DNA of 57,059 bases from Nitrosomonas sp. Nm34 (GTDB lineage Bacteria; Pseudomonadota; Gammaproteobacteria; Burkholderiales; Nitrosomonadaceae): contig NZ_FORD01000021.1 in NCBI RefSeq assembly GCF_900113925.1, positions 1-57,059 on the forward strand, in the 5' to 3' direction. Made by a program: the position numbers and the translations under genes. Under the pieces are notes generated by a model. It was not told where the DNA came from, ran no database searches, and saw nothing but the letters and a program-made list of their open reading frames with translations. Below, in pieces: positions 1 to 57,059 of the stretch; position 1 is the first letter of the stretch, and each line of letters starts with the position of its first letter.

Positions 1-319
1 GCCGTGATGACGCATATCCAACTCAAAGTGGACAATGGCCCGCAAAGCAGCGGGGGTGCGCACCCGGTTCCTCAAGCGCATGGTGGAGTTCGCTGGTGCG
101 ACCGGCAAAATTATCCAACTGCTGTACTATCCGCCATACCACAGCAAGTACAATCCCATCGAACGAGGTTGGGAAATTTGGGAACAGCATTGGGATGGAG
201 CCCAACGGGTGGATACCGCAACCATGCTGGCATGGGCGAAAAGCATGATCTGGAGAGGTAGCCACCCGATGGTAAAATTGAGCCGCAGGCTCTACCAGAA
301 AGGCGTTTCTCTAAAGTGA
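1..319 (+). mobile_element. ISAzo13-type transposase, C-terminal fragment, frameshifted
   Basis: This is the end of a DDE transposase gene that runs in from before the window. The reading starts in frame 1 (KVDNGP, residues around the second catalytic Asp) and continues in frame 2 (VRTRFLKRMVEF, then YYPPYHSKYNPIERGWEIWE with the final catalytic Glu region). The change of frame falls at a run of five G at 52-56; four G would restore one open frame. I recognise the family from the YPPYHSKYNPIER block typical of ISAzo13 transposases. The stop is TGA at 317-319. The element is probably inactive, unless the extra G is a sequencing error or a frameshifting site. No inverted repeat could be defined to its right. 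Confidence 0.8.
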
Positions 320-458
320 GCTTGCAAGTTATTCTTTTACCTTTGTTAATTTAGGCCTGCCCTGAGCTTGCCTCTTCACTTCTCAATAGAATCAGAAATT
401 TTTGCAGCTTTTCGTGTCCCCAGGAAATGATTCGAATTCTGCATTAAAGTAAACCATT

Positions 459-744
459 CTGGCTACTCGTCGAGAGTTTTCTGATTTTTAGAGCAAGGTT
501 GAACTGCGTGCGTATAAGCAGGCGTTGTTTGCTGTACAGGACGAACATGCGGCATTGGACATTGTGCAAGATTCAATGATGAAACTGACCGAGAAGTATG
601 CAGACAAATTCGCCTGAGGAATTGCCACTGTTGTTTCAGCGTATTCTGCAGAATACCATTCGTGTTTACTATCGACGGCAGAAAACGCGATCAATATGGA
701 TGACGCTATTTTCGTCATTCACATCTAATTCCACTTCCGAATAA
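459..744 (+). pseudogene. Broken sigma-70-family RNA polymerase sigma factor
   Basis: Reading from CTG at 459 gives LATRREFSDF, an in-frame TAG at 489-491, then SKVELRAYKQALFAVQ, EHAALDIVQDSMMKL and KYADKFA before a TGA at 618-620. One base later the frame continues as EELPLLFQRILQNTIR, VYYRRQKTRS and IWMTLFSSF to TAA at 742-744. This matches region 2 of a betaproteobacterial sigma-70-family factor (ALDIVQD, LLFQRILQN, RRQKxR). I count three lesions: a CTG where ATG would be expected, a nonsense codon, and an inserted T before GAGGAA. Region 4 is missing, leaving about 95 of an expected roughly 180 residues. The family assignment is by recognition. That the gene is dead is a strong inference from the combined damage. 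Confidence 0.72.
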
Positions 745-1112
745 AAAAGTTAATAATTTTTTATATAAAAGAATTAATTACAAGAGATTACATAACCCTA
801 TAATTAATATTTCTATTGAGAATTAGAATAAACAGGATGAGCAAAAAAATGAAAATCATGAACTGTTTGTCTTTGAGGACAATATTTTCGCTGATTTGAA
901 TCCGCCATCGAAGTTTGAAATTGTTTTGCTTGAAAATGCGCCAAAACCACCTAATAATGTCACTTTAACTCAATTCCTCAGAAATCTTCATTTCTTAAAT
1001 TAGGTGCAACCCCATGTTTCTTATCGGAGAAGAGGGTTTTCGGGCTGGCACTAACTATAGGATGGTATATCAGTAGTTTTGTGGAATAAGTTGGAATCGA
1101 TCGGAAGAGTAA
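745..1112. other. AT-rich intergenic stretch with one short open frame
   Basis: No convincing gene lies between the broken sigma factor and mnmE. A stop-free frame runs on the plus strand from 827 to the TAG at 1001-1003 (58 codons, containing ELFVFEDNIFADLNPPSKF), but it has no ATG, GTG or good ribosome binding site at its start and matches nothing I recognise. It may be the remnant of a gene that once followed the sigma factor. No terminator, repeat or promoter stands out. Confidence 0.4.
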
Positions 1113-2468
1113 TTATTTTCCAATGCAAAATCGTGAAAAAATCTCACCCAATAAATCATCAGCAGTAAATTCTCCTGTAATTGATGACAATGCGGTTTGT
1201 GCCAACCGTAATTCTTCCGCCAATAACTCTAATTCTCTTCCGTTTTCCACCCATGGGATTGCATTATCAAGATGTGTTTTAGCTTTATTCAGCGCTTGGA
1301 GATGCCGTTGTCGTGCCAAGAATATGCCTTCACCTGCGATATTGGATTGCCAACCGATTATCTCAAGCATTTTCATGCGTAATGATTCTAGGCCAGCGCC
1401 TGTTTTAGCTGAGAGATGAACAATAGGTTTGCCTGGCTCCTTCTCGATTCGAGCACTTTCATTTAATAAATCGATTTTATTAAAGACCGTGAGTAGCGGC
1501 AAGCCGACCGGCAAGCTTTGCAATATTTGCTGATCTGCATCTGTCAGGCCATAACGGCTATCGATCAGCAATAGTGTCAGGTCTGCTTTCTTGATCGCAG
1601 CATGAGTACGAGCGATGCCACTTTTCTCAACAATATCCGTAGTTTCTCTCAATCCAGCGGTATCGATAATATGCACCGGTATGCCTTCAATCTGAATCAA
1701 TTGTTGAATGGTATCGCGCGTTGTGCCAGGTATTTCTGTCACAATGGCCACTTCATCCCCGGACAACCGGTTCATCAGGCTAGATTTACCGACATTAGGC
1801 TGCCCAACCAGCACGACCTTTACTCCTTCTTGTAGCAGACTGCCTTGGCGGGATGAAATTAGAACGCGTTCCAGTTTTCCACGAATATCCTGCAATCGCG
1901 TTGCTGCATGGGCCGATTCCAGGGAATCGATTTCTTCTTCTGGAAAATCGAGCGTGGCTTCGACCAGCATGCGCAAATCGATTAATGCTCGCACCAATGT
2001 TTGAATAGTGGCAGAAAACTCTCCTTGCAAGGAGCGCATGGCGCAGCGTGCGGCATCTGCCGTAGTCGCGTCAATTAGATCCCCTATGCTTTCAGCTTGG
2101 ACTAGATCAAGCTTATTGTTAAGAAAGGCACGTAGTGTAAATTCGCCTGGTTCAGCTAATCTGGCACCCAATTGAAGGCAACGCGACAAGAGTAAATTGA
2201 TAACAGCCGGACCACCATGACCTTGTAATTCAAGTACATCTTCACCGGTATAAGAATGCGGAGATGGATAATAAATGGCGATACCTTGGTCGATCATATG
2301 GCCATTCTCATCAAGAAAATAACTTAAATGCGCATTACGGGGATGAGGAATTGAATCAAGAATGGCTTTAGCAAGAGATTGCAAATTTCTGCCGGAAATA
2401 CGTATCACACCAATGCCTCCTCTTCCAGGCGGCGTGGCAATGGCAGCAATGATGTCATTGCTAAGCAT
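1113..2468 (-). CDS. mnmE: tRNA modification GTPase MnmE
   Basis: MnmE works with MnmG to install the (carboxymethyl)aminomethyl group on U34 of certain tRNAs, using methylene-tetrahydrofolate and GTP. At 451 residues it has normal length. Residues 1-118 form the folate-binding domain. The G domain sits inside the helical domain and shows the P-loop GQPNVGKSS (222-230), the DTAG motif (269-272) and NKID (330-333). The C-terminus is FCIGK, the conserved Cys-containing tail of the family. The gene lies downstream of yidC in the same direction, as in many proteobacteria, 151 bases after it. An inverted repeat (2482-2487/2495-2500) sits just ahead of the start. Nothing is missing. Confidence 0.97.
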
Positions 2469-2564
2469 ATGATTCTTCTAGGTAAGGCTTTAAACCTTAC
2501 TGTTTAAGGAAATAAATATGACTTGCTATTAATGTTTGTAATAACGAAGCTTTTCTAAAGATAG

Positions 2565-2603
2565 AGTGAGCGCTTATGCAACATAATACATAATACGCTC
2601 ACT
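2565..2603. repeat. Inverted repeat between yidC and mnmE
   Basis: AGTGAGCG at 2565-2572 is perfectly complementary to CGCTCACT at 2596-2603, with a 23-base spacer. It lies just beyond the yidC stop. There is no T-run on the downstream side, so a terminator is not well supported; an mRNA structure between the two genes is equally possible. Confidence 0.35.
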
Positions 2604-2619
2604 TCTATAGAACAACTTT

Positions 2620-4359
2620 TTAAGATTTTCTTTTTTCTCTTACTTTCTTTTTGTCTACTGCTGGTGCAGCAGGTTGTCCATACATTCGTGTTATCTGCCA
2701 CTGTTGGGCGATTGATAGCACATTGTTTACTAATGAATATAATACGAGACCAGCCGGGAAGAAGAAGAAAAATACACTAAACATGAGCGGCATGATCTGC
2801 ATGACTTTAGCCTGTATTGGATCAGTCGGCTTGGGATTCAATTTAAATTGAATAAACATTGAGATCCCCATCAACACCGGTAACACGTAGTAAGGGTCAG
2901 GTGAAGACAAATCCGTAATCCACAATGCGAACGGTGCATAGCGTAGTTCAACAGCGGCAAGCAACGTCCAGAACAGAGCAATAAACACCGGAATTTGTAC
3001 CAAGATAGGAAGACACCCACCCATCGGATTAATTTTTTCTTCTTGGTAAAGCTGCATCATTGCCTGGTGCATTTGTTGGCGATCGCCCTTGTATTGTTCC
3101 TGGATACGTTGTAGCTTCGGTGTCACTAAACGCAGTTTAGCCATGGACCGATAACCTGCCGCTGACAACGGGAAAAATAAAATCTTGACCGTCATTGTCA
3201 GAAGGATGATAGCAACCCCCCAGTTACCAACCCATTCATGGTAAAACGAAAGTAGCCAGAATAATGGTACAGCAATCACTGTAAGCCAACCATAATCAAC
3301 TGTCAGCTCCAAACCGGGTGCCAATTCTGCCAATTTGTCCTGTTCCTGTGGCCCCTCATACAGTGGCATCGTTATGCTAGTTGTTTGACCGGGTGCAATG
3401 GTACCAACCGGTGCGATTACACCAGCCGTGTATAAGTTATCACTTATCCGTTTTGCAAAATACTCTCGAGGTGTTTTTTGTTCTGGCAGCCAGGCTGAAA
3501 CGAAATAATGCTCCAGCATAGCGATCCAGCCATTATCTGCATTTTGTGGGTAATCTGCTTTATTTTTATCTAAATCAGAAAATTGAATTTTTTGAAACTT
3601 CCCATCCTCGGTATAAATAGCAGCGCCCAGATAAGTAGGAATCATCATTGTCTCGCCTGCGGGTGGCGCGTTATCCCGCAATATCTGGAAATAAGCAAAT
3701 GGTCGTATAGTCGCTTCTCCCAGATTTTTCACTTCAAATTGAACATCGATGACATAGCTACCACGATGGAAAGTGTAGATCTTAGCAACTTGTATGCCGT
3801 TTACTTCTTGAGCAATAAGGCGAACGACAACCTTGTCTTGATCAGCCGCTAAGCTGTAATTATGCGTATCGGAATCTAGCTTGTATTCCGTCTTATGATT
3901 GGGCAGACCATCTCCAATCAGGCCTGATTGTGCCACGCTAATACGGGAGCCTTGACTTTGCAGCAATGCATAAGGAATTTCTTTATTTTCACGGGATAGA
4001 TGTTTGAGTAATTCCAGACGGCGAAGATCTCCTCCAACAGTATCAATCTCTGCTATCACCATATCAGTAACAACTTTAACTTGCTCGCCTGTTGCCAATA
4101 AACGTGGTGTCACAGCTGATGGTGCCTCTTCAGCTCCTGGTACCTGTGCAGTATCTGATTGAGAAGAAGCGAGTGTATCGCCCGGAACAGGTAGCGCATC
4201 ATGGCTCTGCTGAGACTGTGCATTTTCAGTGATAACTGTACTGGCTGCTGGACCAGCTGCCAATTTATCCAGTCTATCCCGCTCCTTTACCCATGCATCC
4301 CAAAGAAATAGCAACGATGTGCTAAAAATGATGATCAATACAATTTTTTTTGTTTCCAT
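2620..4359 (-). CDS. yidC: Membrane protein insertase YidC
   Basis: YidC inserts and folds inner-membrane proteins, alone or with SecYEG; subunits a and c of the ATP synthase encoded further along are classic clients. The 579-residue protein has the layout of Gram-negative YidC: one N-terminal membrane segment (KIVLIIIFSTSLLFLW, about residues 5-21), a Pro/Ala/Gln-rich linker, a large periplasmic beta domain to about residue 340, then the conserved five-helix core. The core contains GNWGVAIILLT, the coiled-coil hairpin with NPMGGCLPILVQIPVFIALF, and FVFF-like final helices. The C-terminus is basic (KKKVREKRKS). It lies in the rpmH-rnpA-yidD-yidC order, 46 bases after yidD. Confidence 0.97.
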   Translation of the reverse strand: METKKIVLIIIFSTSLLFLWDAWVKERDRLDKLAAGPAASTVITENAQSQQSHDALPVPGDTLASSQSDTAQVPGAEEAPSAVTPRLLATGEQVKVVTDMVIAEIDTVGGDLRRLELLKHLSRENKEIPYALLQSQGSRISVAQSGLIGDGLPNHKTEYKLDSDTHNYSLAADQDKVVVRLIAQEVNGIQVAKIYTFHRGSYVIDVQFEVKNLGEATIRPFAYFQILRDNAPPAGETMMIPTYLGAAIYTEDGKFQKIQFSDLDKNKADYPQNADNGWIAMLEHYFVSAWLPEQKTPREYFAKRISDNLYTAGVIAPVGTIAPGQTTSITMPLYEGPQEQDKLAELAPGLELTVDYGWLTVIAVPLFWLLSFYHEWVGNWGVAIILLTMTVKILFFPLSAAGYRSMAKLRLVTPKLQRIQEQYKGDRQQMHQAMMQLYQEEKINPMGGCLPILVQIPVFIALFWTLLAAVELRYAPFALWITDLSSPDPYYVLPVLMGISMFIQFKLNPKPTDPIQAKVMQIMPLMFSVFFFFFPAGLVLYSLVNNVLSIAQQWQITRMYGQPAAPAVDKKKVREKRKS

Positions 4360-4405
4360 CTTAATCTAGTCAAACTAGTTATAGCGATAATCTTTTTTAA
4401 AGTTT

Positions 4406-4615
4406 TTAGGGAACAGGATCATAACCACCATGATTCCACGGATGACAACGTAAAATACGACTTATGCTCAATCTCATTCCTTTGATAAGCCCATATTTTG
4501 TCAGCGCCTCGCTTGCATAATTTGAACAAGTTGGGCTAAAGCGACAGGAAGGTGGAAAAAAAGGACTGATGCAATATTGATATAGCTTGATAAGACCTAT
4601 CATCAACCGTAACAT
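4406..4615 (-). CDS. yidD: Membrane protein insertion efficiency factor YidD
   Basis: YidD is a small membrane-associated protein thought to help YidC-dependent insertion. The 69 residues show the family signature: [19 protein letters not shown], then [12 protein letters not shown] and a C-terminal [12 protein letters not shown]. The three Cys residues of the core (YC, SC, TC) and RCHPW are present. The ATG at 4613-4615 lies inside the end of rnpA, so the two genes overlap by 13 bases, a usual arrangement that suggests translational coupling. Confidence 0.95.
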
Positions 4616-4962
4616 TGTTTTGTCCTAAGTTTATGTATTAGCATTTCAGCTTCCTGCCAGATACGAACAGAGTCAATCTGAGTTAATGAGCGCTGTAGCC
4701 GAAAAACACAGTCCATTTTGTCCAACTCTTGCTGGTTCCTACGAAATACCTCCCGCAGCAATCGTTTTAAACGATTCCGCTTGATTGCATGTCGCTCCAG
4801 CTTCTTTGCAACGATCAGTCCTAGCCGTGGATGATCCAAATTGTTCGGTTTTACACAGAATTGGAGAAATTCACCACTAACCGTGCACCTAAAACGAATA
4901 ACAGCCTGAAACTCCGTTGCTTTATGCAATCGTCGTTTCTTAGAGAAAGAATAATTCCTCAC
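4603..4962 (-). CDS. rnpA: Ribonuclease P protein component
   Basis: RnpA is the protein subunit of RNase P, which removes 5' leaders from pre-tRNA together with the rnpB RNA (not in this window). The 119-residue protein has the family's RNA-binding signature, [19 protein letters not shown] (about residues 53-71), and the N-terminal [13 protein letters not shown]. The start is GTG at 4960-4962. It lies 45 bases after rpmH and overlaps yidD by 13 bases. Transcription is probably from the promoter ahead of rpmH. Confidence 0.96.
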
Positions 4963-5007
4963 CTATCCATTCGATAAAGGTGTGCGCATCTTTTTATGAA
5001 TTGTCTT

Positions 5008-5142
5008 CTAGACACTCAAGCGAGTTCGGCCTTTGGCTCTACGCGCACGAATGACCGCTGCGCCACCGCGGGTTCTCATGCGTACAAGGAAACCGTGTGT
5101 ACGTTTCCTGCGAATAACAGATGGTTGGTATGTACGTTTCAT
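5008..5142 (-). CDS. rpmH: 50S ribosomal protein L34
   Basis: This small gene encodes 44 residues beginning [18 protein letters not shown] and ending [10 protein letters not shown], which is L34 along its whole length and very basic. The ATG is at 5140-5142 on the complement and the TAG at 5008-5010. It is the first gene of the leftward rpmH-rnpA-yidD-yidC-mnmE block, with a good sigma-70 promoter about 55 bases upstream. Confidence 0.97.
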
Positions 5143-5197
5143 TGTGTTTTATAGGTTATTAATTAATTGGATAATTACTTACTCAATAGAACCGCAT

Positions 5198-5227
5198 ATT
5201 ACAACCTGTTATGGGCATTGATGTCAA
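5198..5227 (-). promoter_or_regulatory. Sigma-70 promoter of the rpmH-rnpA block
   Basis: On the complement, TTGACA (5222-5227) is followed by an 18-base spacer and TGTAAT (5198-5203), matching the -35 perfectly and the -10 at five of six positions. It points at rpmH, whose ATG is about 55 bases downstream. Confidence 0.7.
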
Positions 5228-5388
5228 CTTTATTTTCATGATAAACACCATAAAGACTTGACTGATAACGCTAACTTTTTGTAATACCTGTACATCAGTA
5301 CACTTGAACTAGCTCAACATTACACAAATAATCTCTATTCATGATTATTTTGCTACCATTTTAACCATTTGCAGCGGAGCATAATTTT

Positions 5389-5880
5389 GTGCTTGTTGTT
5401 GAGAGTGCATACTTTTTGATTAACATGAAGACAATAATTGATCAGCGGTCGCGGGATCGTCGAGCTAACATCCCTTTTTTCTGCCTTTATCACGTGGGGA
5501 TCAAGAAAGGAAGACGTATTTATAAGCGACGCTCAGGTGCAGGGGCCGCTTATGTTGATTCATATGCGCCCCATCTTGTGTTATGCACAATTGCAATTGT
5601 TTTACTAAGTGCGATGGATGCCTTACTAACGCTTAATATTCTAGCTAGGGGAGGAACAGAGCTTAACATCTTCATAGCAATATTGATGGAAGACAGCATA
5701 GAAAAGTTTGTTCACTTCAAGCTCGCACTTACTTCATTGGCGCTGATCTTTCTTATTATTCATCATAACCACCAGCTGATTGCGAAACTCCAAGTCAGGC
5801 ATTTGCTCTACTTGATATTGTTTGGTTACCTCACGCTAATCGGGTACGAAATAGCGCTACTGACCATTCATAACACTTAA
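5389..5880 (+). CDS. DUF5658-type small membrane protein
   Basis: The 163-residue protein has a basic N-terminus (RSRDRRANIPFF, then KKGRRIYKRR) followed by a hydrophobic C-terminal half. The motif DSYAPHLVLCTIAIVLLSA, DALLTLNIL, GGTELN is that of the DUF5658 family, with about three membrane segments (near 60-85, 105-122 and 135-160). Its function is unknown. The GTG start is preceded by GGAG nine bases upstream; an ATG 12 codons later is the alternative. It is the only rightward gene between mnmE and dnaA and stands alone, convergent with the TolC-like gene. Coding content and start are well supported; nothing indicates its role. Confidence 0.8.
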   Translation: MLVVESAYFLINMKTIIDQRSRDRRANIPFFCLYHVGIKKGRRIYKRRSGAGAAYVDSYAPHLVLCTIAIVLLSAMDALLTLNILARGGTELNIFIAILMEDSIEKFVHFKLALTSLALIFLIIHHNHQLIAKLQVRHLLYLILFGYLTLIGYEIALLTIHNT

Positions 5881-5927
5881 TAAACAGCTCAACCTAAATT
5901 TCTGAGGCAAGCAAAAAATGATGGTGA

Positions 5928-7268
5928 TCAATTTTTTGCAACAAAATAGGTTGCAACCTTTTCTAGATCTTCCAGTATCAGCGTGCCTGCCGCTAGACGC
6001 AATCTTAGATAAGCAAGCAGATAATTATACCGGGCTTCTGCCAAATCTATCTGTGCGGAAAAAAGCTGGCTTTGCGCATTCAACAAATCAAGATTGATGC
6101 GTACGCCTCCCTTGATGCTTTTCTCGGTGGCTTGTACTAGTAAAAGCGCTGAATCAACAGCTAAATCTAGTGATTCTATTCGCCGAATACTACTTTGCAG
6201 CAACTGATATTGCCTACGCAATTCCACAAGAACCCTATCACTCAATGCATCCAGATCAGCCTCTGCGCGCGCTTTGTTTGCTTGTGCCTGATTAGTAGTC
6301 GCAACCACTCGCCCACCTGCATACAACGGTAAATTGACTTCTACACCTACCGTCCCAAATTGTGCATCCCGATTAGGGAAAAGAAACGATGCCGCATTCT
6401 GTCTGTTCAGGCTTGCAACCAAGTCAACGCGAGGTGCATGGCCAGCACGACTTTTCTTTACCTCAAGTTGATTGGATGTCACGAGATGCCGTTGGCTAAC
6501 TAACTCAGCATTTCGCTCCATAGCTAGCTCACGCCAGCTCTCAAAATCAGCCGGGTAAATTGGCTGTACTTTAAAATTACCTGCTAATGAATCAAGCTGC
6601 ACCGCTTGTTTGCCTATTATTGCCTCCAAAGCCAGTCGCGCAACTTCCAGTTCATCTTGTGCTTCAATCACTTTCGCCTGTGATAAAGCATGTCTGGATT
6701 TCGTCTCAATCAAATCTGTCTGAGTACCTTCGCCTCGCCTCAGCATATTCTCATTGACATGTTTTAACTCTTCTAGCGCATTATGTTCTGCTTTGGCTAG
6801 ATTCAGTCGATCTTGAGCAAGCAGCGTATTGGCATAGGCTTCCATCAACCGGACGATAAGTTGATGACTCTGACTGATTAATTTAGCCTCGCTTGAATTT
6901 GCACGCGCATAACCTTGATCGTAGCCAGCTACTGCTTCCATATTAAAAAGCGGTTGTCGCAACGTTAGCGTAGTGACCTGACTATCAAAATTCAGAGAAG
7001 ATGTAGGCGCATTAGCTGTACTTTGCGTTCCTCGGCTCCAGGACTGTAAATGAGTAATAGACAAGGTCGGCAACAACCCAGATCGTCCAAGCGCGATTGA
7101 TTGCTGACCAGCTTCATTTTCATGGATTGCTGAACGAAAGGTCGGGTCATTCATCAAGGCTGCCTCATAAGCCTCTAATAAACCCATTGCCTGAACGCTC
7201 CCTACCTGCCACGCTAAGGTAAGCGCAACAATTGATAATAAAGATGGCTTAAACACACGCAGCGGCAC
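5928..7268 (-). CDS. TolC-family outer membrane channel
   Basis: This is the outer-membrane channel of a tripartite type I secretion or efflux complex. The 446 residues begin with a signal peptide ending near VGSVQA, followed by LLEAYEAALMNDPTFRSA, the usual mature start of TolC-like proteins. The body is helical and heptad-rich, with the internal duplication expected of the family (two outer-membrane-efflux repeats, about 30-215 and 230-430). The GTG start lies two bases after the stop of the HlyD-type gene, with GGAAGA as ribosome binding site, so the genes are coupled. Together with the two upstream genes it makes a complete type I exporter. Confidence 0.92.
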   Translation of the reverse strand: MPLRVFKPSLLSIVALTLAWQVGSVQAMGLLEAYEAALMNDPTFRSAIHENEAGQQSIALGRSGLLPTLSITHLQSWSRGTQSTANAPTSSLNFDSQVTTLTLRQPLFNMEAVAGYDQGYARANSSEAKLISQSHQLIVRLMEAYANTLLAQDRLNLAKAEHNALEELKHVNENMLRRGEGTQTDLIETKSRHALSQAKVIEAQDELEVARLALEAIIGKQAVQLDSLAGNFKVQPIYPADFESWRELAMERNAELVSQRHLVTSNQLEVKKSRAGHAPRVDLVASLNRQNAASFLFPNRDAQFGTVGVEVNLPLYAGGRVVATTNQAQANKARAEADLDALSDRVLVELRRQYQLLQSSIRRIESLDLAVDSALLLVQATEKSIKGGVRINLDLLNAQSQLFSAQIDLAEARYNYLLAYLRLRLAAGTLILEDLEKVATYFVAKN

Positions 7269-7270
7269 GG

Positions 7271-8623
7271 CTAATCTTCCACAAGCGTTTTATGAATTCG
7301 ATCGAGAAAAGGTTTCAACATGTAATTCATCAGCGAACGTTCCCCGGTTTTTACAAAAATTTCTACAGGCATCCCAGCCCGTATTTGAAATTCAGCAAGC
7401 AGTTTCATTCCTTCTGGTTTGACCTTGGCTTTTAATTGATAATAAGGATTACCCGTTTTTTCTTCGGTTAAACGATCTGCTGATACATGCGTCACAAACC
7501 CAGGTATGCGTGGAATTTTATTTTGATTAAAGGCAGTAAATATGAAGTCCACGTCAAGACCCGCATGCACTTTGTCAATAAGATGAACGGGTACTTGCCC
7601 TTCGATGACTAGCAAATCTTCTGTCGGGACAATATCCATCATATTAAACCCTGGAGCGACCACTCCTCCACGCGTGAAGATATTGATTCCTACAACCACA
7701 CCATCCACTGGGGCTTTTACTAACACGTTAGCCAATTCAAAATCTTGTGCTAAGAGGCGACTATCAAGCGATTCAGCTTCTCGTTGAATATCTGTCAATT
7801 GCTGTCGAACCTCTTTTTGATACTCCTCCAGACGCTGGATTCGGTGGAGATTGAATTCTGAAATTTGACGCTGAGTGCGACCGATATTACCGGTATCAGC
7901 AAAAATATCACTCATTAATTGCGCATGTGTACCCTCTAGCTCAAGTACACGATTGCGTGGGACATAGCCATCCTGCGCTAGTTCTCGCATATTCTCAAGC
8001 TGCTCTTTCAGAAACTTCAACTGTTGTTGTTTACTTGCACGCGAAGATTCCAGATTGCGCAATTGGACACTCAAGCCCGCGATATTTTCATCCAGTGCGG
8101 CCAATTCGTGCTTCAGCGCAGATTGCCGCGAAGTAAATAACTGCTTCTGCAAGGCAATGTTACTGCTTACACGAGGATCACCTGTTGCAGAAAGCAGAAA
8201 GGGTGGAAACTCGATTTCAGCTTTATTATCACGCTCGGCAATCAGCCGCGCTTCGACTGCTCTGGCGGAGATGAGCTGGGCGCGCGTTACTTCTGCCTGT
8301 GCTTTAACCTGCACATCATTCATTTTTACGAGTACCTGCCCAGCCTTGACGACATCCCCTTCTTTTACCAGAATATCATCCACGATACCGCCAGTCTGAT
8401 GTTGAACTGCTTTACGATTCGTAGCTACCATAACCGAGCCAGATAGCGGTACCCCTTTATCTAAAGGTGCAAATGTTGCCCAAAGTAAAAAACCGCCCAC
8501 CCCAACCAGCACGATCCACCAACCAAGACGAGCATGGCTTGCTTCATCCGTCTTGACTGGGTTTGCCATATCTATTACTGCAGAGTCAGTCACTTCTTTA
8601 TCTTTCTGACTAATGAGCTTCAT
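7271..8623 (-). CDS. HlyD-family type I secretion adaptor
   Basis: This is the periplasmic adaptor linking the ABC exporter to the TolC-like channel. The 450 residues have a cytoplasmic N-terminal tail, one membrane segment (WWIVLVGVGGFLLWATFAPL, about 34-53), a lipoyl-like half motif (VKEGDVVKAGQVLVKMND), long coiled coils (about 115-290), the second lipoyl half (VKAPVDGVVVGI) and a C-terminal beta region ending YMLKPFLDRIHK. This is the PrtE/PrsE type. It follows the ATPase gene by 140 bases and is coupled to the TolC-like gene. The cargo is not encoded next to it. Confidence 0.93.
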   Translation of the reverse strand: MKLISQKDKEVTDSAVIDMANPVKTDEASHARLGWWIVLVGVGGFLLWATFAPLDKGVPLSGSVMVATNRKAVQHQTGGIVDDILVKEGDVVKAGQVLVKMNDVQVKAQAEVTRAQLISARAVEARLIAERDNKAEIEFPPFLLSATGDPRVSSNIALQKQLFTSRQSALKHELAALDENIAGLSVQLRNLESSRASKQQQLKFLKEQLENMRELAQDGYVPRNRVLELEGTHAQLMSDIFADTGNIGRTQRQISEFNLHRIQRLEEYQKEVRQQLTDIQREAESLDSRLLAQDFELANVLVKAPVDGVVVGINIFTRGGVVAPGFNMMDIVPTEDLLVIEGQVPVHLIDKVHAGLDVDFIFTAFNQNKIPRIPGFVTHVSADRLTEEKTGNPYYQLKAKVKPEGMKLLAEFQIRAGMPVEIFVKTGERSLMNYMLKPFLDRIHKTLVED

Positions 8624-8763
8624 ATCTCTCTATTTCCTGCACAGTCACGTCATTTGAGAATGTTTTCAAATTTTCTTGAGGGTTCATTATTTCACTGCTT
8701 ACCAGCCATGTATGATTATGATCAAAGTTAAACCAGACTCATCGCTCATGCATTTACTCTATA

Positions 8764-10518
8764 TTAAGCAGTCTGAGCACTTTTACTATCTTGCTCCTTA
8801 GCCTGTCGTTGCGCTAACAGCGCTTTTTGTGCCTGTTGCTGTTTGCCCAATTCGGCCAGAATCTGGTCAGTTGGCCCAAACATCTGGCGCACACCATCGC
8901 GTAATAACAGTAGCTTGGTAGTGGCAGCAATAATACTCGTCCGATGAGTGATTAGAACGATTGTTTTACCACGTTTACGTAAGTCGACAATCGCTGCCAA
9001 TAATGCTTGCTCACCGACATCATCCAGATTTGAATTAGGTTCATCCAGCACAATCAGTGATGGATCACCATACATCGAGCGCGCCAAGCCAATACGCTGC
9101 TTCTGTCCACCTGAAAGGCCGCTTCCACCATCACCCAGTAAGGTGTCATATCCCTTAGGCATGCTCAGGATCATTTCATGGACTCCTGCTCGCTTAGCTG
9201 CCAGGATCACTTTCTCAGATTCGATCTCACCGAAACGCGCAATATTTTCACTAATGGTGCCAGCAAATAATTCTATATCCTGCGGCAAATAACCAATATG
9301 GGGCCCCAGTTCATCCTTATTCCACTGATATACATCTGCGCCATCGAGTCGCACTTTACCTGCTGCTGCAGGCCATACTCCCACCAGCAATCGCGCAAGA
9401 GTTGACTTACCTGAGCCGCTTGGACCAATAACACCCAATACCTCCCCAGCGGCAATACTAAATGCTAACCCTTTGATAACAGGAATTTTTGAATTTGGCG
9501 GAGCCGCCATAACATTTTCAACCGAAACTACACCAGCTGGTTGGGGCAATGACATACCAGGCTGACGGAGAGGATTCTCTTCGAGTAATTTTGTCAGCCG
9601 TTCATAGGCATTACGCGTACTCCCGAATTGTCGCCAGACACCGATCAGTAGCTGTACCGGAGCAATTGCCTTTCCCATTAAAATCGAGCCAGCAATCATC
9701 ATGCCGGCAGAAATGCTGTTATCCAGGACCAACAGCGCACCTGCTCCCAGCATCAGTGATTGTAATGTAACCGAAGCCGTTTTAGTTAAGGCACTGACTA
9801 AGCCTGATTTTTCACTTGCTTCTGCCTGTAAATTCAGAAATTTACCATGCAGTTTGTACCAGCGCGCCTGCAAGTTGGGCAGCATGCCCATGGCTTCAAT
9901 TACCTCTGCATTACGCAAATTATTGGTGGCCAATGAGGTCGATGCTACTGCCATAGTGCTGGCTTCCGCGAGGGGTTTTCGTGATACTTGCTCGTTAATA
10001 TAGGCGAGCAACACTAACACAGCCGTGCCGAACAGAGCAAGCACACCCAACCAGGGGTGAAACAGAAAAATGACCAGCAGATAGATTGGAAACCAGGGCG
10101 CATCAAAAAAAGCAAATAAGGCCTGGCCTGTCAGAAATTGGCGTAAATTGGTTAAATCTTGTAAGGACTGACCCGCATTACTATTCCCTTGGCGTAAACT
10201 TTGCTCAAAAGCTGCGGTATAGACACGTTTGTTCAATTTCATATCAAACTGTGCCCCTACTCGTATCAGAACCAAGCTGCGAATATACTCCAACGCACCC
10301 ATGAATATAAAAGCGCCCAGCATGATCAATGTTAGCATCAACAATGTCATTTCGTTGTGGCTTGTCAATACGCTGTCATAAAGTTGCAACATATATAAAG
10401 GCTGCATCAGCATCAGCAAATTAATTACTGCACTGAAAACACCAACGGTACGAAATGTGCGCTTAAAGCTGATTAATACCTCGGCAAGTTCGTTATAAGG
10501 CGTATTTTTTGCTTTCAT
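8764..10518 (-). CDS. Type I secretion ABC permease/ATPase (PrtD-type)
   Basis: A 584-residue ABC half-transporter that would power one-step export through the adjacent HlyD and TolC-like proteins. Residues 20-300 form the six-helix membrane domain (GVFSAVINLLMLMQPLYML at the start). The nucleotide-binding domain has Walker A GPSGSGKST (365-373), the signature LSGGQKQRIGLARS and Walker B IVLDEPNSNLD. There is no C39 peptidase or C39-like domain at the N-terminus, so it resembles PrtD/PrsD exporters of RTX proteases and glycanases rather than bacteriocin exporters. No RTX cargo gene is in the window. It may export a surface protein tied to the glycan cluster, but this is only inference from position. 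Confidence 0.92.
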   Translation of the reverse strand: MKAKNTPYNELAEVLISFKRTFRTVGVFSAVINLLMLMQPLYMLQLYDSVLTSHNEMTLLMLTLIMLGAFIFMGALEYIRSLVLIRVGAQFDMKLNKRVYTAAFEQSLRQGNSNAGQSLQDLTNLRQFLTGQALFAFFDAPWFPIYLLVIFLFHPWLGVLALFGTAVLVLLAYINEQVSRKPLAEASTMAVASTSLATNNLRNAEVIEAMGMLPNLQARWYKLHGKFLNLQAEASEKSGLVSALTKTASVTLQSLMLGAGALLVLDNSISAGMMIAGSILMGKAIAPVQLLIGVWRQFGSTRNAYERLTKLLEENPLRQPGMSLPQPAGVVSVENVMAAPPNSKIPVIKGLAFSIAAGEVLGVIGPSGSGKSTLARLLVGVWPAAAGKVRLDGADVYQWNKDELGPHIGYLPQDIELFAGTISENIARFGEIESEKVILAAKRAGVHEMILSMPKGYDTLLGDGGSGLSGGQKQRIGLARSMYGDPSLIVLDEPNSNLDDVGEQALLAAIVDLRKRGKTIVLITHRTSIIAATTKLLLLRDGVRQMFGPTDQILAELGKQQQAQKALLAQRQAKEQDSKSAQTA

Positions 10519-10722
10519 CTAAAATAGATCAATGAGTGCCAAAATTTCTAGGACTAACAATATGCCAGAAAAATCAGCTGCTCTGTTATAAAAAAAGGAA
10601 TACATTTTGGAATATTTCTTAGCTTGACTAAAAAGCAAATTTACTATTATTTTTTAGCAGAGCAATGATAGGGTAATTTACGATATCTCTCTCTCGTAAA
10701 AGAATGTTTTTTATATCAGCCA

Positions 10723-11622
10723 TTAAGGTAAATCCTCTTTCGCCAGCATGAACGGCCGAGGAGTATAGCCAAAATCACGTGCTGCCTCTACGCACTCAAA
10801 AACCAAATCACGATTCATTCGTTCAGCCATTGCTACTGTCCAATGACGATAACGCGGTAATTTTTGCAAAATACTTACTGCTAACTGATAAATCCAGTGA
10901 GGTATCGTTAGTAAATAAGGAGGCTGGTCCAATGCTGCGAAAACTCGTTTGATCATTTCACGATAAGTAAGTTTCTCCCCCCCGCTGATATTATAGGCTT
11001 GATTGACTACTTTACTTGCTAAAAAAGCAGCAAAGCAGGCAGCAGCAACATCTTCTACATGAACCGGCTGGCGCAAACCATGTGCATTGCCAAGTAACGG
11101 GAAGAATTTAAAGCGGCGAATAAATCGGGCTATTTCGGAGACATTTTTATCGCGACCTTGTCCGTAAATAAGTGTCGGACGCAGAATAATCCATTCTATC
11201 CCGTACTTTTCAGCCCATACACGTAAATTTGTTTCTCCTTCAGCGAGATGTTGTGCTATTTCCTTTTCTCTTTTATCAGAAGAATTATCTTTGGTAAAGA
11301 GACTTGTTGAAGACAATACCACAATTCTCCGTGCCCCATATGCTATCAGAAAATCAAAATAAGTCGGTAATGTCCAGATCGGCGCCAGATACAGCCACGA
11401 AGTAATTATTTTACCTTTTGACCCAGATTGTCCCATCTTTTTTATTATGGACTCATGATTAAGCTGGTACCAAGTTACCGTCGGATTGTGTTGCATAATT
11501 TCAGCTTCAACCTGGTGGCGGGAAAATGCCGCTGCCTGCCAGCCATGTTGCTTTAACAACGACAATACGCACTGCCCAACAGAACTGGTCGCGCCAAATA
11601 CCCCCATGTATTGATCAGCCAC
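10723..11622 (-). CDS. NAD-dependent epimerase/dehydratase (extended SDR)
   Basis: A 299-residue extended short-chain dehydrogenase. The nucleotide-binding motif is GATSSVGQ near residue 9, a GxxxxxG variant. WIILRPTLIYGQGRD and RQPVHVEDVAAACFAAF are typical of the UDP-sugar epimerase/dehydratase group. I could not find a clear YxxxK: the expected position reads RVWAEKYG, so the catalytic mechanism is uncertain. The GTG start lies inside the end of the upstream glycosyltransferase gene (8-base overlap), making this the last gene of the leftward glycan cluster. A role in making or changing a nucleotide sugar, or a lipid-linked sugar, is likely; the substrate is unknown. Confidence 0.8.
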   Translation of the reverse strand: MADQYMGVFGATSSVGQCVLSLLKQHGWQAAAFSRHQVEAEIMQHNPTVTWYQLNHESIIKKMGQSGSKGKIITSWLYLAPIWTLPTYFDFLIAYGARRIVVLSSTSLFTKDNSSDKREKEIAQHLAEGETNLRVWAEKYGIEWIILRPTLIYGQGRDKNVSEIARFIRRFKFFPLLGNAHGLRQPVHVEDVAAACFAAFLASKVVNQAYNISGGEKLTYREMIKRVFAALDQPPYLLTIPHWIYQLAVSILQKLPRYRHWTVAMAERMNRDLVFECVEAARDFGYTPRPFMLAKEDLP

Positions 11623-12556
11623 GACGCAATCTCGCTAAACTACCAAGATAGCCGATCAAGTGAAAGGTTACGACTGCTGCAAAACGCATCCATACCCCTA
11701 CAAAGATCAGCCACATCAAAACTCTGGGATATTGATCATGAAAAAATTTTCGGTAAAAAAGCATCATCCCTCTGTGTTTATGCCAAGCAACAAAAATCGG
11801 GCGGGGCTGGCTGCATACGCCCTTATAGTGCAATACCTGTACATCGGAAACAAACAGTATCTTCCAGCCTTTTTGCCGGAAACGCATGCACAAGTCGAGA
11901 TCTTCGCAATGCAGAAAATAACCTTCGTCCCATCCGTCGACAGCTTCTAGTGCTTCGCGCCTAACAAGCATCATAGCACCTGATGTGGCTTCCACTTCCA
12001 CCAGTTTGTCAGGCAGCGGCTTTTTGTGCAGATGAAAGTCGGGAAATAATTTCGGCCAGAAATTTTCCAGGCGATACAAGCCGGAAGCGCGCACAAAAGC
12101 ACGCCAGGGGGTGGGGATGTCGCGGCGTGCGCCACCTTGTTCCGTACCATCTGGATTGATAAGCTGGCCTCCAACCATACCAAAGCCAGGGTCTGATTCA
12201 AGTACGGAAAGCATGCGTTGCAGCGACTGTTTTTGAGGTTCGCAATCCGGATTGAGAAACAGGATGTAAGGTGCTGTTGAGGCCTTAAAGCCAATATTGC
12301 AGGCAGCAGCAAAGCCCAGATTAGCATTATTTTGTATCAGCTTAATACGTGACTGTGCTGGAAATCTTTCCGCTAATGTTGTAATGCTGGCATCGGTTGA
12401 TGCATTATCAACAATCACTATTTCTTCAACTTCTCCTGCAATGGCTGAAACGCAGGCTGTGAGAAATGAACCCGCATTATAATTCACAATAATGACCGAA
12501 ACTGGCAGCCTCGCATCATCGCATTGATTGGAAGAGTCTTTTTGCAGCGTAATCAT
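11615..12556 (-). CDS. GT2-family glycosyltransferase (rhamnosyltransferase-like)
   Basis: The 313 residues open with VSVIIVNYNAGSFLTACVSA and IVIVDNASTDAS, the GT-A start of family 2 enzymes. ILFLNPDCEP is the DxD-equivalent, and SGAMMLVRREALEAVDGWDE with HCEDLDLCMRFRQKGW completes the catalytic core. The C-terminal WLIFVGVWMRFAAVVTF is a membrane segment or hairpin, so the enzyme is held at the inner membrane. It overlaps the epimerase and follows another GT2 gene by three bases. The type resembles rhamnosyltransferases and dTDP-sugar transferases, but acceptor and donor cannot be read from sequence. Confidence 0.88.
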   Translation of the reverse strand: MITLQKDSSNQCDDARLPVSVIIVNYNAGSFLTACVSAIAGEVEEIVIVDNASTDASITTLAERFPAQSRIKLIQNNANLGFAAACNIGFKASTAPYILFLNPDCEPQKQSLQRMLSVLESDPGFGMVGGQLINPDGTEQGGARRDIPTPWRAFVRASGLYRLENFWPKLFPDFHLHKKPLPDKLVEVEATSGAMMLVRREALEAVDGWDEGYFLHCEDLDLCMRFRQKGWKILFVSDVQVLHYKGVCSQPRPIFVAWHKHRGMMLFYRKFFHDQYPRVLMWLIFVGVWMRFAAVVTFHLIGYLGSLARLRRG

Positions 12557-12559
12557 GTA

Positions 12560-13525
12560 TTAATAACGATCGCGGGATAGCCAGCACATCAGGCGTAATA
12601 GTTCGAGTGACGAACAGACACGCTGATGCTGAATTTTTCTCCGTTTAATCAAGTGAGGAGCTAGTTGGCTGAATGCATCCCATTTGGCGCGTACATAGGG
12701 ATGGAAGCGGCCGGATAGCGCGAATACAAAACCAACATAGAGCGTCATGATCAGATGAACCGGTAAAAATAGAACCATCAAAGCTATGGGCATGTTTTTA
12801 ATAAAAGTCCAGGTAAGATTACGGTGTCCATAATAGATTGAAAAAGCGCTTGATCGACCGGTTATTCCCGAACCCACATGATTTACTTTGGCATCAGGCA
12901 ATAAAATGCATGTCCCGCCCGAAAGACGTAATCGAAAACCAAGATCAACATCTTCTGAGTAAGCAAAATATGATTCATCAAAACCTCCAAGTTGAAGGAA
13001 AGTTTTGGTGCGATAAACGGCGGCGGCAGCGCATGCTGAAAAAACCTCCACTGGTTTTATGGGTGTGATTGTACAAGGTGCATTATGCCCGCTGCGCCAG
13101 TGCAACCCAGATATATGATAGGTATCACCTATGCCGTCAAGCAGTGACGGCTGTTCTGCCTTGATCAGGGTGCATGCAAAGCAGTCAATCTCAGGTGTCG
13201 CAACAATATTTTTTGTGATTATTTCCAGGCAATCCGGTTCAGGATAGGCATCAGGATTCAGCAGAAATAACCAATTGCCTTGAATATAACTTGTTGCGGC
13301 CAGATTATTAGCAGCTGCAAAACCAATATTCTTGTCAAGGCGGATAAGATGGCATGGGAAAGTGGTATCCTTAGCCGCCAGCCAGGAGCTATCTGTGCTA
13401 TGGTTATCGATCACAATGGCTTCAAAATTCTGGTAGGTCTGCTCTGATAAGGCGTTCATGACTTTAGAGAGCATATCACCGGAATTATAGTTGACGACGA
13501 TAATGGATATGAGAGGTTTGACCAT
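12560..13525 (-). CDS. GT2-family glycosyltransferase
   Basis: A 321-residue family 2 enzyme opening with ISIIVVNYNSGDMLSKVM and AIVIDNHSTDSSW. It carries LFLLNPDAYPEPD at the metal/sugar site and YFAYSEDVDLGFRLRLSGG as catalytic loop. A C-terminal segment IALMVLFLPVHLIMTLYVGF is probably in the membrane. It is a paralogue of the next gene, from which it is separated by three bases, and follows the 1549-residue multidomain gene by 39 bases. It is probably one of the sequential transferases building the same glycan. The substrate is unknown. Confidence 0.88.
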   Translation of the reverse strand: MVKPLISIIVVNYNSGDMLSKVMNALSEQTYQNFEAIVIDNHSTDSSWLAAKDTTFPCHLIRLDKNIGFAAANNLAATSYIQGNWLFLLNPDAYPEPDCLEIITKNIVATPEIDCFACTLIKAEQPSLLDGIGDTYHISGLHWRSGHNAPCTITPIKPVEVFSACAAAAVYRTKTFLQLGGFDESYFAYSEDVDLGFRLRLSGGTCILLPDAKVNHVGSGITGRSSAFSIYYGHRNLTWTFIKNMPIALMVLFLPVHLIMTLYVGFVFALSGRFHPYVRAKWDAFSQLAPHLIKRRKIQHQRVCSSLELLRLMCWLSRDRY

Positions 13526-13564
13526 CTGTGTATTTTATGGAATAGATTATTTATTGATCATAAA

Positions 13565-16500
13565 CTAACTGACCAGACCCCGGCCACAATAATAGTCGTC
13601 CAGTGTCAGTTTTCCCAGAATTTTCCGCTCAGATTCGGAAGGGTATTCGACAAATGCTTCGAACAAGCTTTTTGCAGTACCAGGCGGCACAATAAAATCA
13701 CTGATTAACTTATCCCGGACTGCTATGCTGCAATCTACAAAATCCAGAATGCCGCGTTGAATTTCAGCGCGTGTTGCCCTGGTTCGGCGTTCCGCTTCAG
13801 TCAATTCTCGAAATTCGGGAAGAGCGTTACCCGTGTTTTCGAGGCGATAGCGAACAATTTGTGCATCATCCGAGCTGAGTAATTTTTCCATGGAAAAGCT
13901 GTTTTTGAAGATCAGCGGTGGGTCATTAAAGGCATTGACAAAATGGCCAAAACAGCCCTGCGTAATGCCGTCGTGTTGTGCGGCTACTTTCTGTGCGCGT
14001 TCTTCGGTGATCATATAGTAACCGTGAATCGTTTTATTCATGAGGCGATTCAGGCGACCCTGAATTGTGGCAGCATAACCGATATCAATGATTGCCGGTG
14101 AATCGATCGTATTGAATCCCAGTTTATCCAGATAGGCTAGCAGTCCAGGACGTTCTTCCTGCGCCTGGGCAAGAATTCTTTCTTCAAGTGCCTGAAGAAG
14201 CGGGATCAGATGATCAATATTCCGATCCTCCACAGATACCAATTTGTTTTTCGGCCATAACTTGCGATATGCAAATTCATCGTACACCTCTGGTGATAAA
14301 GTGATGCCAAAGCGCTCTTGTATAAAGATGGAAAGCAGATTGGGCGAAAACTGAACGCGTGCTATTTCGAAAATATCGTCAAGATTCGAAATCATCGGGA
14401 CCGCGACTGTGCGGCGGGATAGCACCAGATAATCGGATGGTGTGGCATAGGCATCATGAGATACCCACCGGTCGTAAACCGTTTTTAAAATCTGGCCTTC
14501 GCGTGACAGAAAAAATAAATGCTGAATGCCATCTGCTGCTGCTTTTTCTTTGAGCCACTGGACAAAGGACAGAATCAGCGGTCCAGCCACGGAATATCCT
14601 ATGGACCAGGGTGATGCAGGAACAAGATCCGATGGATCGAAATACGGAAAAGACAGGGATTGAAAGTTTTCCTGAACCAGGGATCCCATTGTGAGCTGTA
14701 CGTTCAGATCATCCTGGTAAATAGATTTTTCAACCAGAGGACCGAGGCGGGGGGTTGCTCGTGCCAATTCGACAGGTCGCAGCACATGAAGTAATTTCAT
14801 TTTCATGTTGCCGGGAATTTGTATATCAGAATGTTCATTATCCCCAACGATCATGACTGCATCCGGAGTGACCTGTTCTTCAGACAGCAAATGGCGGTAC
14901 AATTCCCCCGTATCTTTTCGTAGACCGAGATCGGAAGACACATACAGCCGATGCCAGCCGGTTATGCCGTTTTTCCTGAGAATAGCCTCGATAGTTGCTT
15001 TAGGTAGATACATGTCGCTGGCTAGTACTACGCGTTTGTTCAGAGTAATAGCCAGATGCAGTAACGCGACCACTTCCGGTCTGGGCGCCACAGTCTCCGT
15101 TTCAATCGATTCCTCCAGCTGGCGCAGCCTGGTGATAGTGTTGGCCGGTAAACCGGACAAAACCGATAATTCGTCGAAAATCGCGTCCAGACCGATGTCT
15201 TTTCCGGCTTTCTGGCGTGCCCGGGACTCTGCTTCTGCGCGTAATTCAAGATAGCGTTTTCCCGCTTCTCCACCGGCACGGTGTGCAATAATGGATTTAA
15301 TTTTTTCAGGGTAGAGCAGCGGCCGGGTCAGCAGTGTGTCAAAAATATCAAAAACGACCACCTGCACAGAAGGATCCGCCAGCATGGCCTGCAGATTTTC
15401 CGGATTGCGCGCGAGGTACTGTTCAAAACGCCAGCGAGACCAGCTGTTTGATGGGATGTCCCTGAGAACGGCGGCATTAAATCCTGATTTGCGGGTGACC
15501 AGGACCAGCAATCGTTCCAGACAGTGAGCCAGGGTTGCATCAGTCTGCCCCGCTTCTTCAGGGAAATCTTGAATCGTGATACCTGCTTCGAATAATGGCC
15601 GCAGCGCTTCTGTTCGAGCCCAGAACATTGACCCGGCAGGAAAATCAAAATAACCCGTGGGAAAGGTAGTGATGCCGAGCTTATTACACCAAACACGACC
15701 CATGGGTTGATTGGATAACCAGGTGTATGCAGAATAGGGCAGTCCTGCGAAATTTTGTGGATAAACCAGTCCGGTTTTGTGTTCGCCGTCAAGCAGTGTG
15801 AAGATTCTGCCGATCTGCTGCTCACTGCCGAATAAATTTGTTAACAGATATTCCCGCCACCCGTTGGTGGCACCATTATTGTATAGTGATTTCTTGCTGT
15901 GAATATGCGCAATAAAATCATAAGTTTTCAAGGAATCACCGAATGCGCAGAACATCGGCGCGATATCGCGCCCCCGATTGGGAACGACCGAGATAATCAG
16001 CTGTTCCATGCGCGGTAAACCGGTAAAGTGCTGTTTGCATATATTGCTGGTGGTTTCGTTGGGCGTGGAAACAAACAGGTCATATGAAAACGGCATATTG
16101 CGGAAAAATTTTGCAAATTCAGCAGCCAGGTCGGGATAAAAAATATGCGCATGAATAGCGATGCGTCCGTCAGGTTGAGTTGCCAGTGGCGCAAAATCGG
16201 GTAAATTCACCATGCTTGCCAGAAAACCCGTGGCCGCTGTGGAAAGGTGATGAAAAGGATATTTTGAATTTAAACGCCAAGCTTCATAATGGTTTGTATT
16301 CGCAAAGAAAGGACCTGCGGTCCGATATGCCAGGGTTAATGCTGTATTACGCCATGAAGCGGGAAGCCGCCAGTAAACCGCTCTTAGGCAGGGCATCAGG
16401 CGGCGGCGCAGGCCATCCAGCGCTTCATGATGTTGTCCGCGGATGATGCGGGAGAGAAAACGCAGGGGTGCGGTAATTTTCCACGAAGTCGACTGGGTCA

Positions 16501-18214
16501 GATCGTTAACCGTTTTGTGCAAAGCAGCTTCACGTGCATGGCCTTTCAGCGCTTCCTGCTCCAAGTCGTTTTGTTGTTTTAACAGCGCAGTAATCTCACG
16601 CTCCAGCGCATTGATCTGACACTCCAGCGCATTGATCTGGCGCTCGCTCTGGCGCTCACTGGAGGCCAGTCTGTCTTGCATCTCGGTGAGTTGACCGTGC
16701 ATTCCGGCTAAATCATTGTGCAGGCCCGTGATGACTTCCTCCCGGTATTCAATCAAATCATCCAGTTGCTCTCCGCTGAACCGGGTCATCCATTTCTCGA
16801 AACATTTTCCTCTCAATGCTCTTATAGTATTTTTGTCCTGCTCGAGCCCCAAGCCGGAATGACCGAAATTCCTGTAAACCGCACCAATTTTATCGACGTG
16901 CAATAACGACGTATGTTGCGCCAGCTGCAGCCAGAAATCCCAGTCTTCAAAGAATTCGAGCTGTTCGTCAAACCTGCAGCCTTCGGCAACCAATGCGCGC
17001 TCAAACAGCATGGCATGTATCGGAATAAAATTTCTGCCCCAGAGTCTGCGCTGGTCAAACGGCTCACTGAATACGGCCGATGTTTCAAACTGTCCGTTAA
17101 CATAATATTCGACGCGTACGCCGGCGTATACGCTGCGAAAAGTGTTGTGCGCTTGCAGAGCAGCTACCAGATCCGCGATATGTTCCGGATAAAATAAATC
17201 ATCATCATCCAGAAAGATCAGATATTTTCCTTTTGCAGTTTCCAATCCCAGGTTTGCGGCCTGACTGCGGTGAAGTGATTCGGTATTATTTGAAAAGCGC
17301 AGTGGAAAACGCCCGCACCATTTATCTAACGCGCGATGTCCGTCTCCTTTCGCATTGACTAAAACAACCTCGATATTGGGATAAGTCTGCAACGCGACCG
17401 AATCCAAGGTATCAGATAAGGTGTCGCGATCCATGCTGCGGATAATGACACTGACCAGAGGTATATCGTGTGTGTCCAGGACCAATCCTGCTTTTTGCTG
17501 ACGTGTATGTTCAGACTGGTAAAGCTTTAAGGGATCGCCTGCCAGCTCTTCTGTGCTGGTCAGAATATAGGCCTCAGCTGCGGTAACTTCGGCAGGTAAA
17601 GTGTAAGTGCGATAGCAGTTGAGTGCGGCAATATGCAGGTCATAGCGCTGTTTGGCATTTTGTGAGGTAAAACAGTGCATGGCTTCCATTTTGCGTGCAG
17701 CCAAATCGCTGATATCGAGCAGCAGATTGGGCCGTATCGGTTGACCGATTTCATATAGCGCCAGTTGTATCGGACGGCCGCTTCGGCGAACAGCTTCCAG
17801 CGCTGCCATGCCAAGTGCCCGATGATCAGGGTGTACTTCGTAGACCGAGGGAGCATATATAAGATCGGCTTCAGTATCGCGAATCGCTGATGAAATATCT
17901 GAGATCAGTTTTTCGCCATAGAATAGTTCGCGGTCAGGATACTGCCAGAAAACAGGCTTTCCATACTTTAGGATGGCGGCGGCAGCAATGCTTTCGTTTT
18001 GCCGGAGCTGGATATAGGCGGATCTTTCATTTTGACTGACGCCGTGGGCACCATCCGTTACGATGATGACATGAACAGGTTCATGGTGCGCAACATGGCG
18101 CATAATCGCACCGCCGCAGCCAAAAACTTCATCATCAGGATGGGGCGCCAATACTAACGCGCTTTTAGAGGAAATGCAGGTTGTCGCTTGATAGGGAATA
18201 AGCAAATTTTCCAA
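13565..18214 (-). CDS. Giant glycan-assembly protein: PIG-L, GT2, RgpF-like and HAD domains
   Basis: A single 1549-residue frame. Residues 18-220 are a PIG-L/LmbE-type zinc deacetylase (APHPDDE at 23-29 and EVHPDH near 127-132). Residues 252-460 are a GT2 glycosyltransferase (VSVIIRSMDRDT, IFLDDDDLFYPEH near 334-346, FFEDWDFWLQL). About 500-565 is a coiled coil with ECQINALEREITALLK. About 680-910 resembles rhamnan synthesis protein F (AIHAHIFYPDLAAEF, PNRGRDIAPM, HSKKS). From about 950, a HAD-like domain starts with VVFDIFDTLLTR and is followed by a long region with VLASDMYLPK and IVGDNEHSDI. The start is TTG. The domain order suggests deacetylation and sugar transfer on one glycan; this is inference. 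Confidence 0.85.
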   Translation of the reverse strand: MENLLIPYQATTCISSKSALVLAPHPDDEVFGCGGAIMRHVAHHEPVHVIIVTDGAHGVSQNERSAYIQLRQNESIAAAAILKYGKPVFWQYPDRELFYGEKLISDISSAIRDTEADLIYAPSVYEVHPDHRALGMAALEAVRRSGRPIQLALYEIGQPIRPNLLLDISDLAARKMEAMHCFTSQNAKQRYDLHIAALNCYRTYTLPAEVTAAEAYILTSTEELAGDPLKLYQSEHTRQQKAGLVLDTHDIPLVSVIIRSMDRDTLSDTLDSVALQTYPNIEVVLVNAKGDGHRALDKWCGRFPLRFSNNTESLHRSQAANLGLETAKGKYLIFLDDDDLFYPEHIADLVAALQAHNTFRSVYAGVRVEYYVNGQFETSAVFSEPFDQRRLWGRNFIPIHAMLFERALVAEGCRFDEQLEFFEDWDFWLQLAQHTSLLHVDKIGAVYRNFGHSGLGLEQDKNTIRALRGKCFEKWMTRFSGEQLDDLIEYREEVITGLHNDLAGMHGQLTEMQDRLASSERQSERQINALECQINALEREITALLKQQNDLEQEALKGHAREAALHKTVNDLTQSTSWKITAPLRFLSRIIRGQHHEALDGLRRRLMPCLRAVYWRLPASWRNTALTLAYRTAGPFFANTNHYEAWRLNSKYPFHHLSTAATGFLASMVNLPDFAPLATQPDGRIAIHAHIFYPDLAAEFAKFFRNMPFSYDLFVSTPNETTSNICKQHFTGLPRMEQLIISVVPNRGRDIAPMFCAFGDSLKTYDFIAHIHSKKSLYNNGATNGWREYLLTNLFGSEQQIGRIFTLLDGEHKTGLVYPQNFAGLPYSAYTWLSNQPMGRVWCNKLGITTFPTGYFDFPAGSMFWARTEALRPLFEAGITIQDFPEEAGQTDATLAHCLERLLVLVTRKSGFNAAVLRDIPSNSWSRWRFEQYLARNPENLQAMLADPSVQVVVFDIFDTLLTRPLLYPEKIKSIIAHRAGGEAGKRYLELRAEAESRARQKAGKDIGLDAIFDELSVLSGLPANTITRLRQLEESIETETVAPRPEVVALLHLAITLNKRVVLASDMYLPKATIEAILRKNGITGWHRLYVSSDLGLRKDTGELYRHLLSEEQVTPDAVMIVGDNEHSDIQIPGNMKMKLLHVLRPVELARATPRLGPLVEKSIYQDDLNVQLTMGSLVQENFQSLSFPYFDPSDLVPASPWSIGYSVAGPLILSFVQWLKEKAAADGIQHLFFLSREGQILKTVYDRWVSHDAYATPSDYLVLSRRTVAVPMISNLDDIFEIARVQFSPNLLSIFIQERFGITLSPEVYDEFAYRKLWPKNKLVSVEDRNIDHLIPLLQALEERILAQAQEERPGLLAYLDKLGFNTIDSPAIIDIGYAATIQGRLNRLMNKTIHGYYMITEERAQKVAAQHDGITQGCFGHFVNAFNDPPLIFKNSFSMEKLLSSDDAQIVRYRLENTGNALPEFRELTEAERRTRATRAEIQRGILDFVDCSIAVRDKLISDFIVPPGTAKSLFEAFVEYPSESERKILGKLTLDDYYCGRGLVS

Positions 18215-18273
18215 TTACTTCTTCTCGCTCAATGAATAAATACTCAAAATGATGAAAAACAGCCAAACTGCTT

Positions 18274-20121
18274 TTACCTGAAATCCATATCCCCGCTCAT
18301 CAACCACCAGCGATTACGTAGTGTCTCTACCACTGGACCGGCACTCCACGCATTGGCTGGAATACAGATAGGTAATGCTTGCTTAATGCCCCCTGTCGCA
18401 ACAAAATACGAAGCAAAATTTTCGGTAATTTGGCAGCTTAACCGATGATGACCGCTCATCCCCGCTATCCTTCTTGCATGTGTTATTAGTAATGGAATTT
18501 CCTTTAATGGTGAAACGAGATCGGTGATTTCACAACCTTCTGCAGTATGTCGCAACACTAACACTCCGCGTACTTTCCTGCCAAATCGATTGATTACTAA
18601 TACAACCTGATAATGCTGGTGAGGATGACTGAGATAGCGATCGCGTAAGTATGTCCAATCGCGCACGCCGACTAATGCTTCCTCCAAATCCGCAGCCATA
18701 CTTCGCCAACATTGAGCAATCGCCGTAGCAATCCAGACATGATTGATATTTGAACTATCCACAACATGTAATCGCGTTAACCACTGCGGTGCTCTGGCTA
18801 GTGGCTGCCACTCGATCTCGCTCATATGCGCCGTTTCAGCATACAATCCTTGTCGCTCGGCTACTTTCATGGCCCGCTCGTTGGGAAAGCCAAATCCTAG
18901 CAAATAAGGCTTACCATAGCCTATATAGCGTTCCAGAAACGTTGCTGCCATCAGGAAAAAGGGTCCTTTTTTTGTCAAAATACCGCGTTCTGCTGAATCG
19001 ACCATAACATCACCAATCTGTACAGCTGCTTGCGGCTGACCAAAATACAAAATATTGCGTCCCATACCGCCATAATGAGCAATCAATTGATCCCCATGCC
19101 ATACCCCGATTGCACGGCCTCGCCCTGCACCATATTTCCAATGCCACATAGAAGGGGTCATACTATGACCAAAAGTTTGCTTGAATAAGGCTAGCATATC
19201 AGGGACCTGATTTTTTTCGAGCAAACGTAACCGCCACCGCGGCGGCTGTTTTTTTCTGAAATGCAGTAATGCATAACCAAATCGTCCACACGCATATTTT
19301 TCTTGATATAGCCGGTTGGATTCTTCCAGTTGCTCAAGACACTCAGCATTCATGGAAAGGTCATTCATCAACCGCTGCCGCTGGCGCGTCGTCACTTGGA
19401 GCAAATAATCCAGTGTAGGTGCAGCCATAGTCGACAAATCCAGCTGTTCAACCAATTCAAACCCCAAGCGATTGGCTAATGCCAGCATATCACTCAGCAA
19501 ATGCAGACCTTCCACACCAACCTCGTCTCGACGCAAAGCAAATTCGTCAACTATAAGCAAGCTCCCACCTTCAGTTACTAGATCCAATCCTTTATTAAAA
19601 ATGACTAATGGCTCGATATATTGGGCAGACTCCTGAAACAGGATAACATCAAAACTATCTTGTGCCGCTTCAAAGTCCTCCAAACGTTGGCAAGCCACCA
19701 TAACTTGGGAGCCCAAGCGTTTATGTATCAATGCGATTTGTTGGGCATCCGGCGTAATGCCGTAGACCTGGTATCCCTTCTGAATGAGTACAGAAAATGT
19801 TGTTCCCAAACCTATCCCCACTTCCAGAATGCGGCAGGGCGCAGCAGGTAAGCGATTCAAAAGCAGATCAGTTGAATATTGCTGTGCTGCTTCAAGATCA
19901 GTTTGATTTTCCTGAAACAACCCGTAATGCAAATAATTTACTCGACCCTCTTGGAGTAACAAAGCATGCGCATACACATTAAGTGGAAAAGCTAAATCCT
20001 TATAGGGAGAAGCCGTATGAGAGTTTATACAGCCATCATTATTATGGTTAAAAAAAGGAAGGGCTCTGTTTGGATCTAAACAGGACAATTGATCAAGCTG
20101 GAACTCCCTATTTTCCATCAT
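18274..20121 (-). CDS. SAM methyltransferase fused to a GNAT-like acyltransferase
   Basis: I place the start at the ATG ending at 20121, giving 615 residues beginning MMENREFQLDQLS; an upstream extension of the frame would lie inside wzt. Residues 80-270 form a class I SAM methyltransferase (ILEVGIGLGTTFSVL as motif I, FDVILFQESAQYIE). From about 325 to the end is a GNAT-type domain (LRLLEKNQVPDMLALFKQTF, HMSEIEW, VGIGxx-like GYGKPYLLGFGFPNERAM). The start overlaps the wzt stop by 14 bases, so translation is coupled. Placed directly after a Wzt-like ATPase, it could cap or modify the exported glycan's end, as methyltransferases do in Wzm/Wzt O-antigen systems. That role is inferred. Confidence 0.8.
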   Translation of the reverse strand: MMENREFQLDQLSCLDPNRALPFFNHNNDGCINSHTASPYKDLAFPLNVYAHALLLQEGRVNYLHYGLFQENQTDLEAAQQYSTDLLLNRLPAAPCRILEVGIGLGTTFSVLIQKGYQVYGITPDAQQIALIHKRLGSQVMVACQRLEDFEAAQDSFDVILFQESAQYIEPLVIFNKGLDLVTEGGSLLIVDEFALRRDEVGVEGLHLLSDMLALANRLGFELVEQLDLSTMAAPTLDYLLQVTTRQRQRLMNDLSMNAECLEQLEESNRLYQEKYACGRFGYALLHFRKKQPPRWRLRLLEKNQVPDMLALFKQTFGHSMTPSMWHWKYGAGRGRAIGVWHGDQLIAHYGGMGRNILYFGQPQAAVQIGDVMVDSAERGILTKKGPFFLMAATFLERYIGYGKPYLLGFGFPNERAMKVAERQGLYAETAHMSEIEWQPLARAPQWLTRLHVVDSSNINHVWIATAIAQCWRSMAADLEEALVGVRDWTYLRDRYLSHPHQHYQVVLVINRFGRKVRGVLVLRHTAEGCEITDLVSPLKEIPLLITHARRIAGMSGHHRLSCQITENFASYFVATGGIKQALPICIPANAWSAGPVVETLRNRWWLMSGDMDFR

Positions 20122-21385
20122 CAATTCTCCAGATATGCGGCACAGCAAAATAACCTTGCAATCTTCCTTCCTGCTGCACGCGCAGTGTAGATACCCCGCT
20201 TGCTGAATCATAGAGGTGTATGCCCTGCTCGCAAAGTAGAAAGACACTGACCAAATACTCCCCCTTGAGTAAGGGCAAACACTCAAAAACAGCACTAATC
20301 TGCCCGGTCCCCTTGGGAGTACGCTCCAGTATAACCTGATCTTCCCAGGTAGCGGCGCTTGTAAGCATACGTCCATCCATGGCATGTAGTGTAACCGCAA
20401 CAGTCGGACAGGGAATCGCGGGATCAGAAACAAATGATACTTTCACTCTAACCGTGGATTGACCACTTTTGACAATAGCGTCACGAGAGCTTTTTCCCTC
20501 GATCTCCACATCTACTTTATCTAAACGCGCATGTCCACTTACATACCCGCCAGCAGGGGGTGTATCCACCGGCATGACATCCTCACAAGGTGCAGTAGCT
20601 TGCTCAGCTGTAGCTAGTACACTTCTGTCTAAAAACGTCTGATAAGCAGATACCACCTGCTTTACATCCCCTTCTGCCATCAACTGACCCTGATTGATCC
20701 AAAGCGCTCGGGAACACATTGACTCAATCTGGAAAAGAGAATGAGAGCAAAATAAGATAGTCTTGCCCCTTTCCTTTAATTGCATGATGCGATTAAAAGA
20801 TTTTCGTGCAAATGAACCATCGCCTACTGATAATGCTTCATCAATAATCAAAATATCAGGATCAATGCTTATTGCTACCGAAAATGCCAGCCGGACATAC
20901 ATTCCACTAGAATAAGTTTTGACTGGTTGATCAATAAAATCCCGAATTTCTGAAAAGTCAATAATATACTCAATTCGATCTGCGATCTCTTCTTGAGTTA
21001 GACCCAGAATGGCAGCATTTAACCAGATATTTTCACGCCCAGTAAAATCTGGATTAAATCCAGCTCCTAACTCCAGTAAGGCTGCCAAGTGACCATTTAC
21101 CTCTACTTTGCCACAGGTAGGCGTCAATGTGCCACAAATGAGTTGTAATAAGGTTGACTTACCTGAGCCGTTGCGTCCAATAATTCCTATTACTTCACCA
21201 GGCATTATTTCTAAATTGATTTTCTGTAAGGCCCATAATTCCCGGTAATATCGGCGTCTACCACGCCATAAAAACTGTTTTAGACGATCTTTAGGTTGTG
21301 CGTAAAGCTGATAACATTTACCAAGATCATGTGTATAGACGGCGGGCTGTAGGGACACTGGTATTTGGCTGATATCCAAATTCAT
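20108..21385 (-). CDS. wzt: Polysaccharide ABC exporter ATPase, Wzt-type
   Basis: This is the ATPase of an ABC exporter for O-antigen-like chains or teichoic-acid-like polymers. I start it at the ATG at 21383-21385, which has AAGGAA six bases upstream; a TTG two codons earlier has no space for a ribosome binding site. The 425 residues carry Walker A GRNGSGKST (70-78), the signature YSSGMYVRLAF, and Walker B ILIIDEALSVGD. From about 255 a C-terminal domain (VDVEIEGKSSRDAIVKSGQS, VRVKVSF, GTGQISAVF) resembles the carbohydrate-binding Wzt C-domain. The membrane partner Wzm, normally just upstream, is not here: dnaA lies upstream in the opposite direction. Confidence 0.9.
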   Translation of the reverse strand: MNLDISQIPVSLQPAVYTHDLGKCYQLYAQPKDRLKQFLWRGRRRYYRELWALQKINLEIMPGEVIGIIGRNGSGKSTLLQLICGTLTPTCGKVEVNGHLAALLELGAGFNPDFTGRENIWLNAAILGLTQEEIADRIEYIIDFSEIRDFIDQPVKTYSSGMYVRLAFSVAISIDPDILIIDEALSVGDGSFARKSFNRIMQLKERGKTILFCSHSLFQIESMCSRALWINQGQLMAEGDVKQVVSAYQTFLDRSVLATAEQATAPCEDVMPVDTPPAGGYVSGHARLDKVDVEIEGKSSRDAIVKSGQSTVRVKVSFVSDPAIPCPTVAVTLHAMDGRMLTSAATWEDQVILERTPKGTGQISAVFECLPLLKGEYLVSVFLLCEQGIHLYDSASGVSTLRVQQEGRLQGYFAVPHIWRIDDGK

Positions 21386-21751
21386 CCACAATTCCTTATA
21401 CGTTTTTTTTATTCAGAATTTTGTGCTTCCGCTATAAACACTGGCAGGAACGATTGAGAAATAGTTTCAGTTTGATAAACACGGCGCCAACATAGAAAAA
21501 GTAAACTTATTTCTTCAAGAAGAATATTAAATCCAAAGCTATCTATTATACTATTGTCGACTACAAAACGACGACCTCTCAAAATTTGGTATCAATTCTC
21601 CTCTTTAAAAGTGCAAATTTTGTTCTAATGATCAAGCACTTTTAGAGTTTTTGGAAATGAGATTCCCACGCATATTCAAACATCAGTGTAGAATACACTA
21701 TGTAAAAATAGCAGTATAAGATAAATTTCAGATTAACTAGAATTTCCACTT
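21386..21751. other. Divergent wzt-dnaA intergenic region with large inverted repeat
   Basis: This 366-base AT-rich gap must hold the promoters of dnaA (rightward) and the glycan cluster (leftward), though I could not name hexamers with confidence. CTTTAAAAGTGC (21603-21614) and GCACTTTTAGAG (21636-21647) form an 11-of-12 inverted repeat with a 21-base loop, followed by five T. A one-mismatch DnaA box, TCATCCACA, lies at 21382-21390, overlapping the wzt start. Confidence 0.5.
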
Positions 21752-23125
21752 ATGCAGGCAATAGAAACTTTCTGGTACTCTTGTCTTAAGCATTTCAAGA
21801 AAGAGCTAAATGCCCAACAATTTAATACCTGGATTAAACCATTACAATTAGATATCTCTGAAAATTGTAATGATCAGCCTATATTAATTGCACCGAATCG
21901 ATTCGTCTTACAATGGGTTAAAGACAATTTTATACCTCATATTGAGGTAATGGCTCAACAACATTTTTCTAAGAAAATTCACTTTCAATTGATACTTGGA
22001 AATACATTTGATACAAAAATTTCTAATGATGAAAGCTCACATCATGTAAACAACAATTCTCCTGTTCAATCATTAATTACTAAACCTGTACCCAAAAAAA
22101 GAAACGCTAGCCATCTAAATCCCAATTTTACTTTTGATAGCTTCGTTACTGGAAAAGCCAATCAACTCGCTCGGGCTGGTGCAATTCAAGTTGCCGAACG
22201 TCCCGGGATCGCTTACAACCCTTTATTCATTTATGGTGGAGTTGGTTTAGGCAAAACGCATCTAATTCAAGCTATTGGTAATTATGTTTTTGAAAACAAT
22301 CATGAAGCTAAAATACGCTATGTTCATGCTGAAAAATATGTTTCTGATGTAGTCAGTGCTTATCAACACAAGTCATTTGATAAATTCAAATTGTATTATC
22401 ACTCACTAGATGTGTTACTTGTTGATGATGTTCAGTTTTTTGGAGGCAAGAATCGTACTCAAGAAGAATTTTTCTATGCTTTCAATACCCTTGTTGAAGC
22501 GCATAAACAAGTCATTATTACTTGCGATAGTTATCCCAAAGAAATATCGGGCTTAGAAGAGCGTCTGGTATCAAGATTTGGTTGGGGATTAACAGTTGCG
22601 GTTGAGCCGCCAGAGCTAGAAATGCGGGTCGCTATTCTCTTAAAAAAGGCATTGATAGAAAAAATCGTTCTAGATGAGAATGTTGCTTTTTTTGTTGCGA
22701 AGCATATCCGTTCCAATGTTCGTGAATTGGAAGGCGCGCTGAAGCGGATACTGGCTTATTCTCGTTTTACAGGCCATCCCCTTTCCTTGGAGTTAGCAAA
22801 AGAAGCGTTGAAGGATTTGTTAGCTGTCCAGAACCGGCAAATCTCCATCGAAAATATTCAAAAAACTGTCGCTGATTACTACAAAATTAAAGTGGCTGAG
22901 ATGTACTCTAAAAAACGTACGCGCATCGTGGCAAGACCCAGGCAGGTCGCTATGGCTATTGCCAAAGAACTCACGCAATTAAGTTTACCTGATATTGGGG
23001 AAGCATTTGGGGGGCGAGATCACACAACTGTCTTGCATGCTCACCGAAAAATTGCAGAATTACGCTCATCTGATCCCATCGTAAGCCGGGATTATAATGC
23101 TTTATTACATATTCTACGGGGTTGA
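21752..23125 (+). CDS. dnaA: Chromosomal replication initiator DnaA
   Basis: DnaA binds DnaA boxes and opens the origin. The 457 residues have domain I ([21 protein letters not shown] at the start), a short linker domain II (about 90-125), the AAA+ domain III with Walker [10 protein letters not shown] and Walker [11 protein letters not shown], and domain IV with the box-binding signature [15 protein letters not shown]. The linker is short, as in related ammonia oxidisers. It is the first rightward gene and is followed by dnaN after 206 bases carrying DnaA boxes, so autoregulation is likely. Confidence 0.98.
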
Positions 23126-23331
23126 TGTGGATAATTTGTATATAAAATCTGAATAGTTTGAGGATAATTTGAAAGAAAATTAATTTCTCAAATTTATCCA
23201 CAAATTATTCAATTAAAACTTTTATTTTATACAAGCCTGAAATTATATTTAAGGATTTGATATTTATTATATTTTTATAGATATACCGGAATTGAATTAT
23301 ATTTATATACTCTTATTAAAGTTTAAATAAT
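23126..23331. other. Candidate chromosomal origin (oriC) between dnaA and dnaN
   Basis: Directly after the dnaA stop there is a perfect DnaA box on the complement, TGTGGATAA (23126-23134). A one-mismatch copy, TGAGGATAA, lies at 23159-23167, and a perfect box, TTATCCACA, at 23194-23202. The next 130 bases are almost entirely A and T, suitable as an unwinding element. Gene direction switches around this locus: the left side reads leftward and the right side rightward. Boxes plus AT-rich DNA beside dnaA make this the best oriC candidate in the window. Strand-composition skew could not be computed here. Confidence 0.65.
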
Positions 23332-24453
23332 ATGAATTTAATAAAAGCTAGCCGGGATTTTTTACTAAAGCCTTTGCAAATTGTTAATGGCATTGTTGAG
23401 CGGCGTCATACTCTACCAATACTTTCCAACGTGCTTATTAAGCAAGAGAACGGGAAAATCATTTTTGTAACCACTGATCTTGAAATAGAAATTGAAACGT
23501 ATTTACAAATTTCTGAAACAGTAACCTCACAGGAATTTTCTGCTCTTACCGTCTCATCAAAAAAAATGCTGGAGATATTACGTACTTTTTCTTCCGATAC
23601 AGAAGTTACTCTGGCAAAAATTGATAATCGACTACAGATTAACGCGATTAAAAGTCGTTTCAGCTTGCAAATACTTCCTGCAGATGACTTTCCGAGAATG
23701 CCAAAGGAAGAGATGCCAGAGATCACGCTTACGCTCTCGCAACAAAATTTAAAGAATCTTCTTCACTTAGTACAGTATGCTGTGGCACAGCAGGATATTC
23801 GCTATTATCTGAATGGATTATTGCTTTTAATCGAAGGTAAATATCTAAAAGTTATAGCTACGGATAGTCATCGTCTTAGCTATGCTTCAATTGAACTGGA
23901 AGATGAATGGGAAAGAAAAGAAACTATTATTCCCAGGAAAACTGTGCAGGAACTTTCAAAATTACTTAATGAAACTGAAGAACCCGTTATTATAGAAGTC
24001 TTTCCAAAAAAGATACGCTTTGCTTTTTCAGACATTGTATTAACTTCTAAAGTCATCGAAGGAAAATTTCCAGACTTCAACCGTGCGATTCCCGTGAATA
24101 ATACCAAGCAATTCAGTATAAACCGCCAAAGTTTTTTGCAAGGGTTGCAGCGAGTGGCCATTCTATCCAATGCGAATGAGAAGTTTCGCGGCGTAAGGCT
24201 AGTGATTTCAAATGGCATATTAAGTATTGTTTGTAAAAATAGTGAGCAAGAGGAAGCCCAAGAAGATCTCGAAATTGACTATCAGCAAGATACTATCGAT
24301 ATCAGTTTTAATATTAATTACTTATTAGATGTATTAAATAATCTCAATAGTGATAGCGTTCAATGTGCTTTTGAAAATGCTAATAGTAGTACTTTAATAA
24401 CTATTCCAAAGAATGATCATTTTAAATATGTTGTGATGCCGATGCGATTGTAA
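23332..24453 (+). CDS. dnaN: DNA polymerase III sliding clamp (beta subunit)
   Basis: DnaN forms the ring that holds DNA polymerase III on DNA. The 373 residues are of family length and comprise three similar domains. Recognisable parts are the N-terminal RDFLLKPLQIVNGIVERRHT with LPILSNVLI, the central YLNGLLLLIEGKYLKVIATDSHRLS region, and the C-terminal DHFKYVVMPMRL, ending in the MPMRL motif that lines the protein-binding pocket. No recF follows; gyrB is the next gene after 75 bases. Confidence 0.98.
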   Translation: MNLIKASRDFLLKPLQIVNGIVERRHTLPILSNVLIKQENGKIIFVTTDLEIEIETYLQISETVTSQEFSALTVSSKKMLEILRTFSSDTEVTLAKIDNRLQINAIKSRFSLQILPADDFPRMPKEEMPEITLTLSQQNLKNLLHLVQYAVAQQDIRYYLNGLLLLIEGKYLKVIATDSHRLSYASIELEDEWERKETIIPRKTVQELSKLLNETEEPVIIEVFPKKIRFAFSDIVLTSKVIEGKFPDFNRAIPVNNTKQFSINRQSFLQGLQRVAILSNANEKFRGVRLVISNGILSIVCKNSEQEEAQEDLEIDYQQDTIDISFNINYLLDVLNNLNSDSVQCAFENANSSTLITIPKNDHFKYVVMPMRL

Positions 24454-26943
<2,490 letters not shown>

Positions 26944-27068
26944 AGGAATTTTGCTTCCAAAGCAAATTCTTCAGTCTCTATAAAATAAAACACATGATCT
27001 CTTTCACAAATCAATTTGTAATCATCCTATGATGCCCGCATTTTTTATATTTTTTGGATCAGTCCGCG

Positions 27069-27097
27069 TTGACTGATAAGCTTAAGCGAGTTAAAAT
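27069..27097 (+). promoter_or_regulatory. Sigma-70 promoter of the atp operon
   Basis: TTGACT (27069-27074), a 17-base spacer and TAAAAT (27092-27097) match the sigma-70 consensus at five of six positions in each hexamer. The site points at atpI, 58 bases downstream, and is the only clear promoter between gyrB and the atp genes. Confidence 0.7.
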
Positions 27098-27154
27098 CTC
27101 GTACTTTTATATATGCGTGTAGCTGGAAATTTTCGGTTCTAAGCGAGAACAATT

Positions 27155-27538
27155 ATGCCTTGGATACGGAATAAGCCACTGCACGTGGTGATACGCTGGC
27201 AAGTATTATTTACAGTATTTATTGCGCTAGTATTTTGGGGAGTATTGGGGTTACATGGGGCTATTTCAGGATTTCTTGGTGGAATGGTCAATGTGGTTTC
27301 TTCTACAGTTTATGCATTCATAATTTCTCATCATAAGGGTTATACAGCTGGCGGGGCAATACGTACTGCTCTCAGAGCAGAAGCAATAAAAATAATCGTT
27401 ATAATAGTTCTGCTTTGGACAGTGTTTGCAGTGTATAAAGAAGTTAATGCTAGTGCATTTATCGGGGTATTTATCATAACAGTCATCATCTTTAGTATGG
27501 CTTTATTTGTGCCTGATAATACTAAAAATAGTAAATAA
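27155..27538 (+). CDS. atpI: ATP synthase subunit I
   Basis: AtpI is a small membrane protein that helps assemble the c-ring and sits first in many atp operons. The 127 residues have a basic start (PWIRNKPLHVVIRWQ) and four hydrophobic segments, including VLFTVFIALVFWGVLGL and IIVIIVLLWTVFAVY. The segment GAISGFLGGMVNVVSS holds the Gly-rich turn of the family. It lies 27 bases ahead of atpB and behind the operon promoter. Confidence 0.9.
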   Translation: MPWIRNKPLHVVIRWQVLFTVFIALVFWGVLGLHGAISGFLGGMVNVVSSTVYAFIISHHKGYTAGGAIRTALRAEAIKIIVIIVLLWTVFAVYKEVNASAFIGVFIITVIIFSMALFVPDNTKNSK

Positions 27539-27565
27539 CAAAATTAAATAGCAGATAAATTAATA

Positions 27566-28375
27566 ATGGCATCAGATCTTGAGCTTACTCCAACCTCATA
27601 CATAAACCATCATCTTACTAACTTAACTGTATCTCTGGGAGAAGAGCCGTTTTGGACACTGCATGTGGATACATTGCTGATGTCTATCATTCTCGGCATG
27701 CTGGGAATGGGTTTTTTGTGGCTAATCGTCCGTAGAGCTACACCTGGTGTACCTACTAAACGACAGGCTTTTGTAGAGCTACTTGTGGAATTTATCGATA
27801 CACAAGTAAAAAATACATTTCATGGTGACAGGCATAAATTTGTCGCGCCAGCAGCCTTGACTATTTTCGTATGGGTATTGTTGCTTAATACAATGGATTT
27901 GTTACCGATTGATATTATGGCATGGGTTTATGAGCATGTATTTGGGCTGCATAATTGGCGCACTGTTCCAACTACCGATGTGAATACCACGTTTGCATTG
28001 GCGCTTTCCATATGGTTCTTAATGATATTCTTTAACGTTCAAGTCAAGGGAGTAGGTGGATGGACGTATGAGCTGTTTTGTACGCCATTTGGAAAAAATC
28101 CAATACTTTGGCCGCTGAATTTATTGTTCAACATGATTGAGTATGTATCAAAGCCACTGTCTCATTCTCTGCGGCTCTTTGGGAATATCTACGCAGGAGA
28201 GATCATTTTCCTCCTTCTGGGGATGTGGGCAGCTACTGGCGTTACTGGCTCCTTTTTTAGCGTGATTCTGGGCGTGGGATGGTTGATTTTTCATATTCTG
28301 ATAGTAACACTCCAAGCATTCATTTTTATGATGCTCGCTGTGGTTTATTTATCAATGGCGCATGAGTCACATTAA
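27566..28375 (+). CDS. atpB: ATP synthase F0 subunit a
   Basis: Subunit a provides the proton half-channels of F0. The 269 residues have five to six membrane helices. The essential Arg lies in the helix [19 protein letters not shown], and the last helix [20 protein letters not shown] is typical. The N-terminal part reads [18 protein letters not shown]. It is the second gene of the operon, 51 bases before atpE. Confidence 0.97.
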
Positions 28376-28396
28376 ATATAAATATAAGTTTCTTAA

Positions 28397-28699
<303 letters not shown>

Positions 28700-28738
28700 T
28701 ATTTATTTGTAATTAATAAAACTTACACGAAGCTGGCT

Positions 28739-29212
28739 ATGAATATTAATTTCACTCTCATCTCTCAAGCACTAGCCTTTTCGATATTCATATGGTTTAC
28801 GGTCAAATTTGTCTGGCCACCTTTGTTGCGTGCAATTGAAGAGCGTCAAAAGCAAATTGCCGATGGTTTAGCTGCCGGCGAGCGTGGTAAAAAAGAGCTG
28901 GAGCTTGCAAGTCAAAGATCTTCGGAAGCGTTAAAAGAAGCTAAGCAGCGCGCCACAGAAATTATTACACAAGCTGAGAAGCGAGCAGCGGAGATTGTTG
29001 AAGAAGCCAAGGATAATGCAAGGATCGAAGGAGAGCGGATATTGACAGCCGCTAAAGCTGAAATTGAGCATGAAATATTTGGAGCAAAAGAAGCTTTACG
29101 CCAGCAAATTGCCAATTTAGCATTAGCAGGGGCAACGAAAATATTGCGGCGTGAGGTGAATGCCAAAGTCCATGCTGATCTGCTTGCATCAATTCAAGAA
29201 GAGTTAAAGTAA
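28739..29212 (+). CDS. atpF: ATP synthase F0 subunit b
   Basis: Subunit b is the peripheral stalk that keeps F1 from turning. The 157 residues have one N-terminal membrane helix ([20 protein letters not shown], about 10-29) and a long charged helix with [20 protein letters not shown] and many Ala/Glu/Lys heptads that dimerises. Its TAA stop overlaps the atpH ATG (TAATG), so the two are translationally coupled. The length is that of a single homodimer-forming b subunit; no b' gene is present. Confidence 0.96.
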
Positions 29213-29748
29213 TGGCTGAGGAAATAACAATTGCTAGACCTTATGCTGAGGCCGTATTTAAATTAGCAAAGGAAAAGAATGCATTATCGTCTTGGTCGGA
29301 TATGCTCAATGCGCTTACAGAGGTGACAACGATAGAGCAGATACGAACTCTTATTTCAGATCCAGGCGTACCAGCCAACAAGTTAGCTGAAATAATTTTG
29401 GAGGTTTGTGAAAATAAGCTCGATAGTGATGGAAGAAATTTAGTTAATTTATTGATTGAAAATAATCGATTAGATGTGCTTCCTCAATTGAGTGCTCTGT
29501 ATGAACAATTAAAAGCTCAGTTTGAAGAAATACTGGAGGCAAATATTATTTCTGCGTACGCTATTTCAGATAGCCAACTAGAGAAATTAGTGTCGGTGCT
29601 TGAAAATAAATTTAAATGTAAAATTAAAGCAAAAGTAAACATAGATCCAGAGTTAATAGGCGGAGTAAAGATAGTAATTGGCGATGAAGTTATTGATAGC
29701 TCCGTACGCGGTAAACTCGAGACCATGTCTGTTGCCCTCAAAAGCTAG
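29212..29748 (+). CDS. atpH: ATP synthase F1 subunit delta
   Basis: Delta links the peripheral stalk to the top of the F1 head. The 178 residues open with [19 protein letters not shown], as usual in the family. They end with the conserved [20 protein letters not shown] and RGKLETM. The ATG overlaps the atpF stop, and atpA follows after 11 bases. Length and both terminal motifs are normal. Confidence 0.96.
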
Positions 29749-29759
29749 GAGTTATTAAA

Positions 29760-31301
29760 ATGCAGTTAAACCCATCAGAAATCAGTGAGCTGATTAAAAG
29801 TAGGATTGAAGGACTTTCTATATCGACTGAGGTTCGTACTCAAGGCACCATCGTATCATTAACTGATGGCATTGTTCGAATTCACGGACTTTCAGATGTG
29901 ATGCAAGGGGAAATGCTTGAGTTTCCCGGCAATACCTTTGGTTTGGCATTGAATTTAGAAAGAGATTCAGTCGGTGCGGTTATTCTGGGTGCTTATGAAC
30001 ACCTCACTGAAGGCGATACTGTCAAATGTACAGGACGGATATTAGAAGTACCAGTTGGTGAAGGTTTGTTAGGACGGGTAGTTAACGCATTAGGACAACC
30101 CATAGATGGAAAAGGACCTATCGCAGCTAAGGGAACAGAGCCTATAGAGAAAATTGCACCAGGCGTTATTTGGCGACAATCTGTTGATCAACCAGTTCAA
30201 ACTGGGCTTAAGGCTGTTGATGCCATGGTGCCAGTTGGCCGAGGCCAGCGCGAATTGATCATTGGGGATCGCCAGACCGGGAAAACGGCTGTAGCAATAG
30301 ATGCAATCATTAATCAGAAAGGTGAGAATATGATTTGTATCTATGTGGCAATTGGGCAAAAAGCTTCATCAATTGCAAACGTTGTGCGTAAACTTGAGGA
30401 GCATGGCGCAATGGAATATACCATTGTCGTTGTAGCATCAGCTTCTGAATCCGCCGCGATGCAATTTATAGCACCCTATTCAGGTTGCACGATGGGCGAA
30501 TATTTTAGAGATAGAGGGCAAGATGCGCTCATCGTATATGATGATTTGACTAAACAGGCTTGGGCATATCGTCAAATATCGTTATTGCTCCGTCGACCTC
30601 CCGGTCGGGAAGCTTATCCAGGAGACGTGTTTTATCTACATTCTCGCTTGTTGGAACGTGCAGCAAGGGTAAGTGCTGATTATGTCGAAAAATATACAAA
30701 GGGAGCGGTTAAGGGAAAAACAGGATCGTTAACAGCGTTACCAATCATTGAAACGCAAGCAGGTGACGTGACTGCATTTGTGCCCACCAATGTTATCTCC
30801 ATTACTGATGGGCAGATATTTCTAGAAACAGATCTATTTAATGCTGGAATTCGTCCTGCTATCAATGCCGGTATTTCTGTATCGCGCGTCGGCGGGGCGG
30901 CACAAACAAAAGTAATTAAAAAACTAGGTGGCGGTATACGATTAGCATTAGCGCAATATCGTGAACTTGCTGCTTTTGCACAGTTTGCATCGGATCTGGA
31001 TGAAGCAACACGTAAGCAACTTGAGCGCGGGAAAATGGCAACCGAGCTGATGAAGCAGTCGCAATTTGCTACCTTGAGTGTGTCAGAGATGGCATTGACG
31101 CTTTTTGCGTTGAATAAGGGATACCTTGATGATGTTGAAGTCAAGCGAGGTTTAGCATTTGAAGCAGCTTTGAGGAGCTATATGCGTAATCAACATGCTG
31201 AAATTATGGATAAGATTGAAACAACCAAAAATCTGGATGATGCGACTGAGCAGGCGTTATCTGCAGCAATCGAAGAATTTAAAAAAACTGGGACATATTA
31301 A
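29760..31301 (+). CDS. atpA: ATP synthase F1 subunit alpha
   Basis: Alpha makes half of the hexameric F1 head and carries the non-catalytic nucleotide site. The 513 residues match the family length. The Walker A is GDRQTGKTA and the beta-strand [19 protein letters not shown] is typical. [20 protein letters not shown] and the Arg-finger region [13 protein letters not shown] are intact. The alpha N-terminal start [14 protein letters not shown] that binds delta is present. It is the central gene of the operon, three bases before atpG. Confidence 0.98.
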
Positions 31302-31304
31302 CTG

Positions 31305-32186
31305 ATGGCTGGAAGCAGGGAGATACGCAATAAAATCCGAAGCGTTAAGAATACGCAGAAGATTACTCGTGCTATGGAAATGGTTGCTGCGTCAAAAATG
31401 CGTAAAGCTCAGGAGCGCATGAGAAAAGCACGACCATATGGCGAAAAGATCCGCAATGTCGCTGCTCATATGAGTCGCGCGAGTACGGAATATCGGCATC
31501 CTTTTTTGATCCAACGTGATACGGTAAAACGTATTGGTATTATTGTAGTGACCTCAGACAAAGGTTTGTGCGGCGGACTAAATACTAATGTGCTGCGTAA
31601 AGCGGTTAATCAGATGCGTACGTGGGAAACTGAAGGCGAGCAAATTGAAGTCTGTTGTATTGGTAACAAAGGCCTGGGCTTTATGAGTCGTATTGGAGCA
31701 AATATCATTTCGCAGATAACAGGTCTTGGTGATATAGCAAATATCGAGAAACTGATAGGTGCTATAAAAATTGTACTTGATGGATATACAGCGGATCGTT
31801 TTGACAGGGTTTATCTTTTTTACAATCGCTTTGTGAATACGATGAAGCAAGAGCCCACGATGGAGCAATTATTGCCATTATCCGACGAGCGCATGCGTGC
31901 AGGGAAGCAGGATACCGAGCAGAAGAAATTATGGGATTATTTGTACGAGCCTGAAGCGAAACCAATAATAGACGATATTATGGTTAGATATGTTGAAGCA
32001 TTAATCTATCAGGCCGTTACGGAAAATATGGCATCGGAGCAATCTGCTAGAATGGTTGCTATGAAAGCTGCTTCAGATAATGCAGGTAATTTAATTAATG
32101 AATTGACCCTGATTTACAATAAGTCTCGTCAAGCGGCTATTACAAAAGAATTATCTGAAATTGTTGGCGGTGCAGCCGCTGTTTAA
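31305..32186 (+). CDS. atpG: ATP synthase F1 subunit gamma
   Basis: Gamma is the central rotor shaft. The 293 residues start with the conserved [20 protein letters not shown] and [16 protein letters not shown] and end with [20 protein letters not shown] and [19 protein letters not shown], the two coiled-coil helices. [10 protein letters not shown] lies in the middle domain. It sits three bases after atpA and 28 bases before atpD. Confidence 0.97.
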
Positions 32187-32205
32187 TCAATATTTTAGTT
32201 TTTAG

Positions 32206-33594
<1,389 letters not shown>

Positions 33595-33621
33595 ATAAAG
33601 CAAATATAATATATAAACCAA

Positions 33622-34044
33622 ATGGGAACAATATTTCATCTGGATATTGTAAGTGCTGAAGAATCAATATATTCTGGACCCGCAGAGTTTATTGCGGCAC
33701 CTGCACTTATGGGCGAAGTGGGCATTTTTCCTAATCACACGCCAATGCTTACCCGCATTCGATCAGGTATGGTGAGAATTAAGGCCCCTTTAAAAGACGA
33801 AGAAGCAGTTTATGTATCAGGTGGTATGTTAGAAGTCCAACCAGACGTGGTAACAATACTAGCTGATACTGCCATACGTGGTAATGATCTTGACGAGGCT
33901 AAAGCTTTAGAAGCAAAGAGAAGAGCTGAAGAAGCTATGAAGAATAAAATATCTGAGATTGAATATGCGCGTGCACAAGCTGAATTAATTGAAGCTGCAG
34001 CACAACTTACTGCCATTCAAAAACTTAGAAATCGGGGTCATTAG
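33622..34044 (+). CDS. atpC: ATP synthase F1 subunit epsilon
   Basis: Epsilon is the regulatory rotor subunit that can restrain ATP hydrolysis. The 140 residues have the N-terminal beta-sandwich ([36 protein letters not shown]) and the C-terminal helical pair ([16 protein letters not shown], then [15 protein letters not shown]). It ends the operon, and the strong hairpin at 34127-34160 follows 83 bases later. Confidence 0.96.
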
Positions 34045-34126
34045 AAAATAGAGGCATCTTGGAATGACCATAGGTAGAGTAAGTAGAGCCTAGTTTTTTT
34101 TCAACTTTTGCGCATGATGCTACCTG

Positions 34127-34160
34127 TTACTCCCCTTCTTTGAAAGAAGAAGGGGAGTAA
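34127..34160 (+). terminator. Strong hairpin terminator after the atp operon
   Basis: TTACTCCCCTTCTT (34127-34140) and AAGAAGGGGAGTAA (34147-34160) form a perfect 14-base stem with a six-base loop. Because the stem ends are A/T-rich, the arm functions in both orientations. It lies 83 bases after atpC with no other gene nearby, so it most likely ends atp transcription. Confidence 0.75.
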
Positions 34161-34379
34161 AGAAATACGATGGATATATCAAAGTACCCTTTATGTCGTA
34201 TTCGGCTCGTAAATCTGCAATGGCTTTCTTTGTTTATTTCCCTTTCTAAAAATAAGCTATACGGCGATATATATATCACAAAGATGATGCATGAATCTGC
34301 CATTAGCTCTAATGTTCATTTTTAATAAAAACTATATTAATAATCTAATATTAGCCAATTATACTTTGATTAACGCAGT

Positions 34380-35278
34380 AATAATGTGCATCAATACTGT
34401 CGAGCACGCAGTTTTGTACATATTTTTCTTACAGCTTATCTCAATTATGCTCCTCCGGAACCAGCTCAGGTGAATATGATAGCAGGCATAACTAGCAGAG
34501 ATTCTCAGACTAATGATTGGCAACTTCATTGATGAAAATCTGCATGTAATCGCTGCGACATGAGCAATACCAAGCTGTCACGGTACCCATTAATGGACTA
34601 TGGCTTTGTGCCCCATAAGCATAAGTATACTCTTCGTCACCATAGCACTTACCACCGGTCGATCTGGGCGGAGGCACCAACAATAGCACCTGTCTAATGC
34701 GGATCAAAGTGAGCTTCATCCTGAAACATCGAGCGTAGCGGTCGATAATAACCCTACGTAGCGATCATTTCATCTAGTCGCTCTTTTTTTCCAATCCTCG
34801 CGCAACGCGGCATTTCCCTGAGGGTGATCAGTATCTGGCACAAGGTTACGCCAGCCATGGCGTGCCAGAGCATTTGATAAATTGTTGATAGGGCTAAGCG
34901 CTCACCTAGCCGTTCCTCGAGTTTCTCTTTGAGCGAAAGAATAACTAACACGCAGCCTTGCGCCGACCCCTCCCAAACCTTACCTAGAATTTGGGCTTCC
35001 TGCTCAAGCGTGGCAATAGCACGCTTATGAAGCGCTCATTTCGTTCGGGGCGCCTTCTCTTCGCCACGAGCGAGAGCGATCCTATGGTAACGAGTGCGCT
35101 GGCTACACGTTCATCTGACTGAACGGCTAATGACCTTCGCCGTTTGCTCTTGCGACATGCTCAATTCCGATGGGAACAATACTGCTTGGGCTGTCCTCAA
35201 TTCAGCCGCTGTTTTAGCTGTTTTCAACAATTTTCGGGCCGATACCGATTGATCTGTTCCACTTGATTTTCCTGCCAT
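34380..35278 (-). pseudogene. Heavily decayed IS630-type transposase
   Basis: From the ATG at 35276-35278 the complement reads MAGKSSGTDQSVSARKLLKT and AKTAAELRTAQAVLFPSELS to a stop at about 35120. Later pieces appear in shifting frames: VILSLKEKLEERLGERLAL, STIYQML (about 34870-34950), the tail ARIGKKERLDEMIAT, then EYTYAYGAQSHSPLMG and FINEVAN (about 34510-34620), and finally YSPELVPEEHN with EKYVQN (about 34400-34460). The order and the YSPELNPxEH-like motif are those of IS630-type transposases. There are at least five frame changes or stops, so it is a fossil. Its terminal repeats are not recognisable. Confidence 0.7.
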
Positions 35279-35733
35279 GATTCTTTTCCGGGTAATACAT
35301 GGCTATATTGCTCCATTTCTTCAATTTTTAATGTGAATTAAAATATGTCATTCAGAAAAATATTTGAATTATCTATGAGCGCTGCATCCTCTTGCTTGTA
35401 GCATTTCTAGATCGAACATGATCAATCCTTTTCCGCAATCCTTCTTTCCTACTGCTTAGATATGACTATGGGATTGATATATCATAATTTTTGTGAGGCA
35501 CAGTGAATTTTTACTCATATTCATCTTTTTTAAAACACTTGAGCCAGCCGATTGTAAGCAAAAATTTGAGTTATTAAACTGAATACGGTGGCATGAGCAT
35601 CATGTTTAATATTCTTAGTTTAAAACAATAAATCTGTGTTTCACAGATAGCTTGTTATTCATGATTATCCGGCACTATAATTCGTTCTCGGCAAGTATGA
35701 GATTCAACCGAAAATAATTTTGAGGCATACAAA
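35279..35733. other. Intergenic region upstream of galE
   Basis: I see no gene, repeat or secure promoter in these 455 bases. GGCACTATAATTCGTTC near 35670 resembles a TATAAT-type -10, and a ribosome binding site GAGG lies nine bases ahead of the galE ATG. The DNA is AT-rich and may include the edge of the decayed insertion sequence. Confidence 0.4.
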
Positions 35734-36753
35734 ATGAATATTCTTGTAACAGGTGGTGCTGGCTATATTGGTAGCCACACTATCATAGAGCTGCTTAACA
35801 ATAAACACGATGTCATTATCATTGATAATCTATTAAATAGTAGTAAAGTAGCGATAAATCGAATCGAGAAAATTGTTGGAAAAAAACTTGCATTTTACGA
35901 AAAAGACGTCCGTAATAAGCAAGCACTTGAAGAAATATTTTCAAAGCATCAAATTGACGGTGTTATTCATTTTGCTGGTCTTAAAGCGGTGGGCGAGTCG
36001 GTGAGAGTGCCACTCAAGTATTACAATAATAACCTTATTTCCACAATCTCATTATTAGAGGTTATGGAATCTCATGAGGTCAGGCAATTGGTTTTCAGCT
36101 CATCAGCCACCGTTTATGGTGACCCAGTAATCGTTCCGATCAAAGAATCTGCCACACTCCCCGCTAAAGTTACTAACCCATATGGTCAAACAAAGCTTAT
36201 TATTGAGACTATGCTCATGGATCTTGCAATAACCAATAATAATTGGCAAATTACTGCACTGCGCTATTTTAATCCAATAGGTGCGCACGAGTCTGGAACT
36301 ATCGGTGAAGATCCAAGCGATATACCTAATAACCTTATGCCCTATGTCAGTCAGGTTGCAGTCGGGAAACTCAAGGAGCTTTCTGTATTTGGTAATGACT
36401 ATTCTACCCCTGATGGTACAGGCGTACGTGACTATATTCATGTAACCGACCTTGCGAAAGCACACGTAGCAGCTCTAAATATACCTGCTACACCGAACGA
36501 GTATCGTGCAATCAATGTTGGTACAGGCAAAGGCACAAGCGTGCTGGAGCTTGTTAATGCATTCGAACATGCAAGTGGCGTAAAAATACCTTATAAAATT
36601 ACTGACCGACGGCCCGGTGATATCGCAGCATGTTATGCTGATCCAAGCCTAGCGCACTCTCTCTTAGGCTGGCAAGCACAAAAATCTCTTAAAGATGCCT
36701 GCGCAGATTCATGGCGCTGGCAAAGTGACAACCCTAATGGCTATAAAGGATAA
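35734..36753 (+). CDS. galE: UDP-glucose/UDP-GlcNAc 4-epimerase (GalE-type), likely Pel precursor supply
   Basis: GalE-type enzymes invert C4 of UDP-hexoses with bound NAD. The 339 residues start ILVTGGAGYIGSHTI (NAD site) and carry the catalytic Ser in FSSSATVYGD and the Tyr/Lys pair in NPYGQTKLIIE. The gatekeeper position that selects for N-acetyl sugars reads AACYADP with Cys300, like human GALE, whereas E. coli has Tyr there. This predicts conversion of UDP-GlcNAc to UDP-GalNAc as well as UDP-Glc to UDP-Gal. It stands beside the pel genes, and Pel contains GalNAc-derived units, so the likely job is precursor supply. It is convergent with pelB. The family is certain; the substrate is inference. 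Confidence 0.93.
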   Translation: MNILVTGGAGYIGSHTIIELLNNKHDVIIIDNLLNSSKVAINRIEKIVGKKLAFYEKDVRNKQALEEIFSKHQIDGVIHFAGLKAVGESVRVPLKYYNNNLISTISLLEVMESHEVRQLVFSSSATVYGDPVIVPIKESATLPAKVTNPYGQTKLIIETMLMDLAITNNNWQITALRYFNPIGAHESGTIGEDPSDIPNNLMPYVSQVAVGKLKELSVFGNDYSTPDGTGVRDYIHVTDLAKAHVAALNIPATPNEYRAINVGTGKGTSVLELVNAFEHASGVKIPYKITDRRPGDIAACYADPSLAHSLLGWQAQKSLKDACADSWRWQSDNPNGYKG

Positions 36754-36951
36754 TGTTATAAAGCTATGCTATCGAATTGATAGATAATTGTCTTGTTTTA
36801 AATATTTAAAATATCCTATTTATTTGGAATAATTCCTTTATCAGAACATTGTCAAGCTTACAAAATGGATTAAGCAGATCAGAAATTTTATAGAAAAAAC
36901 TGGGAATTGAATGAAGAGCCGGTCCAATTTTTAAGTCAAGTTCACCAAGGC

Positions 36952-39900
36952 TTAGAAGCGAATAGAGTATTGAAGGCCAACTCCCTTAAAAGCTTGATCA
37001 GTCTTACCCCCTTGAATATTACTATAAAATGCTCCAACACTAAGTGTATCTCGGCCAAATAATGAAGTCCCCATAGCTAGCCGGCCGTTATACCCAAAAA
37101 CATCATTGGGCCATACCCATCCTGCCCAAGCATCTGCAAGAATAAAAGGTCGTCTCAATACACCTTGATCGGATCCTCCATAGCGAAAAGCCGTTCCTGC
37201 ACCCATCGTACCGAATTTTTGTGTGATGAGTGTTTCCACATTCGCTACAGATGCTCCTAATAACCCATTCAATTCAGAAGGGAGTATTCCTACTAAGTCA
37301 TTGCTTTCCCATGTACCTTGTAATCTAACTTGCCAATCTTGAATGCCCGTAAGTAGAGATTTTCCCAGAATTCCTTGCAACTTATAGCCTGTACCGAGAG
37401 TACCTCTTTCTCTCGTCAGATAACGATGACCATCAATATCCAAACTCATAAATGAGTTTGATGGTAATTGCGTTGTAACATTGAATAAAAGGATATCTTT
37501 TGCTCCAAGCGCTCGTAATGGCCCTGTTTCAAACGGTATTTCATTCACTCCAACACGCAAGCTTGTTTTCACTTTATTGGTTATATCTTTGTTGACTCTA
37601 GCTGCGCCATAAACTAGAGAGGCATCTTCTCTGAGATTGCCACCCAGATTGAACTGGAGCATTCCTTCTTTAAAAGGATGTTTATATTCTGTACTAAGAT
37701 CAACTTCAGTATCAGCAGGTAACCTGATGTTGGGATCTGTAGAATTCAAATACGTATTCTTCAGTTCCATGCCAAGTACCCCTTCTAATAGGGGAGTATT
37801 AAAACGCGCTCGACCTTCGATAAAATCTATAGCACCAAGACTTCTAAAATCAACATTGCCTATTATCTGCCTGCTTGATTTCACCGCCAATTCATCTCTG
37901 GTATGAAAAAGATATGATTGCAACACAGGTGATTGGTCTTTATTTTCCTCGAGAAGGTCATAAGTTAATGCTAAGGCCTCTTTATTTCTATCTAAACGTT
38001 TAAGCACTTCCATTTTGCTGATTTTCGTAAGCTTATCGCTTTCTTTTTCAAGAATATGCTCAGCAGCAGCAAGATTGTTTTCCGCCAAAGCTAAGATAAG
38101 ACGTTGCCAACTTGGTGTTTCTTGCCTGGCAATATGTTCTTGTAGCAGCCAATGCCGAGCAGCAGAATAATTCTTCTGAGACAAATATGCAGCAACAAGA
38201 AGCTCTTGAACAAGGGAATCATCGTATCCTTTTTCAAGAAATTTTTTCAAAATAGACACTTCAGCATTTGCGCCTTCCATTTTCTGCACTAAAGCTAAAT
38301 ATTCAGTACGTAAAATATCCTTAATCCTTGTGCCTGGTTCATTGTCAATTTTGTTAAAACGAGATCTTAAGTTAAACAAAACATGTTTCCGCAGGTGCCA
38401 GGCTTTGTCTGCATACCCAGCCTGGCTCAAGACATCTGCATAGGTAAGCTGCCACAGATAATCATCAGGGCTGATTTGTGACTTGCGCTCAAGCCAAGAC
38501 AAAGCTTTTTTGTGCTGACCAATTTTAGCTAAAGCTACTCCATAACTGCCCCATAACAATGGATTTTCCAACGCTTCTGATTGCCACCTTTTAAGGTAAG
38601 ATCTAAGTGATTTTCTGTCATTTTGCTCAATAAGACTCCATAAAATGCCTTCTTTGGCAACAACAGAAGCGGGATTAATTGTCAATGCTTGTTGATAGTG
38701 CTTTATAGCTATTTTGGGATTGTTCTCATGAATATCTAACTGAGCACGCAATAGCCAATACATTTCTGAATCCTGGAATTTCGATTCATTACTTATTGCT
38801 ATTTGTAAGAGTTGCTTCAGTTGAGCTGACAAACCGGCCTCATTAGCAATATCCATAGAAAGCAGTAGCCAGCGAGGTTCATTGAAACGATCATAGGCTT
38901 CTTCACCAAGTGCAATAGCTTCTTCTGCTTTACCTGTATCTCGTAATCTTTGAATTAATCGTTCTGCAACAAGTGTATTAGCTTTTTTCGTTTTCCAAAG
39001 AATGTTATAAGCTGAAAATGAATCCTCAGGTCGTTCTAACGCCCAGGAAAGCTCGCCAAAAATCTGCCAGTAATAAGAATCTTTATCTGATGCATTATCT
39101 TGATTTGATAACAATAGCGAAAATGCCTTCTCAGATTGGCCATTCTTCCACAATAATTTAGCTTGATGGGCCACAGCATCTGATAGACGATTGAATAGTG
39201 ATCCAATAGTTTGCCACGTTGCTATGGCCTCGCCTATTTGTCCCGCATTTTCTTGTGCTTTAGCCAATGCTTCCCATACCTGGATATTTTCCGGATAACG
39301 CTTTAAATAGGACTTCAAGAAATTAATTTGGTCAGATATATTGCCTGCCTCATTAAAAGCAAACAATAAATTTTCTATTTCTTCATCGGTTAGTTCGCGC
39401 ATACTTGCTCGTTGCTCTAGCATTTCTATGGTGATATTGAAAAAATAGAGCGCTTTTGAAAGATCAATTGAATTGATCATTGCTGCATCATCTTGTCTAT
39501 TTCTAGCTAACCATAACCAGGCTTTTAATGCTAACCCCGGTTTATCCGCCCATTCTGCAATACGAGCTAGACTTTCATAAGCTTCATCATCATCTGGATC
39601 AATTTCTGTTAACCGCTGAGCTAAGTCCAGAGCTGGCTGAATTTCTCCAACGGCAAGAGCACGATCCATTTGTTTTTTAATCTGCTCTGGATCGTCAGGG
39701 TCTAATGCCAAACGCAAGATCCCCAATTCATAGGCATTTTGGGGATTCTTGTTAGCCATATAAAGAGTGATTATTTCATCAAGAAGTGCTGGGTCTTTTG
39801 GGAACTTCTGCTGATAGGTGCGAAAATATTCCGCAGCCAGGTTGCTATCACCAACTGCTCGTAATGCTTGAAGCGCTAGAAGCGCAAATTTTTTGGCTTC

Positions 39901-40545
39901 GACTATATCTTCCGATAATTCATAGCATTTATGATATGCTTCTGCTACTTTATAATGTAAGCCAGATGCGAGATACCATCTCGCTGACTCATTTAATTTC
40001 TCAATTCTTTCGGTAGGATTGAGAATCATGGTGGACCATTGGTCATACAAATTTGCAGCAATAACTGGCTGATTAAGCTCCAGGCTAAGCTTAATAACTT
40101 TAGAAATTAAAGTTACTGGGATCGGATTTTTACTAATATCAGTGATAATGTTTTGTAGTTTAGTTAGCTCTGTTTTCCGATTTGGGTCTTCTGCCACTAA
40201 TGAGAAATATTTCCTTAAATCAATTTCTAGCATTAAAAGTTTGGCTTCTAACGCTATAGGACTATTTTCTCCTTTTAATGATTCTAACTCTAAGTGAGCC
40301 TTATCGTCTTCTCCTAAATTAATATAGTGGCGGGCAAGTTCAAGACGTAGACCAGCGTTATCAGGATTGATATTCAAAAGAAGCTTTAAATATTGTACTG
40401 AAATACTGTCGGGTTTGACTAATTGCAGAAATTCTTTTAATCGCTCCTCTTTATAAACATAAAAGAAAAGCGAGAAAATAATAGCTAATGTGATGGTAAA
40501 TATAACTATCGCTCTTTTAGAATTATCTGGCAATTTTTGATTCAT
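36952..40545 (-). CDS. pelB: Pel exporter PelB: TPR scaffold and outer-membrane beta-barrel
   Basis: PelB is the outer-membrane porin of the Pel system with a periplasmic TPR scaffold that guides PelA and the polymer. The 1197 residues have one N-terminal hydrophobic segment (AIVIFTITLAIIFSLFFYVY, about 12-31), then many TPR-like repeats to about residue 830 (LARHYINLGEDDKAHLELES, ALTINPASVVAKEGILW and others). From about 880 to the end is a predicted beta-barrel (alternating strands with GTRYxL-like repeats, ending GVGLQYSIRF with a C-terminal Phe). It lies on the strand opposite pelC-pelG and is preceded by a 66-residue ORF with which it overlaps by four bases (ATGA). Confidence 0.9.
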   Translation of the reverse strand: MNQKLPDNSKRAIVIFTITLAIIFSLFFYVYKEERLKEFLQLVKPDSISVQYLKLLLNINPDNAGLRLELARHYINLGEDDKAHLELESLKGENSPIALEAKLLMLEIDLRKYFSLVAEDPNRKTELTKLQNIITDISKNPIPVTLISKVIKLSLELNQPVIAANLYDQWSTMILNPTERIEKLNESARWYLASGLHYKVAEAYHKCYELSEDIVEAKKFALLALQALRAVGDSNLAAEYFRTYQQKFPKDPALLDEIITLYMANKNPQNAYELGILRLALDPDDPEQIKKQMDRALAVGEIQPALDLAQRLTEIDPDDDEAYESLARIAEWADKPGLALKAWLWLARNRQDDAAMINSIDLSKALYFFNITIEMLEQRASMRELTDEEIENLLFAFNEAGNISDQINFLKSYLKRYPENIQVWEALAKAQENAGQIGEAIATWQTIGSLFNRLSDAVAHQAKLLWKNGQSEKAFSLLLSNQDNASDKDSYYWQIFGELSWALERPEDSFSAYNILWKTKKANTLVAERLIQRLRDTGKAEEAIALGEEAYDRFNEPRWLLLSMDIANEAGLSAQLKQLLQIAISNESKFQDSEMYWLLRAQLDIHENNPKIAIKHYQQALTINPASVVAKEGILWSLIEQNDRKSLRSYLKRWQSEALENPLLWGSYGVALAKIGQHKKALSWLERKSQISPDDYLWQLTYADVLSQAGYADKAWHLRKHVLFNLRSRFNKIDNEPGTRIKDILRTEYLALVQKMEGANAEVSILKKFLEKGYDDSLVQELLVAAYLSQKNYSAARHWLLQEHIARQETPSWQRLILALAENNLAAAEHILEKESDKLTKISKMEVLKRLDRNKEALALTYDLLEENKDQSPVLQSYLFHTRDELAVKSSRQIIGNVDFRSLGAIDFIEGRARFNTPLLEGVLGMELKNTYLNSTDPNIRLPADTEVDLSTEYKHPFKEGMLQFNLGGNLREDASLVYGAARVNKDITNKVKTSLRVGVNEIPFETGPLRALGAKDILLFNVTTQLPSNSFMSLDIDGHRYLTRERGTLGTGYKLQGILGKSLLTGIQDWQVRLQGTWESNDLVGILPSELNGLLGASVANVETLITQKFGTMGAGTAFRYGGSDQGVLRRPFILADAWAGWVWPNDVFGYNGRLAMGTSLFGRDTLSVGAFYSNIQGGKTDQAFKGVGLQYSIRF

Positions 40546-40742
40546 AGTCTTAAGAACCGCAATTGAACAAGATATAGCGAATAGAGAATCGGAGATAAAA
40601 CCGGGTATATTGATGCTGTGGAAATGGCTCCAATAACGATAAGTAATAATGCATCCATGCTGAGGTTGACAAACGATATGTCATATAACGGAATCATAAT
40701 TGGGATTAACGAAAAGATTTCGAAAATGTCTCTATATGTCAT
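40542..40742 (-). CDS. Small membrane ORF coupled to pelB
   Basis: The 66-residue frame has two hydrophobic stretches (FSLIPIMIPLYDISFV near 10-25, and DALLLIVIGAISTASIYPVL near 31-50) and ends LYLVQLRFLRL. Its TGA overlaps the pelB ATG as ATGA, a typical coupling signal. The ribosome binding site is weak (AAGAAG nine bases before the ATG). It matches no Pel protein I know. It could be a real small inner-membrane protein translated ahead of pelB, or a leader that sets pelB translation. I give moderate confidence because the overlap and hydrophobicity are good but no family is recognised. Confidence 0.5.
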   Translation of the reverse strand: MTYRDIFEIFSLIPIMIPLYDISFVNLSMDALLLIVIGAISTASIYPVLSPILYSLYLVQLRFLRL

Positions 40743-41896
40743 AAGTTTGACTTCTTAAGCAAGGACTCTATTACAATTTTTAGATTTTTTTAAAATTATG
40801 TGCCTCAATAACTAAAACCAGTAATATTCACAAACCTTACGCAATTTATTTTCATTAATTAATATAATTAGCCAGCCATAACTGGTTACCGAAAATTTTA
40901 GAAATTAATATTAAACAATAAATTATGCATTTTGCATTTTATTGATCCATTATCGTAAAAAAAGTTTCACACATATCTGTTGAAAAGCTAAAAGTTTTAT
41001 AGCATTGGCTGTACTGAAAGAGTTGTTTTAAGAATTAAGAATCTTGCAATAACATTGAATGTAGCTACACGATTAACGTATGTAGTGCTCAGGATTCCAA
41101 GCCGTATTTGTTCCTTTCAGGGCTATAACCTAGTTTGTGCAATGGGAACTTAATCAGCAATTGAGAATGATCATAGATTATGCAATATTTAAGGAATCCG
41201 TATACTAATTCTATGGTGACCTGACCGTACAAATGGCAAATAGAGGAAATAATAGAAACGCTATGGGATGGTTTATGGCCATTGAGGTTACGGTAAAGAG
41301 TGTGCAAGTGTAAATACATTCTTAGCTCCCCAGCTAGTAGTTTACAGCTATAAAACTCCACTTGAGCCTTGCTTTTTAAAAAGTGGAATTCACCTTGTTA
41401 ATGATAAGAACTAGGTAAGTGATGCAAAACTGTGCCTCAAATCTCATTCATAGTTTTTATCTGGTTTTTTAGAATAAATTTTCCTGAAAATTTGTGCTTA
41501 AAATAATCAATGTTACTTGCGAAGCAAGGGATACAACATAAATAATACTCCAATAAAACGCTTATTGAAGTACCATTAAACATATTTTGTTTAAATTGCT
41601 TATTTACAATTCTTTTATTAATTTTTGTCTAGTACTTTCTCTTAATTTCTAGATTGATTAATAATGATAGTATTTATTACTATGTAATAAATATATTAGC
41701 AAGCGATGTGTTTGAGCAACTGGCGCTATACGATGCTAATATATGCAGACTTAAAATCTTGAGTTTAAAAATTTATTTCGATCAAAATATTTTTACATGA
41801 TTTTCAAGCCTTCCAAATCTTATTTCCCAAGAATTTACGATTAGCCGGACAGTAGTAAAGGAATTATTAAACTAACAACCGAAAAAGGAGAAGTTT
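40743..41896. other. Divergent intergenic region between pelB and pelC
   Basis: This 1154-base region separates the leftward pelB unit and the rightward pelC gene and should contain promoters for both. It is very AT-rich. I found no secure sigma-70 or sigma-54 sites; TGGCGCTATACGATGCT near 41723 looks like a sigma-54 site but has a spacer one base too long. A 90-codon open frame on the complement (41089-41361) has no ribosome binding site or known motif and I do not call it a gene. AAAAAGGAGAAG before pelC is a good ribosome binding site. Confidence 0.4.
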
Positions 41897-42460
41897 ATGT
41901 TGATTGGCAGCAAAAAAATTCTACGATTTGCTCATCTAAAATTTAGATTTTTCTTTTTGATTATATCGCTTAATTTGTTAATAGCATGTTCGGTAATCGA
42001 TATACAAAAAAGTGTTCCACTTTCTTCTTCTGAACGTTGGTTAATTTTACCTTTTCAAAATTATTCGCAGACACCACGCGCAGGTGAACAAGTTGAAGAA
42101 ATACTGTCTACTTTGCTTAGAATTCGAGGTATCCCAAATATAGAAATGTATCAACTAAATGATGATGATAAGAATGACTGGGCCGAATTTAATGACCGCA
42201 AACGCCAGGAAAAGGCCGTGTCACTTGCGACCAAAGAGAATGTTTCTTATGCCGTTACAGGTAGCGTTGATGAATGGCAATATAAGCTTGGTGTTGGCAG
42301 TGAACCAGTGGTTGGTCTGACCATCAGAATTATAGAGCTTTCTTCTGGCAAAGTTATTTGGTCTGCAAGTGGCGCGCGATCTGGGTGGAGTACGGAATCA
42401 CTAAGCGGCACTGCACAAAAATTAATCAAGCATTTGATCTCCGACCTTAGCATTACTTGA
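41897..42460 (+). CDS. pelC: Pel lipoprotein PelC
   Basis: PelC is an outer-membrane lipoprotein that forms a dodecameric funnel under PelB, steering the positively charged polymer to the pore. The 187 residues have a signal peptide with lipobox LIAC, so the mature protein starts at Cys31. The body shows SERWLILPFQNYSQTPRAGE, VEEILSTLLRIRGIPNI and AVTGSVDEWQYKLG, with GLTIRIIELSSGKVIWSASG near the end, in agreement with the PelC fold. A strong ribosome binding site (AAGGAG) precedes the ATG. It stands alone, with 879 bases between it and pelD. Confidence 0.88.
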   Translation: MLIGSKKILRFAHLKFRFFFLIISLNLLIACSVIDIQKSVPLSSSERWLILPFQNYSQTPRAGEQVEEILSTLLRIRGIPNIEMYQLNDDDKNDWAEFNDRKRQEKAVSLATKENVSYAVTGSVDEWQYKLGVGSEPVVGLTIRIIELSSGKVIWSASGARSGWSTESLSGTAQKLIKHLISDLSIT

Positions 42461-43227
42461 GTAAAGAACCTTGTGTGTAATCACATTTTTTTGAGGGCCT
42501 TCCCTTTCCTCAGGAATTTGATAATTACTATTTTAAACTAGCTATACCAATATCATACTATTGATGTGGTGTAATTGAAGGCTTTATGCTTGTGTGAGTC
42601 GTATAGATTGTGCTGGAAGACTCGATTCTTATGTTTGTGAAGTCATCTCCTTCGCTCTACATATTAGAGTATGGCGATGACATTATCGTTGCAGTTCTGT
42701 ATAGCATTATATGTTGATGAGTTAGAGGTATTGTTCGAACTTTTGCATAAAGCTGATTTTAGGTAGTTTGTCAATGCGAGACCATGATTAAACTCCCGCA
42801 GGCTGATCCATGGCTACATCTTTAACGATTTATGAATTTTTCTGACTGATTATTGCCATTGACAAAATTTTGTCATAGCTGGCCGAGTTAATGTGCTTAT
42901 CTTTAGGGTCATTGAGGAGTCAGTGCAGCTATTGTTTAGAAAATTCTGCTGTTGGCAGTTCTGTGGTCTTTGTGGCAAGATACATCGGCGCTTTACTAGT
43001 TAGAATCGTCAAGCTGACCAATTTTATACCGAGATAGAGCTCATGGCGGTTTATCTATTAGAATAATTACTTAATTCTTAGGATTCAGGATTCCGAAATT
43101 TTATTTGAAGATTTGGAAGATTTTCTAATGTGGTAGAAATTGAAAAGTCGAATCAGCTCGATTGACGATATGATGAGCTAAATTCTTGAAGAGATATGCT
43201 GAGATTGTCAAATGTATCATCTGCTGG
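42461..43227. other. Long gap between pelC and pelD
   Basis: No gene can be supported here, although pelC and pelD are adjacent in the well-studied operon. Reading both strands gives only short, broken frames. One piece on the complement reads NDPKDKHINSASYDKILSMA, which I cannot identify. The stretch may be a decayed insertion or lost gene. A rho-independent terminator closes it at 43228. Confidence 0.4.
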
Positions 43228-43258
43228 TGTCATGCTTTTAAAGTATGACAGGTTTTTT
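43228..43258 (+). terminator. Rho-independent terminator ahead of pelD
   Basis: TGTCATGCTT (43228-43237) pairs with AAGTATGACA (43241-43250), ten base pairs including one G-U, with a three-base loop and six T at 43253-43258. It faces right and lies 82 bases before pelD. It would stop transcription coming from pelC, so pelD-G needs its own promoter or antitermination. Confidence 0.65.
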
Positions 43259-43339
43259 GGAGATCTGATAGCAGTAAGCAAAAGGGTTTTATATCAAATC
43301 TAATTTTTAAATTTAATTAATAATTTTTATATTCAACAA

Positions 43340-44722
43340 TTGAATAAGTCGATACTACCAGTAAAAGGAGAAATAACTAAATGGATAGAGTCCCTTATTA
43401 TTACGATATTACTTCCTGTAATCGGCTATGCCATTAATTCTTTAGATCCTTTTTTTGTAAATTATCATTTTCCCTGGTTGATTCTAGCTCCTTTATTAAT
43501 CGCTCTTCGACATGGGCTTGCTTATGGGATAGTAGCTACTACAGTGCTTGTAGGGATAGTTACGATGGGCTTTTTATTTGATTGGCAAGAGGTTCCTTTT
43601 TTTCCAAAAGAAATGATAGTTGGTTTATTGCTGGTCACAATAATTTCAGCTGAATTTCATGAAAGTTGGATTCGTAAAATAAAATACTTAGAGAGCAAAT
43701 ATAATCATATTAACGCGAGAATGGATAAGTTTACTCGCGAATATCACCTTCTCAAAGGATCACATCGTCAGCTAGAGTTACATGTGGCAAGTCAGGCAAA
43801 AAGTTTACGTTCTTTCTTGCATGATTTAGAGCGACATATTTTATCTTTAGAGAAAAATGAAGGTGAACCTCTAAAGGGTATCGGTGCAAGTATTCTTAAA
43901 CTTTTTAGTGACTTTGCGAGTGTGCAAATAGCTGCAATATACGCGATAACAGATGATGAGCGAAAAGAAATTAATCCTGAGCCTGTGGCTTATTTAGGGC
44001 ATGCACCACCTTTATTAATTTCAGATCCCTTAGTAAAAGAAGCCCTAAAAACAGGGCTTGTTGCGAGTATTAAATTAGAAAATGAAAATGCGATGGATAC
44101 TCCTGAAACACTTGTCGCTATTCCTTTAATTGACGTTTATCAGAAAATCTGGGGATTGGTTGTTGTGAATGAGATGCCGCTATTTGCATTGCAGGAAAGT
44201 ACCATGGATTTATTTGCTGTACTAGGGGGAAGTATCGGTGATCTGGTAAAGCGGCGTGCAGAGGCCTATAGTTATATAGATGATAAAGGAAAAGATGTTG
44301 AACTTAAATTGCGACGTGTTTTAAATGAAATTAAACTTTTAAAGACATCTGCTATGTTGATTGGCGCAATTATCGACTCTGAAGAAGTGCAAAATAAATA
44401 TCTGACTAGATTTCAAGCTAATTTGCGAGGGGTCGATAAAATTTGGATTTTCAATGAAGAACAAAATTATAAAACTTATCTGATCCTACTGCCTTATACG
44501 GATGAAAATGGTGCTAATGAGTTCTTAAACCGTATTGGATTATCAGAATTATTAGCTAAAAAAGTTTGCAATGAGTCCAATACTAAAGACACTGGCTATC
44601 ATGACAGTGAAGTTAGTCTCAATATATGGAGCTTAAATAATAAAACTTCACTAAAAAAATTAGTATCAGAAATTTATCAATTTTATAAGAAAAGAACGGC
44701 TTATTTTGATATTCAAAGATAA
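43340..44722 (+). CDS. pelD: c-di-GMP receptor PelD
   Basis: PelD is an inner-membrane receptor; binding c-di-GMP switches on Pel synthesis. The 460 residues have four membrane segments (about 17-105), a coiled stretch (about 115-170), a GAF domain (about 180-310) and a degenerate GGDEF domain (about 325-460) without a GGDEF motif. The inhibitory-site motif RGVD (R363-D366) is present, followed by R398, the same 35-residue spacing as the ligand-binding arginines of P. aeruginosa PelD as I recall them (R367 and R402). The start is TTG; no ATG lies nearby in frame and the ribosome binding site is weak. It is followed by pelE after nine bases. Confidence 0.92.
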   Translation: MNKSILPVKGEITKWIESLIITILLPVIGYAINSLDPFFVNYHFPWLILAPLLIALRHGLAYGIVATTVLVGIVTMGFLFDWQEVPFFPKEMIVGLLLVTIISAEFHESWIRKIKYLESKYNHINARMDKFTREYHLLKGSHRQLELHVASQAKSLRSFLHDLERHILSLEKNEGEPLKGIGASILKLFSDFASVQIAAIYAITDDERKEINPEPVAYLGHAPPLLISDPLVKEALKTGLVASIKLENENAMDTPETLVAIPLIDVYQKIWGLVVVNEMPLFALQESTMDLFAVLGGSIGDLVKRRAEAYSYIDDKGKDVELKLRRVLNEIKLLKTSAMLIGAIIDSEEVQNKYLTRFQANLRGVDKIWIFNEEQNYKTYLILLPYTDENGANEFLNRIGLSELLAKKVCNESNTKDTGYHDSEVSLNIWSLNNKTSLKKLVSEIYQFYKKRTAYFDIQR

Positions 44723-44731
44723 GAAATAAGA

Positions 44732-45742
44732 ATGCGATTATTTCTAATTCTGTGTAATTCAATTCTACTTGTTCTAGCATTAGGATTAGAAATATACGGC
44801 TTTAAGTTAATTCTAAATGAATCTTTATCTGAACAAATTTTAATAACATCTCTCTTTCTTCATTTTATTGCGAGTATCATAGCTGCCTGTATTTTTCCAA
44901 CAATAATGGCATCTAATCGAAAACAACCTCAGTTGAAGATCAATATTTTCTTTTTTGTGGTTGTTTTTTATTTGCCGCTGTTAGGATTAGTAGGATTAAC
45001 CTTGGCAATACCATTCATCATTCGTCATTCTCCTAAATCCCAAAAAACCAATTTTGTTGTGAGCTTAAGTAAAATCAGGAATCTTCCTGATATACCGGCG
45101 CAGGCTATAGATGATAATTTTGCAAGCTTACATAGTTTGTATCGGTCCAGAAATCCTGATAAAAGACTTAAGGCGATATATGCTTCATTAAAAATAAAGG
45201 ATCAGGATGCCATTCCACTTTTGCGTATGGCACTGAGTGATCCAGTTGATGATATCAGGTTGCTTGCTTACGCTTTATTGGACAGAAAAGAGCATGGGAT
45301 CAGCGAACGAATTAAGCATTCGAAGCAAAAACTTGAAAAAATAGAAAACTCAAGAAATAAACGCTTGTATCGTCAGATTGCAAATGACTATTGGGAATTA
45401 GCAAATCTTGGTCTAACTCAAGGAGAAGCACGAAATTATGTGCTCAATATGGCCTGCAAATATATTGAACTGGGTCTTAAATATTACCCCCAAGATGTGG
45501 GATTATGCTTCCAGTATGCACAAATCTTGCTGAAGCTGGGAAATTTTGAGCGTGCATATGAACAATTTAAAAAAGCTGAGAGTCTGGGAATGGAGCATAA
45601 AAAGTTACTGATTTACTATGCAGAGATTGCTTTTCATAGACATCAATACCACAAAGTAAAGCAATTAATGGCAGAGATAGATTATCCAGCAGCTTATCCT
45701 CAATTAACATCGGTAGTACAATTTTGGCAGAAAAGAAACTAA
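44732..45742 (+). CDS. pelE: Pel synthesis-complex protein PelE
   Basis: PelE is an inner-membrane protein with a cytoplasmic TPR part that binds PelF and joins the PelD-PelG complex. The 336 residues have three hydrophobic segments (near 3-25, 35-57 and 70-94: IFFFVVVFYLPLLGLVGLTL) and a helical repeat region (YIELGLKYYPQDVGLCFQYA, LLKLGNFERAYEQFKKAESL). The position between pelD and pelF, and the length, fit PelE. Its end overlaps the pelF start by 19 bases. Confidence 0.85.
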   Translation: MRLFLILCNSILLVLALGLEIYGFKLILNESLSEQILITSLFLHFIASIIAACIFPTIMASNRKQPQLKINIFFFVVVFYLPLLGLVGLTLAIPFIIRHSPKSQKTNFVVSLSKIRNLPDIPAQAIDDNFASLHSLYRSRNPDKRLKAIYASLKIKDQDAIPLLRMALSDPVDDIRLLAYALLDRKEHGISERIKHSKQKLEKIENSRNKRLYRQIANDYWELANLGLTQGEARNYVLNMACKYIELGLKYYPQDVGLCFQYAQILLKLGNFERAYEQFKKAESLGMEHKKLLIYYAEIAFHRHQYHKVKQLMAEIDYPAAYPQLTSVVQFWQKRN

Positions 45743-47253
45743 TACAAAAAAAACAAAAGCATGCAGATATTACTCTCTTGCTAGAGGGCACTTATCCTTT
45801 TATTAGGGGAGGAGTTTCAGGCTGGGTACACCAATTAATAGAAGGACTTCCGCAGTACACATTTGCATTGGTTTTTCTGGGATCGAAGGAAAAAGATTAT
45901 ACCGATCCGAAATATGCCGTACCTAGTAATGTAGTTCATCTGGAATGCCATTACTTGTGGGACCCTTTTTCATTCTCTAAGCCAAAAGCCTGTAACGGTA
46001 ATGATGAGTATATTCAGAGCTCAAGCAAGCTCCACGATTGGTTTCGCAATCCTTGTTCAAGCTTCGATGAAGCACTAGTTAGTAAAATTTTGGTTTCTTT
46101 AGGACAACCGTCTGGCTTTACTGTGGAGGAGTTTTTTTATAGCGTAGCGGCATGGGAGCAGATCTGTAAGCAATATAATGAAAATAATGCAGACAATTCA
46201 TTCATAGATTACATATGGGCCATTAAATCCATGCATGCTCCGTTATTTAAGATTGCCAACATTGCTCACCAATTTGCGCTTAGTACAGGAACTTTTCATA
46301 CTGTGTCTACAGGTTTTGCAGGTTTGTTAGGAGTATTATTGCATTATTTAACCCACCGACCGTTAATACTAACGGAACATGGTATTTACACAAAAGAAAG
46401 AAAAATAGATTTGCAGTCTCTTTTTATCAAGGAGCATCGTGATTTATTAAGTGATGCTTATCATATGGGTATGCAATATCAGGAACTATTATGGCTAAGA
46501 TATTTTGAATCATTGGGACGGCTTATTTATAAAGCATCGAACCCTATTATTAGTCTTTATGAGAAAAATAGAGAACGGCAGATTACTGATGGTGCAGATC
46601 GCGACCGTACAAAGGTTATACCAAACGGAATGGAAATCGAGCGTTTTCTTACTCTACGCGCGCAACGACCAGAAAAAATTCCTCTCGTGATTGGGTTGCT
46701 GGGAAGGATAGTCCCTATAAAAGATATTAAAACTTTTATTCGGGCCATGCGTACGGTGGTTACTCAATTACCTGAAGCTGAAGGTTGGCTGATTGGTCCA
46801 GATGATGAAGATAAAGAGTACGCACAAGAATGTAGGGATTTAGTGCTGGAGCTGGAATTGGAAAAAAACGTACATTTTTTAGGATTCCAAAAAATAAGCG
46901 ATGTGCTTCCTCGTCTAGGATTGTTGGTATTGTCATCAATCAGTGAAGCTTTTCCACTAGTATTACTTGAGGCCTATGCAAGCGGTTTACCAGTTGTGAC
47001 AACTGATGTGGGTTGCTGTCGGGAAATCATCGAAGGCAGTAGCGACGAAGACCGTGCTTTGGGATGCGCTGGAATAGTAGTTCCCATCGCTAATCCAGAA
47101 GCCATTGCAGAAGCAATTATTACACTGCTGACCGATGAAAATCGGTGGTATTCAGCACAAAGAGCTGGCATTCAACGAGTTGAGAGCTATTATACGCAGT
47201 CTAGAATGTTAGACGGCTATAAAACAATTTATGATCAGGCATTGATACAATAA
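45724..47253 (+). CDS. pelF: Pel glycosyltransferase PelF (GT4)
   Basis: PelF is the cytosolic GT4 enzyme that builds the Pel chain from nucleotide sugars. The 509 residues open with ITLLLEGTYPFIRGGVSGWV, the PelF family signature. The C-terminal Rossmann half shows IGLLGRIVPIKDIKTFI, VHFLGFQKISDVLPRLGLLV and SEAFPLVLLEAYASGLPVV, including the Glu pair of GT4 donor sites. The start is TTG inside pelE, and the stop overlaps pelG as TAATG, so E, F and G are coupled. Sequence supports the family firmly; the exact sugar is known only from relatives. Confidence 0.95.
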   Translation: MAEKKLIQKKQKHADITLLLEGTYPFIRGGVSGWVHQLIEGLPQYTFALVFLGSKEKDYTDPKYAVPSNVVHLECHYLWDPFSFSKPKACNGNDEYIQSSSKLHDWFRNPCSSFDEALVSKILVSLGQPSGFTVEEFFYSVAAWEQICKQYNENNADNSFIDYIWAIKSMHAPLFKIANIAHQFALSTGTFHTVSTGFAGLLGVLLHYLTHRPLILTEHGIYTKERKIDLQSLFIKEHRDLLSDAYHMGMQYQELLWLRYFESLGRLIYKASNPIISLYEKNRERQITDGADRDRTKVIPNGMEIERFLTLRAQRPEKIPLVIGLLGRIVPIKDIKTFIRAMRTVVTQLPEAEGWLIGPDDEDKEYAQECRDLVLELELEKNVHFLGFQKISDVLPRLGLLVLSSISEAFPLVLLEAYASGLPVVTTDVGCCREIIEGSSDEDRALGCAGIVVPIANPEAIAEAIITLLTDENRWYSAQRAGIQRVESYYTQSRMLDGYKTIYDQALIQ

Positions 47254-48635
47254 TGGCAGGCATTGGGTTCAGATTACGTGAACTGATGAGGGCAGATACT
47301 CTATCTGGAGTACTGTTAGCGTATAGTTTTGCCGGAATTATTGGTTCTGGCCCATGGGTATTATCGATCGTTGGAATACTATTAATTGGTTTCATCAGCA
47401 CAGATAGCTCCTCTGTCCCTTATTTTGTAGGACAGTTCCAGATATCTGTAACTTATCTGATGGCGATATCTTTAATTCTGACTGGTCCATTACAGTTAAT
47501 CATCACGCGTTTTATTGCTGACAGGGTATATGAAAAGCATGAGGAACTAGTTCTGCCAAACCTGATTGGTGCCATATGTCTTGTAATCACTGTAATCGGA
47601 ACACTTGCAAGCTTGTGTTTAATTTACTTCTTTGCTGGTTCTGTATTGTATCGCTTATTAATGTTAAGTGGTTTGATAATTCTTTCTACTATCTGGATAG
47701 TAGTGATCATTTTATCGGGACTCAAGGCATATCGTGAAATTTTGTTAGCATTTCTGTTAGGTTATGGGATAACGGTATGGGCTTCTAAAGAATTGGGTAA
47801 GTTTGGACTGGAAGGCTTGCTTTCTGGGTTTGTTGTAGGACAAGGCATCTTATTATTTATGCTTATGGTTGTAGTTTTTAACTCCTATTCTAGTAATAAA
47901 CTGATTGCTTTTGATTTTTTGCGACGAAACCAGATATTTCCAAGCTTGGCAATTACTGGCTTACTTTATAACGTAGCTATTTGGGCTGATAAGTTTATTT
48001 TCTGGTTCAATCCTCAAACAAGTACTTCGATCATTTTTCCTTTAAGAGGATCGGAGCTTTATGATCTTCCAATATTTCTTGCTTATTTATCAATCATACC
48101 CGGGATGGCCGTATTTTTATTGCGAATAGAAACAGATTTTGTAGAAAAATATACAAAGTTTTATGGTGCTATTAATGGCGGTGCTTCCTTAAGGCTTATT
48201 TTAGAAATCTATGAAGAAATGGTTGCAACCATTCGAAGAGGATTTTTCGAAATCATTAAAGTGCAGGGAATGACTATCGTTATCCTGTTGGCTTTAGGAG
48301 ATAAATTACTAATATGGGTAGGGATATCACCTTTTTATAAAGTATTGTTAAATATTGATTTGATTGCGGTCGGAATACAAGTATTACTGCTGGCCGTTCT
48401 CAATTTATTGTTTTATTTTGATTATCGTAAAGATGCACTCTATCTCTGTTTTTTATTTCTAGCCTCAAATATTATATTGACGTTTCTGAGCCAATATCTG
48501 GGCCCTGTATTTTATGGTTATGGATTTGCCTTATCCGTTGCGTTAACAACAGTAGTTGGAATGGTCATCGTCTCAAAAAGACTTAACCTGTTAGTGTATG
48601 AGACATTTATGCTACATTATAAATCTGGAGATTAA
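47253..48635 (+). CDS. pelG: Pel transporter PelG
   Basis: PelG is a polytopic inner-membrane protein of the oligosaccharide flippase-like superfamily, believed to form the conduit for the growing polymer with PelD, PelE and PelF. The 460 residues begin GIGFRLRELMRADTLSGVLL and contain about twelve hydrophobic segments. FSFAGIIGSGPWVLSI-like YSFAGIIGSGPWVLSIVGIL near residue 30 is typical of PelG. It is translated by overlap with pelF. The partial pelA copy starts 90 bases later. Confidence 0.93.
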   Translation: MAGIGFRLRELMRADTLSGVLLAYSFAGIIGSGPWVLSIVGILLIGFISTDSSSVPYFVGQFQISVTYLMAISLILTGPLQLIITRFIADRVYEKHEELVLPNLIGAICLVITVIGTLASLCLIYFFAGSVLYRLLMLSGLIILSTIWIVVIILSGLKAYREILLAFLLGYGITVWASKELGKFGLEGLLSGFVVGQGILLFMLMVVVFNSYSSNKLIAFDFLRRNQIFPSLAITGLLYNVAIWADKFIFWFNPQTSTSIIFPLRGSELYDLPIFLAYLSIIPGMAVFLLRIETDFVEKYTKFYGAINGGASLRLILEIYEEMVATIRRGFFEIIKVQGMTIVILLALGDKLLIWVGISPFYKVLLNIDLIAVGIQVLLLAVLNLLFYFDYRKDALYLCFLFLASNIILTFLSQYLGPVFYGYGFALSVALTTVVGMVIVSKRLNLLVYETFMLHYKSGD

Positions 48636-48660
48636 AAAATTAATTATAAATACCATTAAA

Positions 48661-50541
48661 AGGTAAGTTTTTCGATTTTGCTGAAGGTCATCAGCTTAAT
48701 GCTTATTTCGTGGGAAAGAGAAAAAATGAAATTAATCTTCTTGAACTATCGAGCAGTTGTATTACTTAATCAAGCATGGTTTTATTGAGCATCTGCTTGC
48801 CCCTACAGGTAAACCAGAGTATCGCATTTTTCTATGGTCGGCCTGTTCCGGTGAATTTACTTTCACATTATAAGCAAGTGGTGGTGGAGCCAGATAATAT
48901 GGATAATCTGGATGATCTCCATGCTAAAGGAACAAACGTATTTGCCTATATAAGTATAGGAGAAATCCATCCGACACGCTCTTGGTATTCAGAAATTCCG
49001 CAATCCTGGATTCTGGGAAGTAATGAAAAATGGGGGAGTCGTATTATTGACTTAACCCAACAAGGATGGCATGACTATCTGATTAATAAATATTTAAGTA
49101 AGCTGTGGAAAGAAGGATATCGCGGCTTTTTTCTCGATACAATGGATAGCTATCAAAGTGCTGTCCATGATGCTGATGGTCGAGTGCTTCAGGAAAAAGC
49201 ATTGGCAAGCCTCATTAGCCGTATTCATCAACATTTCCCAGGGGTTAAACTTATTTTTAACCGTGGATTTGAGGTTTTACCGGAAGTGGGTCGATATGCT
49301 GTCGCGCTGGCTGCAGAATCACTATTCGAAGGCTGGGACCCAGCTAAACAAGAATATACCGAAGTTAAAGAAGCAGATCGTCACTGGTTGCTGGAGAAGC
49401 TCAGGCAGATACGAGATCAATATGGATTACAGATAATTGTTATCGATTATGTTGACCCAAAGCAGAGAGAATTGGCGCGCAAGACTGCTAAACGAATATC
49501 TTACTTGGGTTTTACACCTTGGGTGGCCACTCCAAGACTCGATATTCTTGGTGTCGGATTATCGGAAATTTTTCCCCGCACCATCATAAAATCGGAAATT
49601 AAAAATTAATTTAACCCATCTAAGAGGCAAGTTTCTCGGTTTTGCTGAAGGTAGTTGGCTTCGTGCTTATCTCATGGAAAAGAGGAAAATATGAAATTAA
49701 TCTTCTTGAACTATCGAGCAGTTGTACTCCTTATTCATAGCATAATTTTATTAAGTATCTGCTTGCCCCTGCATGCAAACCAGAGTATCGCATTTTTCTA
49801 TGGTCGGCCTGTTCCGGTAAATTTACTTTCACATTATAAGCAAGTGGTGGTGGAGCCAGATAATATGGATAATCTGGATGATCTCCATGCTAAAGGAACA
49901 AACGTATTTGCCTATATAAGTATAGGAGAAATCCATCCGACACGCTCTTGGTATTCAGAAATTCCGCAATCCTGGATTCTGGGAAGTAATGAAAAATGGG
50001 GGAGTCGTATTATTGACTTAACCCAACAAGGATGGCATGACTATCTGATTAATAAATATTTAAGTAAGCTGTGGAAAGAAGGATATCGCGGCTTTTTTCT
50101 CGATACAATGGATAGCTATCAAAGTGCTGTCCATGATGCTGATGGTCGAGTGCTTCAGGAAAAAGCATTGGCAAGCCTCATTAGCCGTATTCATCAACAT
50201 TTCCCAGGGGTTAAACTTATTTTTAACCGTGGATTTGAGGTTTTACCGGAAGTGGGTCGATATGCTGTCGCGTTGGCTGCAGAATCACTATTTGAAGGTT
50301 GGGATCCAGCTAAACAAGATTATACCGAGGTTAAAGAAGCAGATCGTCATTGGTTGTTGGATAAGCTAAGGCAGACACGAGATCAATATGGATTACAGAT
50401 AATTGTTATCGATTATGTTGATCCAAAGCAGAGAGAATTGGCGCGCAAGACTGCTAAACGAATATCTGACTTGGGTTTTACCCCTTGGGTGGCCACTCCA
50501 AGACTTGATATTCTTGGTGTCGGATTGTCGGAAATATTTTC
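48661..50541 (+). repeat. Tandem duplication of the pelA 5' segment
   Basis: Two copies, 48661-49575 and 49625-50541, cover the pelA upstream region, signal peptide and hydrolase domain. They are offset by 965-966 bases. A core of 453 bases (48854-49306 and 49820-50272) is identical, whereas the flanks carry scattered differences, about fifteen in the last 270 bases and more in the untranslated leader. The uneven pattern suggests recent gene conversion. Homology stops within the sequence TCGGAAAT at the end of both copies. Confidence 0.9.
48726..49609 (+). pseudogene. Truncated upstream copy of pelA (hydrolase domain only)
   Basis: The ATG at 48726 gives MKLIFLNYRAVVLLNQAWFY and stops at 48786-48788. 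One base is missing compared with the intact copy, so the frame is lost inside the signal peptide. The downstream frame (from ATG 48776) then matches the PelA hydrolase domain for about 260 residues, nearly identical to the full copy, with D and E of FLDTMDS and AAESLFEGWD kept. It ends with 16 unrelated residues (FPRTIIKSEIKN at the end). If read from 48776 it would lack a normal signal peptide, and there is no ribosome binding site. I treat it as broken, but a restored or re-initiated product cannot be excluded. Confidence 0.8.
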
Positions 50542-52471
50542 CAGACGAATTTTAGCGCTTTATGATGGGCAAGAGTATCCAGAAGGATTGCAGCAAACTG
50601 ATGTGCATAAATTACTTGCCATGCCACTAGAATATATGGGTTATACAATTGATTATTTAGATGTAAACAGTGGATTACCCACTCAATCACTGATAGGACA
50701 ATATGCTGGGATCGTCACCTGGTTCAACAACGATAATTTAAGAGGGCCAATAAATTATAGAGATTGGCTATTAAGCCAAATAGATTCTGGCATAAAGATT
50801 GCTATTCTGGGTAATCTAGGTTTTAAAGCTAATCATACTTTTTTGCAGCATTTTCAGGTCAAATTAAGTCAGTCAGCAATAAAAGAGCCGCTCAAAATTG
50901 AACGAAGCGATCAAATTATTGGTTATGAAGTGAAACCTCAGCCAAAAACACGCGGGTTTACCATCTGGCAAGCTTCAGGAAATATTGATACACATCTAAG
51001 TTTGATAGATCAAAATAAACAATCTTGGGTCGCTGTATTTACTGGACAGTGGGGCGGAGTTGCCTTCCATCCTTATGTAATTGAGACTGGCTATGAGGGG
51101 CGTCAGCGGTGGATTATCGACCCATTTAAATTTTTAACCAAGGCTCTCGACCTACCAGAAATACCTGTTCCTGATGTCACCACTGAGAATGGCAGACGCT
51201 TATTACTGGTACAAATTGATGGTGACGGATCCAGCAATAAAGCAGAGATACCGGGAACCCCCTTAACAATAAAAGTGATTCAGGATTATTTCTTAAAAAA
51301 ATATAAATTGCCATCGACGGTTTCCATAATTGAAGGAGAAGCATCTAACGGTAACTCTACAGATAGGCTTACTGAAGTCGAGAAAGTGGCGCGAAACATT
51401 TTTGATCTAAATAATGTTGAGATCGCTAGCCATTCTTATAGTCATCCTTCAACATGGTTCCCAAAGAACAATATTGATGCGAGAGGTGATGATTTTAACT
51501 TTTCCATTCCTGATTATAAGTTTAGCTTGGAACGGGAAATCGCTGGATCGGTAAATTATATTAATAAAAAGCTGGCGTCTGAGAAAAAGCAAGTTCGTGT
51601 TTTTTTCTGGACTGGTGATGGGCTGGCAGATAAAGAAGCTTTAACTCTGACGCATTCGCTTGGATTGGAAAATATGAATGGCGGTGGTGCGACTATAAGC
51701 AAAGATGAAAAAACCATGACACGTGTGCCCCCTCTGGGCTATGCAATTGGCGATCAATTTCAGGTATATGCTCCCATTGCAAGTGAGCATGTTTTTACGA
51801 ATAGCTGGCAAGGCCCTTTTTATGGATTTAATCGAGTCATTGAAACTATGCAGCTTACTGATAGCCCGCTGCGCCTGAAACCATTGCATATCCATTATCA
51901 CTTTTATTCGGGAAGTAAGATAGCATCTATCAATGCGCTTCAATCCGTTTATGACTGGAGCATTAAACAGGAACCAAGAGCTATTTGGGTGAGTGAGTAT
52001 GCTCAGAAGGTAAATGAATTTCGGAGTATTACTCTGTCCCGCAGAATCGATGGTACGTGGGATATCAGAGGACTCAATAAATTACGTACTTTACGTCTGC
52101 CGGTATCGCTAGGATGGCCAGATTTGGAAAATTCTGAAGGAATAATAGGCGTTCGGGACATTAAGCAGGGACGGTATGTGCATCTTTTACCTAATCATGG
52201 GCAAGCTCTATTGAATACAACTTCTGAGCTTCCTTCTTCCACCTATCTTTTACATAGCAACGGAGAGATCGGAAAGTGGCAAAAGACTGCGGAAGGCGCT
52301 AATTTACATGTACATGCTCATATGCCGCTAGAGTTAGTCATAGCGTCTTTAAAACGTAAATGCTATATTAATTGGAGAGATGGAAAGCTTGATGGACAGC
52401 AACAGAACCGGAGCTGGAAATTTGTTTTCCCTATAACCAAGCTGGAGAATGCCTCGCTTGTTTGCCATTAA
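49691..52471 (+). CDS. pelA: Pel hydrolase/deacetylase PelA
   Basis: PelA is the periplasmic enzyme that cleaves and deacetylates the Pel polymer during export. I start it at the ATG at 49691 (GAGGAAAAT ahead), giving 926 residues with signal peptide cleaved near LHA-NQ (28-30). Residues 30-285 form the GH114-like (GH166) hydrolase with FLDTMDS (D138) and AAESLFEGWD (E198). About 290-490 is the middle domain. The deacetylase lies at about 500-790, with LLLVQIDGDGSS (D510/D512) and EIASHSYSHPSTW (H581, H585) as metal ligands and LHIHYHFYSGSK later. The C-terminal part is beta-rich. All key residues are present. Confidence 0.94.
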   Translation: MKLIFLNYRAVVLLIHSIILLSICLPLHANQSIAFFYGRPVPVNLLSHYKQVVVEPDNMDNLDDLHAKGTNVFAYISIGEIHPTRSWYSEIPQSWILGSNEKWGSRIIDLTQQGWHDYLINKYLSKLWKEGYRGFFLDTMDSYQSAVHDADGRVLQEKALASLISRIHQHFPGVKLIFNRGFEVLPEVGRYAVALAAESLFEGWDPAKQDYTEVKEADRHWLLDKLRQTRDQYGLQIIVIDYVDPKQRELARKTAKRISDLGFTPWVATPRLDILGVGLSEIFSRRILALYDGQEYPEGLQQTDVHKLLAMPLEYMGYTIDYLDVNSGLPTQSLIGQYAGIVTWFNNDNLRGPINYRDWLLSQIDSGIKIAILGNLGFKANHTFLQHFQVKLSQSAIKEPLKIERSDQIIGYEVKPQPKTRGFTIWQASGNIDTHLSLIDQNKQSWVAVFTGQWGGVAFHPYVIETGYEGRQRWIIDPFKFLTKALDLPEIPVPDVTTENGRRLLLVQIDGDGSSNKAEIPGTPLTIKVIQDYFLKKYKLPSTVSIIEGEASNGNSTDRLTEVEKVARNIFDLNNVEIASHSYSHPSTWFPKNNIDARGDDFNFSIPDYKFSLEREIAGSVNYINKKLASEKKQVRVFFWTGDGLADKEALTLTHSLGLENMNGGGATISKDEKTMTRVPPLGYAIGDQFQVYAPIASEHVFTNSWQGPFYGFNRVIETMQLTDSPLRLKPLHIHYHFYSGSKIASINALQSVYDWSIKQEPRAIWVSEYAQKVNEFRSITLSRRIDGTWDIRGLNKLRTLRLPVSLGWPDLENSEGIIGVRDIKQGRYVHLLPNHGQALLNTTSELPSSTYLLHSNGEIGKWQKTAEGANLHVHAHMPLELVIASLKRKCYINWRDGKLDGQQQNRSWKFVFPITKLENASLVCH

Positions 52472-52873
52472 AAGGTCTTTTCGATGTGTTATTCCATTTT
52501 TAATCAAAACTGATTTTGTTGGCTTCACCTTGCCGTATTCTTCTTCTGTCTGCGGCTCGTCTTCGCACCATTTTTGATTGGGAAATGAAATTAGACAGCG
52601 GGAAGAATTATCTTTAAATAAAAACTTAAATACAAGATGTTACAAATATTTCTGTAAGTTGGATCAATGGCAAATACAAAATATTTTTTATTCTAATTAA
52701 TGCCATTCGGTGGAGTAGTATTGATTGGATGCAAGAGACCAATACTTAGCGAGAACATCAGGGATTGATATTGCTCTAACAGGATTTTGAAAAATTGATG
52801 TTTACAGTCTGGAATCTTTTTAATGATTGTATATATTAGTTTACTCTTTAGCTATTTTTTCAAAAAAAGCTGA

Positions 52874-52898
52874 AACCGCTCATTTTGGGGCAGTTTTT
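52874..52898 (+). terminator. Possible terminator after pelA
   Basis: AACCGCTC (52874-52881) pairs with GGGCAGTT (52888-52895) with one mismatch and one G-U, followed by T-rich sequence. It lies 400 bases after the pelA stop, so its role for pelA is uncertain. Confidence 0.35.
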
Positions 52899-53376
52899 AT
52901 TCAAGTAATTGAGATTTCTCACTTTTTAAACTTTACCTGCACATTTACGGCAGATATTTTGAGTATATACTCTTTATGAATATTGTCATCCAGTGATGGT
53001 TGTTTCCATTTTTTGTACCCACAAAACTTTTATGCGATGCTCTTACAGCCAGTGGTGTGCAATCCATGCTGAAATGTTGATCATTGCTAAGTTTCTAACA
53101 TGATAGCGGTTCCATGCTCCAGCAACAAAATGTCCGGCCATTTTGTTACTCAACATATGACTAAAATTCTGGGTAAAGATCGTTTGCTCGTAAACCGATT
53201 CGTCTATGTCCAGTCCAACACATACTGGTAAATCACTGATACATAAAATTATATTCAATCTGCTCAACTAGTTGATGCCAAGCGCGAGTTTTATCTATCA
53301 TAGCCAAACTCTTAATAACTGTTCTTGTGATATCGAAAGGTGGTTTTCTTTCGAGTTAATAATACGTGGATTTAAA

Positions 53377-53440
53377 TTCGAAGTGTAACTTCTTAAGGCT
53401 GATTTGAGTTTTGAATAAGATTCTGTCGAAGAATTTTACA
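53377..53440. promoter_or_regulatory. Opposed pair of regulatory boxes
   Basis: TTCGAAGTGTAACTTCTT (53377-53394) is the reverse-complement form of the box seen further right at 54017. GTCGAAGAATTTTACA (53425-53440) is the same box in forward orientation. No sigma-54 site follows at a suitable distance. They are probably protein-binding sites, or remains of an older promoter copy. Confidence 0.4.
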
Positions 53441-53783
53441 TTTTGATTAGTCGGTATATTTAACAAATCAATATTTTTAATTTTATAGCATCATTTCTGC
53501 ATTTATTTTCAATTTGGCTTTAGTGAGTGTGGGTATTCTTATTCGCTGCTCGACCGGTCAGTTCATCCTGCTCAACTTGGTTGCTCGCATTATGAGCATG
53601 CCCCTATTACAATATCATTTACACAAAGCATAAGACGCATCTGCTGCTTATACCGATGCATTAAATTTTGATTTTTTGTGCTTTCTTTTTACCTTGTTAC
53701 TTCAAACTAACTTGGTGTCCAGCGAGCATCTTTTTGTACCAGATCGATAATATAATTTTCTTTCTTAAGCATGATAAATATAT

Positions 53784-53878
53784 GTCGAATAATTTTACAT
53801 TCCAACCCGGTATTATGTTTGTATTCATTTATAACATTATGATTATTCATTAACATTATAACTTGGCATGAATTCTGC
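53784..53878 (+). promoter_or_regulatory. Sigma-54-type promoter with upstream box, first copy
   Basis: TGGCATGAATTCTGC (53864-53878) has GG and GC twelve bases apart, the -24/-12 spacing of sigma-54 promoters. Eighty bases upstream is GTCGAATAATTTTACA (53784 on) followed by CCAACCCGG. The layout is the same as in the second copy at 54017-54121, from which it differs by scattered substitutions. No gene follows it directly before that second copy. It may serve the deacetylase gene as a second start point, or be a leftover from duplication. Confidence 0.5.
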
Positions 53879-54016
53879 GTTATATTAAGTGATGTTTATG
53901 CCTTTGTGATTTTTGGAGAGGATAAAAAATAATAAAAACTAGATAGATTATAAAAACTTCATAAAATGTTTATGTGAACTGAATTGTAAGTGAGAGAAGT
54001 CTACTTACAGAATTTT

Positions 54017-54121
54017 GTCGAAGAATTTTACACTTCGAACCGGCGCTATGTTTTTCAATATTTCCCTTTGTTTGTAACCTCATGATTATTGATTGATTCT
54101 ATAATATGGCATGAATCATGC
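54017..54121 (+). promoter_or_regulatory. Sigma-54-type promoter with upstream box, second copy
   Basis: TGGCATGAATCATGC (54107-54121) has the GG-N10-GC pattern of sigma-54 promoters. Ninety bases upstream is GTCGAAGAATTTTACA with CTTCGAACCGG. Inside it, TCGAAG and CTTCGA form a perfect inverted repeat around nine bases, suitable for a dimeric enhancer-binding protein. The promoter lies 130 bases before the ATG of the deacetylase gene. The activator is unknown; a PrsR-like regulator, which controls surface genes in related bacteria, is one candidate. Confidence 0.6.
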
Positions 54122-54250
54122 TCGCTACTTAATATAGTTTATTTTTATGATCTTGGAAGGTAATAATAATTACAGAAACTATATGGCTTGTAAAATTTCA
54201 TAAGTTAGATTTTTTATGTGAGCAAAGTTGAGAGTGCGAGGAGAATGCTG

Positions 54251-56377
54251 ATGAAAAAGAACTATGAAAAAGGAATTAATCTGCTTGTCTCAGTAGTAAT
54301 GTGGTTAGCATTATTCATGGTACCGCCTGCCTTTGCCGATAATGCTGTCAATTTGAAGGTATTGGTCATTTCAACAGGAGACGAAACCCAGGATCTGGGG
54401 TTCAGCTACATCAAGCCTGTTCTTGATGAAATAGGTGTGCCTTATGACGTATTGAATGCTAGCACACAGGATTTAACTGCCGATATGCTTGCTTCTTTGA
54501 ATGGCGTAGCTTGCAGCTCCCTGGATGAGGGTTGTGTGGGTAGCTACAACGGCATTATCCTGACGATCTCCGACTTGACTCCCAACTTTACGCCGGCAGA
54601 GTGGGACATTCTGCACAATTACGAAAAAGACTTTAAGGTCCGTGAAGCCGTCTTATCGGGTTGGCCGGCTACCTACTCTGACCCCAATGCGCCGTTCGGC
54701 ATTTACCTGGATTACGGTCTGGTGTTTTCATCTAGTGGAGCGAGCTATATTGCGCAGTGGGCAATGCCTGCCACCTACCAAAAAGAAATATTTGAATCAG
54801 TAAATCAGGCAAATTTATTGCCGATTACTGATTTTGCCTTCGCCGCCGCCCCGCGAAATGATACTGTGGGTCCACGTGACGGCACTATCCCGAGTGTTAT
54901 GCCACTGCTGCAAACTACCAATGGAGAAGCGCTGGTATCGATCGTTCAGTACCTGATGCCCAACCAGACAGCACCGGTGCGCGAGGTGATGATCTCGACC
55001 ATCGCCAATGCCTCATTTCTCATTCATTCAAAAGTACTGGCTTACGAGTTTATCAACTGGGCAACGCAAGGGGTGTTCGTAGGAGCACGCCGCGTTTATA
55101 TGGCCGCCCATTTGGATGATTTATTCCTTGGGGATGAGCTGTGGGATTCCAGCCTCAAGGCGTCTAATCCGTTGAACACCTATCGCTTGAATAGCGGCGA
55201 TATTAGTAACCTTGTGAGCAAGCAGGCTGATTTTCGGGTTGACCATCCAACGGCTGGCGCTTTCAAGCTGGATTTCCCATTCAATGGATCCGAGGCCGTG
55301 GTTGATCCGACAGCAGCGACACTGGTTGCAAACTTATCAGAAGATTTGGTGGCGGCAGTGGTCGCCAACAAAGACGCGTTCCGTTACATCAACCACACTT
55401 TTACGCATGCAGACATGGATACTCCGCCCGTACCGGCGAATGCCCCATGTGATTATGAAACTTTTACTACTGTGGCACCTATCGAGGCAGAAATTACCAA
55501 GAACCGGACGGTGTGGGGACTTTTAGCTCTTCCTGAGCAAGCTGAAAACGACCGGATTCTGCTAACTGGCAACCACGCTGGCTTAAAAGATCGCAAGTGC
55601 ACGGATGATCCTTTGCTGCATCCTGAATTGGCCAATGTTCAGGATGACGATGTGGCGTTTGATCGGGGTGGCGCCAATCCACTGTTGCTACAAGCTGCTG
55701 CTAATGTAGAAGTGCAATATCTGGCATCCGACTCATCGCAGCGAGCACAGAACGTTGAGCAGTACATTACTCAATACGATGATGGCAAGCCGACGGATCG
55801 CATTATGCTGCCGCGCTGGCCAACCAATGTGTTCGTGAATGTCATCAACCCGGATCAATTGGTTGATGAATATAATTATATTTTTCACGATCGGTTTGTC
55901 AATGCCGGCCAGGATCCCTGCACCATACCCGGGGCGATCTGCACTCCTCGGAATTATATAGAAATTCTCGCTGCTGAAGCTGACAACGCGGTACGCCATA
56001 TGCTGAGCTTTAATAAATGGCCTCATTTTTTCCATCAAACAAATGCAGCCAATTATGCATACGGCAATACGCTGATATTTGACTGGTTAAACGCTGTCTT
56101 CACAGCCTACGAGCAATTATCTAATTTACCGGTCTTGAATTTGCCATACTGGCAAATTGGCGATAAGACAAAAAATAAGCTTGACGCTAAGACTGCAGTT
56201 ATTCAAGCAAAGTGGGATCGAGCTACGAATCAAGTCACTTTATCGGCAGACAAAGCGGTGAATCTAGAGGTTACGGGGATTGCCGGTGGGGATTTATATG
56301 GTGGTCAATTTATCCAGGCAGTTGATGTAACCACGACACCAGCAGTGTTCATAGTAGATCGTGCGCTGACGCAGTAA
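54251..56377 (+). CDS. Secreted Agd3-like polysaccharide deacetylase (CE18-type)
   Basis: I start at the ATG at 54251, with GAGGAG seven bases upstream, giving 708 residues; a GTG eleven codons earlier is less likely. The signal peptide ends AFA-DN near residue 29. The N-terminal 270 residues are probably a carbohydrate-binding and flavodoxin-like part (LKVLVISTGDETQ). The catalytic domain shows YMAAHLDDLFLGDELWD (HLDD at 287-290), INHTFTHADMD (HTFTH at 382-386, a metal-binding HxxxH), TGNHAGL (439-445) and PRWPTNVFVN. This motif series resembles Agd3, the fungal deacetylase of galactosaminogalactan. Recognition is from motifs and order, not from a search. It lies 1.8 kb after pelA with sigma-54-type control and probably deacetylates GalNAc units in Pel. 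Confidence 0.72.
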   Translation: MKKNYEKGINLLVSVVMWLALFMVPPAFADNAVNLKVLVISTGDETQDLGFSYIKPVLDEIGVPYDVLNASTQDLTADMLASLNGVACSSLDEGCVGSYNGIILTISDLTPNFTPAEWDILHNYEKDFKVREAVLSGWPATYSDPNAPFGIYLDYGLVFSSSGASYIAQWAMPATYQKEIFESVNQANLLPITDFAFAAAPRNDTVGPRDGTIPSVMPLLQTTNGEALVSIVQYLMPNQTAPVREVMISTIANASFLIHSKVLAYEFINWATQGVFVGARRVYMAAHLDDLFLGDELWDSSLKASNPLNTYRLNSGDISNLVSKQADFRVDHPTAGAFKLDFPFNGSEAVVDPTAATLVANLSEDLVAAVVANKDAFRYINHTFTHADMDTPPVPANAPCDYETFTTVAPIEAEITKNRTVWGLLALPEQAENDRILLTGNHAGLKDRKCTDDPLLHPELANVQDDDVAFDRGGANPLLLQAAANVEVQYLASDSSQRAQNVEQYITQYDDGKPTDRIMLPRWPTNVFVNVINPDQLVDEYNYIFHDRFVNAGQDPCTIPGAICTPRNYIEILAAEADNAVRHMLSFNKWPHFFHQTNAANYAYGNTLIFDWLNAVFTAYEQLSNLPVLNLPYWQIGDKTKNKLDAKTAVIQAKWDRATNQVTLSADKAVNLEVTGIAGGDLYGGQFIQAVDVTTTPAVFIVDRALTQ

Positions 56378-56433
56378 GCAATTGTTATTTAGGTGATTTT
56401 ATAGAAAAGGTTAACCATTAAGAGGATAATCAA

Positions 56434-56826
56434 ATGAAACACTATATCCACTCATTGAGAACTGTCCTTGCTTTGCTGATTGTTACTATAGCTATGATGA
56501 TAGGTACAGGGTTACCGATATCGGTCCATGCAGCCGAAGGACAAAAACCTGATAACCCGGGGAAATCTGAGGCGGCACCGGGACATAATAAAGATGAATC
56601 TGAAGAGCAAATAAATAAAATACGGAAAGAGGAAGAGCATAAATTAAAAAAAGGGAAGGGGATAAGAGAGGGGCGGGAACAGGGAGAGGAAAATTCTTTT
56701 TACCCTCAGCAGGCGAAATCACTGGCAGAGCGGCTTAGAGAATCGGCAGCTATTGTTGCTCAACAAGGCGGTAATGCTCAACCGCTTCTTGATGCGGCTG
56801 CTTATTTTGACAAGGAAGCTCAGTAA
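56434..56826 (+). CDS. Small secreted charged protein
   Basis: The 130 residues have an N-terminal signal peptide (VLALLIVTIAMMIGTGLPIS, cleavage likely after VHA near 33). The mature part is rich in Lys, Glu and Gly (KPDNPGKSEAAPGHNK, then EEHKLKKGKGIREGREQ), then a helical end with SLAERLRESAAIVAQQ. I recognise no domain. It lies 56 bases after the deacetylase gene with a GAGG ribosome binding site, so the two are probably co-transcribed. A small matrix-associated or polymer-binding protein is possible but unproven. Confidence 0.7.
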   Translation: MKHYIHSLRTVLALLIVTIAMMIGTGLPISVHAAEGQKPDNPGKSEAAPGHNKDESEEQINKIRKEEEHKLKKGKGIREGREQGEENSFYPQQAKSLAERLRESAAIVAQQGGNAQPLLDAAAYFDKEAQ

Positions 56827-56889
56827 CCGCTTTTTGTTCGATGAGCAGCTTAAATTTTCATCCCTGAATGATCATTTAATATATTGTTA

Positions 56890-57059
56890 GGGTCTGTTGA
56901 CGTTTTAAGATAAGTATTTCATAGGTAGAAACAAACTCGTAATATTGGGGTTCCCATACCACCCACAAAACGAGTTTGCGATGCCCCGAATAATGCTCAA
57001 TGATGAGTACTGGTCGAAGCTGGAGAAGATTCTGCTTCAAGAATCGATTTATAACAAGC
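56890..57059 (+). mobile_element. Left end of an IS5-family insertion sequence
   Basis: GGGTCTGTTGACGTTTT from 56890 looks like the terminal inverted repeat of an IS5-type element. The transposase frame follows 91 bases later. The element continues past the window, so its right end and target duplication cannot be seen. It borders the Agd3-like gene pair on the right. Confidence 0.8.
56981..57059 (+). CDS. IS5-family transposase, N-terminal part
   Basis: The ATG at 56981 opens MPRIMLNDEYWSKLEKILLQ, with ESIYNK at the window edge, as in the start of IS5-family transposases (MPRxMLSDExWxKL). Twenty-six codons are visible, and the catalytic residues lie outside the window. Confidence 0.8.
   Translation, partial: MPRIMLNDEYWSKLEKILLQESIYNK

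What the first reader, a model, noticed from the sequence alone, without database searches (positions are those of the whole stretch)
35734..56826. Pel locus that mirrors the fungal galactosaminogalactan cluster
The locus combines a GalE-type epimerase, a GT4 polymerase (PelF), a GH114-like hydrolase domain (PelA) and an additional secreted Agd3-like deacetylase. Aspergillus makes the GalNAc-rich polymer galactosaminogalactan with an epimerase (Uge3), GT4-type transferases, a GH114 hydrolase (Ega3) and the deacetylase Agd3. A bacterial Pel cluster with both its own PelA deacetylase and an Agd3-like enzyme suggests a second, extracellular deacetylation step, perhaps giving a more cationic matrix. 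The resemblance is from motifs; the joint function is inference.
Basis: partly seen in the sequence, partly recalled or inferred. Interest (0 to 1): 0.8.

Follow-up and report, generated by a model that had tools for sequence, protein, structure and literature searches.

The report
Pel locus with swappable fungal-type deacetylase
In an ammonia-oxidising Nitrosomonas, the genes for the sticky biofilm sugar Pel sit beside a gene whose product is predicted to fold like the mould Aspergillus's Agd3 enzyme and likely removes acetyl groups from Pel; in two relatives the usual Pel deacetylase domain was not found while this gene remains, so it has likely taken over that job.

The parts
35734..36753 (+). 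galE, UDP-glucose/GlcNAc 4-epimerase (predicted UDP-GalNAc supply)
   Evidence: TIGR01179 437.6 bits, cut-off 262.3
36952..40545 (-). pelB, TPR plus outer-membrane beta-barrel export protein
   Evidence: PF24604 267.7 bits, cut-off 31; TPR repeats
41897..42460 (+). pelC-like lipoprotein
   Evidence: No Pfam hit above cut-off; assigned by position and by a conserved homologue at the same place in the pel loci of relatives
43340..44722 (+). pelD, predicted c-di-GMP receptor
   Evidence: PF16963 25.8 bits, just under its cut-off of 27; same position in relatives
44732..45742 (+). pelE
   Evidence: TPR/HEAT-like hits, all below cut-off; position and homologues
45724..47253 (+). pelF, GT4 polymerase
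   Evidence: NF038011 689.1 bits, cut-off 100
47253..48635 (+). pelG, inner-membrane exporter
   Evidence: PF16933 489.3 bits, cut-off 29
48776..49609 (+). hydrolase-only pelA copy (GH114 domain, 277 aa); its reading frame is shifted by one base relative to the pelA signal peptide, so export is doubtful
   Evidence: PF03537 79 bits; matches PelA 9CGY/5TCB; 94.4% DNA repeat; same arrangement in two other N. communis-type genomes (frame shift seen in one of them, Nm44); dN/dS 0.09-0.13 between strains
49655..52471 (+). pelA, full length: GH114 hydrolase plus CE21 deacetylase
   Evidence: 9CGY E 9.9e-198 over residues 43-937; motifs LDTMDS, AESL, IDGDG, SHSYSHP, HIHYHFY
53420..54121 (+). upstream region of agd3 with three copies of TGTCGAANAATTTTACA and two TGGCATGN5TGC sites (resembling sigma-54 promoters; consensus recalled)
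54251..56377 (+). agd3-like CE18 deacetylase with Sec-type signal sequence (708 aa; the ORF can also start at 54218)
56434..56826 (+). small secreted partner protein (130 aa), no Pfam family over its cut-off
   Evidence: follows agd3 in 25 of 31 locus rows; fused to Agd3 in N. briensis

Best explanation
The window holds a Pel exopolysaccharide locus with two different predicted deacetylases, PelA (CE21) and an Agd3-type protein (CE18), which likely act on the same alpha-1,4-GalNAc polymer. Likely route (inferred from the families): GalE supplies UDP-GalNAc, PelF polymerises it, and PelD/E/G move the chain across the inner membrane. In the periplasm PelA trims and partly deacetylates it, and Agd3, delivered by its Sec signal and accompanied by the small partner protein, removes further acetyl groups before or during export through PelB. 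An Ega3-like GH114 that lies next to agd3 in relatives would cut deacetylated stretches. In two relatives PelA has only its hydrolase domain and no PelA deacetylase domain was found, so there Agd3 likely does the whole job: a non-orthologous replacement that rebuilds the Pel machine on the plan of the fungal galactosaminogalactan pathway. Shown: gene content, match of the predicted fold, catalytic residues, co-occurrence, linkage, and absence of the domain from two genomes as searched. Inferred: substrate, location, order of steps and the partner's role.
For: Fold. Catalytic residues D289, D290, H382, H386, R522, H595 line up with Agd3 D377, D378, H510, H514, R613, H668 (alignment; Agd3 numbering from PMC7229062); five of the six are identical in 102 of 102 aligned homologues, H386 in 60 of 102. 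Co-occurrence in the 125 family genomes searched: agd3 in 26 (E 1e-30), PelF in 29 (E 1e-60), all 26 inside the 29, Fisher p 7e-24, which ignores shared ancestry. Linkage: 11 of 11 genomes with a PelF 75-100% identical to the window's have an agd3 copy 3.6-12.1 kb from pelF (nearest copy). In Methylococcales MAGs L036 and L047 the order is agd3-small-pelB-C-D, all on one strand. Replacement: a PelA middle+CE query (E 1e-5) hits 27 of 125 genomes, which are the 29 PelF genomes minus G013 and G082; in those two the only match to full PelA is the hydrolase part, and agd3-small precedes pelC-G. In the same two, PelB is two ORFs (ORFs read for G082). Free GH114 beside agd3 in 8 of the 11 loci, Ega3-type for the C46 one.
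Against: In 15 genomes that have agd3 and only the other PelF type (49-51% identical), agd3 is near pelF in none (9 on different contigs, 6 at 308 kb-1.85 Mb), so linkage is not universal. Two of the three agd3 modules in this genome are on other contigs: C72 shows no pel genes in the 19.9 kb fetched; C46 is only inferred to abut this locus. About 1.75 kb with its own repeats separates pelA from agd3, so they are probably not one transcript. In 27 of 29 PelF genomes the PelA deacetylase is kept, and both Methylococcales genomes also have full-length PelA (56-57% identical, one with an in-frame TAG), so Agd3 is usually additional. The p-value ignores phylogeny. The Agd3 and PelA-hydrolase sequences of G013 and G082 are sisters, so CE21 loss is probably one event. 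Other CE4-type deacetylases in those two genomes were not searched for. No enzyme activity or polymer chemistry of these bacteria was tested or looked up.
Confidence: 0.7

Rival explanations
1. Agd3 is a purely extracellular, second-step matrix enzyme: PelA deacetylates Pel before export, and Agd3 then acts outside the cell on released polymer.
For: Sec-type signal sequence (by inspection); separate upstream region with its own repeats; further copies of the module elsewhere in the genome; fungal GAG is deacetylated by a secreted enzyme (PMC9030451, start of abstract in the listing).
Against: In G013 and G082 no PelA deacetylase domain was found, so Agd3 would have to act in time for export there, as PelA does in Pseudomonas (PMC12022489). 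Export across the outer membrane was not tested.
Confidence: 0.2
2. Agd3 modules act on other GalNAc polymers, for example those of neighbours or a second polysaccharide of the same cell, and sit near pel mainly by history.
For: agd3 not near pelF in 15 of 26 agd3 genomes, and a pel-free copy at C72 in this genome.
Against: Every one of the 26 agd3 genomes also has PelF, and none of the 96 genomes without PelF has agd3. The unlinked Nitrosospira-group copies in the tree form one clade nested within pel-linked ones.
Confidence: 0.1
3. Passive linkage: one inherited island whose parts need not work together.
For: The genomes share ancestry; in this genome and G011 the island lies next to glmU, which directly follows atpC in 10 of 12 same-genus loci without it there.
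Against: Gene order differs among the 11 loci (agd3 before pelC, between pelB and pelC, after pelA, after pelB) while agd3 stays; the same partnership occurs in Methylococcales; catalytic residues are conserved.
Confidence: 0.06

Closest known systems
Agd3 (CE18/CBM87), Aspergillus fumigatus galactosaminogalactan deacetylase, PDB 6NWZ
   Different: 16-21% identity in the structural alignments; bacterial, beside a pel locus with its own PelA deacetylase
Bacterial agd3 homologues near Pel-like genes (Bamford et al. 2020, PMC7229062)
   Same: Same idea: CE18 genes in bacterial operons with a glycosyltransferase, a membrane protein, often GH114 and, in Gram-negatives, genes like the outer-membrane Pel components (section 13 read)
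   Different: The main text has no word beginning 'Nitroso' and the passages seen do not speak of a lost PelA deacetylase; it names Burkholderia, Moritella and Stigmatella. Its supplementary species lists were not seen
Pseudomonas pelABCDEFG with PelA (GH + CE21, PDB 9CGY)
   Same: PelA at E 9.9e-198, PelB, PelF, PelG by models, PelC-E by position
   Different: Extra CE18 protein, extra hydrolase-only PelA copy, pelB on the opposite strand, pelA last; in two relatives no CE21 domain found
Gram-positive pelDEA(DA)FG with separate PelADA (CE26) and PelAH (PMC7112168, PMC13254593; passages)
   Same: Hydrolase and deacetylase as separate genes, as in JL21 and KLAP95
   Different: The deacetylase there is CE26, not CE18; the operon name includes no PelB or PelC
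Ega3, GH114 endo-alpha-1,4-galactosaminidase (PDB 6OJ1)
   Same: The free GH114 on contig C46 matches at E 8.8e-60 over 211 residues
   Different: Carries an N-terminal GH114-associated domain (PF14741); it is not in the window itself

Membership tests
CE18 / Agd3 family | Agd3_CE domain by curated profile | tested here: met
   PF25115 41.7 bits, cut-off 27.6
CE18 / Agd3 family | Three-domain Agd3 fold | tested here: met
CE18 / Agd3 family | Catalytic motifs CM1-CM4 (DD, HxxxH, R, H) | tested here: met
   D289, D290, H382, H386, R522, H595
CE18 / Agd3 family | CBM87 domain | tested here: inconclusive
   PF25116 21.8 bits, below cut-off 27.6; many homologues carry PF25116 in the precomputed lists; the structure match covers this region
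CE18 / Agd3 family | Metal-dependent deacetylation of alpha-1,4-GalNAc | not testable with these tools
   needs an assay
Gram-negative Pel locus | PelF, PelG, PelB, PelA | tested here: met
   NF038011, PF16933, PF24604, 9CGY
Gram-negative Pel locus | PelC, PelD, PelE | tested here: inconclusive
   PelD model 25.8 bits vs cut-off 27; no PelC or PelE hit over cut-off; position and conserved homologues support them
Fungal galactosaminogalactan-type cluster | Epimerase, GT4, Ega3 and Agd3 together | tested here: inconclusive
   galE, pelF, agd3 in the window; the Ega3-type GH114 is on contig C46, inferred to follow the window end from G069. In G011 all four are on one contig, its GH114 being a 66% homologue of the one tested
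Fungal galactosaminogalactan-type cluster | Sph3 (GH135, spherulin-4; recalled as a cluster member, also named in PMC7229062) | tested here: not met
   no such Pfam hit among the 11 locus proteins scanned; the rest of the genome was not searched

The most novel reading that the evidence does not exclude
In Nitrosomonas sp. JL21 and KLAP95 the Gram-negative Pel machine has been rebuilt on the fungal galactosaminogalactan plan: PelA has lost its CE21 deacetylase and kept only the hydrolase, PelB has split in two, and an Agd3-type CE18 enzyme with a dedicated small partner protein has become the sole Pel deacetylase, with an Ega3-type hydrolase beside it. The N. communis locus in the window, with both deacetylases and a spare hydrolase-only PelA, shows the state in which the two systems coexist.
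Probability: 0.5. Interest if true: 0.72.

Novelty: new variant of a known kind. Interest (0 to 1): 0.57.

Why it matters
[quoted passage not shown] Two genomes here keep the pel genes, show no PelA deacetylase domain, and keep agd3. That makes a direct test possible: whether a fungal-type CE18 enzyme can replace the Pel deacetylase. It supports the idea that Pel and galactosaminogalactan pathways share more than polymer chemistry, and it adds a small secreted partner protein, fused to Agd3 in one species, as a new lead on how CE18 enzymes work in Gram-negative envelopes. Ammonia oxidisers matter in wastewater biofilms (general knowledge), so their matrix chemistry is of practical interest.

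Tried and rejected
A first structure prediction with 15 close sequences gave pLDDT 42.6 and was discarded; a 102-sequence alignment gave 93.1. The idea that the agd3-pel neighbourhood is a one-off was rejected. The idea that unlinked Nitrosospira-group agd3 copies are an independent family was rejected by the tree: the 12 used (of 13 such loci; L041 was left out) form one clade, support 93, sister to a pel-linked copy at 96; other deep nodes are weak (47, 53). Common neighbours were sought by clustering 21 loci, 5 of them pel-linked: apart from agd3 and the small gene, no family occurs in more than 5 loci. The TGTCGAANAATTTTACA repeat was pursued as a shared pel/agd3 control element: in this genome 7 of 10 hits at up to 2 mismatches lie upstream of the three agd3 copies, with 5 hits for the reversed control pattern, and none lies upstream of pel genes in the window. 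It was found upstream of agd3 in 6 of 27 regions scanned at up to 3 mismatches, all N. communis-type or G011, two of the six being the same place (L019, L030), and one N. communis copy (L021) lacks it. It is left as a lead. The hydrolase-only copy 48776-49609 was considered as the counterpart of the JL21/KLAP95 hydrolase; the tree groups it with the full pelA of its own species group (support 99), so it is a local duplication; copies 1 and 2 pair within a genome only at weak support (56, 57). An exact overlap of the ends of contigs C74 and C46 was tested and not found; adjacency is inferred from G069 only. Literature: the listings showed no paper on agd3 in Nitrosomonas (0 papers hold both words) or, by title and abstract start, on CE18 replacing PelA; this covers open-licence PMC papers only, and most listed papers were not opened. 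Rows that duplicate each other: L019 and L030; L020 and L025.
Full report
WHAT IS THERE. The window is contig C74 of a genome whose closest named protein relatives are Nitrosomonas communis (best named hit 92% identical). It contains galE, pelB (opposite strand), pelC-G, a hydrolase-only pelA copy, a full pelA, an agd3-like gene and a small gene. PelF, PelG, PelB and PelA pass curated models or match a solved structure strongly. PelC, PelD and PelE rest on position and on conserved homologues in relatives.

LINKAGE. A scan of public genomes with a 15-sequence alignment returned 27 loci; 10 of these carry pel genes within the fetched flanks, one more (actinobacterial L046) carries a distant PelF-like glycosyltransferase (28%) and GH114, and 16 show neither, apart from partial 30-38% PelF matches at the edge of three of them (L037, L038, L041). 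At least four of the 16 are cut short by contig ends (L021, L022, L029, L045). In the family-wide search 125 genomes were available: agd3 is in 26 (E 1e-30), PelF in 29 (E 1e-60). All 26 agd3 genomes have PelF; three PelF genomes (G130, G132, G138) lack agd3, G132 being only 80% complete. Fisher p is 7e-24, ignoring phylogeny. PelF comes in two types. The window's type (75-100% identical) is in 11 genomes, all with an agd3 copy on the same contig, 3.6 to 12.1 kb away. The other type (49-51%) is in 23 genomes of a second genus; in the 15 that have only this type plus agd3, agd3 is not near it. In a tree of 29 Agd3 sequences the 12 unlinked Nitrosospira-group copies form one clade (support 93), sister to a pel-linked copy (96), inside pel-linked sequences, so linkage looks ancestral and its loss secondary. 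Two Methylococcales MAGs have agd3-small-pelB-C-D (and E-F-G in L036) in one direction; in L047 agd3 comes in three tblastn pieces. Both genomes also have full-length PelA.

A NATURAL REPLACEMENT. A query with the PelA middle and deacetylase parts hits 27 of 125 genomes: the 29 PelF genomes minus G013 and G082. Their PelA is 281 and 287 aa, hydrolase only, and a search of both genomes, listed as 99% complete, with full PelA finds nothing but that hydrolase. Divergent PelA deacetylases at 27-31% identity were detected in other genomes by the same query, so a missed distant copy is possible but not likely. In both genomes agd3-small precedes pelC-D-E-F-G-pelAh in one direction, close to a contig end, and a GH114 homologous to the Ega3-type one follows in the other direction. 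In both, PelB matches as two open frames that break at the same point; in G082 the second frame starts with its own signal-like sequence. In Pseudomonas the PelA deacetylase and mixed domains are the predicted contact to PelB (PMC12022489, passages), so loss of the domain and a split PelB fit together; this is inference.

THE REST OF THE LOCUS. The free GH114 on contig C46 matches Aspergillus Ega3 (6OJ1) at E 8.8e-60. In G069, a one-contig genome, the order is pelA, agd3, small, GH114, second agd3, small, glmU, glmS, and the ends of our contigs C74 and C46 align there to abutting positions. Of 16 same-genus genomes searched for GlmU, two have agd3 beside it (this one and G011) and two rows were cut off or not fetched; in 10 of the other 12 atpC sits directly before glmU. 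One of the ten is G013, whose pel genes are elsewhere. Our window has the ATP synthase epsilon gene (by inspection) at 33622-34044. So in the N. communis lineage the locus appears to be an island between atpC and glmU, with GlmS, GlmU and GalE giving UDP-GalNAc precursors (inferred). Among the 11 genomes of this pel type, a free GH114 is near agd3 in 8 (G000 through C46, G069, G070, G011, G013, G082, G131, G139) and was not seen in the fetched stretches of G128, G129 and G135.

THE SMALL PARTNER. A secreted protein of roughly 100-140 aa follows agd3 in 25 of 31 locus rows (two places are counted twice, and L043 and L045 are cut inside agd3). A database search found 28 relatives; those with organism names are from Nitrosomonas and Nitrosospira. 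In Nitrosospira briensis the Agd3 protein is 822 aa and ends in this sequence without a signal peptide (P0084; an 820-aa ORF in L031), which suggests direct contact.

THE DUPLICATE HYDROLASE. Copy 48615-49575 repeats 49582-50542 at 94.4%. Three N. communis-type genomes share it; G011 does not. Its frame is open and between strains dN/dS is 0.09-0.13, but gene conversion with pelA could keep it so. A one-base difference puts the pelA-like signal start out of frame, so whether it is exported, or made, is unclear.

MECHANISM AND NOVELTY. The best reading is a Pel polymer deacetylated by enzymes of two families, of which the CE18 one can stand alone. Bamford et al. 2020 (section 13 and passages read) already described bacterial CE18 genes with GH114 and Pel-like genes, and NCBI already names close relatives 'Agd3-related carbohydrate deacetylase'. 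The pel operon duplication of Nitrosospira multiformis was already noted (PMC7112194, passages). What I did not find in the listings and passages seen is CE21 loss with CE18 retained, the split PelB with it, or the small partner.

Noticed in passing
window 53424, 53783, 54016: Three exact TGTCGAANAATTTTACA sites, each of the last two followed by a TGGCATGN5TGC site, upstream of agd3. In the whole genome all 4 exact hits and both 1-mismatch hits are upstream of agd3 copies. Looks like a dedicated activator site with sigma-54-like promoters (consensus recalled).
   Followed up: partly
G000 contigs C72:51452-53581, C46:22868-24994, C97:7560-7748: Two further agd3+small modules (Agd3 82-84% identical) and one fragment with three in-frame TAG in the same genome; N. 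communis Nm44 (G070) has 8 match rows, several cut at contig ends.
   Followed up: partly
window 56890-57059 and the first 106 bases of reversed C46: These end stretches did not align to the G069 stretch in which the flanks abut; the C46 end reads like a transposase C-terminus (by eye, recalled), so an insertion sequence probably broke the assembly.
   Followed up: partly
window 52488-52595: A ~110-base stretch after pelA recurs twice on contig C72 (9243 and 10386 of L005) at 81-82% identity; nature unknown.
   Followed up: no
alignment A2, column of window H386: The second histidine of the CE18 HxxxH metal motif is another residue in 42 of 102 aligned bacterial homologues (A 37, S 4, T 1), which may mean a different metal site there, or an alignment shift.
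   Followed up: no
L046 9881-21639: Actinobacterial cluster with Agd3 carrying an insert, epimerases, a PelF-like GT4, a membrane protein and GH114, close in content to the Gram-positive clusters described in PMC7229062.
   Followed up: no
G082:C28:94050-97765 and G013:C33:710-4425: PelB split in two ORFs at the same point in both genomes; in G082 it follows a glmS-like gene (by inspection).
   Followed up: partly
window 21752-34044: dnaA and gyrB and ATP synthase genes (by inspection) lie upstream, so the pel island is near the likely replication origin.
   Followed up: no
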